Assembly (NCBI GenBank): GCA_960531495.1
Contig: OY482853.1
Coordinates: forward strand, 186,001-250,000
Length of the DNA stretch: 64,000 nucleotides
Direction: 5' to 3'
Source: Zeus faber
Taxonomy: Eukaryota > Chordata > Actinopteri > Zeiformes > Zeidae
This document shows, in pieces, positions 1-64,000 of the stretch. The notes beneath the pieces were generated by a model. The model had not been told where the DNA came from, made no database searches, and was given only the letters and a program-made list of their open reading frames with translations. Made by a program: the position numbers and the translations under genes. Position 1 is the stretch's first letter. Each line of letters starts with the position of its first letter.

Positions 1-9
1 ATTTGTGGT

Positions 10-228
10 TTACCTTCCTCCCACCACTGACACAGCTAAAATCCTCCTTTCTGCTCCCCGAGGTTTCCCAAGATAATTGAAAACTATTGCTAAAAGTGCC
101 GTCCAGCGGCAATTTACCTTAAAATGCCAATAAGAAAAAAGCTTGGTGTTAAGTAAAATACATAGCTCCAGGGTGACGAGGTGATGATCTGTGAAACCTA
201 CAGGGTTTCCTACCTCCGCCCTGTCCAT
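10..228 (-). pseudogene. Fragment of LINE ORF2 endonuclease end (Tx1/L1-like)
   Basis: The minus strand reads VGFTDHHLVTLEL and SYWHFKVN, resembling the SDHH-containing end of the apurinic endonuclease domain and following linker of fish Tx1-type LINEs. It is truncated and isolated, so it is a remnant. Family placement is by recalled similarity. Confidence 0.5.
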
Positions 229-835
229 CTGAGCTCTACCTGCTTCTATCTCGGTGCTGATTATAACCCTGATGTCTGACCCTTTTGAAAAGAGGATTGC
301 TGTTCCCGCACTGAAGTTGGTTCAAAGGCTGAGAGACAGCTGCCTCCCCCACCACCACTGGCCCCGGTCTACCTCATTGGCTGCATCACACTTGCAGAAA
401 TATCACGTCCAACCTTTTATGCCGAATTCATTCAGCAACCAAAGCCCTCTTCTGCTGCTGTCTCCCACCATTGACATTTAAAGAGCCAACCCTAAGCTTG
501 TGCATGGGAATATGTGTGGGAGAGAGAAGGGAAACAGTTGGAAAAAACAGGAAAAAGAAAGAAAACACTGTGTGAAACACATTCATTCATCTATTTATGT
601 TTTGGTCTTTTTCATTCCCTTTCCACTATTGGCTTGCAGGTTCACTTTCCTGAGAGCTGTCATGTGTTTCTTTAGCCGCAATGTCTTATTTTCGTCCAAC
701 TCCGCCCCTGTCAACTTTCTCAACATGGCCACAGTCTTAATACATTTTCCGGAATCAGGGAAGTATTCTGTGATTTTAACTGTTTTTTCCAAACGTGGTG
801 TGTCAAAACCCATCTATTCCCTCTATTATAGGTCT

Positions 836-1145
836 TCGTTTTGGGGCTGAGAGTCTGGGTGGAGGGCACGGCAAGCAGGTAGACCCGGGTGGAGGGAACG
901 GCCAGCAGGGACACTTGGAGATACGGGTCATTAATAACGACGCCGTTCTCGATCAGCTGGGAGACGAAGCGCTCCTCCTTTCCAAACACCACCACAGCTT
1001 TATTCAGCCTGGAGGCAAAGCACAGATTACAATGTCCAATCTGCTCCCCCAGCGCCAGCAGCACCTCCTCCATACTCACAACAGGATCCAGCACAACCCT
1101 CACCCTGTGACAGAGTAAGAGGGACAGCGTCTGCCAAGACGCCAT
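836..1145 (-). pseudogene. Fragment of Tx1/L1-like LINE ORF1
   Basis: The minus frame contains EEVLLALGEQIGHCNLC, ASRLNKAVVVFGKEERF and LIENGVVIND, which resemble the N-terminal domain of the gag-like ORF1 of fish Tx1-clade LINEs. The frame decays after a duplicated LLAVPST. It has the same strand and expected order as the ORF2 piece at 10-228, so both are probably one deleted copy. The 229-835 stretch between them shows nothing I recognise. Confidence 0.5.
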
Positions 1146-1446
1146 CTACCAAACAAACCCCACTCAAAACTACATGACAAACAAAAACTCACAATAAATA
1201 AATAACTAAACTGAACTACAAACTAAAACATAAACAACAACAATCTACAGAACAAAATACACAAAGAAAGGATGAAAATAGATTCACTTCCTCAAAGTTA
1301 GTTGTTCTTACCAACTGCACCCACTCACGCATTCACTCCCAGCATGCACAGCGAGAGAGAAAAAAAGAAAGAAATCTCTGCTAAAAACATGGTGTCGGTA
1401 GGACACAGACACCCACTGTCGCCCAGGATACGCAGAAATCACAGTG

Positions 1447-2650
1447 CACAAGCGAAGACATCACCGGGATGGAAGTGGTAGCTCTCACCAGAACCAGACT
1501 CTGTATTGAGTCAACAGTGTGTACCATCTCATCTCAACGAAGTAAAGCACAGCAAAGACGTCACCGGAACCAGAAGTGGTAGCCCTCACCGGAATCGGAA
1601 ATTTCAACTGTGTGCACCATCTCATCTTAATTCAGTCACGGTCCTTTAATTAGCGTCCCTAAGTTACGGGTCAAATTTCCAAACAGACCTCGGGAGGGAG
1701 ACCCTGTTGGCTCTCTCTCTCTCTGAAAACATACCCTTCTTATGATCCTCTAACTGTAATATCACAACAGAAACAACCAAAGCAACAAAAATAGCAGCAA
1801 CATCAACACTAGCAGCAACAACAGCAAAACCAAGCAGGACCAACAACAGCAATGCACATGCATGATTAGGTTAAGGAATAAGGTCAGAGATGGTTAAGTT
1901 TAGGTATAAGGTTAGCAGCGGCAACGACAACACCAGCAGCAACGACAACACGAGCGGCTACTGTACCAGCAGCAACAATAGCAGCAGCAAAAACAGCAGC
2001 AACAGCAGCTGCGATAGCGCACAAGCGAAAACGTCACCAAACCTGGAAGTGGTAGCTCACACCGGAACCAGAAATCTCATTTGTATTGAGTCAACAGTTC
2101 CCAGGGAAGCAACGCACAGCAAAGACGTCACCGGAACCGGAAGTGGCAGCCCTCACCAGACACTGAGATTTCAACTGTGTGCACAATCTCATCTAAATCC
2201 AGTCATGGTGGATAGTTAGGTTTAGGTATAAGGTTAGCAGCAGCAACGACAATACCAGTAGAAACAATAGCAGCAACAGAAAACAGCAGCAGCAATTGTA
2301 GCTGCAACAGTGCACAAGCGAAGATGTCACTGGAACTGGAAGTGGTAGCTCTCACCAGAACCAGAAATCTCCTCATCTGTATTGAGTCAACAGTGTGTAC
2401 CATCTCATCTCAATGAAGTAACGCAGAGCAAAGACATCACCGGAACCGGAAGTGGGAGCCCTCACCGGAAAGGGGAATTTCAACTCTGTGCACCGTCTCA
2501 TCTTAATCCAGTCACGGTCCTTTAATTAGCGTCCCTAAATTACGGGTCAAGTTTTTCATTCTGACCTCGGGAGGGAGATCCTTTTGACTATCTCTCCAAA
2601 GACACACCCTTCTTATAATCCTCCCACTGTAATATCACAACAGAAACTAC
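1447..2650. repeat. Three diverged copies of a complex tandem repeat with CAG/CAA-rich spacers
   Basis: Copies start near 1447, 2018 and 2313. Each begins CACAAGCGAAGACATCACC-like, followed by GGAAGTGGTAGCTCTCACC, TGTATTGAGTCAACAG and a second GTCACCGGAACC block. Copies 1 and 3 also share GTCCTTTAATTAGCGTCCCT and ATATCACAACAGAAAC. They are separated by CAG/CAACA-rich tracts and GGTATAAGGTTAGCAGC. No coding signal. Confidence 0.75.
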
Positions 2651-2892
2651 AAAAACGGCAACAGAAATAGCAGCAGTAGCAGCAGCAGTCACAAAACAAG
2701 AACACAACAACAGCAGCAGCAACATCAACTCAAGCAGCAGTAAAAAAAAAAAAAAAAAAACAGTTAAGTTGAGGTATAAAGTTAGAGGTGTTTAAGTAAG
2801 CGTATAGGGTTAGAGATGCCTAATTTTAGCCATAATGTAAGCAAGGGTTAAGCTTAGGTAAAAGGTTAGCAGCAGCCACAGCACCAGTAACA

Positions 2893-2953
2893 CAGACAGA
2901 CAGACAGACAGACAGACAGAGAGACCGACAGACCGACAGACAGACGTCAGTCA
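2893..2953. repeat. (CAGA)n / (CAGT)n microsatellite
   Basis: Runs of CAGACAGACAGA pass into GTCAGTCAGTCA. It directly abuts the 3' end of the neighbouring LINE fragment, so it may be the LINE's terminal repeat expanded. Confidence 0.8.
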
Positions 2954-2954
2954 G

Positions 2955-3560
2955 TCAGTCATAGACTGTAGTGAACAGCAAGGTTTTTAACCTGCTTTTA
3001 AAGGTATCCAGTGTGGGGGCCTCTCTCAGGTCCCTCGGTAGGGTGTTCCATTTACTTGGGGCATAGATACAGAAAGCAGCATCTCCTGCTTTAGAGTTGG
3101 TATGAGGGATAGTTTAAAGACCACTGCCTGTGGACCTGAGAGTTCTTGCTGGTTGGTGTATAATTAGCATTTATTATATATACTGAGGTGCAAGGCCATT
3201 AATAGCTTTATATACAAGAAGCAGAACCTTAAAATTAATTCTAGTTTTGACGGGGAGCCAATGTAGAGATCTAAGAACAGGTGTGATGTGTTCAAACTTT
3301 TCTGTCCCAGTGAGAACGCGTGCAGCCGAATTTTGGATTAACTGTAGCCGCTGCACAGTTGATTTTGGGAGACCGGTGAATAGGCCATTACAGTAGTCCA
3401 ATCTACTCGTTATGAATGCATGGATTAATTTTTTGGAGTCTGCTTTTGACAGGAAGCCTCTTAATTTTGAAACATTTTTTAGATGGTAGAAGGTTGATTT
3501 TGTGATTTGATTTATATGGCTCTTAAAATTGATATCGCCGTCTATGATAACACCCAGATT
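2955..3560 (-). mobile_element. 3' end of an L2-clade LINE, reverse transcriptase C-terminus
   Basis: The minus strand encodes NLGVIIDGDINFKSHINQ, FITSRLDYCNGLFTGLP, LQLIQNSAARVLT, LHWLPVKTRINFKVLLL and, after an internal stop, LPRDLREAPTLDTFKSRLK before a stop at 2955. These are the signature C-terminal blocks of vertebrate L2/Maui-type LINEs. The copy is 5'-truncated at a (CA)n tract (3577-3606) and is inactive. Confidence 0.85.
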
Positions 3561-3576
3561 TTTTGCTGGTGGTGTT

Positions 3577-3577
3577 G

Positions 3578-3606
<29 letters not shown>
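3577..3606. repeat. (TG)n microsatellite
   Basis: Uninterrupted TG dinucleotides at the 5' break of the L2 fragment. The following 3610-4215 stretch is GC-rich, has open frames on both strands and matches nothing I recognise. Confidence 0.9.
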
Positions 3607-3609
<3 letters not shown>

Positions 3610-4215
3610 AAGATGTTCAAGGTATTATGTCGCGGCGCCTCCAAGCAGTGGAAGGGGCCCCGAAGCCCCCCGAACTCCACAGCCCCGTGGACACCCCTCG
3701 GCTGCAGGAAATCCCCGGGTACCCTGCCCAGCGGCCACAGGACACTAAACCCGGATCACTCACACCCCTCCTGTCCTGCAGAGCCTGGTCTGATGGAGTG
3801 TTGTTCGGAGTAGGATTGGTGTGCCAGTGTATGTGTTCTAAGCTAATGTGAGTGGGATTACAATTTTGGGACGGACGAGAAGCACGCTTTTGCAGGAGCG
3901 TGACAGGGAAGATGGCAGCTTCCCGCTGCATCCCCACCCACATAGCCTGCACTCCGCCCATCCCGCAAGCCCTCGGTCTAGTATGTGGTGTATGTGCTGA
4001 GTATGAGTTTTGGCACTGTAGGCGAATCACGACCGGATCGATCCAGGGGCGCAGCAGGCTGGGGAGCAACCACGCAGACCCCCTCCCCCCGGAACCAACC
4101 ACGCTCCAGTGAGCCCACCTCCTGTACCTGGTGGCAGTCAACCTACAGCGATCAGCCAAAGGCGCAGAGCGTCTGCCATGCGCCTCCACCATGTGCCTCC
4201 GCCATGTGCCCATGC

Positions 4216-4219
4216 AACC

Positions 4220-4259
<40 letters not shown>

Positions 4260-4260
4260 G
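4216..4260. repeat. Interstitial telomeric repeat
   Basis: Seven AACCCT units, four perfect then three perfect separated by a single extra A. This is the vertebrate telomere repeat in C-strand orientation on the plus strand. Confidence 0.95.
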
Positions 4261-4754
4261 GGAGGAGATTTCTGACCATCACAAAATACAGTAAAAGCGG
4301 GATACTTGTTTCACTTTTTCCCTATTGAATGGTCGATTAAATTTAAGGCTGGATAAGAATATGAATATAGGGTTATACCCTCAGTATGAGTTTCATTCAT
4401 AGATACAATTCAACTGGGTATAAATGTCAGTGTTTGCACACCTGTGTACCCATAAGGCAGTGCGGTAAACATTTTTATGGTAACGGGAAGCTCCATCAAT
4501 CAGAGATGTTGCCGTTACCGTTTTTTCCGGAATATTGCACTTTAATTGCTAAAATAAAAACAGTAGATTCATATAAAAGGGTTTTTTTCAATTTATTTGT
4601 TATACAGAGGCTGTTTGGTGCTAAGTGCTTGCAACAAGGAAGCCAATGGAGGATTTGGACATGGAGGTCTGAAGATGGGGAGCGATTCAGCCACTGTGCC
4701 ACCAGGGGGAGCTCCTTCCACCGTCGGGGTGCCAGGGATGAGCAGAGTCGTGAC

Positions 4755-4975
4755 TAGGATGAACGACCATTGAGACCATGTAGCGGCAGAGGAGCCAGGC
4801 GGGCTTGCGAGGGTGGAGAGGCGACGTCTGGAACCTGACCAGTGGGTGGAGAAGTGGAGGAGCTGTTGGATGGACGACCCTTGAGTCCATGTCGCGACGG
4901 AGGAGCCAGGCGGGGTGGGAGGGCGGAGCCTCTGAAACCTGATTAGTGGGTGGAGAAGTGGAGGAGCCGTTGGAT
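4755..4975. repeat. Tandem duplication of about 110 bp
   Basis: Two consecutive diverged copies share GAGGAGCCAGGCGGG, a GTGGGTGGAGAAGTGGAGGA block and a TTGGATGGA.GACC junction. No coding signal is evident. The 4261-4750 stretch before it shows nothing recognisable. Confidence 0.75.
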
Positions 4976-5112
4976 GGATGACCTGTAGCAGAGCAGCCGC
5001 AGATCTGATCCCAGCAGTGATGGGAAGCAGTGAATGGATGAATGGAAGGAGGGAGCGAAATGAGAGTATTCTGGTTCCACAGTATAGGGGCTGCTGCCTT
5101 CTGAATGTTGCA

Positions 5113-5497
5113 GAGGTCAGTAGAGGTCAGTGGAGGTCAGTAGAAGGTCGGTATAGGTCAGTAGAGGTTAGTAGATGTCGGTTAAGGTCTGTAGATGTTG
5201 GATAGTCTGTAGAGGTCAGTATATGTCGGTTGGTCTGTCGAGGTCAGTAGAGGTCAGTAGATGTCAGTAGATGTCAATAGAAGGTCTGTAGAGGTCTGTA
5301 GAGGTCAGTAGATGTTTGTAGGTCTGTAGGGGTCTGTTGAGGTCAGTAGAGGTCAGTAGATGTCGGTAGAAGGTCTGTAAAGGTCTGTAGAGGTCAGTAA
5401 ATGTTGGTAGGTCAGTAGAGGTCAGTAGATGTCGGTAGAAGGTCTGTAAAGGTCTGTAGAGGCCAGTAGATGTTGATAGGTCTGTAGAGGTCTGATG
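5113..5497. repeat. Minisatellite, AGGTCAGTAG-type unit
   Basis: Variants of AGGTCAGTAG, ATGTCGGTAG and AGGTCTGTAG repeat every 10 bp or so, with higher-order repetition visible. The stretch 5500-6000 beyond it has nothing recognisable. Confidence 0.85.
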
Positions 5498-6029
5498 GCA
5501 CAGGCAGAAGAGCCTTGCTGGACATCAATCACATCAATCGATATTCATTCATCTTTCCTGATCATGGTCAGGCTATTTCTTATTTGTTATTTCTATGAAA
5601 GATCTTAATGTATGGTCCAATGGAAAACCTGAAAACAAAAAAAAAAATCACCCTGTATCAAATGGTGCATGGTTACCTACATTTGAGAGTGGATGGGGTC
5701 CACGTAATGTCACTTAAAACTTAAAAAAAACAGGTCATGAATACAACCTTGTTTGTGAAAATGTTTACAGTTCTGTTTGTTGACAAGGCTCCTGTGATGC
5801 ACGCTACTGGACTAACCCAAACTGGAGGTCATAGAGTCAGAGATCAATAGTTAATGGAGCTAGAGGTGGCAGAAGGGCGAAATGATTTAAGACTTAATTG
5901 CAAATATCAGCCAGAATTAACTTGGTCCGACCATGGTCCGTGTGACATATAAGATATAACGGCCAGATTCATTATAACTTCAAAAGCATCAGACGTCGTT
6001 ACCTGAAGGAATCGTGGCGGAAACTGGGG

Positions 6030-6417
6030 AAGCTGAGGATGGACAGATGGATGGATGGAGGTTGAATTCAGCGTGAATGTAATTAGGCAATGCTGCCCCC
6101 TGCTGGTAAAGGCGAGACATTCCGCCACATGGTGTCAGTTGTCTGATGGAGAAAGGATAGAGGGATGGAGCGGAGATAGATGGAGTTGCATTGAGGACAG
6201 ATGGAGGAGAGATGGACAGAGGAGAGATGGGTGGAGGAGAGTTGGGTGAAGAAAAGATGCATGAAAGATAGATGATAGAGGAGAGATGGACGGAGGAGAG
6301 AAGGATGAACGACAGATTGAGGGGAGAAGGGTGGAGGAGAGATGGAGAAGAGAAGGGTGGAGGAGCGATGGATGGATGAGAGAAGGTTGGAGGTGAGATG
6401 AGTTGAGGAGTGAAGGG
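6030..6417. repeat. Purine-rich GATGGA/GGAGGAGA low-complexity tract
   Basis: Degenerate GATGG and GGAGGAGAGATGG units dominate the plus strand, giving long but meaningless open frames on the other strand. It leads directly into a SINE tail. Confidence 0.7.
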
Positions 6418-6528
6418 CACGAAGGACACTACACCCTAATTGCTCCTGATGGATGCGTCCGTCGGTGTTTGAAAAATTGTAAGTCGCTTTGGATAAAAGC
6501 GTCTGATCAATGTAATGTAATGTAATGA
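6418..6528 (+). mobile_element. 5'-truncated SINE: 3' half with GGATA hairpin tail
   Basis: The 3' part of the tRNA-derived SINE seen complete at 22192-22392: GCTCCTGATGGATGCGTCCG, then CGCTTTGGATAAAAGCG (a hairpin with GGATA loop) and terminal TGTAA repeats. Confidence 0.85.
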
Positions 6529-6944
6529 TAAGAATGCAAATGACAAAACACTGACCTGAAGGACAGAGCACACAAGTTGTTAAAAAAAACAATTTTTATT
6601 TCATTATAAATCGACATATTTGTACCTATGAAAGCATTAAATTTCCATGTTGTAACGCTGATGTTTTCTTTAATATTAAAGTAATGATGAGTATCAAATG
6701 GAACAAACCAACAGATTGTGAGAGGGGGCATGTTCACACTCAGAGGTTTCTCATTTTCACCAAGAATGCCACAAGAAGGATCCCTCCATTTTTGATGTCG
6801 GAGGATTCTCTAGGGCGTGACGGCGTTTCCATGGAAACAGCCACGCTGAAAAAAGTAAAAATTTAAAAACTAGCAATCAACGTTTTCACCGGAGAACGTT
6901 TTAATACCATCTTCAGGACGCAGGGATTATTATTCAGATGACCA

Positions 6945-7150
6945 CAAAATGAGAGAGGGATAGAGAGAGAGAGAGAGATAGAGGGAGAGAGGGAGGGGGA
7001 GGGAGAGAGGGAGGGAGAGGGAGAGAGAGAGGGAGAGGGGAGAGAGAGGGAGAGGGGAGAGAGAGAAGGAGAAAGAGGGAGAGATAAAGAGAAAGACATA
7101 CAAATAGAGAGATAGACCGACAGAGAGAGAGGGACAGAGAGGGAGATGTG
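6945..7150. repeat. Polypurine GAGAGG tract
   Basis: About 200 bp of nearly pure purine (GAGAGAGGGAGAGGGGAG-type) on the plus strand. Such mirror-like tracts can form triplex structures. 6530-6940 before it shows nothing recognisable. Confidence 0.8.
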
Positions 7151-7309
7151 ATGAAAACAGAATAAAGTGCTCTAAGAGTTATCACTGTTTCTGTTTGCTC
7201 TTGGTGCTTTGAGACGATACGCTGATGATGTGCTCATATTTCATATCCATGTCCATAGTTCAAATTTCCAGACTAGGAGATAAAGGGAGTTTCTGCTCTC
7301 CCAGTACTG

Positions 7310-7432
7310 TAGTAACACTGTGGTATTACTGTAGAAACACCGTGGTATTACTGTAGTAACACCGTGGAAGTACTATAGTAACACCGTGGTATTAATGTAG
7401 TAACACTGTGGTATTACTGTAGTCATCCTTTG
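7310..7432. repeat. Short minisatellite, CTGTAGTAACACCGTGGTAT-type unit
   Basis: About five imperfect units of roughly 22 bp centred on GTAGTAACACCGTGGTATTA. 7433-7985 holds no recognised element; it includes a loose CCAGACC-TGGTTCTGTGG repetition at 7680-7870. Confidence 0.75.
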
Positions 7433-7984
7433 GCATTGACTGTATGCTAGTGTCTGCTCACAATCAATAAACACAAACCGCCAGCGGAAGGCCCAGGAAC
7501 CTCAATTAAACTTGTGATCCAGAACATTCCACTGAATCATCCCAGTGGGACGTAACAATGTGGACCAATCCACATGCAGGAGAACCCTGTGACCTGCAGA
7601 CTCCGCCCCATAATACCAGGGCACCCACTACGGTGTGACCAGGATCCAGACCCAGACCAAGATCCACTAGAATACATCATGTGGTCTGATCCTTCCTGGT
7701 TCTGTGCTCGAGACCATCTTTGGTTCTGTGGTCCAGACCCCTCTATGGTTCTTTGGTCTAGACCTCCTAAGATACCATGTGGTTCTTCGGTCCAGACCGA
7801 TCATGGTTCTGTGGTCCTAACCCTCTCTGGCCCTGTGTTACAGACCCTCCGTGGGTCTAAGTGGGTCAGACCTCCTTAGATCCCATGTTGTGCTGTGGAC
7901 TGCTGAGTGGAGCTCCAACGCTCTGGATCCTTCTGAGTCCAGACGGTTCACCTGCAGAGGAGAGGGATCCAGTTCAAGATGAGA

Positions 7985-9485
7985 ACAAGTAGAGTAAAAG
8001 TGCAGTAACAGTAGAGTAACAGTATAGTAACAGTGCAGTAAGAGTAGAGTAACAGTACAGTCACAAAATAGTAACAGCAGAGTAACAGTATAGTAACAGT
8101 GCAGTAACAGTAGAGTAAGAGTAGAGTAAGAGTAGAGTAACAGTATAATAACAGTGCAGTAAGAGTAGAGTAACAGTACAGTCACAAAATAGTAACAGCA
8201 GAGTAACAGTATAGTAACAGTGCAGTAACAGTAGAGTAACATTATAGTAACAGAATAGTAACAGTATAGTAACAGTGCAGTAACAGTATAGTGACAGTAA
8301 AGTAACAGTATAGTAGCAGTAGAGTAACAGTAGCGTAATATTGCAGTAACAGTGCAGTAACAGTAGAGTAACAGTATAGTAATAATATAGTAACAGTATA
8401 GTAACAGTAGAGTAACAGTATAGTATCAGTATAATAACAGTGCAGTAACAGTAGAGTAACAGTATAGTAACAAAGTAGTTACAGTAGAGTAACAGTAGCG
8501 TAACAGTATAGTAACAGTGCAGTGACAGTATGGTAACAGTGCAGTAACAGTAGAGTAACAGTATAGTAACCGTAAAGTAACAGTAGAGTAACAGTATAGT
8601 AACATCGCAGTAACATCGCAGTAGGATAATAGTGGAGTAACAGTATAGTAACAGTATAGTAACAATATAGTAACAGTGCGGTAACAGTAGAGTAACAGTA
8701 GAGCAAGAGTAGAATAACAGCGGGGTAACAGTATAGTAACAGTAGAGTAAGAGTAAAATAACAGTGGGGTAACAGTATAGTAACAGTAGAGTAACACTAT
8801 AGTAACAGTAAAGTAACAGTAGAGTAACAGTATAGTAACAGTGCAGTAATAGCAGAGTAACAGTATAGTAACAGTAGAGTAACAGTATAGTAACAGTATA
8901 GTAACAGTAGAGTAACAGCATAGTAACAGTGCAGTAACAGTATAGTAACAGTACAGTAACAGTCTAGTAACAGTGAAGTAACAGTAGAGTAACAGTATAG
9001 TAACAGAATAGTAACAGTATGGAAACAGTGCAGAAACAGTATAGTGACAGTAAAGTAACAGTATAGTAGCAGTAGAGTAACAGTAGACTGACAGTGCAGT
9101 AACAGTGCAATAACAGTAGAGTAACAGTATAGTACCTGGAGAGTAACAGTATAGTAACAGTTTAGTAAGAGTATAGTAACAGTAGAGAAACAGTATAGTA
9201 ACAGCGCAGTACAGTAGAGTAACAGTAGAGTAACAGTGCAGTAACAGTAGAGAAACAGTAGAGTAACAGTAGAGTAACAGCATAGCAACAGTGCAGTAAC
9301 AGTATAGTTACAGCAGAGTAACAGTAAAGTAACGGTGCAGTAACAGTAGAGTAACAGTATAGTAACAGAATAGTAACAGTATAGTAACAGTGCAGTAACA
9401 GTAAAGTGACAGTAAATTAATAGTATAGTAGCAGTAGAGTAACATTGCAGTAACAGTGCAGTAACAGTATAGTAACAGTATAGTA
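7985..9485. repeat. 1.5-kb minisatellite, 11-bp unit AGTAACAGTAT
   Basis: The array is built of AGTAACAGTAT, AGTAACAGTAG and AGTAACAGTGC units, with higher-order patterns. Because 11 is not a multiple of three and the complement lacks stops, all three minus-strand frames stay open for hundreds of residues of LLLYCYSTVT-type repeats. This is a property of the unit, not a gene. Isolated units persist at 10740-10760, on the far side of the hAT insertion. Confidence 0.93.
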
Positions 9486-9565
9486 CGCGACAAGTCAACA
9501 AATCTAGGAACAGGTTCGCAAGTGCCATGGTACCAGGGCCTGGTTACTCATCCCTCCCTCTACTG

Positions 9566-10731
9566 CAGGGGTGCCCAAATTCGTCGATCGCGATTGACTG
9601 ATAGATCACAAAGGTAGTGCGGGTAGATCGTGCGCCATTCAAAATTTTTTTTTTTTTTTTTAACGGATCTGAACAATATGTTAAATGAGCTTAATTAGAG
9701 CTGCAAGGAAAAGACCAAACCGTTGTCCACATTATCAGTTCAGTTAATGCTTTCAAACGAAAATTGCAACTTCTGTCCTCAAAGCTGCAGCGCCATGATT
9801 TGGGGAACTTTCAAAACCTGGCATCAGAGCTGGAGACCCAAGGGAAGGTGTGTATGCAACTTGAACGTGCTACACAGAGCAGATTGAAAACTGTCTGTCA
9901 GACTTTGACAAACGGTTTAAAGACTTTGTTTTACTCGAGCCAATCACTGCATTGATGTGCTTCCCATTTAGGGAAGATATTGAGGTTGATTCACTGAAGC
10001 ACTGTTTCATCTGAACTCGTCTGCGGTGGAGGATGAGATGTTGACACTACAGGCTGACATTCAGCTCAAGTCCAGGGCTCATGGACAGTTTTGGAACCTA
10101 CTCACAGAGGAAAAGTACCCAAACATGAGGAAATGAGCTACCTCCTTCACTGCATTCTTCAGCTCTACTTATTTATGCGAGTCTGCATTTTCCCACATGA
10201 AGATTATTAAGTCCAAATACCGTTCCACCATGACTGATGATCATTTGGGAGCTGCTTGAGGCTGGCTACTAGCAGGGACTGTCTCTCTTCTTTCCAACAG
10301 AGAGAAAGAAGAGCAGACATGAGCACATGACTATGCTTTAACACCTCAGACTACACTTTAAACACCTTTCTGTGGTTTATGTCCCAGTGTCCAATCATCC
10401 TTGATGCCACAGGTTTTTATTTTGTCCGTTTTTTTCTGTGTTTTTTTTTGAAGTTTCATTTGTTTTTGCTTTCAGGAACATACAGTGGAACCCTGACGAC
10501 TCCAATCAGTACAAGTCATCAGAATAAGGTAGTGACCATAAATGTATTTTATTGTATTGTGCCGTAAAGGTTCATGCAGTGATGCAGGGTACACCAACAT
10601 ATATTGTATGTTTAACGTATACTCAGTATATATATAAATAAATATATTTAGCATTTTTTAATGCAGGTAGATCATTTTGACCTGGTCATTTTAAAAGTAG
10701 CTCGCAAGCTGAAAAAGTGTGGGCACCCCTG
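9566..10731 (+). mobile_element. hAT DNA transposon, decayed, with perfect 8-bp target duplication
   Basis: The terminal inverted repeats are CAGGGGTGCCCAAA at 9566 and the matching GTGGGCACCCCTG ending at 10731. The direct repeat CTCTACTG flanks both ends (9558-9565 and 10732-10739). An 8-bp duplication is the hAT hallmark. Inside are transposase remnants on the plus strand: LQLLSSKLQRHDLGNFQNLA (from 9767) and a dimerisation-domain piece STYLCESAFSHMKIIKSKYR (about 10160). Stops and frame breaks make it inactive. Confidence 0.93.
9764..10320 (+). pseudogene. Remnant hAT (GTF2IRD2/ZBED-like) transposase
   Basis: Two recognisable blocks remain: a middle segment QLLSSKLQRHDLGNFQNLAS, and the C-terminal hAT dimerisation segment FFSSTYLCESAFSHMK with RSTMTDDHLGA. 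Frames are broken between them and the N-terminal BED finger is missing. Confidence 0.75.
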
Positions 10732-11461
10732 CTCTACTGTAACAGTAGAATAACAGTATGACTCGGGTCACTAGGAGACTCATCACTTATTCTTACTACC
10801 TTTAAGATAAGATGGAGGATCTGCTCTGAGGGATCCAGCTCCAGACAGAACTCTCCCTCTCTCTCACTCACTCATTCTTTCATTCTTTCTTGATCCCTTT
10901 CTTCACTTATTCTCTTCTTTCCAACAGTCGCTCCCTCATAGCTGTTCTGAAAGGCTGACTTTCTGTGATTGTATGTGTTCAGTGTATGTGTGTGTGTGTG
11001 TGAGTGTGTGTGTTGTGCTGACCATTCCTTCCAGAGCTGATCAGTGTATCTGAAATGAGAAAATATCATTAAGTGATTTGAGATTAGAGACCGACAGACA
11101 GATAGACGGACAGAATCTCTGAATCCTAGCTTTTCTTTTCCATTTTCACCACAGATTGCTCCTCCTCTGCTCTTCTCTTCTTCTGTCTATCTGTCTGCCC
11201 CCCCTCTTTTCAACATCTCTTCCTCTTGTTTCATCTGGGTGACTCATCCCTCCCTCCCTCTCTCCTTCTGTTTCCCCCTTCTTCTCATTCTCATTCTTTC
11301 TCCATCGTTCGATCTTTTTTCCTCTTCAAGCAGCATTTTAGTATTACATTTCTATGTTTTTTATCTTGTATCTTAAAATGTTCCAGTAACACTTAAATTG
11401 CTTTTATTTGATATTCTACAAATATTAAGCAACTTTAGCTTATATGCAGTTGTTTTGGGAA

Positions 11462-11565
11462 TAAGCGTTAAGGTTAACCCGAGTCAACGTTGCCCTAGTT
11501 AAGGTTAACTAGGGTTAGTTAACCATAGTTAGGGTAACCATAGTTAAGCTCAACCCTAACCCAAA
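11462..11565. repeat. Degenerate GGTTAAC/AACCCTA repeats
   Basis: Imperfect GTTAAGGTTAAC, AGTTAGGGTAACC and CAACCCTAACCC repeats, loosely telomere-like. The adjoining 10760-11460 and 11566-12890 stretches hold pyrimidine-rich or unique AT-rich sequence with nothing recognisable. Confidence 0.6.
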
Positions 11566-12892
11566 TGTTTCAGATCAGAGCAGGGATAAATTTGGTCTTA
11601 CTTCATCTCATTTTAAGGAAGGAAGGAGGCATGGATTGGAGGAGGGAAAGAAGGAAGGAAGCTTCTTACTTTAAAGTCTGGAATGGTCAGAATCACAACG
11701 TCCAACACACAGACATGCTGTGGCACGTGTTGTATCATATTTTCTCATTAGGTCTCAATGTTGCTCTCTCCTGGCTGTTTGTGGGATGATTTTAAACCAC
11801 AGCTTTTCACATATGAATCAATTTAATGTGTTTTGTTTGCAGAATGAATTGTCTAAATTAGAAAGTTAATTACTTACAATACTTTATTGATATACCATTA
11901 TCTTATATTAGAAGATACATGCATTATGCGTACTCTCCTCATCTCTCAGTAGATATATAGATGTATATATTTATAGATTCCAACAGACAGATGAGTACGG
12001 TTCATTTCCCCACCACGCAGCTTCCAGGACACCAATGTCTCACCCTGTGGACAGAATGGACACTGCACCCTGGACCAGGGTGCTCTGCCATGTGTCTTCT
12101 TGTGGCTACTGCTCCATGGAGGTTCCTCTACTGGAGATCAGCTTCAACAGACTCCTTTAAGGGATTCTGACCGAAAACCTTGCTTCTACACTTTAATCCC
12201 TGCCAGACAGTGTAAGTGTGCCACTTTAATGCAAATATGAGACGGCATGAAAGATGATGAAAATATATATTTTGTATAGATGTTCAAAATAATATGGTAT
12301 GTAGTGCTCTGGGGCTGAAAAAGAGAGGAACTTATCCAACCGCACCAGCAGAGGGGGTTAATTCAGGGAAGGGAAGGTAGACCAGACCCTCCATCGTCAT
12401 TCCAGTGGATAGATAGAAGACAGGGACGCACTGACCTCCACTCTTCTGGACTGCATTCTGGAGGACCTAATGCTGGACGTTCAACTATTCTCCTCATGAA
12501 CCTCAAAAGGTGCCCCAGTTCCACACTTCCTACCTCATGAAGGGAAGATCTCCAACTGGACCAAAGCAAGGTCTTTACTAAGATCATCGTAGATTAATGA
12601 ATCGACAAATTGTTTCTGGTGGCTTGCAGGACCCGCCACACTTAAATTATTGTACTTTAAAAATGTCCATCAAGGTTCGCTTATTGAAAGCTTAGTAACA
12701 AAAAGGTGGTTACTGCAACCCAGGCGACCAGTATTTTGTATGATCATTTCAGACATACCAAGCCACTGTGGTGGTTTTAGCCTTAAAGCCATTACCCTTG
12801 AGGATATATCAATGAGTCCTACCAACAGGTGGAAGGTGCAGGAAGCTGTCCAGACCAAAATAAGTCCTTAAGCGTGTTCTGGACATCTATAA

Positions 12893-12938
12893 AGCCTTTG
12901 GTATGTATGTGACAAATAATCTCTTGAACTTGAACTTG
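12893..12938 (+). mobile_element. Short LINE/SINE 3' tail, TTGAAC terminal repeats
   Basis: GGTATGTATGTGACAAATAA followed by CTTGAACTTGAACTTG matches, in the opposite strand, the tail at 33917-33966. It is the end of a retroposon whose body is not evident. The remaining region 12940-14173 lies downstream of the lrfn3 stop and may be 3' UTR; no clear polyadenylation signal was assigned. Confidence 0.6.
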
Positions 12939-14173
12939 GTTGGAGGTAGGACAGCAAGCTCACACCACAGTGTTGAGACAATCAAGTTATTAGCAATCAG
13001 AGCTCCCCGTATAGGGTAGCTGAGGAAGCTGCCATTTCCAGTGAGGCAACTTAGCATACCCTGTTTTCCCAACACCACCCAAATTCTGCTGTTGAAAATC
13101 CTGTGTACCTCATGCAGACTGGGCATTGTCTACTCCTCTGACTGCCCCCACCTGGAAGACTTTGCACAACAATCACTGTCACCAAATGTTGAAAACCAAA
13201 TAATCTTACAAGGACTTCAGAATTATTGTATTTCAGGGCAATATAATCTATATTGAAATCCAGACAGCAGCTCAAGCAGAACTGCTGTATTTGCAATATT
13301 ATGAATCTTTGCCCTCAGTGATGTGATTGGATCATTTACCCCTCCACACCCCAAAACGAGAGGTGGGATTGGATAATCTATATGGCAGAGCCAGGGTCAG
13401 TTTACTGTAATACATTATTGACATAGCGTGACATGAATTATCAGGCTGGTTCCAAATCAGTTCTGTTCCATTTCACTATTTTGAAGAAAAAAAACTTTCA
13501 ACTTTTACATGTCGAAATTATTTTACTGAGGGAATCGTTTTGTATTTAGGGTTTTTAGAACTATTGACCGATCATCGTACAAAGGGCTAAATGATCATAC
13601 AAATACAATAATTATTAAGATGTACTATAAGTTGGCCTGTCTCCTCCGCTCTCCCACAGCCAGCTGCACCTGGTCCAGGGTCAGACAATACTGGAAACAT
13701 GTGGCTGATGGACTGATGTCGTGGTGAAGAACACCCAGTACCAGAGAGAGAGAAAGAGAGCGAGAGATGGTGTTTCTGAATGTGTATGTGTGTGTGTCAG
13801 TATGTCATTCAGTGTGTTCAATTTGTCCACATGATTTCTTAAATCTACTCTGTCTGCCTGCCTGTCTGATAATCTGTCCTACTGACTTAATCTGCTTTAC
13901 GTATTATCTGTCTCTCTAGAGAGAGAGAAATAGTGACTGTATCCGCTACGTTGTCCATGCTCTGCCATCATCCTATTGGTTATTCCTTCCCCCCGCTGCC
14001 CCTTTCCCTTGATTGACAGCAGCTACTTACCAGTGACAGGAGTCCGGCCTCAGTGTGAGGTGGAGTTTGGCTCCAGGCACTGGCAGCAAATCAAAAAGAA
14101 GGGGGTGGATGTTTGTTGTACTGGTTTGGGTTTAGTGATTGGTGTGTGGTGGCGATTGAAAGTTCCTTGTGTG

Positions 14174-14301
14174 TTATTGAGAGATGGCGTCCTGGTCGTG
14201 GGAGGGATTAAGGTCGACTACAGTCGTTCCTCGCAGAGAAGCTTCTACTGTTCCCTCCGGTGCCAGCGAAGACGAAGGCTGGGAGTTTTTGTTGGATCCC
14301 C
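14174..14301 (-). CDS. lrfn3: lrfn3 coding exon 9: C-terminal tail and stop
   Basis: A TTCTGCTTCCAG acceptor at 14302 is in phase with exon 8. The exon encodes a Ser/Gly-rich stretch, then [18 protein letters not shown] and ends AISQ, stop at 14176-14174. The LRGTTVVDL block resembles the TVVQLD end of mammalian LRFN3. There is no terminal PDZ ligand, in contrast to LRFN1/2/4. This exon is too short to stand out as an open frame; it was found by phase and motif. Confidence 0.75.
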
Positions 14302-17300
14302 CTGGAAGCAGAACAGTGAGGGTTAGAAGGGTAAGGAGGGTTCGGAGAGTTAGGACGGTTCGGAGGGTAAGAGGGGTGAGAAGTGTTAGGAGGGTTAGAA
14401 GGTTAAGGACGATTAGAAAGGTTAGGGGGTTAGGAGGGTTCAGAGATTTAGGAGGTTATGTGGATTAGTAGGGTAAGGAGGGTTCGGAGAAATTGGAGGT
14501 TATGTTCGTTAGGAGGCTTATGAGGGTTCAGAGGTATAGGAGGGTTTGGAGGGTGGGAAGCGTTCGGAGATTTAGGAGGTTTTGTGGGTCAGGAGGGTTA
14601 GAAAAAAAAATAGGGTTAGGAGGGTTAGAAACATTAGGAGGGTTAGGATGTATATAGGATGGTTCGTTGGGTTCGGAGGGTTAAAATGGTTTGAAGAATT
14701 AGGAGGTTATGTTGATTTGGAGGGTTAGGAGGTTCAGAGGTATAGGAGGGTTTAAATAATTAGGAGAGTTACGTGGGGTTCTGTGGTACGTAAAGAGGGT
14801 TAGAAAGATTAGAAGGGTTCAGAGGTATAGGAGGGTTGAGAGAATAAGGAGGTCATGTGGATTAGGATGGTAATGTGGGTTAGGAGGGTTAGAAACATTA
14901 GGAGGGTTCAGAGGGTTATGTGGGTGAGAATGGTCTAGTGATAGAGGATCAAATGGTTCCTTCCTCCGGCTTCACCCTGTTCGATGCCCTCTTCTCTCCA
15001 TTATCCTACCTAGCAAGCAAAAACACGAAGCACGGCAAGCGACCAAACCCCAAGCAACTAACCCAGTGACCAAGTTACTAAACCAGTGACCAAGCAGCAA
15101 CCCAGTAACCTAATAACCAACCCAGTTACCTAGTTACTAACCCAATGACTTAGTCACTAGCCCAGTAACCAAGCGGTAACCTGGTAACCTGGTTACTAAC
15201 CCAGTGACCAAGCGGTAACCCAGTAATCTAGTTATTAACCCAGTGGTCAAGTTATTAACCCAGTGATCTAGTTACAAACCAAGTGACTTAGTTACTAACC
15301 GACTGACCTACTTACTAACACAGTAACCTACTTACTAACTCGGTGACCTACTAACCCATTAACCTAGTTACTCACCCAGTGACCTAGTAAGTAACCCAGT
15401 AACCATCAGTAACCCAGCAACCTAGTTACTAACCCAGTGACCTAGGTACTAACCCAGTAACCTAGTTACTAAGCCAGTGACCTGGTTACTAACCCAGTAA
15501 CCACGTTAGTAACCCAGTGACCTAGTTGCTATTCCAGCGACCTAGTTACTAACCCAGTAACCAAGTTGCTAACCCAGTAACCTAGTAACCAACCTTGTAA
15601 CCTAGTTACTAACCTAGTAACTGACCGCGTAAACAATAGTAACATAGTTACTAAATTAGTAACATAGTTATTAACTTAGTAACTTAGTTATTAACCTAGT
15701 TGTTCCGGTCCCCCCAGTTTGTATTGTGACATCATAGCAGTGTGATGATAGTATGACATCAGAACACAGGCAGATTCACAGTCAGACAGATACTTACGCA
15801 GTCACTCTGATCATGCCTCAGACCCAGGCTAACATCTCTTCCACCAGCCTCACATTGACATTGATCAGACGCTTTTATCCAAAGCGAATTACAATTATTC
15901 AAACACCGACGGACGCAGCCATCAGGAGCAATTAGGGGTTAAGTGTCTTGCTCAAGGACACTACAGCATGCTAGCAGGAGGAGCCTGGGATCCAACCAGC
16001 AACCTTTAGATCACTAGACCACCAGCTCTACTCCTGAGCCTCCAGCCTCATAATGGCCCTTGAGAAAGCACAATCTGAGAGTTAATTAATGTTATTGGTG
16101 TATGCATACAGTGTCAGAGCTAGCACAACGTATTATTTACATCTGCATATTTCTGTACAGTTCCACAGTTTTACACTGCTTCCATTAAAGATACCAAAAG
16201 TGAGCTCCTGTCTCCGGGTACTAATTGAGAGAAGGATTAGCTCGCTGCATAGCCACGTACGACTACACGTGGTGAGGGCAGAAGACTAGTAACATAGTTA
16301 CTAACCTAGTAACCAACCTATCAAGACATAAAGCATGAATGTTTACTGACAAAAATGAGTCCAATAAGAGTAGTCCTGGAAGTGGGCCGGCACTTCCCAG
16401 TACGCAGTACTGGTAGTCAACACTACACAGTACTGGTACTTGCCAGTATGTAGTACCGGTAGTCAATACTACGCAGTACCAGTAGTCAAAGCTACACAGT
16501 GCCGGTAGACACCGGTGCTGGTACGCAGTACCGGTACTCGCCGGCACGCAGTACCGGTAGTCAATGCTACACAGTACCAGTAGTCAACGCTACTAAGTAC
16601 CGAGTCAATGCTATGCACTACCCGTACTCGCCGGTACCCAGTACCAGTAGTCAACGCTACGCAGTACTGGTAGTCAGTGCTACGCAGTACCGGTACTCAC
16701 CGCTATGCAGTACCAGTACTCAACACTACGCAGTACCTGTACTCAACACTATTCAATACTGGTACTTCTACATTTTACTCACTGCGTACCGGGACATTGT
16801 GTCACCAGCACTTCTCTATAATCTATAATATTTTATTGAGTCTGAGCTCACTCTTTCTTGAAATCATTAGAACGCACAAGTTGCGAGCTCCGGCTCCAGG
16901 TTGCCATGACATCATTGACAATATGCGGAGATGGTCGTTGGTAACGGCTGCTGCCCATGCTCCGCTTCAGGTGGATTAGAAACTCCCAAGTTCGGTTCAA
17001 AGCGCAGCATGAGTGATGGTGCATTCCATGGAAACACGAAAACCTGTAATTCCAGTTGGTTGTCCCCATATTAGCATGACATAAAAACTAGTAGTTCAAA
17101 ATGACAGTACACACCTTTTTGTATAAAAATCTATAAAAAAGGAACGTTCACTGTTAATGGTGTACACCACCATGTTGCCGTGACAATGGGTCTGTTATCT
17201 TGGTAAACTCGGTTGCGAGGGATCAGCTCTGAAATTCCAACTTAAATGGCCATTCGTTTCCAATCCAACCTCGTGAAGTGATCAGAATGCAAAAGGACCC

Positions 17301-20300
17301 TTACTATTATCATTTTGAATGTACTGTATTATAAAATAATAAAATTGTCATAAAATGATTGCCCCCTCCGTCAACATGTGAATAAGGGAAGTACAAGCAT
17401 TTTTTTCCACTTCAAGCACAAGAACTAAGTGTTCAGAGGGTTGTCTTTCATCTGCAATAGGGTTAGGGTTAGGGTTGGAGAGTAAATATGTAGACCTCTC
17501 AGTGTCAGGGACGTAGACCTCTCAGGGTTGGAGAGTAAAGATGGAGACCTTTAAGCCAACACTGGTGATCACTATACTAACAGTTGTTATTTTCTGCATG
17601 TTAAGGTAAGCGGCTCTCAGCCATGACACCAGGCAGTCACAGACACGGCAAGGAAGGGACTCCCTGATAAAACACCCAAGTGGTCGCTCAAGGGAACTAC
17701 ATGTGTTGGGTTGAGGTTAGGCTCCCCAGATTAGATTAACCTTCCTGGAACCAACCTCAAGACAACCAATAGGAGAGTGTGAGAACATTAACCCACTAGC
17801 ATTAGAGTTGGGGTTACGGTTACCTGGTGGGTAAAGGTTAGCTGCGAGATCTGCAATTACCTTGGCCTCCACTGGAAGAGGGGGGAGGCAGAGCCAGGAC
17901 GCCTGCTCCACCCCCTCCATTGGTTTGGGAGCAGACATTGGCTTGGCGGGAAGTGGCCTTGGCCTTGTAGTGGTTACTGTGGAGCTTGTACTTCATCAAT
18001 AGGATGAAGATGAAGACGAGAACCGAGGCCACGATGATGCCGCCAATGATGATGATCATCGTCCCGCCCAGGAACTGAAAAAGGAGGTGTGGAAAATGTA
18101 CTCATTATTACTTTTTATTTGTTACTTTTTATACTCCTTTATTACTCGTTTCCTCATTCATTCAGCTCCAACCCTAAGATGCTGGATTTCTTTAGACAGG
18201 AGAATGAACGTGACAGACAGACAGACGGACAGAAAGACAGACAGACAGACAGGCAGACAGGCAGGCAGCCAGACAGACGTACAGACAGAGAGGGAGAGAG
18301 GCAGGCAGACAGGTATCTCTAGCGTTTGCTTTACTGTTGATGGTCATATCAGTTTATGTGTAAATTAGGTTTTAACTCAAACAATTAATGCAAGTTGTTT
18401 GATAGTAAATCTATTACATTAGTCTAATTTTGTTTTGCCTTAATTCTAAAATTAAACAATATAATTGTTGTAATAATTTAATAATATAATAATTCAATTT
18501 TCTCTGAAAACTTTCAACACAAAGTTTCAACAAATTCATCTTTAGAAGCCGAAACTGATTTTATTTTACAGCAAATAATGAGTTGGATATGCTGACCATT
18601 TAATGGAAAGCCAAAAAAATTTGGTTTCATTAAATGTAATTTAAAATGAACTCCCAATCAATAAAACCATTTAAAACTAAAGTAGATTAATTTACATTTT
18701 GCAAAATTTCACATTTCTGTATTGTATACATTTCTGTATACATTTCTGGACTGAAGCCTGAAGCGTTCAAATCTGTTGCCTTTAGTGGTGGAACCCCAAA
18801 CAAGTTTAGCATATAGGGTTAGGGAGATATTATCAGGGAGGTGGGCTCAGCTGAAAACATAAATTTAACTTTTCATATAATTAACATTAATATATATATT
18901 TATATATAACACTTTTTACAAACTTTTCATGGATAATTTTGTCTTCTATTGGCATTATCTTGCCTCTAAAAATGCTTTAAATGCATCGTCTGCAATTTGA
19001 AGAATTTTGAAGGTAATTTATCCATTTTGAATATAGTGGTTTTCCTTTTATTCCCTTTTTTTAATATGAAGCACTTTGAGCTGCATTTGCTGTTTGCAAT
19101 GTGCTGTAGAAATAAAAGGGATTATTATTATGATAAGTAAGCGTGCGCATGCCCGAACGAACCTGGTCCCGGATGGAATGGCAGCGGCCGTACTCTGTTT
19201 CGGTGCTGAAGGTCACGCAGCCCACCAGCCTGGTGCCCGTCAAGGTTGTGACCCCGTCGTCGTAGACAGCGAGCACGCACAGCTCGTAGTCCCGGGCCGC
19301 GGCCAGGTCGCTGAGCAGGAAGTGCTTGTGATTGGCCGGGATCATCCTGAGGGGACCGAGCATGAAATGTTTTAGTGAATTTGAGTCATCACTTTTCTGC
19401 ATTTTGCACTCACAGTCAGAGTGTGACACCATTAAAAATACAGTAAAACACATAAGAATACAGTAAAATACATTAGAACACAGTAAAACACATAAAAACA
19501 CAGTAAAACACACTAGAATACAGTAAAACACATTAGAACACAGTAAAACAGATTAGAACATAGTAAAACACATTAAAACACAATAAAACACATTTTAAAA
19601 CACAGTAAAACAGATTAGAACATAGTAAAACACAATGAAATACAGTGAAACACATTAAAACACAGTAAAACACATTATGACACAGTAAAATACGATGAAA
19701 CACAATAAAACACATTGAAACCGATTAAAACACATTAAACACAGTAAATCTACGAAAACACATTAAAACCCATTAAAATCCATTAAAACACAGTAAAACA
19801 CAATACAACCCATAAAACACATTCAAACAATTTGAAACACAGTAAAACACATTAAAACCCATTAGAACATATTGAAACCCATTGGAACACACAGTAAAAC
19901 CCATTAAATTACAATAAAACACATTAGAACCGATGAGTTGGTGCTATGCTGCTGTGGGGATGTACTGTGGCTGTGGAGATGTACCCCTAGGGGGCTCTGT
20001 GGCTAGGGTTAGATGTCTGCGCAGGCATCGGCAGCAGGGGAGGTGGGGTTATCACTCTGGTGCCCTGCAGCAAGTGCACTCGGCTATGTGGGTGGGCATT
20101 CGGGTCTTGTGACTGGGTGTTGGATCTGGCCAGTTGCTGTATGGGCCTTGCCCTTACATGGGCGCTAGTGGGCATGGGGGGACCGCTGGCAGGGCGGGTT
20201 GGTCTGTCCGTGCCTGGTGTTTGTGGCCCGGGTTCTGTGCCTGCGGCTGCACATGGGGGTGGGTTGTATGTGTGTGCCACAGGGGGCAGGGTCTCTTCCC

Positions 20301-23300
20301 GCTCTCTGGGACTGGTTTATGCCTGTGCTCGGGGCCGGGCGTGGCCATTGCTCTGCGGGCTCCCGGCTTCTCTAGGGGCTGGGGGGTCTTCTGTGGCTGC
20401 AGGACGGGGTGCTCAAGGCTTTCCTATGGTTGTGGATTGTCTGTACGGCTGCAGGACTGGGTGGATTCGGGGCCTTTTCTGCTGCTTAAAGGCTACCATA
20501 TAATACCGACCGTATTCACCAGAAATAGTTGGGACAAGTCCTGTACACTCACCAGTGGACACACACACACACACCCTCCTGGTTAATTCCCTCTCATTTT
20601 CTGCCATAACTATGACAGGAATATACCTGTTGTCGTCTGATGTTCATGTTTCTCCATGTACATGTTGTTTGTTTCTAGGTTTGTGTTTTTCCATGTTCAT
20701 GTTTGTTTCTATGTTTGTTTTTCAGTGTACATTTTGTTTGTTTCTATGATTATGATTTTCCATGTACATGTTGTTCACTCTATGTTTATTTGTCTAACTT
20801 GTGGTGATTCTCCCACTTGGAGTAGTAATGATGATTAGTTGTTTAAAGACAAAAACATGGTAAGATGCTTCTCCAAAGAGGGGGATTGGTGGTGATTGTG
20901 TGTAACAAAAAACTGTGCTCTTGTCATCCCACAGGTCGGCCACAGGACAGAGTTATTACAGCAGTTCTTGATGATTTAAGAATTAATAAAGAGTTGCATT
21001 GCAGGTTGATGGAGAAGTACTCCATTTGCAGACTAACTCTGTCAATGCAATGGAACAAATACTCTGTGTTGTATGTCCAACATGCTGACAGTACATGTTA
21101 AAAAAGTAGAACCCATAGAAACACATTCAAACAGTAAAACACATTAAAACCCATTGAGACACAGTAAAACCCATGAAATTGCATTAGAACAAAGTAAAAC
21201 AAATTAGAACCAATTAAAACACATTAAAACCCAATAAACCACATTCAAATACAGTAAAACCCATTAAAACACAGTAAAACCCATTAAAACAAGTACAACA
21301 CAGAGTAAAATCCAATAAATCCAATCCAATAAAACACAAAATCCAAATCCTTAAAGCCCATTAAAACCAATTGAAATACATTCAAACACAGTAGAACACA
21401 CAGTAAAACCCATTAAAACCCAATCAAAATCATTATAACACATTAAAACCAATTAAAATACATTGAAACACAGTAAAACATGTTAAAATACATTGAAACC
21501 CATAAAAACACAGTTAAAATCATGCTCTTCTTCCGGAGTGGTTTAATGACAGCTGTTATAAATGCTGCAGGAAAAAATACCTGATTGAAGAGAGCCATTT
21601 AAAATGTCTAATAGCTCATGTGCTAGGCACTTAAAAACTGTTTTAAAAAATGTGGCAGGGAGAGTGTCCAGGCAGCAGGTGGAGGACCTGAGCTGACCAA
21701 CCAGTTTTTTTTTTGTCTCAAGGGACAAAGTGAGACATGGCAGCAGTCATATTATTATTACTTTAGAAGCCATTGAAACACATTAAAACACAGTAAAACA
21801 CATTGGAACCTATTGAAACACATTAAAACACAATGAAACACATAAGAACCCATTAATACACAATAAAACACAGTAAAACACATTTGAACCTATTGAAACA
21901 CATTAAAACACATGAAAACACATTAAAAAAAACATAAAAACACATACATGAAAACACACTTAAACACAGTAAAACACAGTAAAACACATTGGAACCTATT
22001 GAAATACATTAAAACACAGTAAAACACATAAGAACCCATTATAACACGTTAAAACACAGTAAAACACATTTCAACCCACTAAAACATATTAAAACACAGT
22101 AAAACACATTACAACCCATTGAAACACATTACAACACAATAAAACCCCTTAGAACCCATTGAAACACATTAAAACAGGGCTGGGGAAGGGGATGGTAGCT
22201 CAGGCGGTAGAGCTGGTGGTCTAGTCATCTAAAGGTTGCTGGTTGGATCCCAGGCTCCTCCTGCTAGCATGCTGTAGTGTCCTTGAGCAAGACACTTAAC
22301 CCCTCATTGCTCCTGATGGCTGCGTCCGTCGCTGTTTGAACAATTGTAAGTCGCTTTGGATAAAAGCGTCTGATCAATGTAATGTAATGTAAAAGCCATT
22401 TGAATCCATTAACACAGTGAACCCAATAAAATACACTGTAAAATCCATTAAAACGTTGAAGAACACATACAGACTCATTAAAACTCAGTAAAAAACATTA
22501 GAAGCTGTTGAAACACAATAGAACACATTAATATACATTGAAACACAGTAAAACACAAATAAAATCAATTTTTATTCTATATATTTTTATTTTATTCTAT
22601 GTAGTATTCAACTTACTGTATTACGTTTTAGGAGTCAGTTAGTCGGTCTATTAGAAATAATTTCCTTTTTTTTCCTCTGACATATTGTGTGTTATCACCG
22701 GGTGCGTTGCATTACATTTCACTGCATATATGTATGAAAGTATGTATATGTATGTGACAAATAAAAATCTTGAATCTTGAAACACATTAAAACCCATTGA
22801 AATACATAACACATTTAAACACATTAGAACCTATTAAAACACATAATAATCAATTAAAATAAATTGAAACACAGTAAAACCCATTAAAATACATTGAAAC
22901 ACAGTAAAATGCAAAAAACTGCATTGAAACACATTAAAACCCATTAAAAGACATGAAACCCCATTGAAATACATTAAAACACATTAGAACCAATGAAAAA
23001 ACATTAGAACCCATTAAATGCATTGGAACACAGTAAAAGACAGTAAAACACACAAAAAAAACATTAAAACACATTACAACCCATTGAAACACAGTTAAAC
23101 ACAGTAAAACACACTATAAAAACATTAAAACACATTACAACCCATTGAAACACAGTAAAACACAGTAAAACACACTAAAAAAACATTAAAACACATTACA
23201 ACACAGTAAAAAATATTATAACACATTAAAAAACATTAACACACAGTAAAACATTTTAGAACCCATTGAGTGAGAAAGTCAGTAAGACTCATCATCCATC

Positions 23301-26300
23301 ATCTGCTCAGAGAGAGCGAGAGAGAATTTTTAGAACACCTTTATATGGAATCGACTTATTCCAGAGACACAAGCACAAGACAACTGTACGACAATTCAAT
23401 GAATGAAGCAATAAATAAAAAACATATAAGTAATAATTATATCATAATCATAATGCTAATTTAAAAAAAAGTTAAATTAAGAAAACATTATAAACCACAC
23501 AAGAAAAAAGGTCTGAAAGGGGAAAAACACCTAATTATACCCCCACACCAAGGAATGAAGGAAACACAATAAAAGGTTCCATTTCCTCTGAAACAACAGA
23601 GCGTGTCCTTGTAATCACTGCACCTCACTCATTAGTTTGTAAAGGATAAAAGCAGCCGCGCCCTGGCTCTCACCACAGCAACAGACAACAGGAACCAGCA
23701 ACCTCTTGATGTACATCGTTCTGGATTCTAGATTTCATGCTGTTGTAAATTTCAAGTTTTGCTTCCTCCACAAAATCATTTTAAAGTTTTAATTGAGTTA
23801 GGTCCAGGTTATTGTACACATCACTAACAAACAAGGCAGAGAAGAGAACCTTTCATGGAACTTCTGAAATAATACACTTAAAACATTAAAAAGTAGATCA
23901 AATCTCTGGAATTTTAAAACACAATGAAAAACAGTCTCTAAAAGTCCACAAAATGGGCATCGGTTGGATGCTGTTGAATTTGATGACAGAAATTGAAGCA
24001 TTGACAGCATTAGCACCATGAAAGATTCTCCTTAGGAGGTCACCTGAAATGTTGCTGAGTGGAGGCCTCCAGAGTGACCTTCCTACTGGTTCTACTGTAC
24101 TGTCTACCCCCACCTTCTCCCTTCATACTGGTTCCACTGCACCTTCTACCCCCAGCTTCATCCTCCATACTGGTTCCATTGCACCTTCTACCCCCAGCTT
24201 CATCCTCCATACTGGTTCCACTGCACCGTCTACCCCCAGCTTCATCCTCCATACTGGTTCCACTGCACCGTCTACCCCCAGCTTCATCCTCCATACTGGT
24301 TCCACTGCACTGTCTACCCCCAGCTTCATCCTCCATACTGGTTCCACTGCACTGTCTACCCCCAGCTTCATCCTCCATACTGGTTCCACTGCACTGTCTA
24401 CCCCCAGCTTCATCCTCCATACTGGCTCCACTGCACTGTCTACCCCCAGCTTCATCCTCCATACTGGCTCCACTGCACTGTCTACCCCCAGCTTCATCCT
24501 CCATACTGGTTCCACTGCACCTTCTACCCCCAGCTTCATCCTCCATACTGGTTCCACTGCACCTTCTACCCCCAGCTTCATCCTCCATACAAGATTCAAG
24601 ATTTCAAGATTCAAGATTTTTATTGAATCTTGAAATCATACTAATTCCACTGCACCATCTACCCCTAGCTTCATCCTCCATACTAGTTCTACTGCACCGT
24701 CTACCCCCAGCTTCATCGTCCATACTAGTTCCACTGCACCGTCTACCCCTAGCTTCACCCTCTATACTGGTTCCACTGCACTGTCTACCAACAGCCTTAT
24801 CCTCCATACTGGTTCCACTTCACTCTATGTGGGAGCAGTCTTCTCCACCTCGCCAGCCATCCCTCCACTGTCGCCCCCCCCCCCCCAGGAACATTTATCT
24901 TGTGGCTGAAGTATTGTCTGTGCTTGTGTTAAAGTGATGGATGCTGATCGCTGCCTTCCCCTTTCGGCATGGCGCAATTACCAAGCCATTAGGCCAAGTT
25001 GATAGATACCCCAAGTAGAGGGGGGGGACGGACCTTTTAGGGCCATGGAAATGAAAAACTGTCGGCGCTCATTCAGAGATTCAGGGATAATCTCATAGTC
25101 ATAACACATTTTTCATTCAGCTAAATTCCTAATTTCAGATCATTGGTGCAGTGAGCAAAGATAACTGTAATACTGATGCTGAACTCCAGCAAACCTCTCC
25201 ATTCATTGCTGCAAGAATGTCCAAGTGTGAAGCTCTGACAGCACTGATTAAAATGAAACAGAACCACTGTCGCTCTACATCCAAACACTATCCAAAACTT
25301 TATTCAAAGTATAATTCTTCAGTTCACCACTCCAGTTTGGCTGTGGGTGCTAGAGGACATTTAAACCAAATAAAACCAAATAATTACCTGTAGAGTTACA
25401 TTTCATGCCACAATATATACCCTGGTCCCAATGGGAAGCCCATTAAAGAACTAACCCATCTACCACACACAACCCTAACCCTACCAAACACCCCCTCCCC
25501 ATTATGATTTAATTAATCAAATTATATTTTGCTGACTGTATCAATTTTTTATTATATCATCACCCGGTCCAACACCCGGTTCCTCCATATACAGTATATC
25601 CAGGTTTTTCCAGATTTTTCTGAACTGGAGAATCGAGCGATCGACCTTTCTAGAACCATGCTGCGTGCAACAAATTGCAGATTATTGTGTCTGCTAAATG
25701 GCGTAATGTCTTCTTTTCATGCTGATGTGTGAGCGTGGAATACTTTACAGGGGTATTTAGTTGTGACATAATGCATCCTTCTTCTTTTGATGATGGAAAG
25801 CTTGTTGTCTCATCTCCACTTATAAAGGGGATCCACAAGGTCACCTGATAATAAATCACCTCCGCTTTCTTCCAGTGCTTTGTGCTTCAGAACATTTTTG
25901 GAACCTGTGACCACACGTTGAAAAGAGGAAAACACAAACCTGTATATGAGGATGTCGTCTGTGGAGCTGTTGTACTGTATCTGGTACATGCGGACCCCCG
26001 GGATGTGGTTCTGGGGGGGCCAGCGGATGGTGGCAGAGCTGGACGTCAGCTCTGACACGCTGACCCTCTGCTGGTTAGAGCGCACTGGCCCCCCGCTGGC
26101 GTTGGACTTGATGGAGGTGGGGATGTCGGAGGGGCCAGGGTCTGGCTCCAGCTTGGGGTCGAAGTGGGGGGACGGGTTGACCACCAGCTCCACGGGGGCC
26201 GTGGCCTCTCCGGCCGCGTTCGACGCGATGCAGGTGAACTTTCCAGAATCCTGATGTGAGGTGGTTCTGTGTTATCACTTTCATTTTTATTATACTTTTT

Positions 26301-27175
26301 TTTTATAGAAATGTAATTCAGTTCAAGTCAATCAATTGATCCATAAATAAATAATTTAATACATTTTCACTTGTTTGGTTTCGAAATTTCTTGACATATA
26401 GAAATTTTCATTAGTTGCTGTGGTGAACTTAAAAAAACCCACTAGATTTCCCATAATGTGTGGTCAGAATACATCTCTCTACATTCTACTGCATCGTTCA
26501 AGAGCTATTGTTGCCACGTTGAAGCTTGTACTCTCTATTACTGTAGTATTAAATCAGTATTGGCCTATAGAAACCTTGACGGAGGCCTTGAGGATGTCCA
26601 GCGAGCCGTTCTCGTAGCAGACGGTCCTGGAGGTATTGCCCATCAGCTTCCCGTCGGGGCTCACCCAGTGGGTGGATGGCTCTGGGTCCCCCACCGAGCG
26701 GCAGCGCAGACTCACCTCCTGGCCCTCCATCACGAACATCTTGGAGGTGTGGCGCGTGATCATTGGGGGCTCGCACACAAACTCCTCCTGTGGAAGAGGA
26801 CATGGCGAGAGTCTGTCTATCCATCTGACTGTCTGACTGTCTGTCTATCAGTCTCTCTGTCTGACCCTCTGTCTATCTGTCTGGGTCCATCTGTCTGACC
26901 CATTGTCTATCAGTCTGTCTGTCTGTCCATCTGACCCTCTGTCTATTGGTCTGTCTGTATGCCTGTCTGCTTGTCTGACCATCTGTCTGTCTCTCTGTCT
27001 GTCTGTCTGTCTGTCACAGCCATTGTAAGTCGCTTTGGATAAAAGCGTCTGCCAAATGACTAAATGTAAATGTAAATGTAAATCAATCACCAACTCTTCT
27101 ATAACAACAGACCAGCAGTCTCCCATATAGAAAGGTGATTCCCTCCTTTATCCTCCAGTTAGATCAAATCCTGAG

Positions 27176-27222
<47 letters not shown>

Positions 27223-28106
27223 TCGAATGAATTCCACACTGGATGTAAAACCACCTCAGTGTCCACCAATCAGACATCCCAAAATTCATTCCTCGCTCGT
27301 GTTACTGTGCTTTTGTTACTGGCCAGAGTGGGTCGGTGAGTAACAAAAGCACAGTAACAAAACAACAAATCCTGGTTCGATCCGCAGCTCCTCCTGGAAA
27401 GACATTGAAGTGTCCTTGTACAAGACTGTGAACCCCTAACTGTGAGCACCTTGCAAGGCTGCTGCTGCCATCAATGTATGAATGTGTGTGAATGGGTGAA
27501 TGTGAAACACACACTGTGAAGAGATTTGAGTCGTATGACTAGAAAAGCACTATATAATTACACTCCATTTATCATTTAGAAAATATGAATCCAATAAATA
27601 AAAATGATTTCAAGGCTGGACAAGACATTTGCTGCCATTTATTGGTATGCACACTTTTTCAGTCCATTGACACAACCCATATTAGTAAATGAGACCAAGA
27701 AAAGGTTCCAGATGCTTTTCTTGCGTTGGATTTAGTACTAACCAGGGTTAACCAACGCTGACCAGGGATTGCCAGCAGGCCCCTGCAGAGACATTAAGAG
27801 GGGAAGGGTGAGATGGACGCCTGTGATCTGCGCTCTGCTGGGTGCACATTGCGGGCGCACCGAGGATACGTTCCTCATGAATATGCATATCTTTCCCAGA
27901 CAATCCGCTACCTCCATGCCCATTCACCCTTAAATAAAACCTGTGCCTGATAAAAAGGGCACCATGGGGCAAAGGGCCACCCCCCCCCCCCCCCTGCACG
28001 GGCCTGATTACCAGGGCAAGTCAAGGCTAACCAGGCATAGAGAAGAAGAGAAGAGAGAAGAATCTTCAATCGTCACACAGCACGCCACTACAACACATGC
28101 ATTCAT

Positions 28107-28176
<70 letters not shown>

Positions 28177-31100
28177 ACACACACACACATACTCCTTCCT
28201 CTGGAGGGGTAACCAGGGGCAGTGGGCAGCATTCAACGACGCGCCCGGGGACCTGGTTACATACAGTATGTCCGTCGCTGGTCACACGACGGCCCCTAAT
28301 TGGGAGATAACCTGCTGGAGCACGGTGCCAACAGTGCCGCCAACAGGGCTGACCAGGGATAGTCTGGCTGACCAGGGCCTGTACTCCAACCGTGCTGCTC
28401 TTGAATAAAATGTTTTTGTGGTATTTCTCTGGTTTTCCCAGTGGTACAATCCAGTTCATTTCTTTTAGAATGTTTTCAGCTTAGGTGTCAACTCTCTCAG
28501 CACTGGGATGCTTTCATGCATGAATGTGATATTAATATTGTATGAATATAACTGGCCAGGTCTTCAGGTGTGGTGAAGGTCTCTGGATCATCCTTTTTAG
28601 CATGTTAATCCTCTTACAGATATCCTACAACAGCTATCTGCAGGAGGTCCTAAACTCTGTGCCTCTCTGGGGCTTCCTCTCCGAGTTAATACCTTAAATC
28701 CATAATCATGTTAAAGTAGATTTCTACTTCTCATGGAGCTATAGCCCAGTGTGAGATCCTGGTGATTAGATCTGAGACTCTCAGATTAACATGTTGTACA
28801 AATTACTTTCCATTCCATTCCATTGGAATGTGACAACACAGAGCTCAAACAGGCTATCAATAGGTCGTTTTCTTCTCGGTTTTTCCTCAGTGAAACAAGA
28901 TTCAAGTGTCGTTTTTAAGAATGAACACTTGCTTACCTACAACATCAAAACTGCAACTTTACAGCAGCAAACCCATAAAGGACTTATGTGTCCCACCGGA
29001 TGCTGAACCAGATTGTGAAGGTGAACATGAGAGCTGCTGCCCTTTAAGGCCCTTTAAGAGACGGCCCACCTGTTCACTCAAACAAGCATTTATCCCCTTT
29101 CCAATGACTTGACTCATCTGCACTGAGAACATTCTGCTGTGCTCTGTATGTGTTTGCTTTTTGTTTGTTGTACTGCAAATGTATTTGTGCACCATTCTTC
29201 TTTTCCTCCTAGCTACAAATCTTCCCAACAGGATGAATAACGTTAACTGAACTGAACAAACTGAACATAATGGAAGAGTCATCTTCCATTTTCTCTCTTG
29301 GTTCAAAACATTTTTGAGATGTCCAAGCCTTCAAACAAACTAAAACAACATTGGTATATTATTATTATTAAAGTTTCTCCCTGAAACCCATCAAACAGAT
29401 ACCGCAGATACTAGATATATAATGTATTACAAACAACATAGTGATAAATGTTGCTCTTCAGGATACCAACAAACAACAGAACAATCCTTCCTCATGACGA
29501 GAACGCAGAGGTGTTGGATAGTCTACTCCATGATAATACTGTGTCCTGTGTTACTGTCTATCCTGTATTTAAATCTGATGAACATTTAGTCATTTAGCAG
29601 ACGCTTTTATCCAAAGCGACTTACAATTTTTCAAACACCGATGGACGCAGCCATCAGGAGCAATTAGGGGTTAAGTGTCTTGCTCAAGGACACTACAGCA
29701 TGCTAGCAGGAGGAGCCTGGGATCGAACCAGCAACCTTTTTGATTATTGGACGACCAGCTCTACCTCCTGAGCTACCATCCCCGAATGAAGCCACAGGGT
29801 TCTCTCACCTCTCTGATGGTCCAGAAATACTTTCCAGCCAGGTCTTTGGGTGACGCACAGGTTTCCAGGTCATCCTCCCTGGTCAGCCTCCGCAGCCACA
29901 CCAGCTCACAGTTACAGTGTAGAGGGTTCCCCCCGAAGCTCAGGACCAGGGCAGTGAGGGGGGAGCCCTTCATCTTGGCATAGACTGGGATCCTCAGGAA
30001 CAGGGGGTCTGGAGGGATCTTCTTCAGCTTGTTGGAGGTCATGTCCAGTCTGAATAGAACAATATGGAAACTGTTTTGTCATTTCTGCTCCAAGTAGCTT
30101 GCCGTACTTCACTAACTGGCAGATGCTTAGTTTTTGAGTCAGATAATGTTCTGTTGTTGTTGCTCCTACTGAAACATCATATGAATCACTTCTTCTTCTT
30201 CTTATTGCAAAAAGGTTTATGATGGCTCAACTTCTTTTACTTCCACCCATAAATAGATATGGGCAATTAATATGGTTCGAAGTTTGCATTTAAATCTTTG
30301 TGAACACCAGAAATGTAATCCAAAACCATTTACACAACCAATATCAGTGCAAGAGGCATTGTAAAGTTGCTCTCAAAATGTATACAGCTAAATTCTCAAA
30401 CTCTCACAGCTAAATTAAGTGTCAAAATGAAGATGTTTGATTGAGAAAGATAATCCCGTTAATCCAGTAACGTGGCTCAGTTGTCCACACTCCATCTCTC
30501 CGTCTCAGCTCCGCTTCTTCAGAGCCAAGATCAGTGCTAAATGGCCTTTCAACAACCTCCCAGCAGCTTTGTTAGCCACCACCCTGCTCTCTCTCTCTCT
30601 CTTTCTCCCCCTCTCTCTCTCTCTCTCTCTCTCTCTCATTCCTCTTAACTTGCTTTCCATCATTCTGCCTTGATCTTTCTCTTTGACCTTCAACTGTCCC
30701 TCTTTCTCTCTGCTCATCTTTCTGCTGTAAATCTCCTTCTGTTCCTCTCTTTGGGAACAGAACATTCACCAACTATGGTGAAATAACTATGTAAATACAC
30801 ATGATATAGAGAAACATGCAAATAAAGTACACACTGGAAATACTCCTGCCTGTACTGTATATGGGGATATAACAATATATTACTAAATACTGGAATAACT
30901 GTTGAACAAGTTTCATTTTGTAGTTTTTGGTTCTGTCTACCTCTGTTGTTACATGTTTTAACAGTCTGAGTTCTTCCGCCATCTTTCTCTCGACTGTGAT
31001 AAACACTTTGAGATTAAATGTTCTTATTCTAAATGGCATAATGAAATACTGTAATGAGACAAAGCAGAAGCTGTTTGTTTTCTGTTATTCCCACCAGCCG

Positions 31101-34100
31101 CTCCACAACCAACCAGAAGCTGCGATGAATAAATGGGAGTTAATGGCTCTCTGGAGCAGCTCAGCACATGGAAGTTTCTTCTTGGACAGTTTCCAGTGGC
31201 GTTTCCTCTCCAAAGGGAACGCCGCTGGAAACTGGGAGCATCCCAGTAGAACCAAAAAATGATGGTTCCACTGGACGATTCCCAGTAGGACCAGTGGTTG
31301 CGGGGCTCAGACCTGGCCAGCTTGTGCAGGTTGGAGAAAATTCCCTCAGGGACACTCTCAATCAGGTTGTGGTCCAGACTCAAGGTATTGACGCTGACTA
31401 GCAGAGCGATGGTCTCCCATGGGACGTCTACCAGGTTGTTGTAGCTCAGGTCCAGGTCCTCCAGAGTCTCCAGGAAGTCCTTGAGAGAGAGGGGGGTGGG
31501 GGAGGGTGGGGGTGGAGGGGAGGGAAAGGGAGAGAGAGAGAGAGAAAACAAGGGTTAGAGAGTGTTTGATTTAATGGGTGGGAGGGGGGTGTTTAAATAG
31601 TTAGCAGCTGCAGCACTAACGAATGTAGCATCGGCAACAGACAAAATGGGTAACTGACTCTTCTACATCATACAGATGTACATGTTGTTTCCTTGCAGTG
31701 GAATGGTGCATTGTGGGCGTTTTTATTGGAGTGACCCGTGTTTTGCTGTATTTTGGGTCTTTCGGAGCGCATTACCTGGAAGGCGCCTTCAGAGACGCTG
31801 TGCAGCTGGTTGTTGGCTAGGATCAGGTGGCGCAGGTTGACCAGACCCTGGAAGTGGGAGTCGTCCAGTGTGGTGAGGCGGTTAGCGTCCATGTGCAGCG
31901 CGTGAAGATCCTGCAGGTCGGCGAAGGTGTAGGGTCTGATCTGACTGATGGTGTTCCTGCTGAGGGTAAGGTGGATCTGAGGGAGGGGGGGGGTGGGTTC
32001 TTTAGTAAAACAAAACTAGATTTACATGATTTCAACTGATTCTTCAGTCAACATGAAAAGAAAGCAACAGAAAAAAGAGAAGATCACAAAGCTGAAATAT
32101 TCTCATATTCTTTGTGTTTTTGTTAGGACGCATGCGTCCTCGTCTCTGATTGGTCGATGATCTCACGATGCTCTATGACCTGTCCAGGGTGTCAAGGCGC
32201 CGCTGTGTCCTGCAGTGTGCTGCAGCGTCCAATATGTGGTGTAGTGAGATGTCCTGGTTAGGTCTGGGATCTGCATGTCATAATGTGTAATACTGAGTGG
32301 ATTCAGGAGAATGCACTATCAGTGCTGATCACAGAGGAGTTCTGGTATATTTCTGCAGACTTTGTTACATGGTATGGACCCCACTACTACGCCCCCTGGG
32401 GGAGGATGACCTTCATTCATGGTCCAGTTAATAGTTTCAAAGAGAAGAAAAAAATACATTAATTGCATGTTCAATGTGTAGCATGAAATATTTATTACAG
32501 CAAGATTTCATCATTAAATAATAAAAAATAAAATCCAACAATTTACTGACTGTGGTTTGCATTGTTGGGTCTGGTTCCGATGTAAGTTAGATAAAATTAT
32601 ATGAGATAAAATGATATTAGATGTAATGCGATTAGATAAAATTAGATTAATAATAATAATAATAATAATAATAACAATAAAAACAATTATGGCTTTAAAT
32701 TATATAGCGCCTTTCAAGGAACTAGCAGTCTAGTGACTCCGATTTGAGAAGCAGCAACATACATACAGCATCCTACCATGATCTGGAGGATCCACCCCAA
32801 CACATTAACTATGTCTAACATACATGTCTTTTTATTAGATAAGATGAGATAAGATCAAATTTGATACATTTAGATTAGATTGAATAAAACTATATCATAA
32901 AACAAGATAAAATGAGATGAGATGAGACTTCTCCCCTTTTCTACTAATCATCTCTGTAGGGAAATTCAGTCAGTAGAGAAATATACAAAATGCAATGTCA
33001 TTTGTTTGTGGTTGGAACAGAATGGACCAGAATCAAAAACTCAAAAATGTAAAATGAAAGTGACGCTAGAAGCAAACTTTCTGTTGGAGGAGACAGGAAG
33101 TTTCTCAAAGGAAAATTCCTGTCTCCTCCTTTAAGCTGCTAGATGGACAATCTAGAGTATGAAATCACTAGAATCATGAAGAGGAAGAGAGGACTTCCAG
33201 CTTTCCAATGCTCAGTTTGCTTAACACCTGTGTGCAAGTACAGTATTTTACGTATAAGATACTCCAGAGCAGGTTATTACTCAGAATGCACAGACTGCGT
33301 GTTTAACAAATGCACATGACTCCGGGGAAGATGTGGACCTCTGGCCCAGTTCATCAACAGTTGCCATTACATTTAATGATGTTGAAGTGGACCGTGTCCC
33401 ATTTCAGCTGTGCTGCGCTCCTGCAGGGGGCTAGCAGGTTAGCGAGAGTTCACTAAGTCATATGAAGGATGAAGATTCCTCTGGGGGATAAAGGTTCCTC
33501 TGGAGGATGAAGATTCCTCTGGGAGATGAAGGTTCCTCTGGAGGATGAAGATTCCTCTGGAGGATGAAGGTTCCTCTGAAGGATAAAGATTCATCTGGAG
33601 GATGAAGATTCCTCTGGAGGATGAAGGTTCCTCTGGAGGATGAAGATTCCTCTGGAGGATGAAGGTTCCTCTGGAGGATGAAGGTTCCTCTGAAGGATGA
33701 AGGTTCTTCTGGAGGCTGAAGGTTCCTCTGGGGGATGAAGGTTCCTAAGAAGGTTCCAGCAGTGTGGCCTTCATAGAGCTTCCTGTCCCTCACTGGGTGG
33801 GAAACATGAACCTAGTGAATTTCAAGAAAGTGTGACACCGAGCACCTTCAGGGGGTAAGGTGGGTTGTAACCAGAGGATCGCTGTCCCTGACTCCTCCTT
33901 GCAGCACGTCCATGTGTTCAAGTTCAAGTTCAAGTTCAAGAGATTACTTGTCACATACATAGAGCAAGACACTCTAACCCTAACCCGAAGAGTTCATTTA
34001 TGCCTTGATGGCTGCCGCACTCTCTTCCCAGAACACAGAGGAAGGTCTAACAAGCTAAACCTTGTCTGGAAAGATGGACAACTGCTCAGACTGTGACAGG

Positions 34101-37100
34101 GCAGTGGAGAGAAAGAAGAAGAAGAAGAAGAAGAAGGGGGGATGTAGAGTGTAGAGAGTAAGGTAGTTAGCATAGCATAGCACGACTAATGGTGCTTCAT
34201 GTCCTGGAGTCAAAGCAACTCCTCCACAACAACTGTGGGCGACTCAGAGCTTACGGCGTGTTGGTTCCTGAAGGGCTTTCTTCCCCTAGAAGCCATCACA
34301 TCATAAGTGACATAAGAATCAACTTCATACTCAACTGTATTGGGCCCACGGCTTCCACTTGTGACTGTGATGTTTTCAAGTTTCAAGAAGTTTATTTGTC
34401 ACATACATATACATACCGTCATACATATATGCAGTGAAATGTCAATGCAACGCACCCGGGTATTATGCACAATATGTTCTAGACTGAACACAGTAGCTAC
34501 CTAATTTGTACTTGACGAGCTAACTGAAACTAACTGATTCCCTAAACATAATGCAGTAAGTAAATAGAATAATATAGAATAAAATAAAATAAAATAACTC
34601 AAGAAAGTAATACAGCGTGCGGGTACAAAATAGAAATAAAGGGAATAGAATTATGTATATGGAATACGCTATTATGTATAAACTGTATGTATAAAAATAT
34701 GTGCATTAAAGTGGCATGTGAATAAAGTGAGGTAGTGTGTGTGGAGATATACAGCACAGTATACAACAGTACGACACAGCAATACAGTAATACCAAACAG
34801 AACAGCAATACGGCACAGTATGCAGTAACCTCTCCTAAAATCCAAAATCAGCTCCTTAGTTTTGCTGACGTTCTGGAGGAGGCTATTGTCTTGGCACCAG
34901 AGTGACAGGTCAGCCACCTCCTCGCGGTAGGCCTTCTCATCGCAGTCATTGATCAGGCCCACCGCGGCGATGTGGTCAGCAAACTTGATGATGGTGTTGG
35001 AGCTGGACCTGGCCACACAGTCATGTGTGTACAGGGAGTACAGTAGGGGGCTGAGGACGCAGCCCTGGGATGATCCTGTGTTCAGAGTAAGGGAGCTGGA
35101 CATGTGCCTCCCCACCCTCACCACCTGGGGTCTGGCTGTGAGGAAGTCCAGGATCAAGGCACAGGTGGGGACTATGGTATTGAAAGTTGAAGTATAATCG
35201 ATGAACAGCAGTCTCACATAGACCCCCTTCCGGCCATCAAGGTGCGTGAGCGTGGTGTGCAGTACCTGGGAGACTGCGTCATTCCATGGATCTGTTCTGC
35301 TGGTACGAGAACTGCAGCGGGTCCAAGGTGCGGGGGAGGGAGACGCAGATTAAATCCTTAATCAGCCTCTCGAAACACTTCATGAGCACTGAGGTGAGGG
35401 CTACCTGACGGTAGTCATTCAAGCGGGATGGAGAGGCGATCTTCGGCCAGGGAGGCGTTGAATATCGTAGTGAGCAACAGGACTAGCTGGTTAGCAGAGG
35501 TCTTCAGTACTCACCCAGATATGCCATCTGGGCCCGCAGCTTTCCTGGCGTTCACACCCATCAGAGCCCTCCTGACATCATGCTCAGACACTGAGAGTGC
35601 GCGCTCATCCCCAGCAATGTAAACTCCAAATAGCCGGCAAGCTAGCGGTGTTGTTGCCAGAACGAAACCGTGCATAAAAGCAGTTCAGTTCGTTGGCTAG
35701 GGAGGCGTCCACACTTGCGGCTGGGGAGGGGCTGCTGTTGTTGTTGGTAATAGTCCGCAGCCCCTGCCACAAGCGGCTGGTGTACCGTTGCTCCATCTGT
35801 AGCTCCACTGTGTCCCTGTACGTCCGTTTAGCATCCTTCACCGCCGCAGATTGTACGACGCGTCTTTGTAATTGTCCATTTCTCTGGATACAAGACTGTC
35901 GTTGTAAGTGGCCAAGCAAGCATTCAGAGCGCCAGGGATGGGTTTATCAACCTACGGTTTCTGGTTCGGAAATATCCAAACTTTCACTGTGGGAACGATG
36001 CTGTCCACTAACGCAGCTATGAAGCTCACAGCTAATTCCGTAAACTTGCTGACGTCACTGGAACTTGATTGGAACATGTCCCAGGCCTCTGATTGGTCCA
36101 ACCACCAGCTTTACGTCCCTCGTCACTACCGATTCACGCACGATGCGCGGCTTGTAAGCAGGAACCAGCGAAAGTTCTATCTCCCCTGGTGGCACAAGTA
36201 ATTAGAAGAAGAAAACTCTTTACTGATCACACAACACGCCACACTACAACACATGCACACACATACATATGCAGATGCTTTGGATGGTGGTCAGTGAAAT
36301 GTGGCCTCTGCATTTGACCCATCCTGGCTTGTCCTTCCCCCGGGTGGATGGCCAGGAGCAGTGGGGAGCATTCGATGACACGCCCGGGGACCTGGTTCCA
36401 AATGTCCATCACTGGTCAGACGATGATGTGTGCATGTTTTTGGTGGGGGTGCTTACTGATGTTAGATGGAGGAAACCCCATGTGAGCACGGGGAGAACAT
36501 GCAAACTCCACACAGAAAGGCCCCATATTGGGAGATAACCCGCCAGAGCAGGACCAAGGACCTTCTTGCTGTGAGGCAGCAGTGCAATGCACTGTGCCAC
36601 CGTGCCCAAGTAATGTGTTTATAGAAATTAGGCAGAACTTTTTGAAGGTTTGCCTTTTTAAAGTCCCCAGTCACTACCACAGCCGCGTCGGGATGTTCAT
36701 TCTGAAGTCCGGACAACACATCATGCAGGTCTGTTAGTGCTGTGTCGATGTTGCTTGTGGTGGAATATAAACGGCAGTGATGACAACGTGCTTAATTCCC
36801 AGGGGAGGTAGAATGGACAGAATGAGATGGTCAGCTGTTCCAGGTTCGGCGAGCAGGAGTGGGAGAGCGTCTTGGTGTTGTTGGGGTTACACCAAGGACT
36901 CAGGACTCGGCTGGACGTATGGCGTGGTCCAACACCAGCATGTTCAACCGTGTCTCCGTCAGGCAGAGAACGCAACAGTTTCTTGTATTTCGTTGGAATT
37001 TTATCCTCGCTCTAAGGTCATCCATCTTGTTCTCCAGGGACTGGACATTGCAAAGGAGGATGCTTGGCAGAGGTGGACGGTAAGGTTGCGTCCTCACTCT

Positions 37101-37884
37101 GACCCTAATGCTGCAATGTTTGGAGTGGAAGAGTGGCTCCATTGTTGTTGTTGTTGCTTTTGTTGTTAAGATATAAAATCTTGTTAGCATATAAAATCTC
37201 TGGCGGCCAGTCTGGATCCGCGGATATAAATTCCTGAAGTTAATCTTTCAGGGAAATTTTTATATCCATGAGTACATCGCGGCTGGAGGAGACCACTGCC
37301 GTTAAGTTTTTGGTGGACATGGTGATAAAAAACTGAAAAAAATACTAAAATGTGCATAGTCAACAGGGGGCTCGCGTGCAGGCGGCCGCAAGGGGCGGCG
37401 CCACGATTGTGACTTTGTACAATCATCAATGTCTGTGAAGGAGGAATTGTTCAGATCCAGCAACAGAGTTTGCTGGACTGTCAGTTGAAGATTCCTGGTT
37501 ACCGCACCGGTAGTCATAGAAACCTATAATATGTTCCTGGGAACCATTCTATGGCAGACAGAGACAGACAGACAGAAAGACAGACAGACAGACAGCTGAC
37601 AGAAAGACAGACAGGCAGGTGCTCACCAGGCTGGACATGTTGGCAAAGTCTCTGTGTCTCAGCGTGGTGATGAAGTTGTCCATCAGACGCAGCTCGGCCG
37701 TCTGCCTGTCGATGTTGGGAGGGACGAAGAGGAGGCCGGTCTTGGCACAGAGGACGGTGTAGGACGGCAGCAGGTTCTGACACGTGCAGCGCTTGGGACA
37801 CAACATGGAGGAGGAGCAGGGAGGGGGGGACGAGACGAGGAGCAGAAGGAAGACAGGACAGAGGAGCAGGGAGAGGAGGTCCAT
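14174..37884 (-). CDS. lrfn3: Synaptic adhesion-like molecule LRFN3 (LRR-Ig-FN3 type I membrane protein), nine spliced coding exons
   Basis: Joined coding exons (high to low): 37884-37627, 31976-31776, 31479-31313, 30049-29809, 26787-26575, 26250-25940, 19346-19163, 18074-17861, 14301-14174. All introns are GT..AG and phases agree at every junction. The 638-residue product has a signal peptide (about 1-26), LRRNT cysteines 29/33/35/46, LRRs to about 225, LRRCT cysteines 254/256/273/294, an Ig domain (Cys318-Cys367, Trp330), an FN3 domain (about 417-513), one TM helix (about 531-552) and a cytoplasmic tail with CSQTNG. LRFN proteins are neuronal surface molecules that promote neurite growth and synapse formation. 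Family-diagnostic strings [15 protein letters not shown] and [11 protein letters not shown], length close to mammalian LRFN3 (about 628), and a C-terminus without a PDZ-binding motif favour LRFN3 over LRFN1/2/4. The ATG lies in a strong context (GCCGCCATGG). No stop or frameshift interrupts it, so it looks functional. Assignment to LRFN3 rather than an LRFN1-like paralogue is by recalled similarity. Confidence 0.9.
14315..14935. repeat. Telomere-like degenerate minisatellite (GGTTAGGAGG-type) in lrfn3 intron 8
   Basis: Variants of GGGTTAGGAGGGTTCGGAG and AGGAGGTTATGTGGATT recur over 600 bp. It starts 14 bp upstream of exon 9, so the acceptor's pyrimidine region abuts the array. Confidence 0.85.
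15050..15712. repeat. 20-bp minisatellite, TAACCCAGTGACCTAGTTAC unit, in intron 8
   Basis: About 30 imperfect units alternating AACCCAGTAACC and CTAGTTACT. A few related units reappear at 16285-16320, on the other side of the SINE at 15846-16050, suggesting that the SINE and neighbouring unique DNA interrupted the array. Confidence 0.88.
15846..16050 (-). mobile_element. tRNA-derived SINE, near full length
   Basis: In minus orientation it has a tRNA-like head with an A-box region and GGTTGGATCCC B-box, the body TGAGCAAGACACTTAACCCC, and the hairpin tail CGCTTTGGATAAAAGCG. It is the same family as 22192-22392 and 29583-29786. Confidence 0.85.
16385..16778. repeat. Minisatellite with palindromic GTACCGGTA core, intron 8
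   Basis: Imperfect units of about 23 bp (CGCAGTACCGGTAGTCAACG-type) contain the self-complementary TACCGGTA. This could favour hairpins in single strands. Confidence 0.85.
17456..17478. repeat. Short interstitial telomeric tract
   Basis: AGGGTTAGGGTTAGGGTT in G-strand orientation, in intron 8. The rest of 16780-17860 shows no other recognised element. Confidence 0.8.
17861..18074 (-). CDS. lrfn3: lrfn3 coding exon 8: transmembrane helix and proximal cytoplasmic tail
   Basis: The exon starts [20 protein letters not shown], the near-invariant LRFN transmembrane segment, followed by the basic stop-transfer [12 protein letters not shown] and the family tail motif CSQTNG. Donor AAG|GTAATT leaves one base of Gly. 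Reading through this donor would instead stop after a few residues (GNCRSRS), which could be an alternative short end. Confidence 0.88.
18206..18318. repeat. (GACA)n microsatellite with (GGCA) variants, intron 7
   Basis: ACAGACAGACAG runs with GGCAGGCAG interruptions. 18320-19160 is AT-rich intron without recognisable features. Confidence 0.85.
19163..19346 (-). CDS. lrfn3: lrfn3 coding exon 7: second half of FN3
   Basis: The acceptor CCTCAG precedes G-ATG, completing the split Arg codon and giving [11 protein letters not shown]. The FN3 core [14 protein letters not shown] and [11 protein letters not shown] follow, and the exon ends RCHSIRDQ. It is 184 nt long with donor CAG|GTTCGT, phase 0. 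It follows intron 6 (about 6.6 kb), which contains a 42-bp minisatellite and a split A-rich array. Confidence 0.9.
19425..19945. repeat. A-rich minisatellite (ACACATTAAA / ACACAGTAAA), first segment
   Basis: Ten-base units such as ACACAGTAAA and ACACATTAGA repeat through intron 6. The same array continues at 21105-21520, 21765-22190, 22385-22560 and 22785-23265, with transposable elements between, so it was once a single tract of about 2.3 kb. Confidence 0.9.
19980..21104 (+). mobile_element. Unclassified interspersed repeat, copy 1
   Basis: A G-rich 5' part (to about 20480) is followed by TACCGACCGTATTCACCAGA and an AT-richer 3' part ending TTGTATGTCCAACATGCTGACAGTAC in pieces. A second copy lies at 46330-48778 (split by a Tc1 element), and a 3' fragment at 51458-51605 ends in poly(A). 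The shared 3' end and A tail suggest retroposition. It has no coding capacity that I recognise and sits inside the A-rich array. Confidence 0.7.
21105..21520. repeat. A-rich minisatellite, second segment
   Basis: Continuation of the ACACATTAAA/ACCCATTAAA array after the interspersed repeat. It ends at a LINE fragment. Confidence 0.85.
21530..21725 (-). mobile_element. L2-type LINE fragment, N-terminal part of RT
   Basis: The minus strand reads [20 protein letters not shown] and [15 protein letters not shown], matching the conserved block before RT motif 1 in L2-clade LINEs. It ends with a stop and has no flanking RT. Confidence 0.7.
21765..22190. repeat. A-rich minisatellite, third segment
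   Basis: Same units (ACACATTAAAACACAGTAAA and variants), ending at the SINE head at 22192. Confidence 0.85.
22192..22392 (+). mobile_element. Full-length tRNA-derived SINE with GGATA-hairpin tail
   Basis: The head GATGGTAGCTCAGGCGGTAG (A-box) and GGTTGGATCCC (B-box) resemble a tRNA promoter. The body TGAGCAAGACACTTAACCCC follows, then CGCTTTGGATAAAAGCG and TGTAA repeats. The tail hairpin with GGATA loop is the 3' recognition structure known for the eel LINE UnaL2, so this SINE was probably mobilised by that kind of LINE. Confidence 0.9.
22385..22560. repeat. A-rich minisatellite, fourth segment
   Basis: Short continuation of the array between the SINE and a LINE tail. Confidence 0.7.
22678..22786 (+). 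mobile_element. LINE 3' tail with TTGAATC repeats
   Basis: The segment GTTATCACCGGGTGCGTTGC, then CATATATGTATG and GTATGTGACAAATAAA, ending CTTGAATCTTGA, is the reverse complement of the 3' ends of the LINEs at 34372, 53732 and 61642. It is a 5'-truncated insertion. Confidence 0.75.
22785..23265. repeat. A-rich minisatellite, fifth segment
   Basis: Final stretch of the ACACATTAAA-type array. 23266-24040 beyond it shows no recognised element. Confidence 0.85.
24060..24835. repeat. 42-bp minisatellite in lrfn3 intron 6, interrupted by a LINE tail
   Basis: About 17 copies of a 42-bp unit with core CCCCCAGCTTCATCCTCCAT. As 42 is a multiple of three, several frames are open on both strands, giving [14 protein letters not shown] on plus and [14 protein letters not shown] on minus. 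A TTCAAGATT-type tail (24592-24640) splits it into 12 and 5 units. Lies between exons 6 and 7, so not coding. 24840-25935 has no recognised feature apart from a C homopolymer near 24878. Confidence 0.92.
24592..24640 (-). mobile_element. Short retroposon tail with TTCAAGA repeats
   Basis: AGATTCAAGATTTCAAGATT and TTTTTATTGAATCTTGAAAT sit inside the 42-bp array and resemble the 3' termini of the LINEs in this window; also partly self-complementary. Confidence 0.55.
25940..26250 (-). CDS. lrfn3: lrfn3 coding exon 6: rest of Ig domain and start of FN3
   Basis: The 311-nt exon begins [17 protein letters not shown], carrying the second Ig cysteine (residue 367). After a proline/serine linker with [11 protein letters not shown], the FN3 domain runs through ATIRWPPQ and [11 protein letters not shown] to ILIY plus two bases of Arg. 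The donor CAG|GTTTGT has T at +3. NAAGEAT and YNSSTDD are characteristic of LRFN1/3. Confidence 0.92.
26575..26787 (-). CDS. lrfn3: lrfn3 coding exon 5: LRRCT end and first part of Ig domain
   Basis: This 213-nt exon (71 codons) starts [14 protein letters not shown], supplying the last LRRCT cysteine. It continues into the Ig domain with VSLRCR (first Ig cysteine, residue 318), GDPEPSTHW and NGSLDIL. The donor AAG|GTTTCT is weak. The intron cuts the Ig domain between its two disulphide cysteines. Confidence 0.9.
26815..27016. repeat. (CTGT)n degenerate microsatellite, intron 4
   Basis: GTCTGTCTATCTGTCTGACC-like repeats, ending where the SINE tail starts. Confidence 0.85.
27017..27083 (+). 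mobile_element. SINE tail with GGATA hairpin, severely 5'-truncated
   Basis: TTGTAAGTCGCTTTGGATAA, AAGCGTCTGCCAAATGAC, then TGTAAA repeats: only the last 65 bp of an element. Confidence 0.8.
27176..27224. repeat. (TTTC)n microsatellite, intron 4
   Basis: Twelve uninterrupted TTTC units. Confidence 0.95.
27365..27592 (+). mobile_element. Second SINE type (tRNA-derived head, ATATAATTACA tail)
   Basis: It has a B-box-like GGTTCGATCC, TGTCCTTGTACAAGACTGTG, and a tail GACTAGAAAAGCACTATATA. This layout is common in fish SINEs with LINE-derived 3' ends. It is distinct from the GGATA-tail family. 27593-28045 has no recognised element besides a C homopolymer near 27980. Confidence 0.65.
28050..28345 (-). 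mobile_element. Third SINE family, truncated copy with expanded (CA)n
   Basis: Shares GGGGCAGTGGGCAGCATTC-like, GACGCGCCCGGGGACCTGG and GTCCGTCGCTGGTCACAC blocks with copies at 36203-36606 and 46815-47237. An internal short CA stretch of the family has expanded here to (CA)n at 28108-28189. The promoter-side head is missing. Confidence 0.75.
29583..29786 (-). mobile_element. Full-length tRNA-derived SINE next to the exon 4 donor
   Basis: In minus orientation: GGTAGCTCAGGAGGTAGAGC (A-box), GGTTCGATCCC (B-box), TGAGCAAGACACTTAACCCC, CGCTTTGGATAAAAGCG tail. Its 5' end lies about 21 bp from the lrfn3 exon 4 splice donor, in the same orientation as the gene. 28346-29580 and 30060-30590 show no recognised features. 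Confidence 0.9.
29809..30049 (-). CDS. lrfn3: lrfn3 coding exon 4: last LRR and LRR C-terminal cap
   Basis: The 241-nt exon completes the split Arg codon, then reads LDMTSNKL...PPDPLF and the LRRCT block [18 protein letters not shown] with [12 protein letters not shown]. The block [15 protein letters not shown] is the strongest LRFN3-like string in the gene. The donor is GAG|GTGAGA, phase 0. A SINE begins about 21 bp past this donor. Confidence 0.92.
30585..30642. repeat. (CT)n microsatellite, intron 3
   Basis: CTCTCTCTCT tracts with a short CCCC interruption. 30640-31310 has no recognised element. Confidence 0.85.
31313..31479 (-). CDS. lrfn3: lrfn3 coding exon 3: LRRs 5-6
   Basis: This 167-nt exon begins [16 protein letters not shown], an almost invariant LRFN string, and ends HKLA plus two bases of an Arg codon (phase 2). 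[10 protein letters not shown] and VPEGIF resemble LRFN3 more than the other paralogues. The donor CAG|GTCTGA has a pyrimidine at +3 and is weak. Intron 2 is only 296 bp and holds no recognisable element beyond G/C-rich low-complexity sequence. Confidence 0.88.
31776..31976 (-). CDS. lrfn3: lrfn3 coding exon 2: LRRs 2-4
   Basis: This exon is 201 nt (67 codons) and runs from [10 protein letters not shown] to EGAFQ. It contains the highly conserved family strings [17 protein letters not shown] and NNQL. The acceptor follows a C-rich tract (TCCCTCAG|ATC) and the donor is CAG|GTAATG; both are phase 0. Intron 1 upstream (about 5.65 kb) carries a LINE and a SINE. Confidence 0.9.
32650..32680. repeat. 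(AAT)n microsatellite, intron 1
   Basis: TAATAATAATAATAATAATA. Surrounding 31980-33450 intron sequence shows imperfect AGATTAGATAAAAT repetition and otherwise nothing recognisable. Confidence 0.85.
33466..33755. repeat. 19-bp minisatellite (GATTCCTCTGGAGGATGAA), intron 1
   Basis: About 15 units of GATTCCTCTGGAGGATGAA or GGTTCCTCTGGAGGATGAA. Confidence 0.9.
33917..33966 (-). mobile_element. Retroposon tail with TTCAAG repeats
   Basis: TTCAAGTTCAAGTTCAAG then AGATTACTTGTCACATACAT: the reverse complement of the tail at 12893-12938. No body attached. Confidence 0.6.
34672..35217 (-). pseudogene. LINE reverse transcriptase fragment with altered catalytic box
   Basis: Motifs [33 protein letters not shown] and [14 protein letters not shown] correspond to RT motifs A, B and C. 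Motif C has FADH instead of the catalytic F/YADD, and the frame ends soon after [12 protein letters not shown], where sequence jumps to the 3' UTR. Confidence 0.85.
36203..36606 (-). mobile_element. Third SINE family, full-length, with 8-bp target duplication, nested in LINE
   Basis: Flanked by the direct repeat CAAGTAAT (36195-36202 and 36607-36614). The undisrupted LINE at 54755-54785 shows the empty site. Minus orientation: head from GGGCACGGTGGCACAGTGCA, then TGGAGTTTGCATGTTCTCCC, CCATCCACCCGGGGGAAGG and a tail AAGAGTTTTCTTCTTCTA. Related to 28050-28345 and 46815-47237. Confidence 0.92.
37558..37617. repeat. (CAGA)n microsatellite next to exon 1 donor
   Basis: ACAGACAGACAGAAAGACAG repeats start about 10 bp inside intron 1. 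Confidence 0.88.
37627..37884 (-). CDS. lrfn3: lrfn3 coding exon 1: signal peptide, LRRNT and first LRR
   Basis: The exon encodes 86 codons. A leucine-rich hydrophobic leader (residues 10-19 [10 protein letters not shown]) is followed by the LRRNT cysteine cluster CPKRCTCQ and the family motif [11 protein letters not shown], then LRR 1 ending at NMSSL. The donor is CTG|GTGAGC, phase 0. A pyrimidine-rich tract ending in CAG at 37897-37895, just upstream of the ATG, probably marks the acceptor of a 5' UTR intron, so the true exon may begin at 37894 and the promoter lies further upstream, unlocated. Confidence 0.9.
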
Positions 37885-37893
37885 GGCGGCGCT

Positions 37894-37910
37894 CCTGAAG
37901 GAGAGCAAGC
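37894..37910 (-). other. Probable 3' splice site in the lrfn3 5' UTR
   Basis: A T/C-rich run ending TCCTTCAG lies ten bases upstream of the lrfn3 ATG, with GAGCGCC between. This suggests that one or more untranslated exons lie upstream (above 38 kb or outside the window). I could not locate them. Confidence 0.45.
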
Positions 37911-38516
37911 AGAGAGTTTGTTAAGGGAGTTGATGACTGTCGTGACTGCAGTTAATCAACCCCAGTGGAAGCAGACACAACACAGCACCCCCTACACGCA
38001 GGACAGGGAAACGCTTCCATGTTTAACATCATATCAAAAGCTCTTCAGCTCGCTCCTCTAATGTATTTGATTTATGAAGCTTCAAGTTCCCAAAGTTCCA
38101 GGAGCTTGTTCACAATGAGAGAAGACGAGAAAATATAAGAAAAGATAGTACTTAATACTATTAATACTGTTTATATTATCTTTCAATTAATTCATTCATT
38201 AATCATTATTCATATTATTTAATTGTATCTGGATCAAATTAATATTTCCGAAACAGACAATACCTAACCCCCACCCGTATATGTTTCATTGTAATATTTG
38301 TTATGAATGAGAAAGAGGGGGAATGGAGAAAGAGACAGAAGATGAATGGGTTGAGGAGTGGAAGAAAAGGAGAGAGCGGAAAGAAAAGTGAAAGGAGGAG
38401 GAAGGAAAGGTGAAGGAAAGAGAGAGAGGGGAATGAGGAATACATTTACACGAGTATTGAGTATTTCTCCATCACAGGAAGAACAGAGCAGATGTGCTTC
38501 TGAGGGAATTCAACCC

Positions 38517-38690
38517 TCAACCAGGATGGATGGATGGATAGATGGATAGATACATAGATGATAGATGGATAGACAGATAGATACAGATAGATAGATCGAT
38601 CGATCGATCTATCTATCTGTATAGATAGATAGATCGATAGATAGATAGACAGAAGTATAGACAGACAGATAGTTAGATAGATACATATTT
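38517..38690. repeat. (GATA)n tract containing a 42-bp perfect palindrome
   Basis: GATAGATA and GATG units. Positions 38581-38622 read identically on both strands (centre CGATCGATCG, arms ATACAGATAGATAGAT). 37900-38515 upstream of lrfn3 and 38700-39040 hold nothing recognised, apart from a purine-rich run at 38330-38430. Confidence 0.93.
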
Positions 38691-39039
38691 AGCAGAAGAG
38701 GGGGCGTGGTTAACATGCAGTCTGCAGGTGACTGCTTCTTCCCGCAGCGGCGCAGCTGGAGCAGATCTGCCCAATCAGCCTCATTAGCGTGATTGGTTGG
38801 ACCCGGCTGGGAGACATTTCTTATGTGTTGTTTTGTTTTGCAGTGGGATTCACATGGTGTAGGAGAGGTGTCCCAGGGATTGCCATTGCTGGACACTCTC
38901 AGAAGGACTAGCTCCTCCGGGTGTGGAGATGCCTGACAGCTCGCAGCCTTTTGAACGCTCCCCTTACTTCCACTTAGGGCCGTATCCTGGTGACGTAGGG
39001 GGAATACGGCTTTAAAGGCGCAGATCGTCACAACTTCAC

Positions 39040-41010
39040 TACCCGAAAGTCGTCTCCCTTCACTTTGTCTCCCTCCCTGAACTCATATAGGCCCTGTACT
39101 GCCTGCAGGTGGCCGGCATCTGGGGCGCCGCCACCGCACCACAACCATCTCTGGGAGGCAGGAGCGCCACGGGGGGAGGTATCAGAGCTCGCCGTGACCC
39201 ACCACCGTTAACCGGGAACCGGCAGGAGGACCCGCCTCGCATCCGGCCCCAGGACCCATGCGGGCTTTGCCAGGTCCCAGAGTGGTGCCGCTGTGGGGCC
39301 ACAGACACCTGGGCAGGGGTGCTTCGCTGCATGCGACCTGACTACACCCGGCAGGACTGCCGCATGATGAGGTCGGATAGGTTCTTCAGTCGCTGGCCTG
39401 CCAGGCCTCTACTCCGATCAGGAAGGGACCTACAACGTACCCGTAAGAGTACGGTGTGTGCATGTGGATGTTCACCCATATATGATGGTGCGGCTTGAAG
39501 TTCATTACAGGGGAAAAAGCATAAGGTGAAGGCTGCGATTAGTTCCCGCTTGTCGCACTCCCTGATTTTGGATACGGATTGGCCAGGGTTTGACACTTTA
39601 ATACTGGTTCAGCGTGCTCACTGTCAGTAGAGAAATGTGAGTGTTATGAATCTTCCCAGGTCCAAGTGGTCTCAGGTTAGGGTCAAGATAACCCTACTCC
39701 TAATCCTAACTGTTTCAGGTCATCTCCCAAGGGAAGGAAGGAAATCCTGATCAACCAAGGCACTTCCTTTATGTCACGTACCCTTCGGGAACTTTACAAG
39801 CTGTTGGGTGTCCGCTCAGTTCTGACCAGCTTGTACCACCCCCAGATGGACAGCAAGACGATTGCCGTAATAGGGGTAAATGGTTGAATCCTCTGTTTTT
39901 TGCTATGCGGGAGATTCCCCCGGCCTACACGGGATTTTCTCCCTTTGAACTGCTCTTCAGCAGGACACCCCAGGCGATGCTGGATCTAATTAAAGAAAAC
40001 TGGATGAAAGGGCCTAGCACCAGTAAGAACGAAGTTCAGTATGTTATGGATCTACGCTACACACACTGGGAACTTTGTCATGGGAGAACTTTCTCCAGGC
40101 TCAGGAACGTCAGTGGGACTTGATTTAGGTCATTTGCACTGGGAGGCAAGGTGTTGCCCCCTACATCCAGCTCTAAATGTCCATTCGGCTGGTTGGGGAG
40201 GTCGATTATGAGGTCGTGAGGTTGGACAGGGGTGGGGAGACTCAGCTTTAAGAAGGGGAAGGAGAAGGTGTCTGTGTGTCTGGCCGCCACAGTGATTTAT
40301 GGGGATGAGTTTGGTCCAGACGTTCCAGAAACAACCTATCCTACCCTAGCCCTTTGCAGTGACACCTGGAGGAGGCACATGCAGCATGTGGGCACAGCAC
40401 TCAAGTCCCTGTGGCGGGAAGGGCTCATTGCCAACCCCAAGAAGTGTGCCGTTGGGCGGAGGGAGGTATGGAATCTGGTATACCACTTGAGTGGAGGACT
40501 GGTCCAACACCAGATAGATAAAACTGCCGCGAGCTAGGGTGAAGTATGGAGAAGTGCCAGCAAGCGTTTGAGAAGGTAAAATCATCTTCCTGTGGGAAGC
40601 CAGTGCTGTGTACACCTAAACTTTCTCTCCACTTTCTGCTTGCAGACCGATGTGTCGGACAGAGGGCTGGGGGCAGTGTTGTCCTAGGTGCAGCAGGTGT
40701 AGGGCATCAACCGACTAATGCCGTACATCAATCCAGGTATAGCACAGTGAAGGAGTGTGGCCATCAAGTGGGAATTTGGCACCATCCGGTTCTACCTCCT
40801 GGAGCTCCCTTTCACCCTTTGTTCAGACCACACTGCACTGCAGTGGCTCCACTGCATGAATGATACCAACACGCAAATCACCTGTTGGTGCCTGGCTCTT
40901 CAGACCTTTAAGTTCAAGGTGATCAATAGGCCTACCCGACATGTTCTAACTATGCAGACGTGCAGCCGTCATGGAGACTATGAGCAGTTTGGGATAATCT
41001 CAGTTTGAGT
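39040..41010 (+). mobile_element. Ty3/gypsy retrotransposon remnant, pol domains out of order
   Basis: Protease-region block HYRGKKHKVKAAISSRLSHS and LILDTDWPGF (39500-39600). Integrase blocks INQGTSFMSRTLRELYKLLG (39745-39800; canonical DQGTSF has Asp where this has Asn), YTGFSPFELLFSRTPQAMLD, and C-terminal VGEVDYEVVRLDRGGETQL (to 40250). Then RT end SDTWRRHMQHVGTALKSLWR, IANPKKCAVGRREV, and RNase H pieces CQQAFEKVKSS and LHFLLADRCVGQRAGG (to about 40990). In intact gypsy, RT/RH precede integrase. No LTRs seen. Many stops; inactive. Confidence 0.85.
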
Positions 41011-41639
41011 GGAATTAGTGGAAGAAAATGTATTATAAAATTTTAATAATAAATTATCTCAAATTAAAGAACCTCTTCTCCAGAATTTTTTTTTCCACCA
41101 CAGATCAATAAACTAATTTTATTTAAGTTAAAGTTAGCAGTGGCTGATGCAACTACACACAATGGTTCCTGTTAGGTTCATTAATCCCCGGAGGAGGGAT
41201 AGGGTTAATCCCTGAAGAAATTTAGGAAACAAAGTGCAATGATGCAGAACTACTTCTGGCATATTAAATAATGCATTTAACACTAATATTAAACATCTCG
41301 ACCAGTTTCAAACCACTGTGTGCAAACCTTTTGAAAAATAGAGGAAGGAAGGTACAAGGCAGTATTCCCAGTGATCTGAGATCAGGCATCTGGGACTGAT
41401 GTTCATGGTAGAACTCCCGACCTGAGTCCATGGAGAACCTGCGCAGGTCTTCCCTGTTTGTTATCATCACAACATTGTCGACACATCATTCAGACGGCAG
41501 AGTCCTCAAATGACAAGAACAGGAACCTCTGCTTGAAAGTAGGGAATGGGTCCTGAAGAGAGACCCTGAAATCCTGAGGGGGAACCTGAGGACCTGGGGG
41601 GAAGGGGGCAGAGGACGTTGGGTTGGGCGAGTGATGGAT

Positions 41640-41775
41640 GGAGAGATGGATGAATAAATGGATGGATGGATGGAGGGATGGATGGAGAGATTGATGAATG
41701 GATGGATGGGTAGATGGAGTGTGATGAAGGGCTGGAGGGCTGGATGGATGGAGATATGGGTAGATGGAGGGGTGA
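41640..41775. repeat. (GGAT)n degenerate microsatellite
   Basis: GGATGGATGGATGGAGGGAT-type repeats. 41010-41640 before it shows nothing recognised. Confidence 0.8.
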
Positions 41776-41865
41776 GGAAGAGCTCAGAGATTACAGCAGA
41801 GCAACATAATCCGACAAGCGAATATTATAAGATTGTATTGGCGGCCATATTCTGTGGTTAAACCT

Positions 41866-41867
<2 letters not shown>

Positions 41868-41949
<82 letters not shown>
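41868..41949. repeat. (CA)n microsatellite
   Basis: About 41 uninterrupted CA units. Confidence 0.97.
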
Positions 41950-41951
<2 letters not shown>

Positions 41952-42194
41952 TACACAAGGGAATTCGAGGTTGTGGATTTATCTAAAGAGCTAAATCACA
42001 TTTTATTGTATTTACACAAGAAACTTCCACCGTGTTCCCCTTCTCTCTCTCCTCTCTCTTTTTTAAATGTCTCGCTCTCCACTCTCCCTCTCTCTCTAAT
42101 CCCTCTCTCCCTCCCTCTATCACACCTCTCCCTCCCTCTCTCTCCCCTGCTACAGTTGCACACAAAACAAAACTAACAAAAGGTTTAGTCAGCA

Positions 42195-42195
<1 letters not shown>

Positions 42196-42290
<95 letters not shown>
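42196..42290. repeat. (CA)n microsatellite
   Basis: About 47 uninterrupted CA units, preceded at 42040-42150 by a CTCTCCCTC-rich tract. Confidence 0.97.
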
Positions 42291-42399
42291 AGTTTGAGTT
42301 CGCATACAGAAATGAGAAAATATGATGAATGATGAGGACATTATTACGTCATTACGGCAGAGAGAACGCTGAGTGCCATCTTGGAACAGCCTGGGCCAT

Positions 42400-42860
42400 C
42401 TCCAGCTTCAGCCTGAACCGTCTGCACCTTCAGCCTGAACCCTCTCCACCTTCAGCCTGAACCCTCTGCACCTTCAGCCTGGACCCTCTCCACCTTAAGC
42501 CTGGACCCTCTGCACCTTCAGCCTGAACCCTCTGCACCTCCAGCCTGAACCCTCTGCACCTTCAGCCAGGACCCTCTCCACCTTCAGCCTGGACCATCTC
42601 CACCCTCACCTTGGACCCCCTCTACCATCAGCCTGGAACCTCTCCACCTTCAGCCTGAACCCTCTGCACCCTCATCCTGGACCATCTCTACCTTCAGCCT
42701 GGACCCTCTCCACCTTCAACCTGACCCCCTGCACCTTCAGCCTGAACCCTCTGCACCTTCAGCCTGACCCCCTGCACCTTCAGCCTGGACCCTCTACACC
42801 TTCAGCCTGGACCCTCTACACCTTCAGCCCGGACCATCTCTACCTTCAGCCTTAACCTGA
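42400..42860. repeat. 22-bp minisatellite (CACCTTCAGCCTGAACCCTC-type)
   Basis: About 20 units of ACCTTCAGCCTGAACCCTCT with G/A and C/T variants. Confidence 0.9.
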
Positions 42861-42943
42861 AAACTGGGGCTTTAATTCGATCTAATGATCTGAGAAGAAA
42901 CAGATAGAAAGGAATTTGATGATGAAAAATGAAAGCCCAGACC

Positions 42944-43019
42944 CCACACACAGACACACACACACACACACACATAGAGACACACACACTCACACACACA
43001 CACACAGACATATACACAG

Positions 43020-43059
<40 letters not shown>

Positions 43060-43062
43060 CGA

Positions 43063-43102
<40 letters not shown>
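42944..43102. repeat. Compound (CA)n microsatellite
   Basis: CA runs with GAGACA and AGACATA interruptions. Confidence 0.95.
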
Positions 43103-43104
<2 letters not shown>

Positions 43105-43169
43105 AGACATGAAAACATCAAAATCGTTGAAATTAAGTTCCTGAGCGCTTGAGTGGTATCGTTATATTC

Positions 43170-43170
<1 letters not shown>

Positions 43171-43204
<34 letters not shown>

Positions 43205-43286
43205 GTGTGTTTGTGTGTTTGTGTAAACCCAGGGATCCACAGGGGTGAACATTTTGACTCAGACCATCTGCGACAAAACCCCGCCA

Positions 43287-43319
<33 letters not shown>
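43171..43319. repeat. (TG)n and (CA)n pair around a short unique segment
   Basis: (TG)n at 43171-43222 and (CA)n at 43289-43319 face each other across about 65 bp, so this forms an inverted-repeat arrangement that could fold into a hairpin. Confidence 0.85.
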
Positions 43320-43323
<4 letters not shown>

Positions 43324-43442
43324 CAGAACTCCTATAGGTCCAGTACCAGTAAAATGTAAAAAAGTGTAAAACACGGTTTTGTTGTTGAAGAAAATTTGTT
43401 TTGGTGTCAACCTAATTCTGTCAATTTATCAAATTAGAACCA

Positions 43443-43616
43443 GTGATGTCACCAGTCATGTCAAGAGCAATGTCACCAGTCTTGTCAACAGTAATGTCAC
43501 CAGTCATGTCAACAGTAATGTCACCAGTCATGTCAACAGTAATGTCACCAGTCATGTTAAGAGCAATGTCACCAGTCATGTCAACAGTAATGTCACCAGC
43601 GATGTCACTGGTTCTG
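43443..43616. repeat. 24-bp minisatellite (GTCACCAGTCATGTCAACAG core)
   Basis: Seven imperfect 24-bp units. The multiple-of-three period keeps plus frames open (SNVTSHVN), which is not coding evidence. Confidence 0.9.
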
Positions 43617-43699
43617 GTTGTGGAGTAATCTGTTTTCTTATGCTCAGCAACAGAAGAACCAGGAATCTATGAGTATTCATACTCATACATTGTAAGAGT

Positions 43700-45570
43700 G
43701 AGGGAATAGAAACTGGAACTGGAGGGATACAGGGAGGTTAGTGGGAGGATACTAGGAGGTTAGTAGGAGGATACTAGGAGGTTGCTGGGAGGATACTGGG
43801 AGCATACTAAGAGGTTAGTGGGAGGATACTGGGATGAACTGGGAGGTTAGTGGGAGGATACTGGGAGGAAACTGGGAGGTTAGTGTGTAGTGGGAGGATA
43901 CTGGGAGGTTAGTGGGAGGATAATGGGAGGTTAGTGGAAGGATACTTGGAGGTTAGTGGGAGGACACTGGGAGGATACTGGGAGGTAAATGGGAGGAAAC
44001 TGGGAGGTTAGGGGGAGGATACTGGGAGGATAGTGGGAGGATACTGTGAGTATACTGGGAGGATACTTGGAGGTTAGCGGAAGGATACTGGGAGGTTTCT
44101 GGGAGGATAATGGGAGGATAGTGTGAGGTTAGTGGGAGGATACTGGGAGGTTACCAACAGGTTACCGGTGAGGTTAGTGGAAGGATACTCGGAGGATACT
44201 TGGATGTTACTGGAAGGTTAGTGGAAGGATACTGGGAGGTTACAATAAGGATACTGGTAGGTTAGTGTGAGGTTACTCTGAGGAAACTGGGAGGTGATTG
44301 GGAGGATACTGGGAGGTTAGTGGGAGGATACTTGTAGGTTTGTGCGAGGATACTGGGAGATTAGTGGGAGGATACTGGAAGGATACTGTTAGGTTTGTGG
44401 GAGGATACTGGGAGGATACTGGTAGGTCAGTGGGAGGAAACTGGGAGGATACTGCGAGGACACTGGGAGGTTGGTGTGAGGTTAGAGGGAGGAAACTGGG
44501 AGGTTACTGGGAGGATACTGGGAGGATACTGGGAGGTTAGTTTGAGGTTACTGAGAGGAAACTGGGAGGATAATGGGAGGATGCTGGGAGGTTAGTGTTA
44601 GGTTACTAGGAGGATACTGGGATGTTACTGGTAAGATACTGAGAGGTTAGGGTGAGGATACTGGGAGGTTAGTGGGAGGATCCTGGGAGGATACTGTTAG
44701 GTTAGTGGGATGATACTGGGAGGATACTGAGAGGACACTCGGAGGTTGGTGTGAGGTTACTAGGAGCATACTGTGAGGATACTGGGAGGTTAATGTGAGG
44801 TTATGGGGAGGAAACTGGGAGGTTAAGGGGAGGAAACTGGGAAGTTACTGGGAGGATAATGGGAGGAATCTGGGAGGTTAGTGTGAGGTAACTAGGAGGA
44901 TACTGGGAGGTTACGGGGAAGATACTGAGAGGTAAGTGGAAGGATACATTGGATGATCCTGGGAGGATCCTGGGAAGTTAGCAGAAGTTTACTAGGAGGA
45001 TACTGGGAGGTTACTGTTGATGATACTGGGAGGTTACTGGGATGATACTGGGAGTAAGTGGGAGGACACTAGTAGGTTGCTGGGATGTAACTGGGAGGTT
45101 ACTGGGTGGATACTGGGATGTTACTGGGAGGTTACCCGGAGGTTACTGGGATGATATTGGGAGGTTACAGGGATGATACTTGGAGGTTACTGTGATGACA
45201 CAGGGAGGTTCGTGGGAGGATACTGGGAGGTTACTAGGAGGTTACTGGGAGGATATTTGGACTTACTTTGAGGAAACTTGAAGGTTACTGGGGTGATACT
45301 GGTAGGATACTGGGAGATTACCAGGATGATAATGGGAGGATACTGCGAGGTTACTGGGAAGATACTGAGAGGTTTGTGGAGGGATACTGGGAGGTTCGTG
45401 GGAGAATACTGGGATTTTAGTGGGAGGATACTCTGAGGATACTGGGAAGATAGAAGGAGGTCAATGGTAGGATGAAACTGGGAGGATACTGGGATGATAC
45501 TTGAAGGTTACCTAGAGGATACTGGGGGGTTACTGGAAGGATACCAGGATGATACTGGGAGGTTACTGGT
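43700..45570. repeat. 1.9-kb minisatellite (GGGAGGATACTGGGAGGTTA)
   Basis: Alternating GGGAGGATACT and GGGAGGTTAGT half-units of about 11 bp with many variants. It is the longest uninterrupted array in the window, strongly G-rich on plus. Confidence 0.93.
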
Positions 45571-45944
45571 CTGTCCCCTCTCCAGGCGCATCTGGATTAG
45601 AAACGCATGAAAAAATAAAAAATCTCACCCAATAATGAATGGGACAAACGGGACACCCCTTATAAATGTGCAGACGGTAAAAACTTCACTGCATGTGGCT
45701 ATTAGTGCTGTTTTTCATGAATTGGATGTTTTTGCAATGATGCTATTTTGTATAGAACACGGCAAATGTATGAATAATACCTGATTTAAATATGTGCAAA
45801 TTTGGACAGGAGCACCGAGAAGTTATTTGTGTGGCAATGCAGTTTGCGGTGCATTTCACCCTTTGCAGTGCTTTGATAATATATTTCTGTCTTATTTGCA
45901 CATGTTTACCATTCTCAAAAGCCACGCAAGCCTTTGGTGAATTT

Positions 45945-46330
45945 GCCCCTTAGTGGGTACTGGTGGGTCCCAGTGTGTACTGGTGGGTCCCAGTGTGTAT
46001 TGGTGTTTATCAATGTGTACTAGTCTGTCCCAGTGACTACTGGGAGGTCCCAGTGAGTACTGGGGGTCCAAGTGAGTGCTGGGGGATCCCAGTGAGAACT
46101 GGTGGGTCCCAGTGAGTACTGGTGGGTCCCAGCCGGTACTAATGAGTCCCAGCCCGTACTGATGGGTCGCAGTGGGTACTCATGGGTCTCAGTGAGTACT
46201 GGTGAGTCCCACAGAGAGTAGAGGTAGGTCCTAGTGAGTATTGGTGGGTTCCAGTGTGTACTGGTGGGTCCCAGTGTGTACTGGTGAGTCTCGGTGGGTA
46301 TTGGTGGGTCCCAGTGAGTATTGGTGGGCT
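45945..46330. repeat. 20-bp minisatellite (GGTGGGTCCCAGTGAGTACT)
   Basis: About 19 units of GGTGGGTCCCAGTGAGTACT with variants, ending at the older interspersed repeat. 45570-45940 is AT-rich without a recognised element. Confidence 0.9.
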
Positions 46331-46454
46331 TCTCTTGGGGCCAGGGGTTTTTCTCTGGCTGCAGGGTGGGGTGCTTGGGGCCTTCCTGCAGGCGTAGGGT
46401 GTCAATGCAGCTACGGAGCTCTGCTCCGCAACATACGCACAGCGCCACAACATA
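46330..46454 (+). mobile_element. Interspersed repeat copy 2, 5' part
   Basis: CTGGCTGCAGGGTGGGGTGC and GGGGCCTTCCTGCAGG match the 20380-20430 part of copy 1. The element is interrupted at a TA (46453-46454) by a Tc1 transposon and resumes at 48399. Confidence 0.7.
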
Positions 46455-46689
46455 CACTACTCACAAAAAGTTAGGGATATTTGGCTTTCGGGTGAAATTT
46501 ATGGAAAATGTAAAAAGGCCACGCTACAGTGATATTATATGATGAAAGTAGAGCATTTAAGTAGAAGCATGCAATGGTGATTTCCTCATCTCAAACAATT
46601 TATTGAAACATAAGCCAACAACAGTGGTGGGTTTACCACAACAACAAATGTCAATGTCTCAATAACTTGTCATGTGCCCTTGAGCATCA

Positions 46690-48147
46690 ATTACAGCTTG
46701 ACAACCACGTCTCATGCTGTTCACAAGTCGACTTATTGTCTGCTGAGCCCCACTCTTCTTGAAGGGCGGTCCTCAGGTCATTGAGGTTCTGGGGCACAGA
46801 TTTATGAGCCTCTAAGAAAAGAAAAAGAAGAAACAGTCTTTAATTGTCACACGACACTCCACAACACATGCTTGCACACACACACACATGCACATGCTTG
46901 ATGGTGCTGGTGAAATGGTTCCTCTGCATTGAACCATCCTGGCTTGTCCTTCCTCCGGGGGCACAGCCAGGAGCAGTGGGCAGCATACGTGGACGCGCCC
47001 GGGGACCAGGTGATAAGTGTCCATCGCTGGTCACACCATGATGGGTGCATGTTTTTGGTGGGGGTCCTTACTGATGTGAGGTGGAGGAAACCCCATGTGA
47101 GCACGGGGAGAACATGCAAACTCCACACAGAAAGGCTCCTGTTTTTTGGAAGATAACCCGCCGGGGCACGGTGCCAACAGAGCCCCAGGCGGGAATCGAG
47201 CCCAGGACCTTCTTGCTGTGAGGCCACCGTGCCACGGTCTACATGGTGACTCAGCTGATCCCATAGATTTTCTATGGGATTCAGGTCTGGAGAAAGTGCA
47301 GGCCACTCCATTTGAGGTACCCCAGTCTCCAGCAGCCGTTCCCTAATGATGCCACCTTGATGTGCGAGAGCATTGTCGTCCATGAAGATGAAATTAGGCC
47401 TGTGTTGTTCATGCAGGGGCACAATGACTGGATGAATGATGTTATTCATGTAGTATTGTCACTGTACCATTCACAAAGTGTAGGGCAGTTCTGTATTGAC
47501 TAGACACACCTGCCCACACTGTAACACCACCAACACCAAAGGCTCGTCTGGTGATAACAGTAGCTGATGCATAGCGCTCTCCTTGACGGCTCCAACATCG
47601 TTGGCGGCCATCATTTCTGCTCAACGTGAATGAACTTTCATCAGAGAACAGCACTGAGGCCCACTGGTTCCTCGTCCAGCGTCAACGCTACCTGGCCCGT
47701 GAAACGATGATGCCTGTGCCTGATGGTGTGGTCAGGTACCCTAGCAGGTCATCTAGCACGCAGACCACGCTGATGGAAACGGTTTCGAATGGTCTGACGT
47801 GACACTTGGGTGCCACTCACCTCCCTTAAATGTGCCTGGAGTTGAGTGGCATTCATCATCCGGTTCCGCAGGGCACTGTTCACAATGAAGCGCTCATCAA
47901 TGTGGGATGTGGCCAAAGGACGTCCACTTCTTTGCCTTTCTGTGACTCTTCCAGTCTCTCTGTATCTCTGTTGCAATCTGCTGATGACACTCTGTGACAC
48001 TCTAAGCTCAGTGGCCACTTCCCTCTCAGAACATCCTGTTTGAAGCCTCGCAATGGCGAGGTACTGTTGATCAATTGTTAGGTGTTGTCTTGGTCTCATA
48101 ATGTAAAAACGTGAACAGCATGATGAAGAGGACTGTTTAGATACCAA
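46690..48147 (-). pseudogene. Tc1 transposase pseudogene (DD34E type)
   Basis: N-terminal paired-type DNA-binding region: PRQHLTIDQQYLAIARLQTG, REVATELRVSQSVISRLQQR, GRPLATSHIDERFI and QVSRQTIRNRFHQRGL (48100-47749). Catalytic part after a frame change: [17 protein letters not shown] with the first Asp, FIFMDDNALAHQGG with the second, and SPDLNPIENLWDQLSHH with the Glu. After the SINE insertion the C-terminus resumes as EAHKSVPQNLNDLRTALQEE and, shifted, ISRLVNSMRRGCQAVIDAQG (to about 46660). Frame breaks and the SINE make it inactive. Confidence 0.93.
46815..47237 (-). mobile_element. Third SINE family, full-length, nested in Tc1 transposase
   Basis: Flanked by TCTA (46811-46814 and 47238-47241). 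Minus orientation: B-box-like GGGCTCGATTCCC near the head, TGGAGTTTGCATGTTCTCCC, and tail AGACTGTTTCTTCTTTTTC. It separates the DD34E Glu region from the transposase C-terminus. Confidence 0.9.
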
Positions 48148-48398
48148 CTCTAATTGAACCAGGAAATGTATTGGTCGATTTATGGATCAAACACCTGTTG
48201 TGAATTTTGCCGTTCAGCTCCTTGTTAGAGAACAGCAAGTTGTGCAAAAAGTACTGAAACATTGAACAATTGGAAAAGTGCATTCAAAAGTTTAGAGAAG
48301 GTCAAATTAAGTTCCCCTGTAAAGGTTATAGTGCATTTTAGGTTCATCCTGAAATTTCACCCGAAAGACGAATATCCCTAACTTTTTGTGAGTAGTGT

Positions 48399-48777
48399 TA
48401 TACCGACCATTTACACCAGAACCAATTGGGATAAGTCCTGTTCAGTCCTGTTGTTTGTTTCTATGTTTAATTGTCTCACACGTGGTGAATCTCCCCCTCT
48501 TGGAATAGTGATTGGTTGTTTAGAGACCCAAACATTGTAAAATTGTTCCCCAAAGAGGGGATTGGTGGTCGCTCTGTAGAACAAAAAAACTGTGCTTTTG
48601 TCATCCTATAGGTCATCCATAGAACAGAGTTGTTGCAGCAGCTGTTGATGATTGAAGAATTAATAAAGAGTTGCATTGCAGGTTGAGAAGTTGAACTCCA
48701 CTTGCAGACTAACTCTGTCCTCGATTCAATAGCATATAAATACTGCGTGTTGTATGCCCAGCATGCTGACAGCACAG

Positions 48778-48778
<1 letters not shown>
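48399..48778 (+). mobile_element. Interspersed repeat copy 2, 3' part
   Basis: From TACCGACCATTTACACCAGA to GCATGCTGACAGCACAG it parallels copy 1 at 20510-21104. The joint at the Tc1 TA matches the continuous sequence of copy 1 only approximately, since copy 1 has extra sequence there. Confidence 0.75.

Positions 48779-48781
<3 letters not shown>

Positions 48782-48821
<40 letters not shown>
48782..48821. repeat. (TA)n microsatellite
   Basis: Twenty TA units at the 3' end of the interspersed repeat. Confidence 0.95.
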
Positions 48822-48824
<3 letters not shown>

Positions 48825-49115
48825 TTGCTTCCCACTTAACGACCGAGTTCCATTCCATGACCAGGTCGTTAACCAAATTGGTCCCAAGCAAGGACTCGCC
48901 TCCTTACTGTTATTTCACGGTAAGGGGGCGTGGCGATTGCGTATGCTAGTATAGTGAATACTGACCTACTGCAAGAACGAGACTGAGACGGAGAAAGAGT
49001 GAAAGGGTGCGCAATGAGATGCTTGATGCTGAGACACCGCGCACACATCAAGCACACCGTGCTATTGTACGCGGCGTACAACACCCAGTGGTCGCAGAGC
49101 TGGTCGTAAGTCCGA
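48822..49115. mobile_element. Candidate non-autonomous DNA element
   Basis: Begins CAGTTGCTTCCCACTTAACG with CCAGGTCGTTAACCAAATTG, and near 49085-49110 has CTGGTCGTAAGTCCGAATGG, giving related CGTTAA/CGTAAG half-sites in the two halves. I recall similar fish MITE-like repeats but cannot name the family. 49116-49450 shows no recognised feature. Confidence 0.35.
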
Positions 49116-49840
49116 ATGGTCATTATGGTAAGTGGTAAGAATGGTAAGATATGGTAATGGTAATATGGTAAGAATGGTAAGTCTGGTAGGTCATTTATTG
49201 AGGAGTATTTGTAGGAAAATAAAGCCTTAATTTGAGCACTCTACCTTCATCGTTTGTGCCCAACTGTTTGGTTCCTGACAGCGCCCCAGTGCCAGAACTA
49301 CTCTGTCTCCCTCCCACATACAGTATACCCGTACATGTGGGTAGAGACTCTCACACTTTTATTTTCCACTTTATTTTAGTGTGAATGTTTAGTGTTTCTT
49401 AGGTCTGTCCCTCTTTTCCCTCTATCCCTATCCTCCGCTCAGGTCCTGGTTCCACAACCTAATGATCTTCAGCAATCAGGGTCACAACTCTTGCCTCGCT
49501 ACGAGCTGCACTCGCCTTATTATTGGTTTTCATGTTATATGTAACTTTCTATGCACAAACTTGTTCTACACAATTGCCTATGACCACCAGACTTTATTGG
49601 ACATAAGATTGGATGTTCCCATTTGCTGGAAGCCACGGGACTTACCAGAAGAGATTGCGTACAACAAACCGGTACCACCACGGAGAAATGGCTGCAGACA
49701 GTGCTGCCAGAGGGGGAGTCCTGGTGAGGCTATGACAGCGTCCTCATTGGCCCAAGATTCCGAGCGTACTGCTGGTTAGCGTCCAGTCCCTTCACAACAA
49801 GCTGGACAAACTTCAATGCCGAGTCAGCTCTTAAAGGGAC

Positions 49841-50419
49841 ATGAAGGATTGTTGTGTGTTCTGCTTTACCAAGACTTGGCTGAGCCCTAATACACCTCAT
49901 AGGGCTATACAACCGAGGAGTATTTCTGTACACCACATGGATTGGTCCATGGCGACTACTGGCAAGGTAAAGGGAGGTGGTGTATGCTTTTTTACTAACA
50001 AATCGTGGTGCACTGATGTGGAAATAATCACCCAGTCCTATTCACCAATGTTGGAACTACTAACAATAAGGTGTAGACAATTCTATCTCCCAAGAGAGTT
50101 CCCCTGCGTGTTGTTAACCACTGTCTATATACCGCCACAAGCAACTGCCGCAATGGCGCTGGACCAACTGTATGGAACCATTAGCAGGCAGGACAACTTG
50201 CACCCTCAGGTCATTTCAATTGTGGCGGGGGACTTTAACCACTATAACCTGAAATCTGTGCTACCAAAATTTTACCAACATGTCAACTACCCAACCAGAG
50301 GCAATAAGACTCTCAACCACGGTTACTCCACGATCTGGGGAGGTTTATCCCACAACCTCACTTTGGTGAATCCGGTCACCTGTCAATGTTTTTCTTTCCT
50401 GTCTACAAACAGAAAGTGA
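49841..50419 (+). pseudogene. LINE AP-endonuclease fragment
   Basis: The 192-residue open frame covers the central APE endonuclease including GGGVCFF, YIPPQAT and GDFNHYNL (catalytic Asp/Asn region). The N-terminal part lies in another frame. Related endonuclease pieces are on minus at 36462-37190 and 54609-54980. Confidence 0.85.
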
Positions 50420-50787
50420 AGTGCGTGCTTCCCACTGCAATGACAGTACAGTGCTGTACTAGGTAACACAAATCCAAACTTCTATGATGTTTCAATCAAC
50501 AGACGGGTCAATCTTGAAGGATTCAGCCTCGGGTTTGGATGAGTATGCTGAATTGGTCACTGGCTATGTTAAATTCTGTGTGTATAATACCTGTATCCCA
50601 GTACGGACTACTCACTCCTATCCCAAACCAGAATCTCTGGATTAACAACGACATTTGCCTGAGGTTGAGGGAGTATACCACTGCTTTTAAATTGGGGAAC
50701 CAATAAAGCTTCTAAGAATCTAGGTATGACTTATGGAAAGCCATCAGAGCCACTAAAAGTTTTGCTTGCCGCTTTGAAGCTTACAAC

Positions 50788-51458
50788 TTGGACCTAGAGA
50801 CAGCAGCACAGTGCCCACCAAATGAAGTCCATCTACAGGTGACAGAGGCTATGTGTAAAACTTTTAAAATGATTAAGGCTCGTGAAGCTGCCGGCCCAGA
50901 CGGCATCCCTTCGTGTGTCCTCAATACATTCTACACTCAGTTATCTCAAGTTTTTACTGTCAATTTTAACCTGTCGCTGTCATTGTGCATGGTTCCCTCC
51001 GTGTTTTAAGAAAACCATTGTGCCTGTACCTAAGAAAACACCCGTGTCTTGCCTGAATGATTATCGATCTGTTGCTTTGACATCTGTTATTATGAAGTGC
51101 CTGGAAAGACTGGTTATATAATATATAAAATGTAACATTCCTGCTACCCTTGACTCATTACAGTTTGCTCACTGTTCCAATAGATCTGTAGATGGCGCTA
51201 TCTCACATATCACTTATCTCACAGACTGTGAGAATAGGTAAAACATCCTCATCCACATTTGTTCTTAGGACCAGCGCACCTCAGGGCTGCTGTCTCAGTC
51301 CCCTATTGTACAGTCTGTTTACACAAGACTGTGTGGCCAAACATGACAACATAAAATTCACAGATGACACCACAGGCAGTTTGGCAGTTTTGCCTACCAC
51401 ACGTCACCAAAATGACATTTTCAGGGCCCTCCGAGACACAGAAGACGGTGGGTTGTAA
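50788..51458 (+). pseudogene. LINE reverse transcriptase fragments
   Basis: [12 protein letters not shown], then shifted [20 protein letters not shown] and [14 protein letters not shown], then after a gap [19 protein letters not shown] and IKFTDDTTGSL. RT motif A (FxDxxxAFN) is missing in the break at about 51125-51200. Confidence 0.85.
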
Positions 51459-52472
51459 ACACAAGTTTATAAAGAGTTGTATTGCAGGTAAAGAGTTGCA
51501 TTGCAGGTGGAGAACTTGAACTCCACTTGCAGACTAACTCTGTCCTAGATGCAATGGCATACAAATACTCTGTGTTGTATGTCCAGCATGCTGACAGCAC
51601 AGGTTAAAAAAAAAAAACAACAACAACCTGAGTGTGTGTGGGGGTGGGGATTTAAACCTGTTGCTCGATAGACTAACCAACAAGCAACAGGTATGCAGCC
51701 ACTCTGATCCCAATCACATACAGTAGGAGCACTTGGAGAGGGCAGCTGGAGTATTACAGAGCAGACCGGCGCTTTGACCCTGGCTGTAGTTATATACCCC
51801 TCGATGATGAATTATGCGCCGGCACTTGGGAACACCCCAGAGCTGCATTTGTGAAAAATGCATTAGTAATGCTTTATCTGTCCACCAGCGGGAGCAGTGG
51901 TTCAAAACCAAAAGCAACTCGCGTATACGGGATATTCCTGAACATCTGTACATCAATACAATCAATATATAAATATCTGATTTTAAAGATTGAATGGTTC
52001 GATAGAATGAATTAATCTGTGTTTTCTTTATTTGTATATGTATTTAATTGAATGACAGAAATGAAAATGTATATAAAAATGATATTTTTATTGTCGATGT
52101 ATTATATAATTTTACGAAGTGAATTGAATGACAGACAATCTCAGAAAGAGTGACTCTGTGCTTTACGAAAGTGGGGACAAAGTTTTGAATAATCTAATAG
52201 TTAAGATTCAGTGACTGGATGGATTATTTCTCGCCTCAAATTTGTTCGGAAACAAATTTTAGTGGATTGATTAAATGAAATAAGTGAAAGTTATAGAGCA
52301 AACACGACACGGATTAGTGCTGAAACCCAGCTGGATGACGTCACAGTTGTGTCACCAGTGCCAGGTTCTCGAGGAGCTCCCCCAGGTCCTAGTGCCCTTC
52401 AGGGAGTCCTCTCATGTGCCAAAAGACGTCGAATCGTATGGTGACGTACCAGATGATATATATTCCCACCCC

Positions 52473-52477
<5 letters not shown>

Positions 52478-52530
<53 letters not shown>
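52478..52530. repeat. (TA)n microsatellite
   Basis: ATATATATAT for about 50 bp. The stretches 51606-52477 and 52531-52725 hold AT-rich sequence with nothing recognised. Confidence 0.95.
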
Positions 52531-52532
<2 letters not shown>

Positions 52533-52726
52533 ATAATAGCCGTGTGCCTAATCATCTGGTTTCATACTATGCTTGTAGAAAATAAACACAAAACTTAAAG
52601 TGTTCTCTGTGACGATTGAATAAGCTTGAAAAAATGGATGACATATATAGCATGGGTAGCATTGAGGTAATTATGTACATAATAGCAGTGTAAGCTTTAG
52701 AAGATAAGGTAATTCATATATTTCAG

Positions 52727-52835
52727 CTACCATATTTCCTCAAATATAAACAGTTACTCAAATAAAAACCGGGCTTCTAAAAAATGCTGGGCGTGTGGTC
52801 AACACCAACAAATAAAGTCCTAAACCCTACCTCAG
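52727..52835. mobile_element. Truncated MITE-like DNA element
   Basis: TACCATATTTCCTCAAATAT with ACCGGGCTTCTAAAAAATGC and GGGCGTGTGGTCAACACC resembles a pogo-type MITE end (compare TACCGTATTTTCCGGACTAT at 58626). The opposite terminus is not seen. Confidence 0.4.
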
Positions 52836-52899
52836 GTTAAGACCAGGGTTAGGGGAAAATAGAAGGATGAACTACTAATGCCTGTTACACAGCATGTGT

Positions 52900-53103
52900 A
52901 CAGTAGTAAGGTTAGAAGGGTTAGTGAGGGTTAGCAGGGTTATTTGTGTTAGTGAGGGTTATGGTTAGCAAGGTTAGTGAGGGTTAGTAGGGTAAGTAGG
53001 GTTAGTGAGGGTTAGCAGGGATTATTGAGGGTTGGTAGGGTTAGTAGGGTTAGTGAGGGTTAGTAGAGATAGTAGGGTTAGTAGGGTTAGTGAGGGTTTG
53101 CAG
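52900..53103. repeat. Telomere-like minisatellite (GGTTAGTGAGGGTTAGTAG), first segment
   Basis: GGGTTAGTGAGGGTTAGTAG variants. The array continues at 53585-53730 and 55383-55490, interrupted by a solo LTR and a LINE. Confidence 0.85.
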
Positions 53104-53584
53104 TGTCATAAACCCTCATTGAGATCCAGCATTCTTTGGTCTAAGTTTATCTAGTTTTGCCTTTAGCCTGTCAGTAACTCTCCTGTCATTTCAGATCCGG
53201 CCACTCCCCTTTGCTCAACGTCACCTAGCTTTCTGCTCTTCCCCTCACCTGCAGCTCATATCCTCATCAGTCACCCAGTATTTATACTGGTGCACCTCCT
53301 CTGTTCTGTGCCAGATTGTTTTGCTTAGGCTGAGCTCTCCAGCATTCCGTCTAGTGATCCCTCTAATACCTTGTTGATTCCCCGGTATTTGATCCCCTGC
53401 CTCTCTTGCAGATTCTGATTCTCTGCCTGTTCCTTGCCTGACTTGTTTGCCCTCACTGACGGATATCCTGGCTTTCCTGACCCTGGATTGTTTGTTCTAA
53501 TAAACCTCTGCTTTGTGAGCTGTCACCTGCTCTCCTGCGTTGTGCTCTTGGGTTCGCCTCTGGTCTCAGTCAGTGAGCCTAACA
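53104..53584 (+). mobile_element. Solo LTR of a retrotransposon
   Basis: A 481-bp unit starting TGTCATAAACCC and ending GAGCCTAACA (TG..CA ends), with a TATTTATACTGG TATA-like element about 170 bp in and AATAAACCTCTG as polyadenylation signal (53500). It lies within a GGTTAG array and no internal region follows. Flanking pentamers TGCAG and AGTAG do not match, so the target duplication is eroded. Ty3/gypsy origin is inferred from the general look. Confidence 0.75.
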
Positions 53585-53730
53585 AGTAGTGTTAGTTAGG
53601 GTTTGCAGGGTTAGTGAGGGTTGGTATGTGTTAGTTAGGGTTTGTGATGGTTGGTAGGGTAAATGAGGGTTATAAGGGTTAGTGAGGGTCAGTTCATAGG
53701 GTTAGTGGGGTTAGTAGGGTTAGTAGAGCT
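53585..53730. repeat. Telomere-like minisatellite, second segment
   Basis: Continuation of GGTTAGTGAGGGTT units between the solo LTR and the LINE. Confidence 0.85.
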
Positions 53731-53731
53731 C

Positions 53732-55378
53732 AAGATTCAAGAGGTTTATTTGTCTCATACTTATATATACGTTCATACATATATGCAGTTACATTTTGCA
53801 GTTATATTATAACGCACCCGGAGATTATGCACAATAAGTTCTAAACTGAACACAATAGCTAAACAAATTACTAGCTAACTAACTGAAACTGATACCTTAA
53901 AGATAATGCAGTTTGTAATTAGAATGATATAAAACTCAAAAAGGTGATACTGAGTGGGGGTCCCAAATACAAATAAAGGGAATAGATTTATGTTTAGGGG
54001 ATAGGCTATTTTGTATATAGAGATATGTGCGGTAAAGTGCATGTGAATAAAATGTGTATGAAGATATACAGTACAGTATACACACAGCAATACAGTAACA
54101 CCGAACAGAACAGTATTACAGCGCAGTATGCAGTAATCCAGAACAGTGATACAGTATGCAGTACAGTATGCTATGCTTAACCCTTGCCCGACCACAGCAG
54201 ATGGAACAGTCCATTATTGGGGTGGTGAGGATCCATCATGATCCTGTGGGCTCTGCTACTACACCTCCTGGTGTATCAGTCCTGCAGGGAGAGGAGCGTA
54301 GTTCCAGTGGTACGTTCAGCTGAACGCTCCACCCTCTGCAGGGCCCGCCTGTCCTCAGCAGTACAGTTCCCAAACCAGGCAGTGATGTTGCCAGTCAGGA
54401 TGCTCTCCACTGCTCCACAGTAGAAGGACTTGAGGATCCTCACCGAGATTGTGAATTCCTTGCCATTCTCACCAGAGTGTCTGTGTGTATAGTCCATGTT
54501 AGGTCCTCCGCGATGTGGACTCCCAGGTACATGAAGTTGCTCACCCTGTAGACAGAAGTCCCATTAATCCCCAACGGCGTAGCTATGAAGCTTATACAAG
54601 TCCCAGTTTCAACCGTAAGAGCCTCCTGAAGCACTGAAGTCTCTGTTTGGTCCAACCACGCACGATGCACGGCTTGTAAACAGGAACGCATGGAGCGAGA
54701 CGGTCTTGTATCTGTTCTTGTATGGTGTGTAACAGTGGTCCAAAGTTCTATCTCCCCTGGTGGCACACGTGATGTGTTGATGGAAATTAGGCAGAACCTT
54801 TTTAAGGTTTGCCTTGTTAAAGTCCCTAGCCACCACCACAGCCGCGTCAGGATGTTCGTTATGAAGTCTGCACAACACATCATTCAGGTCCGATAGTGCT
54901 GTATCGGGCTCAGCCATGTCTCTGTCAGGCAGAGGACGCAACAATTTCTCGTGTCCCGTTTGAATGTAATTCTCGCTCAAAGGTCATCCATCTTGCTTTC
55001 CATGGACTAGACATTGGCAAGAAGGTAAGGTTGCGTCCTCCTTCTGACCTAAATGCTGTCGCGTTTACCGTTGTGCGTCCACCGTGGGCCCACCCGTGGA
55101 ACAGTTGTTCCATTGTTGTTGTTGTTGTTGTCGTTGTTTACCTTGTTGATAGTGTTGGCGCATAAAATCTCCGGTGGCCACTCTGGATCTGTGGATAAAA
55201 AGTCCCAAAGTTGTTCTTTCAGGGAAATGTTTATATCCATGAGTGCATCACAGTCGTAGGAGATCACTGCCAATGAGTTTTTGAAGGACATAGTGATATA
55301 AAACGCAACAAAAATACAAAAAAGTGCGACACGGAGCACCCATGCAGGCGACCGCAAGGGGGCGGTGCCACAATCGCA
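53732..55378 (-). mobile_element. LINE (CR1/Rex1-like), both ends present, interior deleted
   Basis: The 5' leader (55000-55378) matches that of the intron-1 LINE, including TTGTTGTTGTTG and AAAATCTCCGGTGGCCACTC. Endonuclease end DAAVVVARDFNKANLKKVLP follows (where GDFN is usual, here RDFN), then a jump to the RT C-terminus FMYLGVHIAEDLTWTIHTD and FYCGAVESILTGNITAWFGN, and the tail with TTCAAGA. The whole RT core is missing. It sits inside the GGTTAG array. Confidence 0.85.
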
Positions 55379-55382
55379 TTTC

Positions 55383-55490
55383 GTTAGTAGGGTTAGTGAG
55401 GGTTAGTATGGGTTGGTACGGGTGAGTATGGTTAGTGGGGTTACCAGGGGTTAGTAGGGTTAGTGGGGGTTAGTGAGGGTTAGTAAGGTC
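55383..55490. repeat. Telomere-like minisatellite, third segment
   Basis: GGGTTAGTGAGGGTTAGTAT-type units following the LINE 5' end. 55491-55850 shows nothing but a short GAGAGACAGAG tract. Confidence 0.8.
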
Positions 55491-55850
55491 AAGGTTTGCT
55501 AGCTATTCTCCACTAGTGTAGATCCAAACAGAGAAGAAGAACAAGTGGAGAGAGGAGCAGCCACTGGATTGTACCACTTTAACACGAGGGGGAAAGTTGG
55601 CAGTTTCTAACAGAAACCCTCACATTAAAACAAATTAATAAATGGTAATAAAAAGTAAGTGGTGATTGAGGATGATGACACACTGGAGGAATGACAGCTC
55701 TCCATCCCCCTCACTGAGAGAGAGAGATAGAGAGTGAGACAGGTGGAGACAGAGACAGGGAGAGCGACAGCAGGAGAGGGATTGTGGGAATAATCTCGAA
55801 TGTTCCACTCAATGTTTTAACAGATGGCATCCCCTACCCACCCCACAAAT

Positions 55851-56020
<170 letters not shown>

Positions 56021-56199
56021 TTCTTGCACGCATGCGCAAAAGCACACGTGGTGAAGCTCATGAAGCATCTCTTCAGAGAGAGTGTGTGTGTTTGTGTGTG
56101 TGTGATATACTGGTTGGTTGTAAAATTACGAAAGCACTACTTCACCGTTACTCTATCACTCATTTTAGAACAGATTGAGTACCAACATACAAGCAGAAT

Positions 56200-56838
56200 G
56201 TCAACATGCACAGGTAACATACACATAGTGACATGCACAGGTAACAGGCATATGGGGACGTGCACATGTTACATGCATATGTAACCTGTGCATGTACTGT
56301 ACGTGCACATGTAGCATGTACATGGTGATGTGCACATGTAACATGCACATGTAATGTGCATGTGGTAAGATGCACATGTAAGTGCAAATGTAACATGTAC
56401 ATGGTGATGTGCACATGTAAAGTGCACATGGAACATGCAAATGTAACATGTACATGGTGATGTGCACATAACATCTGCACATGGTGACATGCGCATGTAA
56501 CATGCACATGTACTGTAAGTGCACATGTAGGATGTACATGGTGATGTGCACATGTAAAGTGCACATGTAGCATGCAAATGTAACGTGCACATGTCACATG
56601 CAGATGTAATGTGCACATGGTGATCTTCACATGTAACATGCACGTGGTAACATGCACATGTAACATGTGGATAGTGAACTGCACATGAAAATGCACGTGG
56701 TAACGCGTACATGTAACATGTACATGGTGATCTGCACATGTAGCGTGTACATGGCGATGTGCGCATGGAACGTGGATTTGGTGAGATGCGCATGCAACGT
56801 GCACATGTAACGTGCACATGTAACGTGCACATGTGTGC
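56200..56838. repeat. Minisatellite of alternating purine-pyrimidine (GTGCACATGTAACATG)
   Basis: Variants of ATGCACATGTAACATGCACA and ATGGTGATGTGCACATGTAA repeat for over 600 bp. The core TGTGCACA/ACATGT is self-complementary. Open minus frames (HVHVTCAHHHV) are by-products. Confidence 0.9.
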
Positions 56839-56989
56839 AGAGCCATTGTTGACTTATTGAATTTGAAAAATGATTGTTGTGTTGCATGTTTCTACGAAGC
56901 TCTGACAGTCTGCCGTTAGCATGGCAACACACGGAGAGACAGGCAGATGAAGATATAGGGCAGAGCGAGAGAGGAGGAAGAGAGAGAGA

Positions 56990-56990
56990 A

Positions 56991-57025
<35 letters not shown>

Positions 57026-57026
57026 T
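56990..57026. repeat. (GACA)n microsatellite
   Basis: Nine GACA units. 57027-57350 shows no recognised element. Confidence 0.9.
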
Positions 57027-57354
57027 ACAGAGAGACAGACCTCTCAGCAGTTCAACTGTTTGTGTCGTGACTTACAATGCTGTGTGAAGTCAATTAAGTT
57101 TGTAAAGGAGCAAGAGAGAGAGACAGAGGAATTTAAAAGAGAGATAATTTCTCTTTCTCTCCTTTCATGCTCCAACTCTGTCAGTTTCCTTTTTCCAAAA
57201 ATGAACAACCGCTGTTTCCACTCCTCTCTCTCTTTGAATACTTTAATTAATGTTTTTCTTTCTCTCCATCTCTCCAATCTGCTTTTCACTTTTTAACCAC
57301 GCTTGCCCTCAAACAACGGACAGAATGATTCTGTCTCACTACACCTGCACATTC

Positions 57355-57358
57355 TCTG

Positions 57359-57393
<35 letters not shown>

Positions 57394-57418
57394 TGCTCTC
57401 TCTCTCTCTCTCTCTCTG
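57355..57418. repeat. (CTCT)n / (CTGT)n microsatellite
   Basis: TCTCTCTGTCTCTGTCTCTG then pure CT. Confidence 0.88.
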
Positions 57419-57494
57419 CGCCACAATGTTTGTCTTTCTGTCCTCAAGAGGAAACACTGGTGATAGTGATGTAAAGTGTTAAACTAGTGATGGA

Positions 57495-58289
57495 CCAGGA
57501 TCCAGGGGGAACCAGGCTCCAGTAAGAAACAGGCTCAAGGAGGAACCAAGCTCCAAGAGGTACAGTACTCTTGAAGGAACCAGGCTCCAGTAGGAACCAG
57601 GCTACAGTGGGAACCAGGCTACAGGGGGAACCAGGCTCCAGGAGGAACAGGGCTCTAGAAGGGACCAGGCTCCACCAGGAACCAGGCTCCAGTAGGAACC
57701 AGGCTCCAGTAGGAACCAGGCTCCAGGGGGAACCAGACTCCAGGAGGAACCAGGCTCCAATAGGAACGAGGCCCCAAGAGGAACCAGGCTCCAGGAGGAA
57801 CAGGGCTATAGAAGGAATCAGGCTCCGGGGGGAACCAGGCTCCAAGAGGAACCAGGCTCCAGTAGGAACCAGGCTCCAGGAGGAACAAGGCTCCAGTAGG
57901 AACCAGGCTCCAAGAGTAACCAGGCTCCAGGAGGAACGAGGCTCCAATAGGAACGAGGCTCCAAGAGGAACCAGGCTCCAGTAGGAACCAGGCTCCAAGA
58001 GTAACCAGGCTCCAGGAGGAACGAGGCTCCAATAGGAACGAGGCCCCAAGAGGAACCAGGCTCCAGTAGGAACCAGGCTCCAGGAGGAACAAGGCTCCAG
58101 TAGGAACCAGGCTCCAAGAGGAACCATGCTCCAGTAGGAACGAGGCTCCAGGAGGAACCAGGCTACAAGCTCCAGTAGGAACCAGGCTTCAGCAGGAACC
58201 AGGCTCCAGGAGGAACAAGGCTCCAGGAGGATCCAGGCTCTAGTAGATACTAGGCTCCAAGCGGGACCAGGATCCAGTAGGAACCAGGC

Positions 58290-58290
<1 letters not shown>
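57495..58290. repeat. 0.8-kb minisatellite (AGGAACCAGGCTCCAGT, 17-bp unit)
   Basis: About 46 units of AGGAACCAGGCTCCAGT with variants AAGAGG and GGGGGA. All minus frames are open (LVPTGAWFLLEPGS) because the unit lacks stops. Confidence 0.92.
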
Positions 58291-58342
<52 letters not shown>

Positions 58343-58346
58343 TGTG
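58291..58346. repeat. (TG)n microsatellite
   Basis: About 27 TG units with one ATG variant, directly after the minisatellite. 58347-58625 shows no recognised feature. Confidence 0.95.
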
Positions 58347-58627
58347 ACTTGGTTACTTTGGTCAGTACTAGAGGACAGCGGCCACAAGATGTCACTTGTG
58401 CAAATCAAGGAAATATTTTTAAAGCTATGACTTGTTAATGATAAGGGTGTGGCAAACTGTGTTTCTGAGATAATCATCTCCAAAGTTTTACCCAGACTTG
58501 GCTTCATTCAGCCAGCTCCCAGAATGCAAATGGGGTTGCCGGACAAACAAAGATTCATGGCTACTTAACATAATGCTGAATGGGCCAATCACGAACAGCG
58601 TTGAACAGCGTCAACAACACACAACTA

Positions 58628-59524
58628 CCGTATTTTCCGGACTATGAAGCGCACCGGGCTATAAGCCGCAGATATCTATGTTGAAAAATTAGATATTTAC
58701 TGCATGTACAGAACGATTTTGAACTGTAAATGTACATGTATGTACCTGAACAGATTCTTTCCGAACAGTGCCTTTTAACACGGCAGCAACTTTGCTGATT
58801 AAAACGGAACAGAACCAAGAGAAAAAAAACGGCATTTATTTACCTTCATTTCTCCTGTTTGAAACCACAAGTCACTTTAATCATCTTCGCTGAAACCCAT
58901 GAAGTCGTCTTCTTCAGTGTCGGAGTTGAACAGCCTCAGAAGCGCTTCGTCACATCTGTCTCGCTCTCCGTGTCACTGTCATCCTCCGGTGAAGTTGACT
59001 CTGAAGGTGCGCCGCTCTCTTCGCGAAGCAGTCCAGCCTTTCGGAACCCGTTGGTGATGGTGGATTTTTTCACAGCACTCCACGCTGTTAGGGTCCACTG
59101 ACACATCAGAAAAAGATGCTTTTCGCATCCGGCCAGTTTTTGTAAATGACTTCTCACCACTTGTCATCCAAGCCTCCCACTCAACCCGGAGTGCAGCTTT
59201 AAATGCCCGATTCACGCTGATGTCGATGGCCTTCAACTTAAAACTTGCATCATACGAACTTCTTCGTGTGGGTTCCATGATGAAGGGGCGAGGATTTGAA
59301 AATAATTACCAGTTGGTAATTTATCGTCCGCGTTCTATCTGCTAAAGAAAAAGTAGCGTATTCTTCTTTGCATTGATTTTTCGTCTATCTTATTTTTGAT
59401 TCTAATTCCGGTTAGAGCGCCCCTAGCGGTGGAAGAAAAATTCACAGAATAGCCGCACCTTTGTATAAGCCGCATGGTTCAAAACCTAGGAAAAAAGTAG
59501 CGGCTTATAGTCCGGAAAATACGG
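58628..59524 (-). mobile_element. Pogo/Tigger-like DNA transposon, internally deleted
   Basis: Inverted termini CCGTATTTTCCGGACTAT at both ends, flanked by TA (58626-58627, 59525-59526). The minus strand keeps transposase termini only: MEPTRRSSYDASFKLKAIDI (start of the DNA-binding domain, 59278) and, after the deletion and in a shifted frame, WSAVKKSTITNGFRKAGLL with an acidic tail. The DDE catalytic core is absent. Confidence 0.88.
58936..59278 (-). pseudogene. Deleted pogo-like transposase
   Basis: N-terminal YDASFKLKAIDISVNRAFKA joins, through a deletion, EWEAWMTSGEKSFTKTGRMR and the C-terminal block TITNGFRKAGLLREESGAPS in another frame. The DDE domain is missing entirely. Confidence 0.8.
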
Positions 59525-59529
59525 TATTT

Positions 59530-59995
59530 TTGTTTTTAAAAAAGCTTTTATTTAACAGTTAGAATATACATGTTTTATATAAGTGGAATAATTTTGGAGT
59601 TTAAAAGTACGGACAACACAACAAAATGAAGAGTCTATCAATAATATGAGTCTTGGAAAATCTGAAAATCACCAACCTCAACGGACTTCATCACGTCATC
59701 AACTTCTTCCGTTGTAACAACAACGGACGTTCGTTGTGGGCGTTCGCCTGTCGTTGGTCTCCTCCCATGGTTCTTGAAAATATTCCATTTCATCCTCACA
59801 TTTAGGTTTAAATCCGCTGTTTAAAATGTTCTCCAAGTCCGGGATAATAATAATCAGATTCAGCAGCGCTGTCATTCTCCGCGTCGCTGTTGGGGAACTG
59901 ACTATCTTTGCGGAAAATGAAACCCAGTACACGCTGCTTACACTGACTTGGATCTATCACACTGGTCAGATTGAGGTCCGCGATATGATTTAGAT
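59530..59995 (-). other. Unassigned sequence with a short acidic open frame
   Basis: Two overlapping minus frames (59699-59932 and 59808-60026) read SDAENDSAAESDYYYPGLG and KPKCEDEMEYFQEPWEETND. The acidic N-terminal look could belong to another DNA transposon, but I recognise no domain. The hAT element begins immediately beyond (59996). Confidence 0.25.
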
Positions 59996-60132
59996 CAGTG
60001 GTCCCCAAACTACGGCCCGCCTCCACATTTGGCCCGGCCCCCTGAACAATACCAGAGACAAATTATGATTTTCTTTTTTTTCAGTCTGGCCACATGAATC
60101 CTAGACTAGCCCCTGTCAAATAGAACAGAATA

Positions 60133-61005
60133 ATGGCGAAAAGGTTAGGTAAGAGAAAAATGTATTCAGAATGCAGTGTATTTAACCTGATTATTTCTTT
60201 GTTCAATGCAAAGAAAGGCTGTCTCATCTGTCAAGAGGCGGTGGCGGTATTCAAAGAATACCATCTGTGCCAACACTATGAATCCCGTCACAAAGACAAG
60301 TATGATAACTTGCGATGTACTACACAGAGGTCCGATGGTTGAGCCGGGGCAGAGTTTTGAGGCGTTTTTACGAGCTGCTACCCGAAATTAACGCATTTCT
60401 TCATTCAAAAGACAAAACTGTCTCAGAGCTGATCGACCCAGAATGGAAATGGCACCTTGCATTTTTAACAGACGTGACAGAAATGCTGAACAGCCTTAAC
60501 TTGCAGCTACAAGGCCAGGGGAAACTCATTTGCGACATGTATTCTCACATAAAACCATTTGAGGTGTAACTTGTGCTGCTTTTGGAACAAGTGAAAAAGC
60601 ACAACTTCATCCATCTCCCTGCTACCCAAAACCTCTCTGCAGAGAACCCAGTGGTCCCGTTCCCAGCTGAAAAGTGTGCGATTCCGGCAACTACATGTTA
60701 ATGCAAAAGAAATCCGTCTTTTCCAGAACCCATTTCTTGCCGACATCGATGAAGCCCAGCCTTCTTATCAGTTTGAGTTGGCCGAGTTACAGAACTGTGA
60801 TGTTCTGAAAGACGCATTCAAGCCCAACAGTCTCATTGACTTCTATGCCACCCTCCCAAACAGCACGTACCCTAACATAAAAAAACACGCAATAAAGATG
60901 TTCACACTTTTTGGCAGCACGTATATCTGCGAGCAAACCATTTCACACATGAAACACCTGAAAACTCAGATGAGATCATCAGTGTTTGAGACTGGCTGTG
61001 ACTAG
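60133..61005 (+). pseudogene. BED-finger hAT transposase pseudogene (ZBED5/GTF2IRD2-like)
   Basis: Start MAKRLGKRKMYSECSVFN, BED zinc finger CLICQEAVAVFKEYHLCQHY with following ESRHKDKYDNL (Cys2-His2), then in shifted frames RWLSRGRVLRRFYELLPEIN, EWKWHLAFLTDVTEMLNSLN, and the C-terminal LKDAFKPNSLIDFYATLPNS with hAT dimerisation block MFTLFGSTYICEQTISHMKH. The catalytic middle between the finger and RWLSRG is deleted, and stops separate the pieces. Confidence 0.9.
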
Positions 61006-61641
61006 AATGGAACCTGACATTCAATTTCTCACCAGCCAGATGCAGGCCCACAGTTCACACTGATGAACATACATAGGTAAGCTCACTTTTCTGACTTGAA
61101 TGAGTCATTCTGAGTACAAACAAATTTAATCATAATAAAATCTACTGGGATAAAATCCATCTCCACAACCATACTGGTAGTGAAAACCATACTGGTAGTG
61201 AAATGTATTGTGCTGTGTAGGTGCTGTATCACTTAGTTCGGTTTCTCAGCCTGTTTGCTTTGTGGTTTTCACAGGGAAGTTGATGAGAGAGAGCTGCAAA
61301 CAGCTGTGTCTACAAGCCTACTGGAACCTACAAAAGGATTATAAGGAAGGAACACAAGAACTTTGAGAGACTGCTCATATGAGTCATTTGAGTAAGAGAT
61401 TCTGCTCTGACAACTGAGCTAAAATTTTACCTGTTAAGATTGTGCACGGCACAACAGAAAGTTAATGTTCAATGGACTTTTTTTCTGTGAATAACCCAGA
61501 GAGGGTTATTTGGTTATTATTTATTTCATAAATAGTGTTATTATATATTTCCCGACTTTATTTTTTCTGTGAAGAACCCAGAAAGTGTTATTTGGTTATT
61601 ATTTATTTCACAGTTATTTATTTCCTGACTTTTTTCTGTGA

Positions 61642-61720
61642 AGATTCAAGATTCAAGATTCAAGATTTTTATTTGTCACATACATATACATACTTCCATA
61701 CATATATGCAGTGAAATGTA
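61642..61720 (-). mobile_element. LINE 3' tail inserted in the hAT element
   Basis: AAGATTCAAGATTCAAGATT, then TTTATTTGTCACATACATAT and ATATATGCAGTGAAATGT match the 3' ends of the LINEs at 34372 and 53732. Severely 5'-truncated. Confidence 0.8.
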
Positions 61721-62102
61721 ATAAAAGAAGATCCCAGAGAGGGTTAATTGGTTATTATTTATTTCTTAAATAGTGTTATTTATTTCATTAATAGTGTTAT
61801 TATTTATTTCCTGACTTTTTTATGTTAAGATCCCGAAAAGGGTTTTTAATATTTGGTTATGTGTGGCTTTCTGGAAAACAATAAATGTTTACGTTTAGGC
61901 ACCCCTGCGATCGTCACACTTTTTCTGTTACAAACTGACCCCGGCCCCCATCAGAGAAGAGAAAGGTTATGTGGCCCTCACAGGAAAAAGTTTGGGTACC
62001 CCTGATTCAAATCTTCCTCCACCCGCTTCTCCTCATCCAGAACAACACAGGTAAATGAAAGTTTTCACAGACAAGTGAAACCGGATCCTCGTCTTGTTTA
62101 CG

Positions 62103-62124
62103 GAAGTGACGTCAGTGACGTCAG
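62103..62124. promoter_or_regulatory. Two CRE-like TGACGTCA-type sites
   Basis: GTGACGTCAGTGACGTCAGC contains two overlapping TGACGTCA palindromes, the consensus for CREB/ATF binding, in a locally CpG-containing stretch. No transcript start or coding exon is visible nearby, so a promoter role is speculative. Confidence 0.3.
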
Positions 62125-62679
62125 CAATTCTTACTCGATAGTACACACCCCCTCCACAACGATGTCTCCGTGTGTGTGTAAAAGTAGCAATATTTAAAGG
62201 TTGAACTCTATCAAAACGGCTTCACATTCTGACTTCACATCACATGGAAAATGGAGGAATGATCTTCACCTGGACCGTCGCTTTAAAGGAAACGATCGAT
62301 CATCGTTGTTCAGCGCTATTCAGCGTCTCGGTAAGTGAACTGCGTTTCCCCATGTAATCTAACGGGAATATTTAACTCCACGGTTTAACATTTTTCTACT
62401 ATTTATAAATAAAACTCTGTTTTGAAAATACATTGAGAGATAAAAAACTAAACGCAAAGGAACAGAAATCTGGAAAAATGCTATTTTTCTTCAAGAAAGG
62501 TTTTTTAAACTTATTTGGCTGCTCCTGGCCATTTTAGAAATGCGCGAGATGGCGTGTTTTGCTGCAGCGGGTCACATATATCTCTGCCATGTTGCCACTT
62601 CCTCCTGGCGCCATGGTTAGCCTGGCTCAGCCAGCGTGTGGGGCTAATGCGTGCATTTCCATAGATCCCTCTAGTGCTG

Positions 62680-62795
62680 GAGAACTACAGCTCTGTCTAG
62701 TGATGGAGAACTACTGCTCCCTCTAGTGTTGGAGAACTACATCTCCCTTTAGTGGTGGAGAACTATATCTCCCTCTAGTTGTTGGGAACTACTGA
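62680..62795. repeat. Short minisatellite (TCTAGTGATGGAGAACTAC-type, about 30 bp)
   Basis: Four to five units of CCCTCTAGTGTTGGAGAACT. 62013-62680 before it holds CG-rich unique sequence with TGACGTCAGTGACGTCAG (two CRE-like TGACGTCA sites at about 62105-62125) and no recognised gene. Confidence 0.85.
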
Positions 62796-62845
62796 CTGCA
62801 GCTTGGGATGATTTAGATTGTTGTTTGAGTTCTGATAAGTCCCAC

Positions 62846-63118
62846 CAAGACACACTGCAGAGTACTACCAAGACACACTGCAGAGTATTACCAAGACATG
62901 CTGCAGAGTACTACCAAGACATGCTGCAGAGTACTACCATGACACACTGCAGAGTACTACCAGGACAGACTGCTGAGTACTATCAAGACACACTGCTGAG
63001 TACTACACAGACACACTACAGAGTACCACCTGGACACACTGCTGAGTACTACCAAGACATACTGCTGAGTACTACTTGGACACACTGCAGAGTACAACCA
63101 TTACACACTGCAGCCTGC
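62846..63118. repeat. 24-bp-type minisatellite (CACTGCAGAGTACTACCAAG)
   Basis: About 11 units of ACACACTGCAGAGTACTACC with variants. Confidence 0.9.
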
Positions 63119-63149
63119 TAAGCTGACTTAGTTGACTTCACACTGAGTT

Positions 63150-63985
63150 CTGAAACCTGATATGGAACCCAATACGGAACCAGATACGGAATCTGATATG
63201 GAACCCAACACGAAGCCCGTTACAGAACCCAATACAAAACCTGGTACAGAACCCGATACAGAACCCGAGATGGAAATCGATACGGAACCTGATATGGAAC
63301 ATGATACAAAATCCGATGCGATACAAAACTCGATACAGAACCCGATACCAAGCCCGATATGGAACCAGATACATAACCGGATATGGAAACAGATACGGAA
63401 AAGTAAGAAACTCGACACGGAACCATGTACAAAACCCGCTAGGAAACCAGATAAGGCCTGATTAAAACCAGATATGAAACCAAATATGGCATGATAAGGA
63501 ACCTGATAAGGAACCTGATTTGGCATGATGAGAAAATCCGTTAAAAAACCTGATATGGCATGATAAAAAAGCGGATACGGAACCCAATGCAAATCCTGCT
63601 ATGGAAACCGATGTGGAACCAATATGAAACCCAGTATGGAAACCCAATATGGCATGATAAGGAACCTGATACGGAAACTGATACGGAACCCGATACAAAA
63701 TCCGACACAATATGAAACCCAATATGAAACCCGATACGGAATCCATTACAAAACCCAACACGGAACCTGATACAGAATCTGATACGGATACCGATATGGA
63801 ACCCAATACGATACAAAACCCGATACAAAACACAATACCAAACACAATACCGAACACAATATGAAACCGATACAGAAACCGATAGGGCATGATAAGTAAC
63901 CCGATACAGAAACCTTTACGAAACGCAATAAGGAAACCAGTACGGAAGCAGATATGAACATTGATATGGAACCTGGTATGACCAC
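63150..63985. repeat. Minisatellite (GGAACCCGATAC, about 12-bp unit)
   Basis: Over 60 degenerate units such as GGAACCCGATACAGAACCCG and GAAACCGATATG, reaching almost to the end of the window. All frames on minus read RFRIGF/YRVLYRV-like repeats and are not genes. Confidence 0.9.
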
Positions 63986-64000
63986 CTTGACCACCAGAAG

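Follow-up and report, generated by a model that had tools for sequence, protein, structure and literature searches.

An lrfn3-like gene of a ray-finned fish with eight coding introns, of which about seven were probably gained

How did a fish gene resembling mammalian LRFN3 come to contain eight coding introns, whereas one is reported for human LRFN3? According to the part of PMC2094703 that deals with gene structure, most members of the family consist of a 5′-UTR exon, an exon encoding the signal peptide, the LRRs, the Ig domain and part of the FN3 domain, and an exon encoding the rest. Human FIGLER 1 (LRFN3), FIGLER 2 (LRFN2) and FIGLER 8 (LRFN5) are among these, with a single coding intron located in FN3, and FIGLER 3, 5 and 7 are single-exon genes; the statement in the first-pass annotation that mammalian LRFN genes keep LRR and Ig in one large exon is thus borne out in print. 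The same part of the paper describes an intron between LRR and Ig in some chicken and chimpanzee relatives, and gives Tetraodon proteins for FIGLER 2, 3, 8 and 9 and none for LRFN3.

The gene lies in a window of 64,000 nt (the whole stretch of DNA that was analysed), which contains no N bases, and it occupies 37884 to 14174 of the minus strand, a span of 23.7 kb. Exon reconstruction yielded nine coding exons in order, just as had been annotated, with GT–AG borders at all eight introns and mutually consistent phases; the spliced coding sequence of 1917 nt specifies 638 residues and a stop, and has no internal stops. In gene order, the features are as follows, where 'extra' means additional to the human LRFN3 layout as given in that part of PMC2094703.

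37627..37884, minus strand: coding exon 1, 258 nt; signal peptide, LRRNT and first LRR, by alignment to LRFNs
31977..37626, minus strand: intron 1, phase 0, 5650 nt; extra; contains a reverse-transcriptase-like fragment
31776..31976, minus strand: coding exon 2, 201 nt, phase 0-0; LRRs, by alignment
31480..31775, minus strand: intron 2, phase 0, 296 nt; extra
31313..31479, minus strand: coding exon 3, 167 nt; LRRs, by alignment
30050..31312, minus strand: intron 3, phase 2, 1263 nt; extra
29809..30049, minus strand: coding exon 4, 241 nt; final LRR and the greater part of LRRCT, by alignment
26788..29808, minus strand: intron 4, phase 0, 3021 nt; extra; SINE inside
26575..26787, minus strand: coding exon 5, 213 nt, phase 0-0; final LRRCT cysteine and beginning of Ig, by Pfam and alignment
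26251..26574, minus strand: intron 5, phase 0, 324 nt; extra; inside the Ig domain
25940..26250, minus strand: coding exon 6, 311 nt; remainder of Ig and beginning of FN3, by Pfam and alignment
19347..25939, minus strand: intron 6, phase 2, 6593 nt; inside FN3; candidate old intron common to mammals
19163..19346, minus strand: coding exon 7, 184 nt; remainder of FN3, by Pfam
18075..19162, minus strand: intron 7, phase 0, 1088 nt; extra; between FN3 and the membrane span
17861..18074, minus strand: coding exon 8, 214 nt; membrane span and cytoplasmic tail, by comparison with a provisional LRFN3 sequence
14302..17860, minus strand: intron 8, phase 1, 3559 nt; extra; in the cytoplasmic tail
14174..14301, minus strand: coding exon 9, 128 nt coding; C-terminus lacking a PDZ-binding motif; the weakest exon

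The splicing of the LRR–Ig region is well supported, both by the domains and by the alignment to LRFN1, which has no gaps at junctions 1–5 (its gaps fall elsewhere, in exons 4 and 5); in the LRFN5 alignment, one single-residue gap occurs at the fourth residue past junction 2. Less firm is the placing of junctions 7 and 8 and of exon 9, which relies on splice signals, frame and the provisional LRFN3 sequence. Outside GT, the donors of introns 3 (GTCTGA) and 5 (GTTTCT) agree with the consensus at only four of seven positions, and the pyrimidine tract at the acceptor of intron 5 is weak (0.54). The start ATG at 37884 is preceded, 10 nt upstream, by ttcag, a possible 3′ splice site, as if a 5′-UTR exon were located beyond it, and no AATAAA or ATTAAA is present within 1.9 kb 3′ of the exon 9 stop. 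If intron 8 were retained, the frame would end after seven codons (GNCRSRS; 17838–17860), giving a possible shorter tail.

The predicted protein combines LRRs, one Ig domain, one FN3 domain and a single membrane span, the domain content of the LRFN/SALM family. Pfam matches were obtained for LRR_8 (6.5e-38), I-set (4.3e-16) and fn3 (2.9e-8), the last covering residues 421–496 and spanning junction 6, and the membrane span was read by eye at about residues 526–552. The best sequence matches, over residues ~28–390, were LRFN5 (522.6 bits) and LRFN1 (520.8 bits), followed by a further LRFN-type chain, 6tl8 (353.9 bits); the next protein reached only 185.5, placing LRFN members far above other LRR–Ig proteins. 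Identity across the LRR–Ig region was 0.641 to LRFN1, 0.625 to LRFN5, 0.625 to a provisional LRFN3 sequence and 0.576 to a provisional LRFN4 sequence, values that do not separate the paralogues. Past the Ig domain, 120 of 221 aligned positions were identical to the provisional human LRFN3 and 83 of 218 to the provisional LRFN4, in a comparison confined to these two; the alignments as a whole covered LRFN1, LRFN3, LRFN4 and LRFN5. The LRFN3 and LRFN4 sequences used are presumably accurate; their lengths, 628 and 635, equal the published ones, which supports these versions without proving them. Of the LRFN3-like identity proposed at first pass, the LRFN part is upheld by the domains and by matches above 520 bits, and the lrfn3 part is probable: the gene is an LRFN family member, for which lrfn3 (SALM4) serves as a lead, a name that depends on the provisional LRFN3 and LRFN4 sequences.

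The order LRRNT–LRR–LRRCT–Ig–FN3–TM–tail is that of LRFN3/SALM4, and the C-terminus, DAISQ, likewise has no PDZ-binding motif, provided that exon 9 is correct; SALM4 and SALM5 are described as lacking this motif in the part of PMC8481232 used here. From its sequence, we infer that the gene is a functional lrfn3 of ray-finned fish encoding a type I synaptic adhesion protein with a short tail and an unchanged domain architecture. Mouse SALM4 is reported in the same part of PMC8481232 to bind other SALMs in cis and to inhibit them, and by analogy the fish protein might have a cis-inhibitory role. A single-protein search, which reaches close relatives only, returned two peptide-pattern stretches in viral contigs and seven in genome contigs, none of them confirmed.

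Compared with the published human LRFN3 layout, as a comparison of descriptions and not of bases, seven of the eight introns (1–5, 7 and 8) have no counterpart, and intron 6, within FN3, may be the old intron shared with mammals. The annotation had singled out five introns; introns 1–5 are indeed spread from the LRRs into the Ig domain, but the count was low, as introns 7 and 8 are also extra. Intron 4 could be older, given the LRR/Ig intron described for some chicken and chimpanzee relatives.

In modular LRR genes there is one intron per repeat, and among shuffled Ig and FN3 modules the domain-border introns are of phase 1. Here, introns 1, 2 and 3 lie at distances of 3, 60 and 8 nt from the beginning of the respective repeat. 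Introns 4 and 5, unlike such border introns, are both of phase 0: intron 4 falls before the final cysteine of LRRCT (294), and intron 5 between the two Ig cysteines (318 and 367). Since their LRR registers are unequal and they are of two phases, introns 1–3 are not modular introns of the one-per-repeat kind. The uneven registers, the intron inside the Ig fold and the few-intron paralogues described in print make gain the simpler account, and it is the most economical reading, its direction and age being drawn from one species. The fish lineage, named at first pass, is a candidate setting for it.

The exon sequences at the junctions lean towards a proto-splice-like consensus. MAG|R occurs, as annotated, at junctions 2, 3, 5, 6 and 8, that is at five of eight junctions and three of the first five, compared with 41 of 1913 coding positions; junctions 1 (CTG|A), 4 (GAG|G) and 7 (CAG|T) depart from it. 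The enrichment that had been put forward in favour of gain is real, but as an argument it is weak and not diagnostic, because exon ends at any splice site lean to the same consensus. MAG|R enrichment was accordingly rejected as proof of insertion. No direct, inverted or terminal inverted repeats beyond chance were found at the junctions; the donor and acceptor flanks of the same intron agreed on average at 7.4 of 20 positions, compared with 6.8 (s.d. 1.9) in mixed pairs, with the highest value, 11 of 20, in intron 5. In the absence of a junction repeat beyond chance, the insertion mechanism has left no direct trace.

Within the introns, intron 4 contains an internal tRNA-headed SINE with a UnaL2 tail at 29584–29783, whose start lies ~25 nt into the intron from the donor, and, on the opposite strand at 27012–27065, a second UnaL2 tail. 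Copies in introns 6 and 8, and one at ~6.4 kb, are 91.6–92.7% alike to this SINE. Intron 1 contains an RVT_1 fragment (E 4.4e-6, below the gathering score); this fragment and the intron 4 SINE look like later arrivals. Introns 2, 3, 5 and 7 have no repeat in common with the rest of the 64-kb window at cut-offs of at least 60 nt, at least 70% and a partner more than 1 kb away.

On the reading that we consider probable, the ancestral gene would have had one coding intron, inside FN3 and probably corresponding to intron 6 here. About seven spliceosomal introns would then have been gained, splitting both a 1.4-kb exon that ran from the signal peptide into the beginning of FN3 and the 3′ portion of the coding region, and leaving exons of 128–311 nt. 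Insertion would most likely have occurred at AG|N-like sites, new introns would have been kept where exon size suited exon definition, and transposons would have landed in the introns afterwards.

Other accounts have to be weighed against this one. Some or all of the introns could be old, present in an early vertebrate lrfn3 or in the LRR–Ig family, and have disappeared on the way to tetrapods, for instance by way of a reverse-transcribed copy. Some relatives have LRR and Ig on separate exons, which fits such a history, but the one-intron layout common to most paralogues in the described part of PMC2094703 would then demand repeated losses, or gain followed by loss in one; moreover, loss by reverse transcription would be expected to remove the FN3 intron too, and the unequal LRR registers also speak against it, so that we consider old introns unlikely. 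It is highly improbable that the exon model is wrong, the locus misassembled or a pseudogene, and an intact LRR–Ig exon located elsewhere in the species: the weak donors of introns 3 and 5 could be read that way, but the gene has its nine exons in order on one strand, free of N and stops, with GT–AG throughout and LRFN1 ungapped at the LRR–Ig junctions, and a pseudogene is unlikely to hold all eight junctions in frame.

A further alternative is that the introns were made by transposons that carry splice sites, either Introner-like or terminal-inverted-repeat elements. Introns 3 and 5 of notothenioid slc26a2 are transposon-like sequence in the part of PMC12357937 cited here, transposon pieces occur in introns 1, 4, 6 and 8 of the fish gene, and old scars could have decayed. 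In the 64-kb window, however, no target-site duplication, terminal inverted repeat or copy reaching the splice sites was found; the flank identities barely differ from those of mixed pairs, introns 2, 3, 5 and 7 have no repeat partner elsewhere in the window at the cut-offs above, and the SINE of intron 4 is internal. For vertebrates, the relevant part of PMC9860276 describes no pattern of gain by Introners. An origin from such elements is unlikely.

The exons are more even in length than chance would have them. For exons 1–6, random cuts reached the same evenness in 0.22% of draws as judged by the smallest exon and in 0.11% as judged by the s.d., and in 0.31% and 0.23%, respectively, when cuts were confined to AG|R sites; for all nine exons the corresponding values were 0.07% and 0.01%, or 0.14% and 0.013% with cuts confined to AG|R, all for a statistic picked post hoc, after the exons had been seen. 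Even exons fit an exon-definition filter, and such a filter may apply to genes with established introns in general. A stronger proposal, which we put forward as speculative and rather unlikely, is that the seven gains owe their regular spacing to exon-definition selection and not to site availability, with skippable exons 2 and 5 opening the way to new SALM4 isoforms. If so, skipping these symmetric exons would keep the frame and could yield SALM4 with a shortened LRR region or a broken Ig domain, a route to isoforms that is closed to mammals.

Vertebrate genes seldom gain introns, and the mechanism by which they do so is not settled. For other intron-poor fish genes such gains have been published, so that the lrfn3-like gene is probably one more example; the comparisons that follow draw on parts of the papers concerned. 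The slc26a1 gene gained five introns in Eurypterygii (PMC12357937), and slc26a1/slc26a2 resemble the present gene as intron-poor genes with several gains in ray-finned fish, including Eurypterygii-age introns with little sequence homology among species, although the gain was placed there with 81 vertebrates, compared with one species here. MC2R/MC5R gained introns mostly at MAG|R-like sites (PMC3151243), and the serpins of ray-finned fish likewise gained introns (PMC2746811); with both, the fish gene shares GT–AG borders, mostly proto-splice-like flanks, mostly phase 0 and several introns per gene. Complex repeats are lacking in the serpin introns and in the MC introns of pufferfish, although some occur in the MC introns of medaka and of stickleback (UnaL2 in the latter). 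The authors of both papers link the gains to compacted genomes, whereas the lrfn3-like gene is large and repeat-rich, and this link, set beside a 23.7-kb gene in a window that is one-quarter tandem repeat, counts against the gain explanation. Teleost CHRM4a, a coding region otherwise without introns, acquired six, one of them not fully seen in stickleback (PMC6298421); the multiple gains are alike, but CHRM4a is a receptor gene with introns at other positions, and several species were compared. RAG1, the precedent named at first pass, is indeed in print as an exon uninterrupted elsewhere with one or two introns in ray-finned fish (PMC2803162), fewer than in the lrfn3-like gene. A literature search over titles and abstract openings found no paper on fish lrfn3 gene structure, and the part of PMC3933685 considered contains nothing on introns of the lrfn3-like gene. 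A gene with about seven gains at regular spacing would be an extra marker for dating the teleost burst, and would be useful for testing whether exon size limits intron retention.

Some observations concern the repeats in and around the gene. Copies of the tRNA-headed, UnaL2-tailed SINE at 15859–16047, 22188–22379, 29591–29783 and 6425–6512 are 91.6–94.4% alike in the listed pairs, and three of them are inside introns of the lrfn3-like gene; a SINE with a UnaL2 tail is in keeping with a teleost. Ten chosen open frames compared with Pfam, in the search for other genes, gave three matches, all transposon-like (RVT_1 below the gathering score), and seven gave none; the pieces at 46853–47458 and 47755–48186 on the minus strand are Tc1-type transposase-like (DDE_3 and HTH_Tnp_Tc3_2 matches). 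Tandem repeats make up 25% of positions 1–64000 and 42–44% of introns 6 and 8, and intron 6 holds 10-bp AAACACATTA-type arrays. In intron 8, a degenerate 9-bp array at 14318–14918, GAGGGTTAG on the plus strand, comes within ~16 nt of the acceptor of exon 9; its units, read along the gene, are CTAACCCTC, so that branch-point-like CTAAC motifs recur along the end of the intron.
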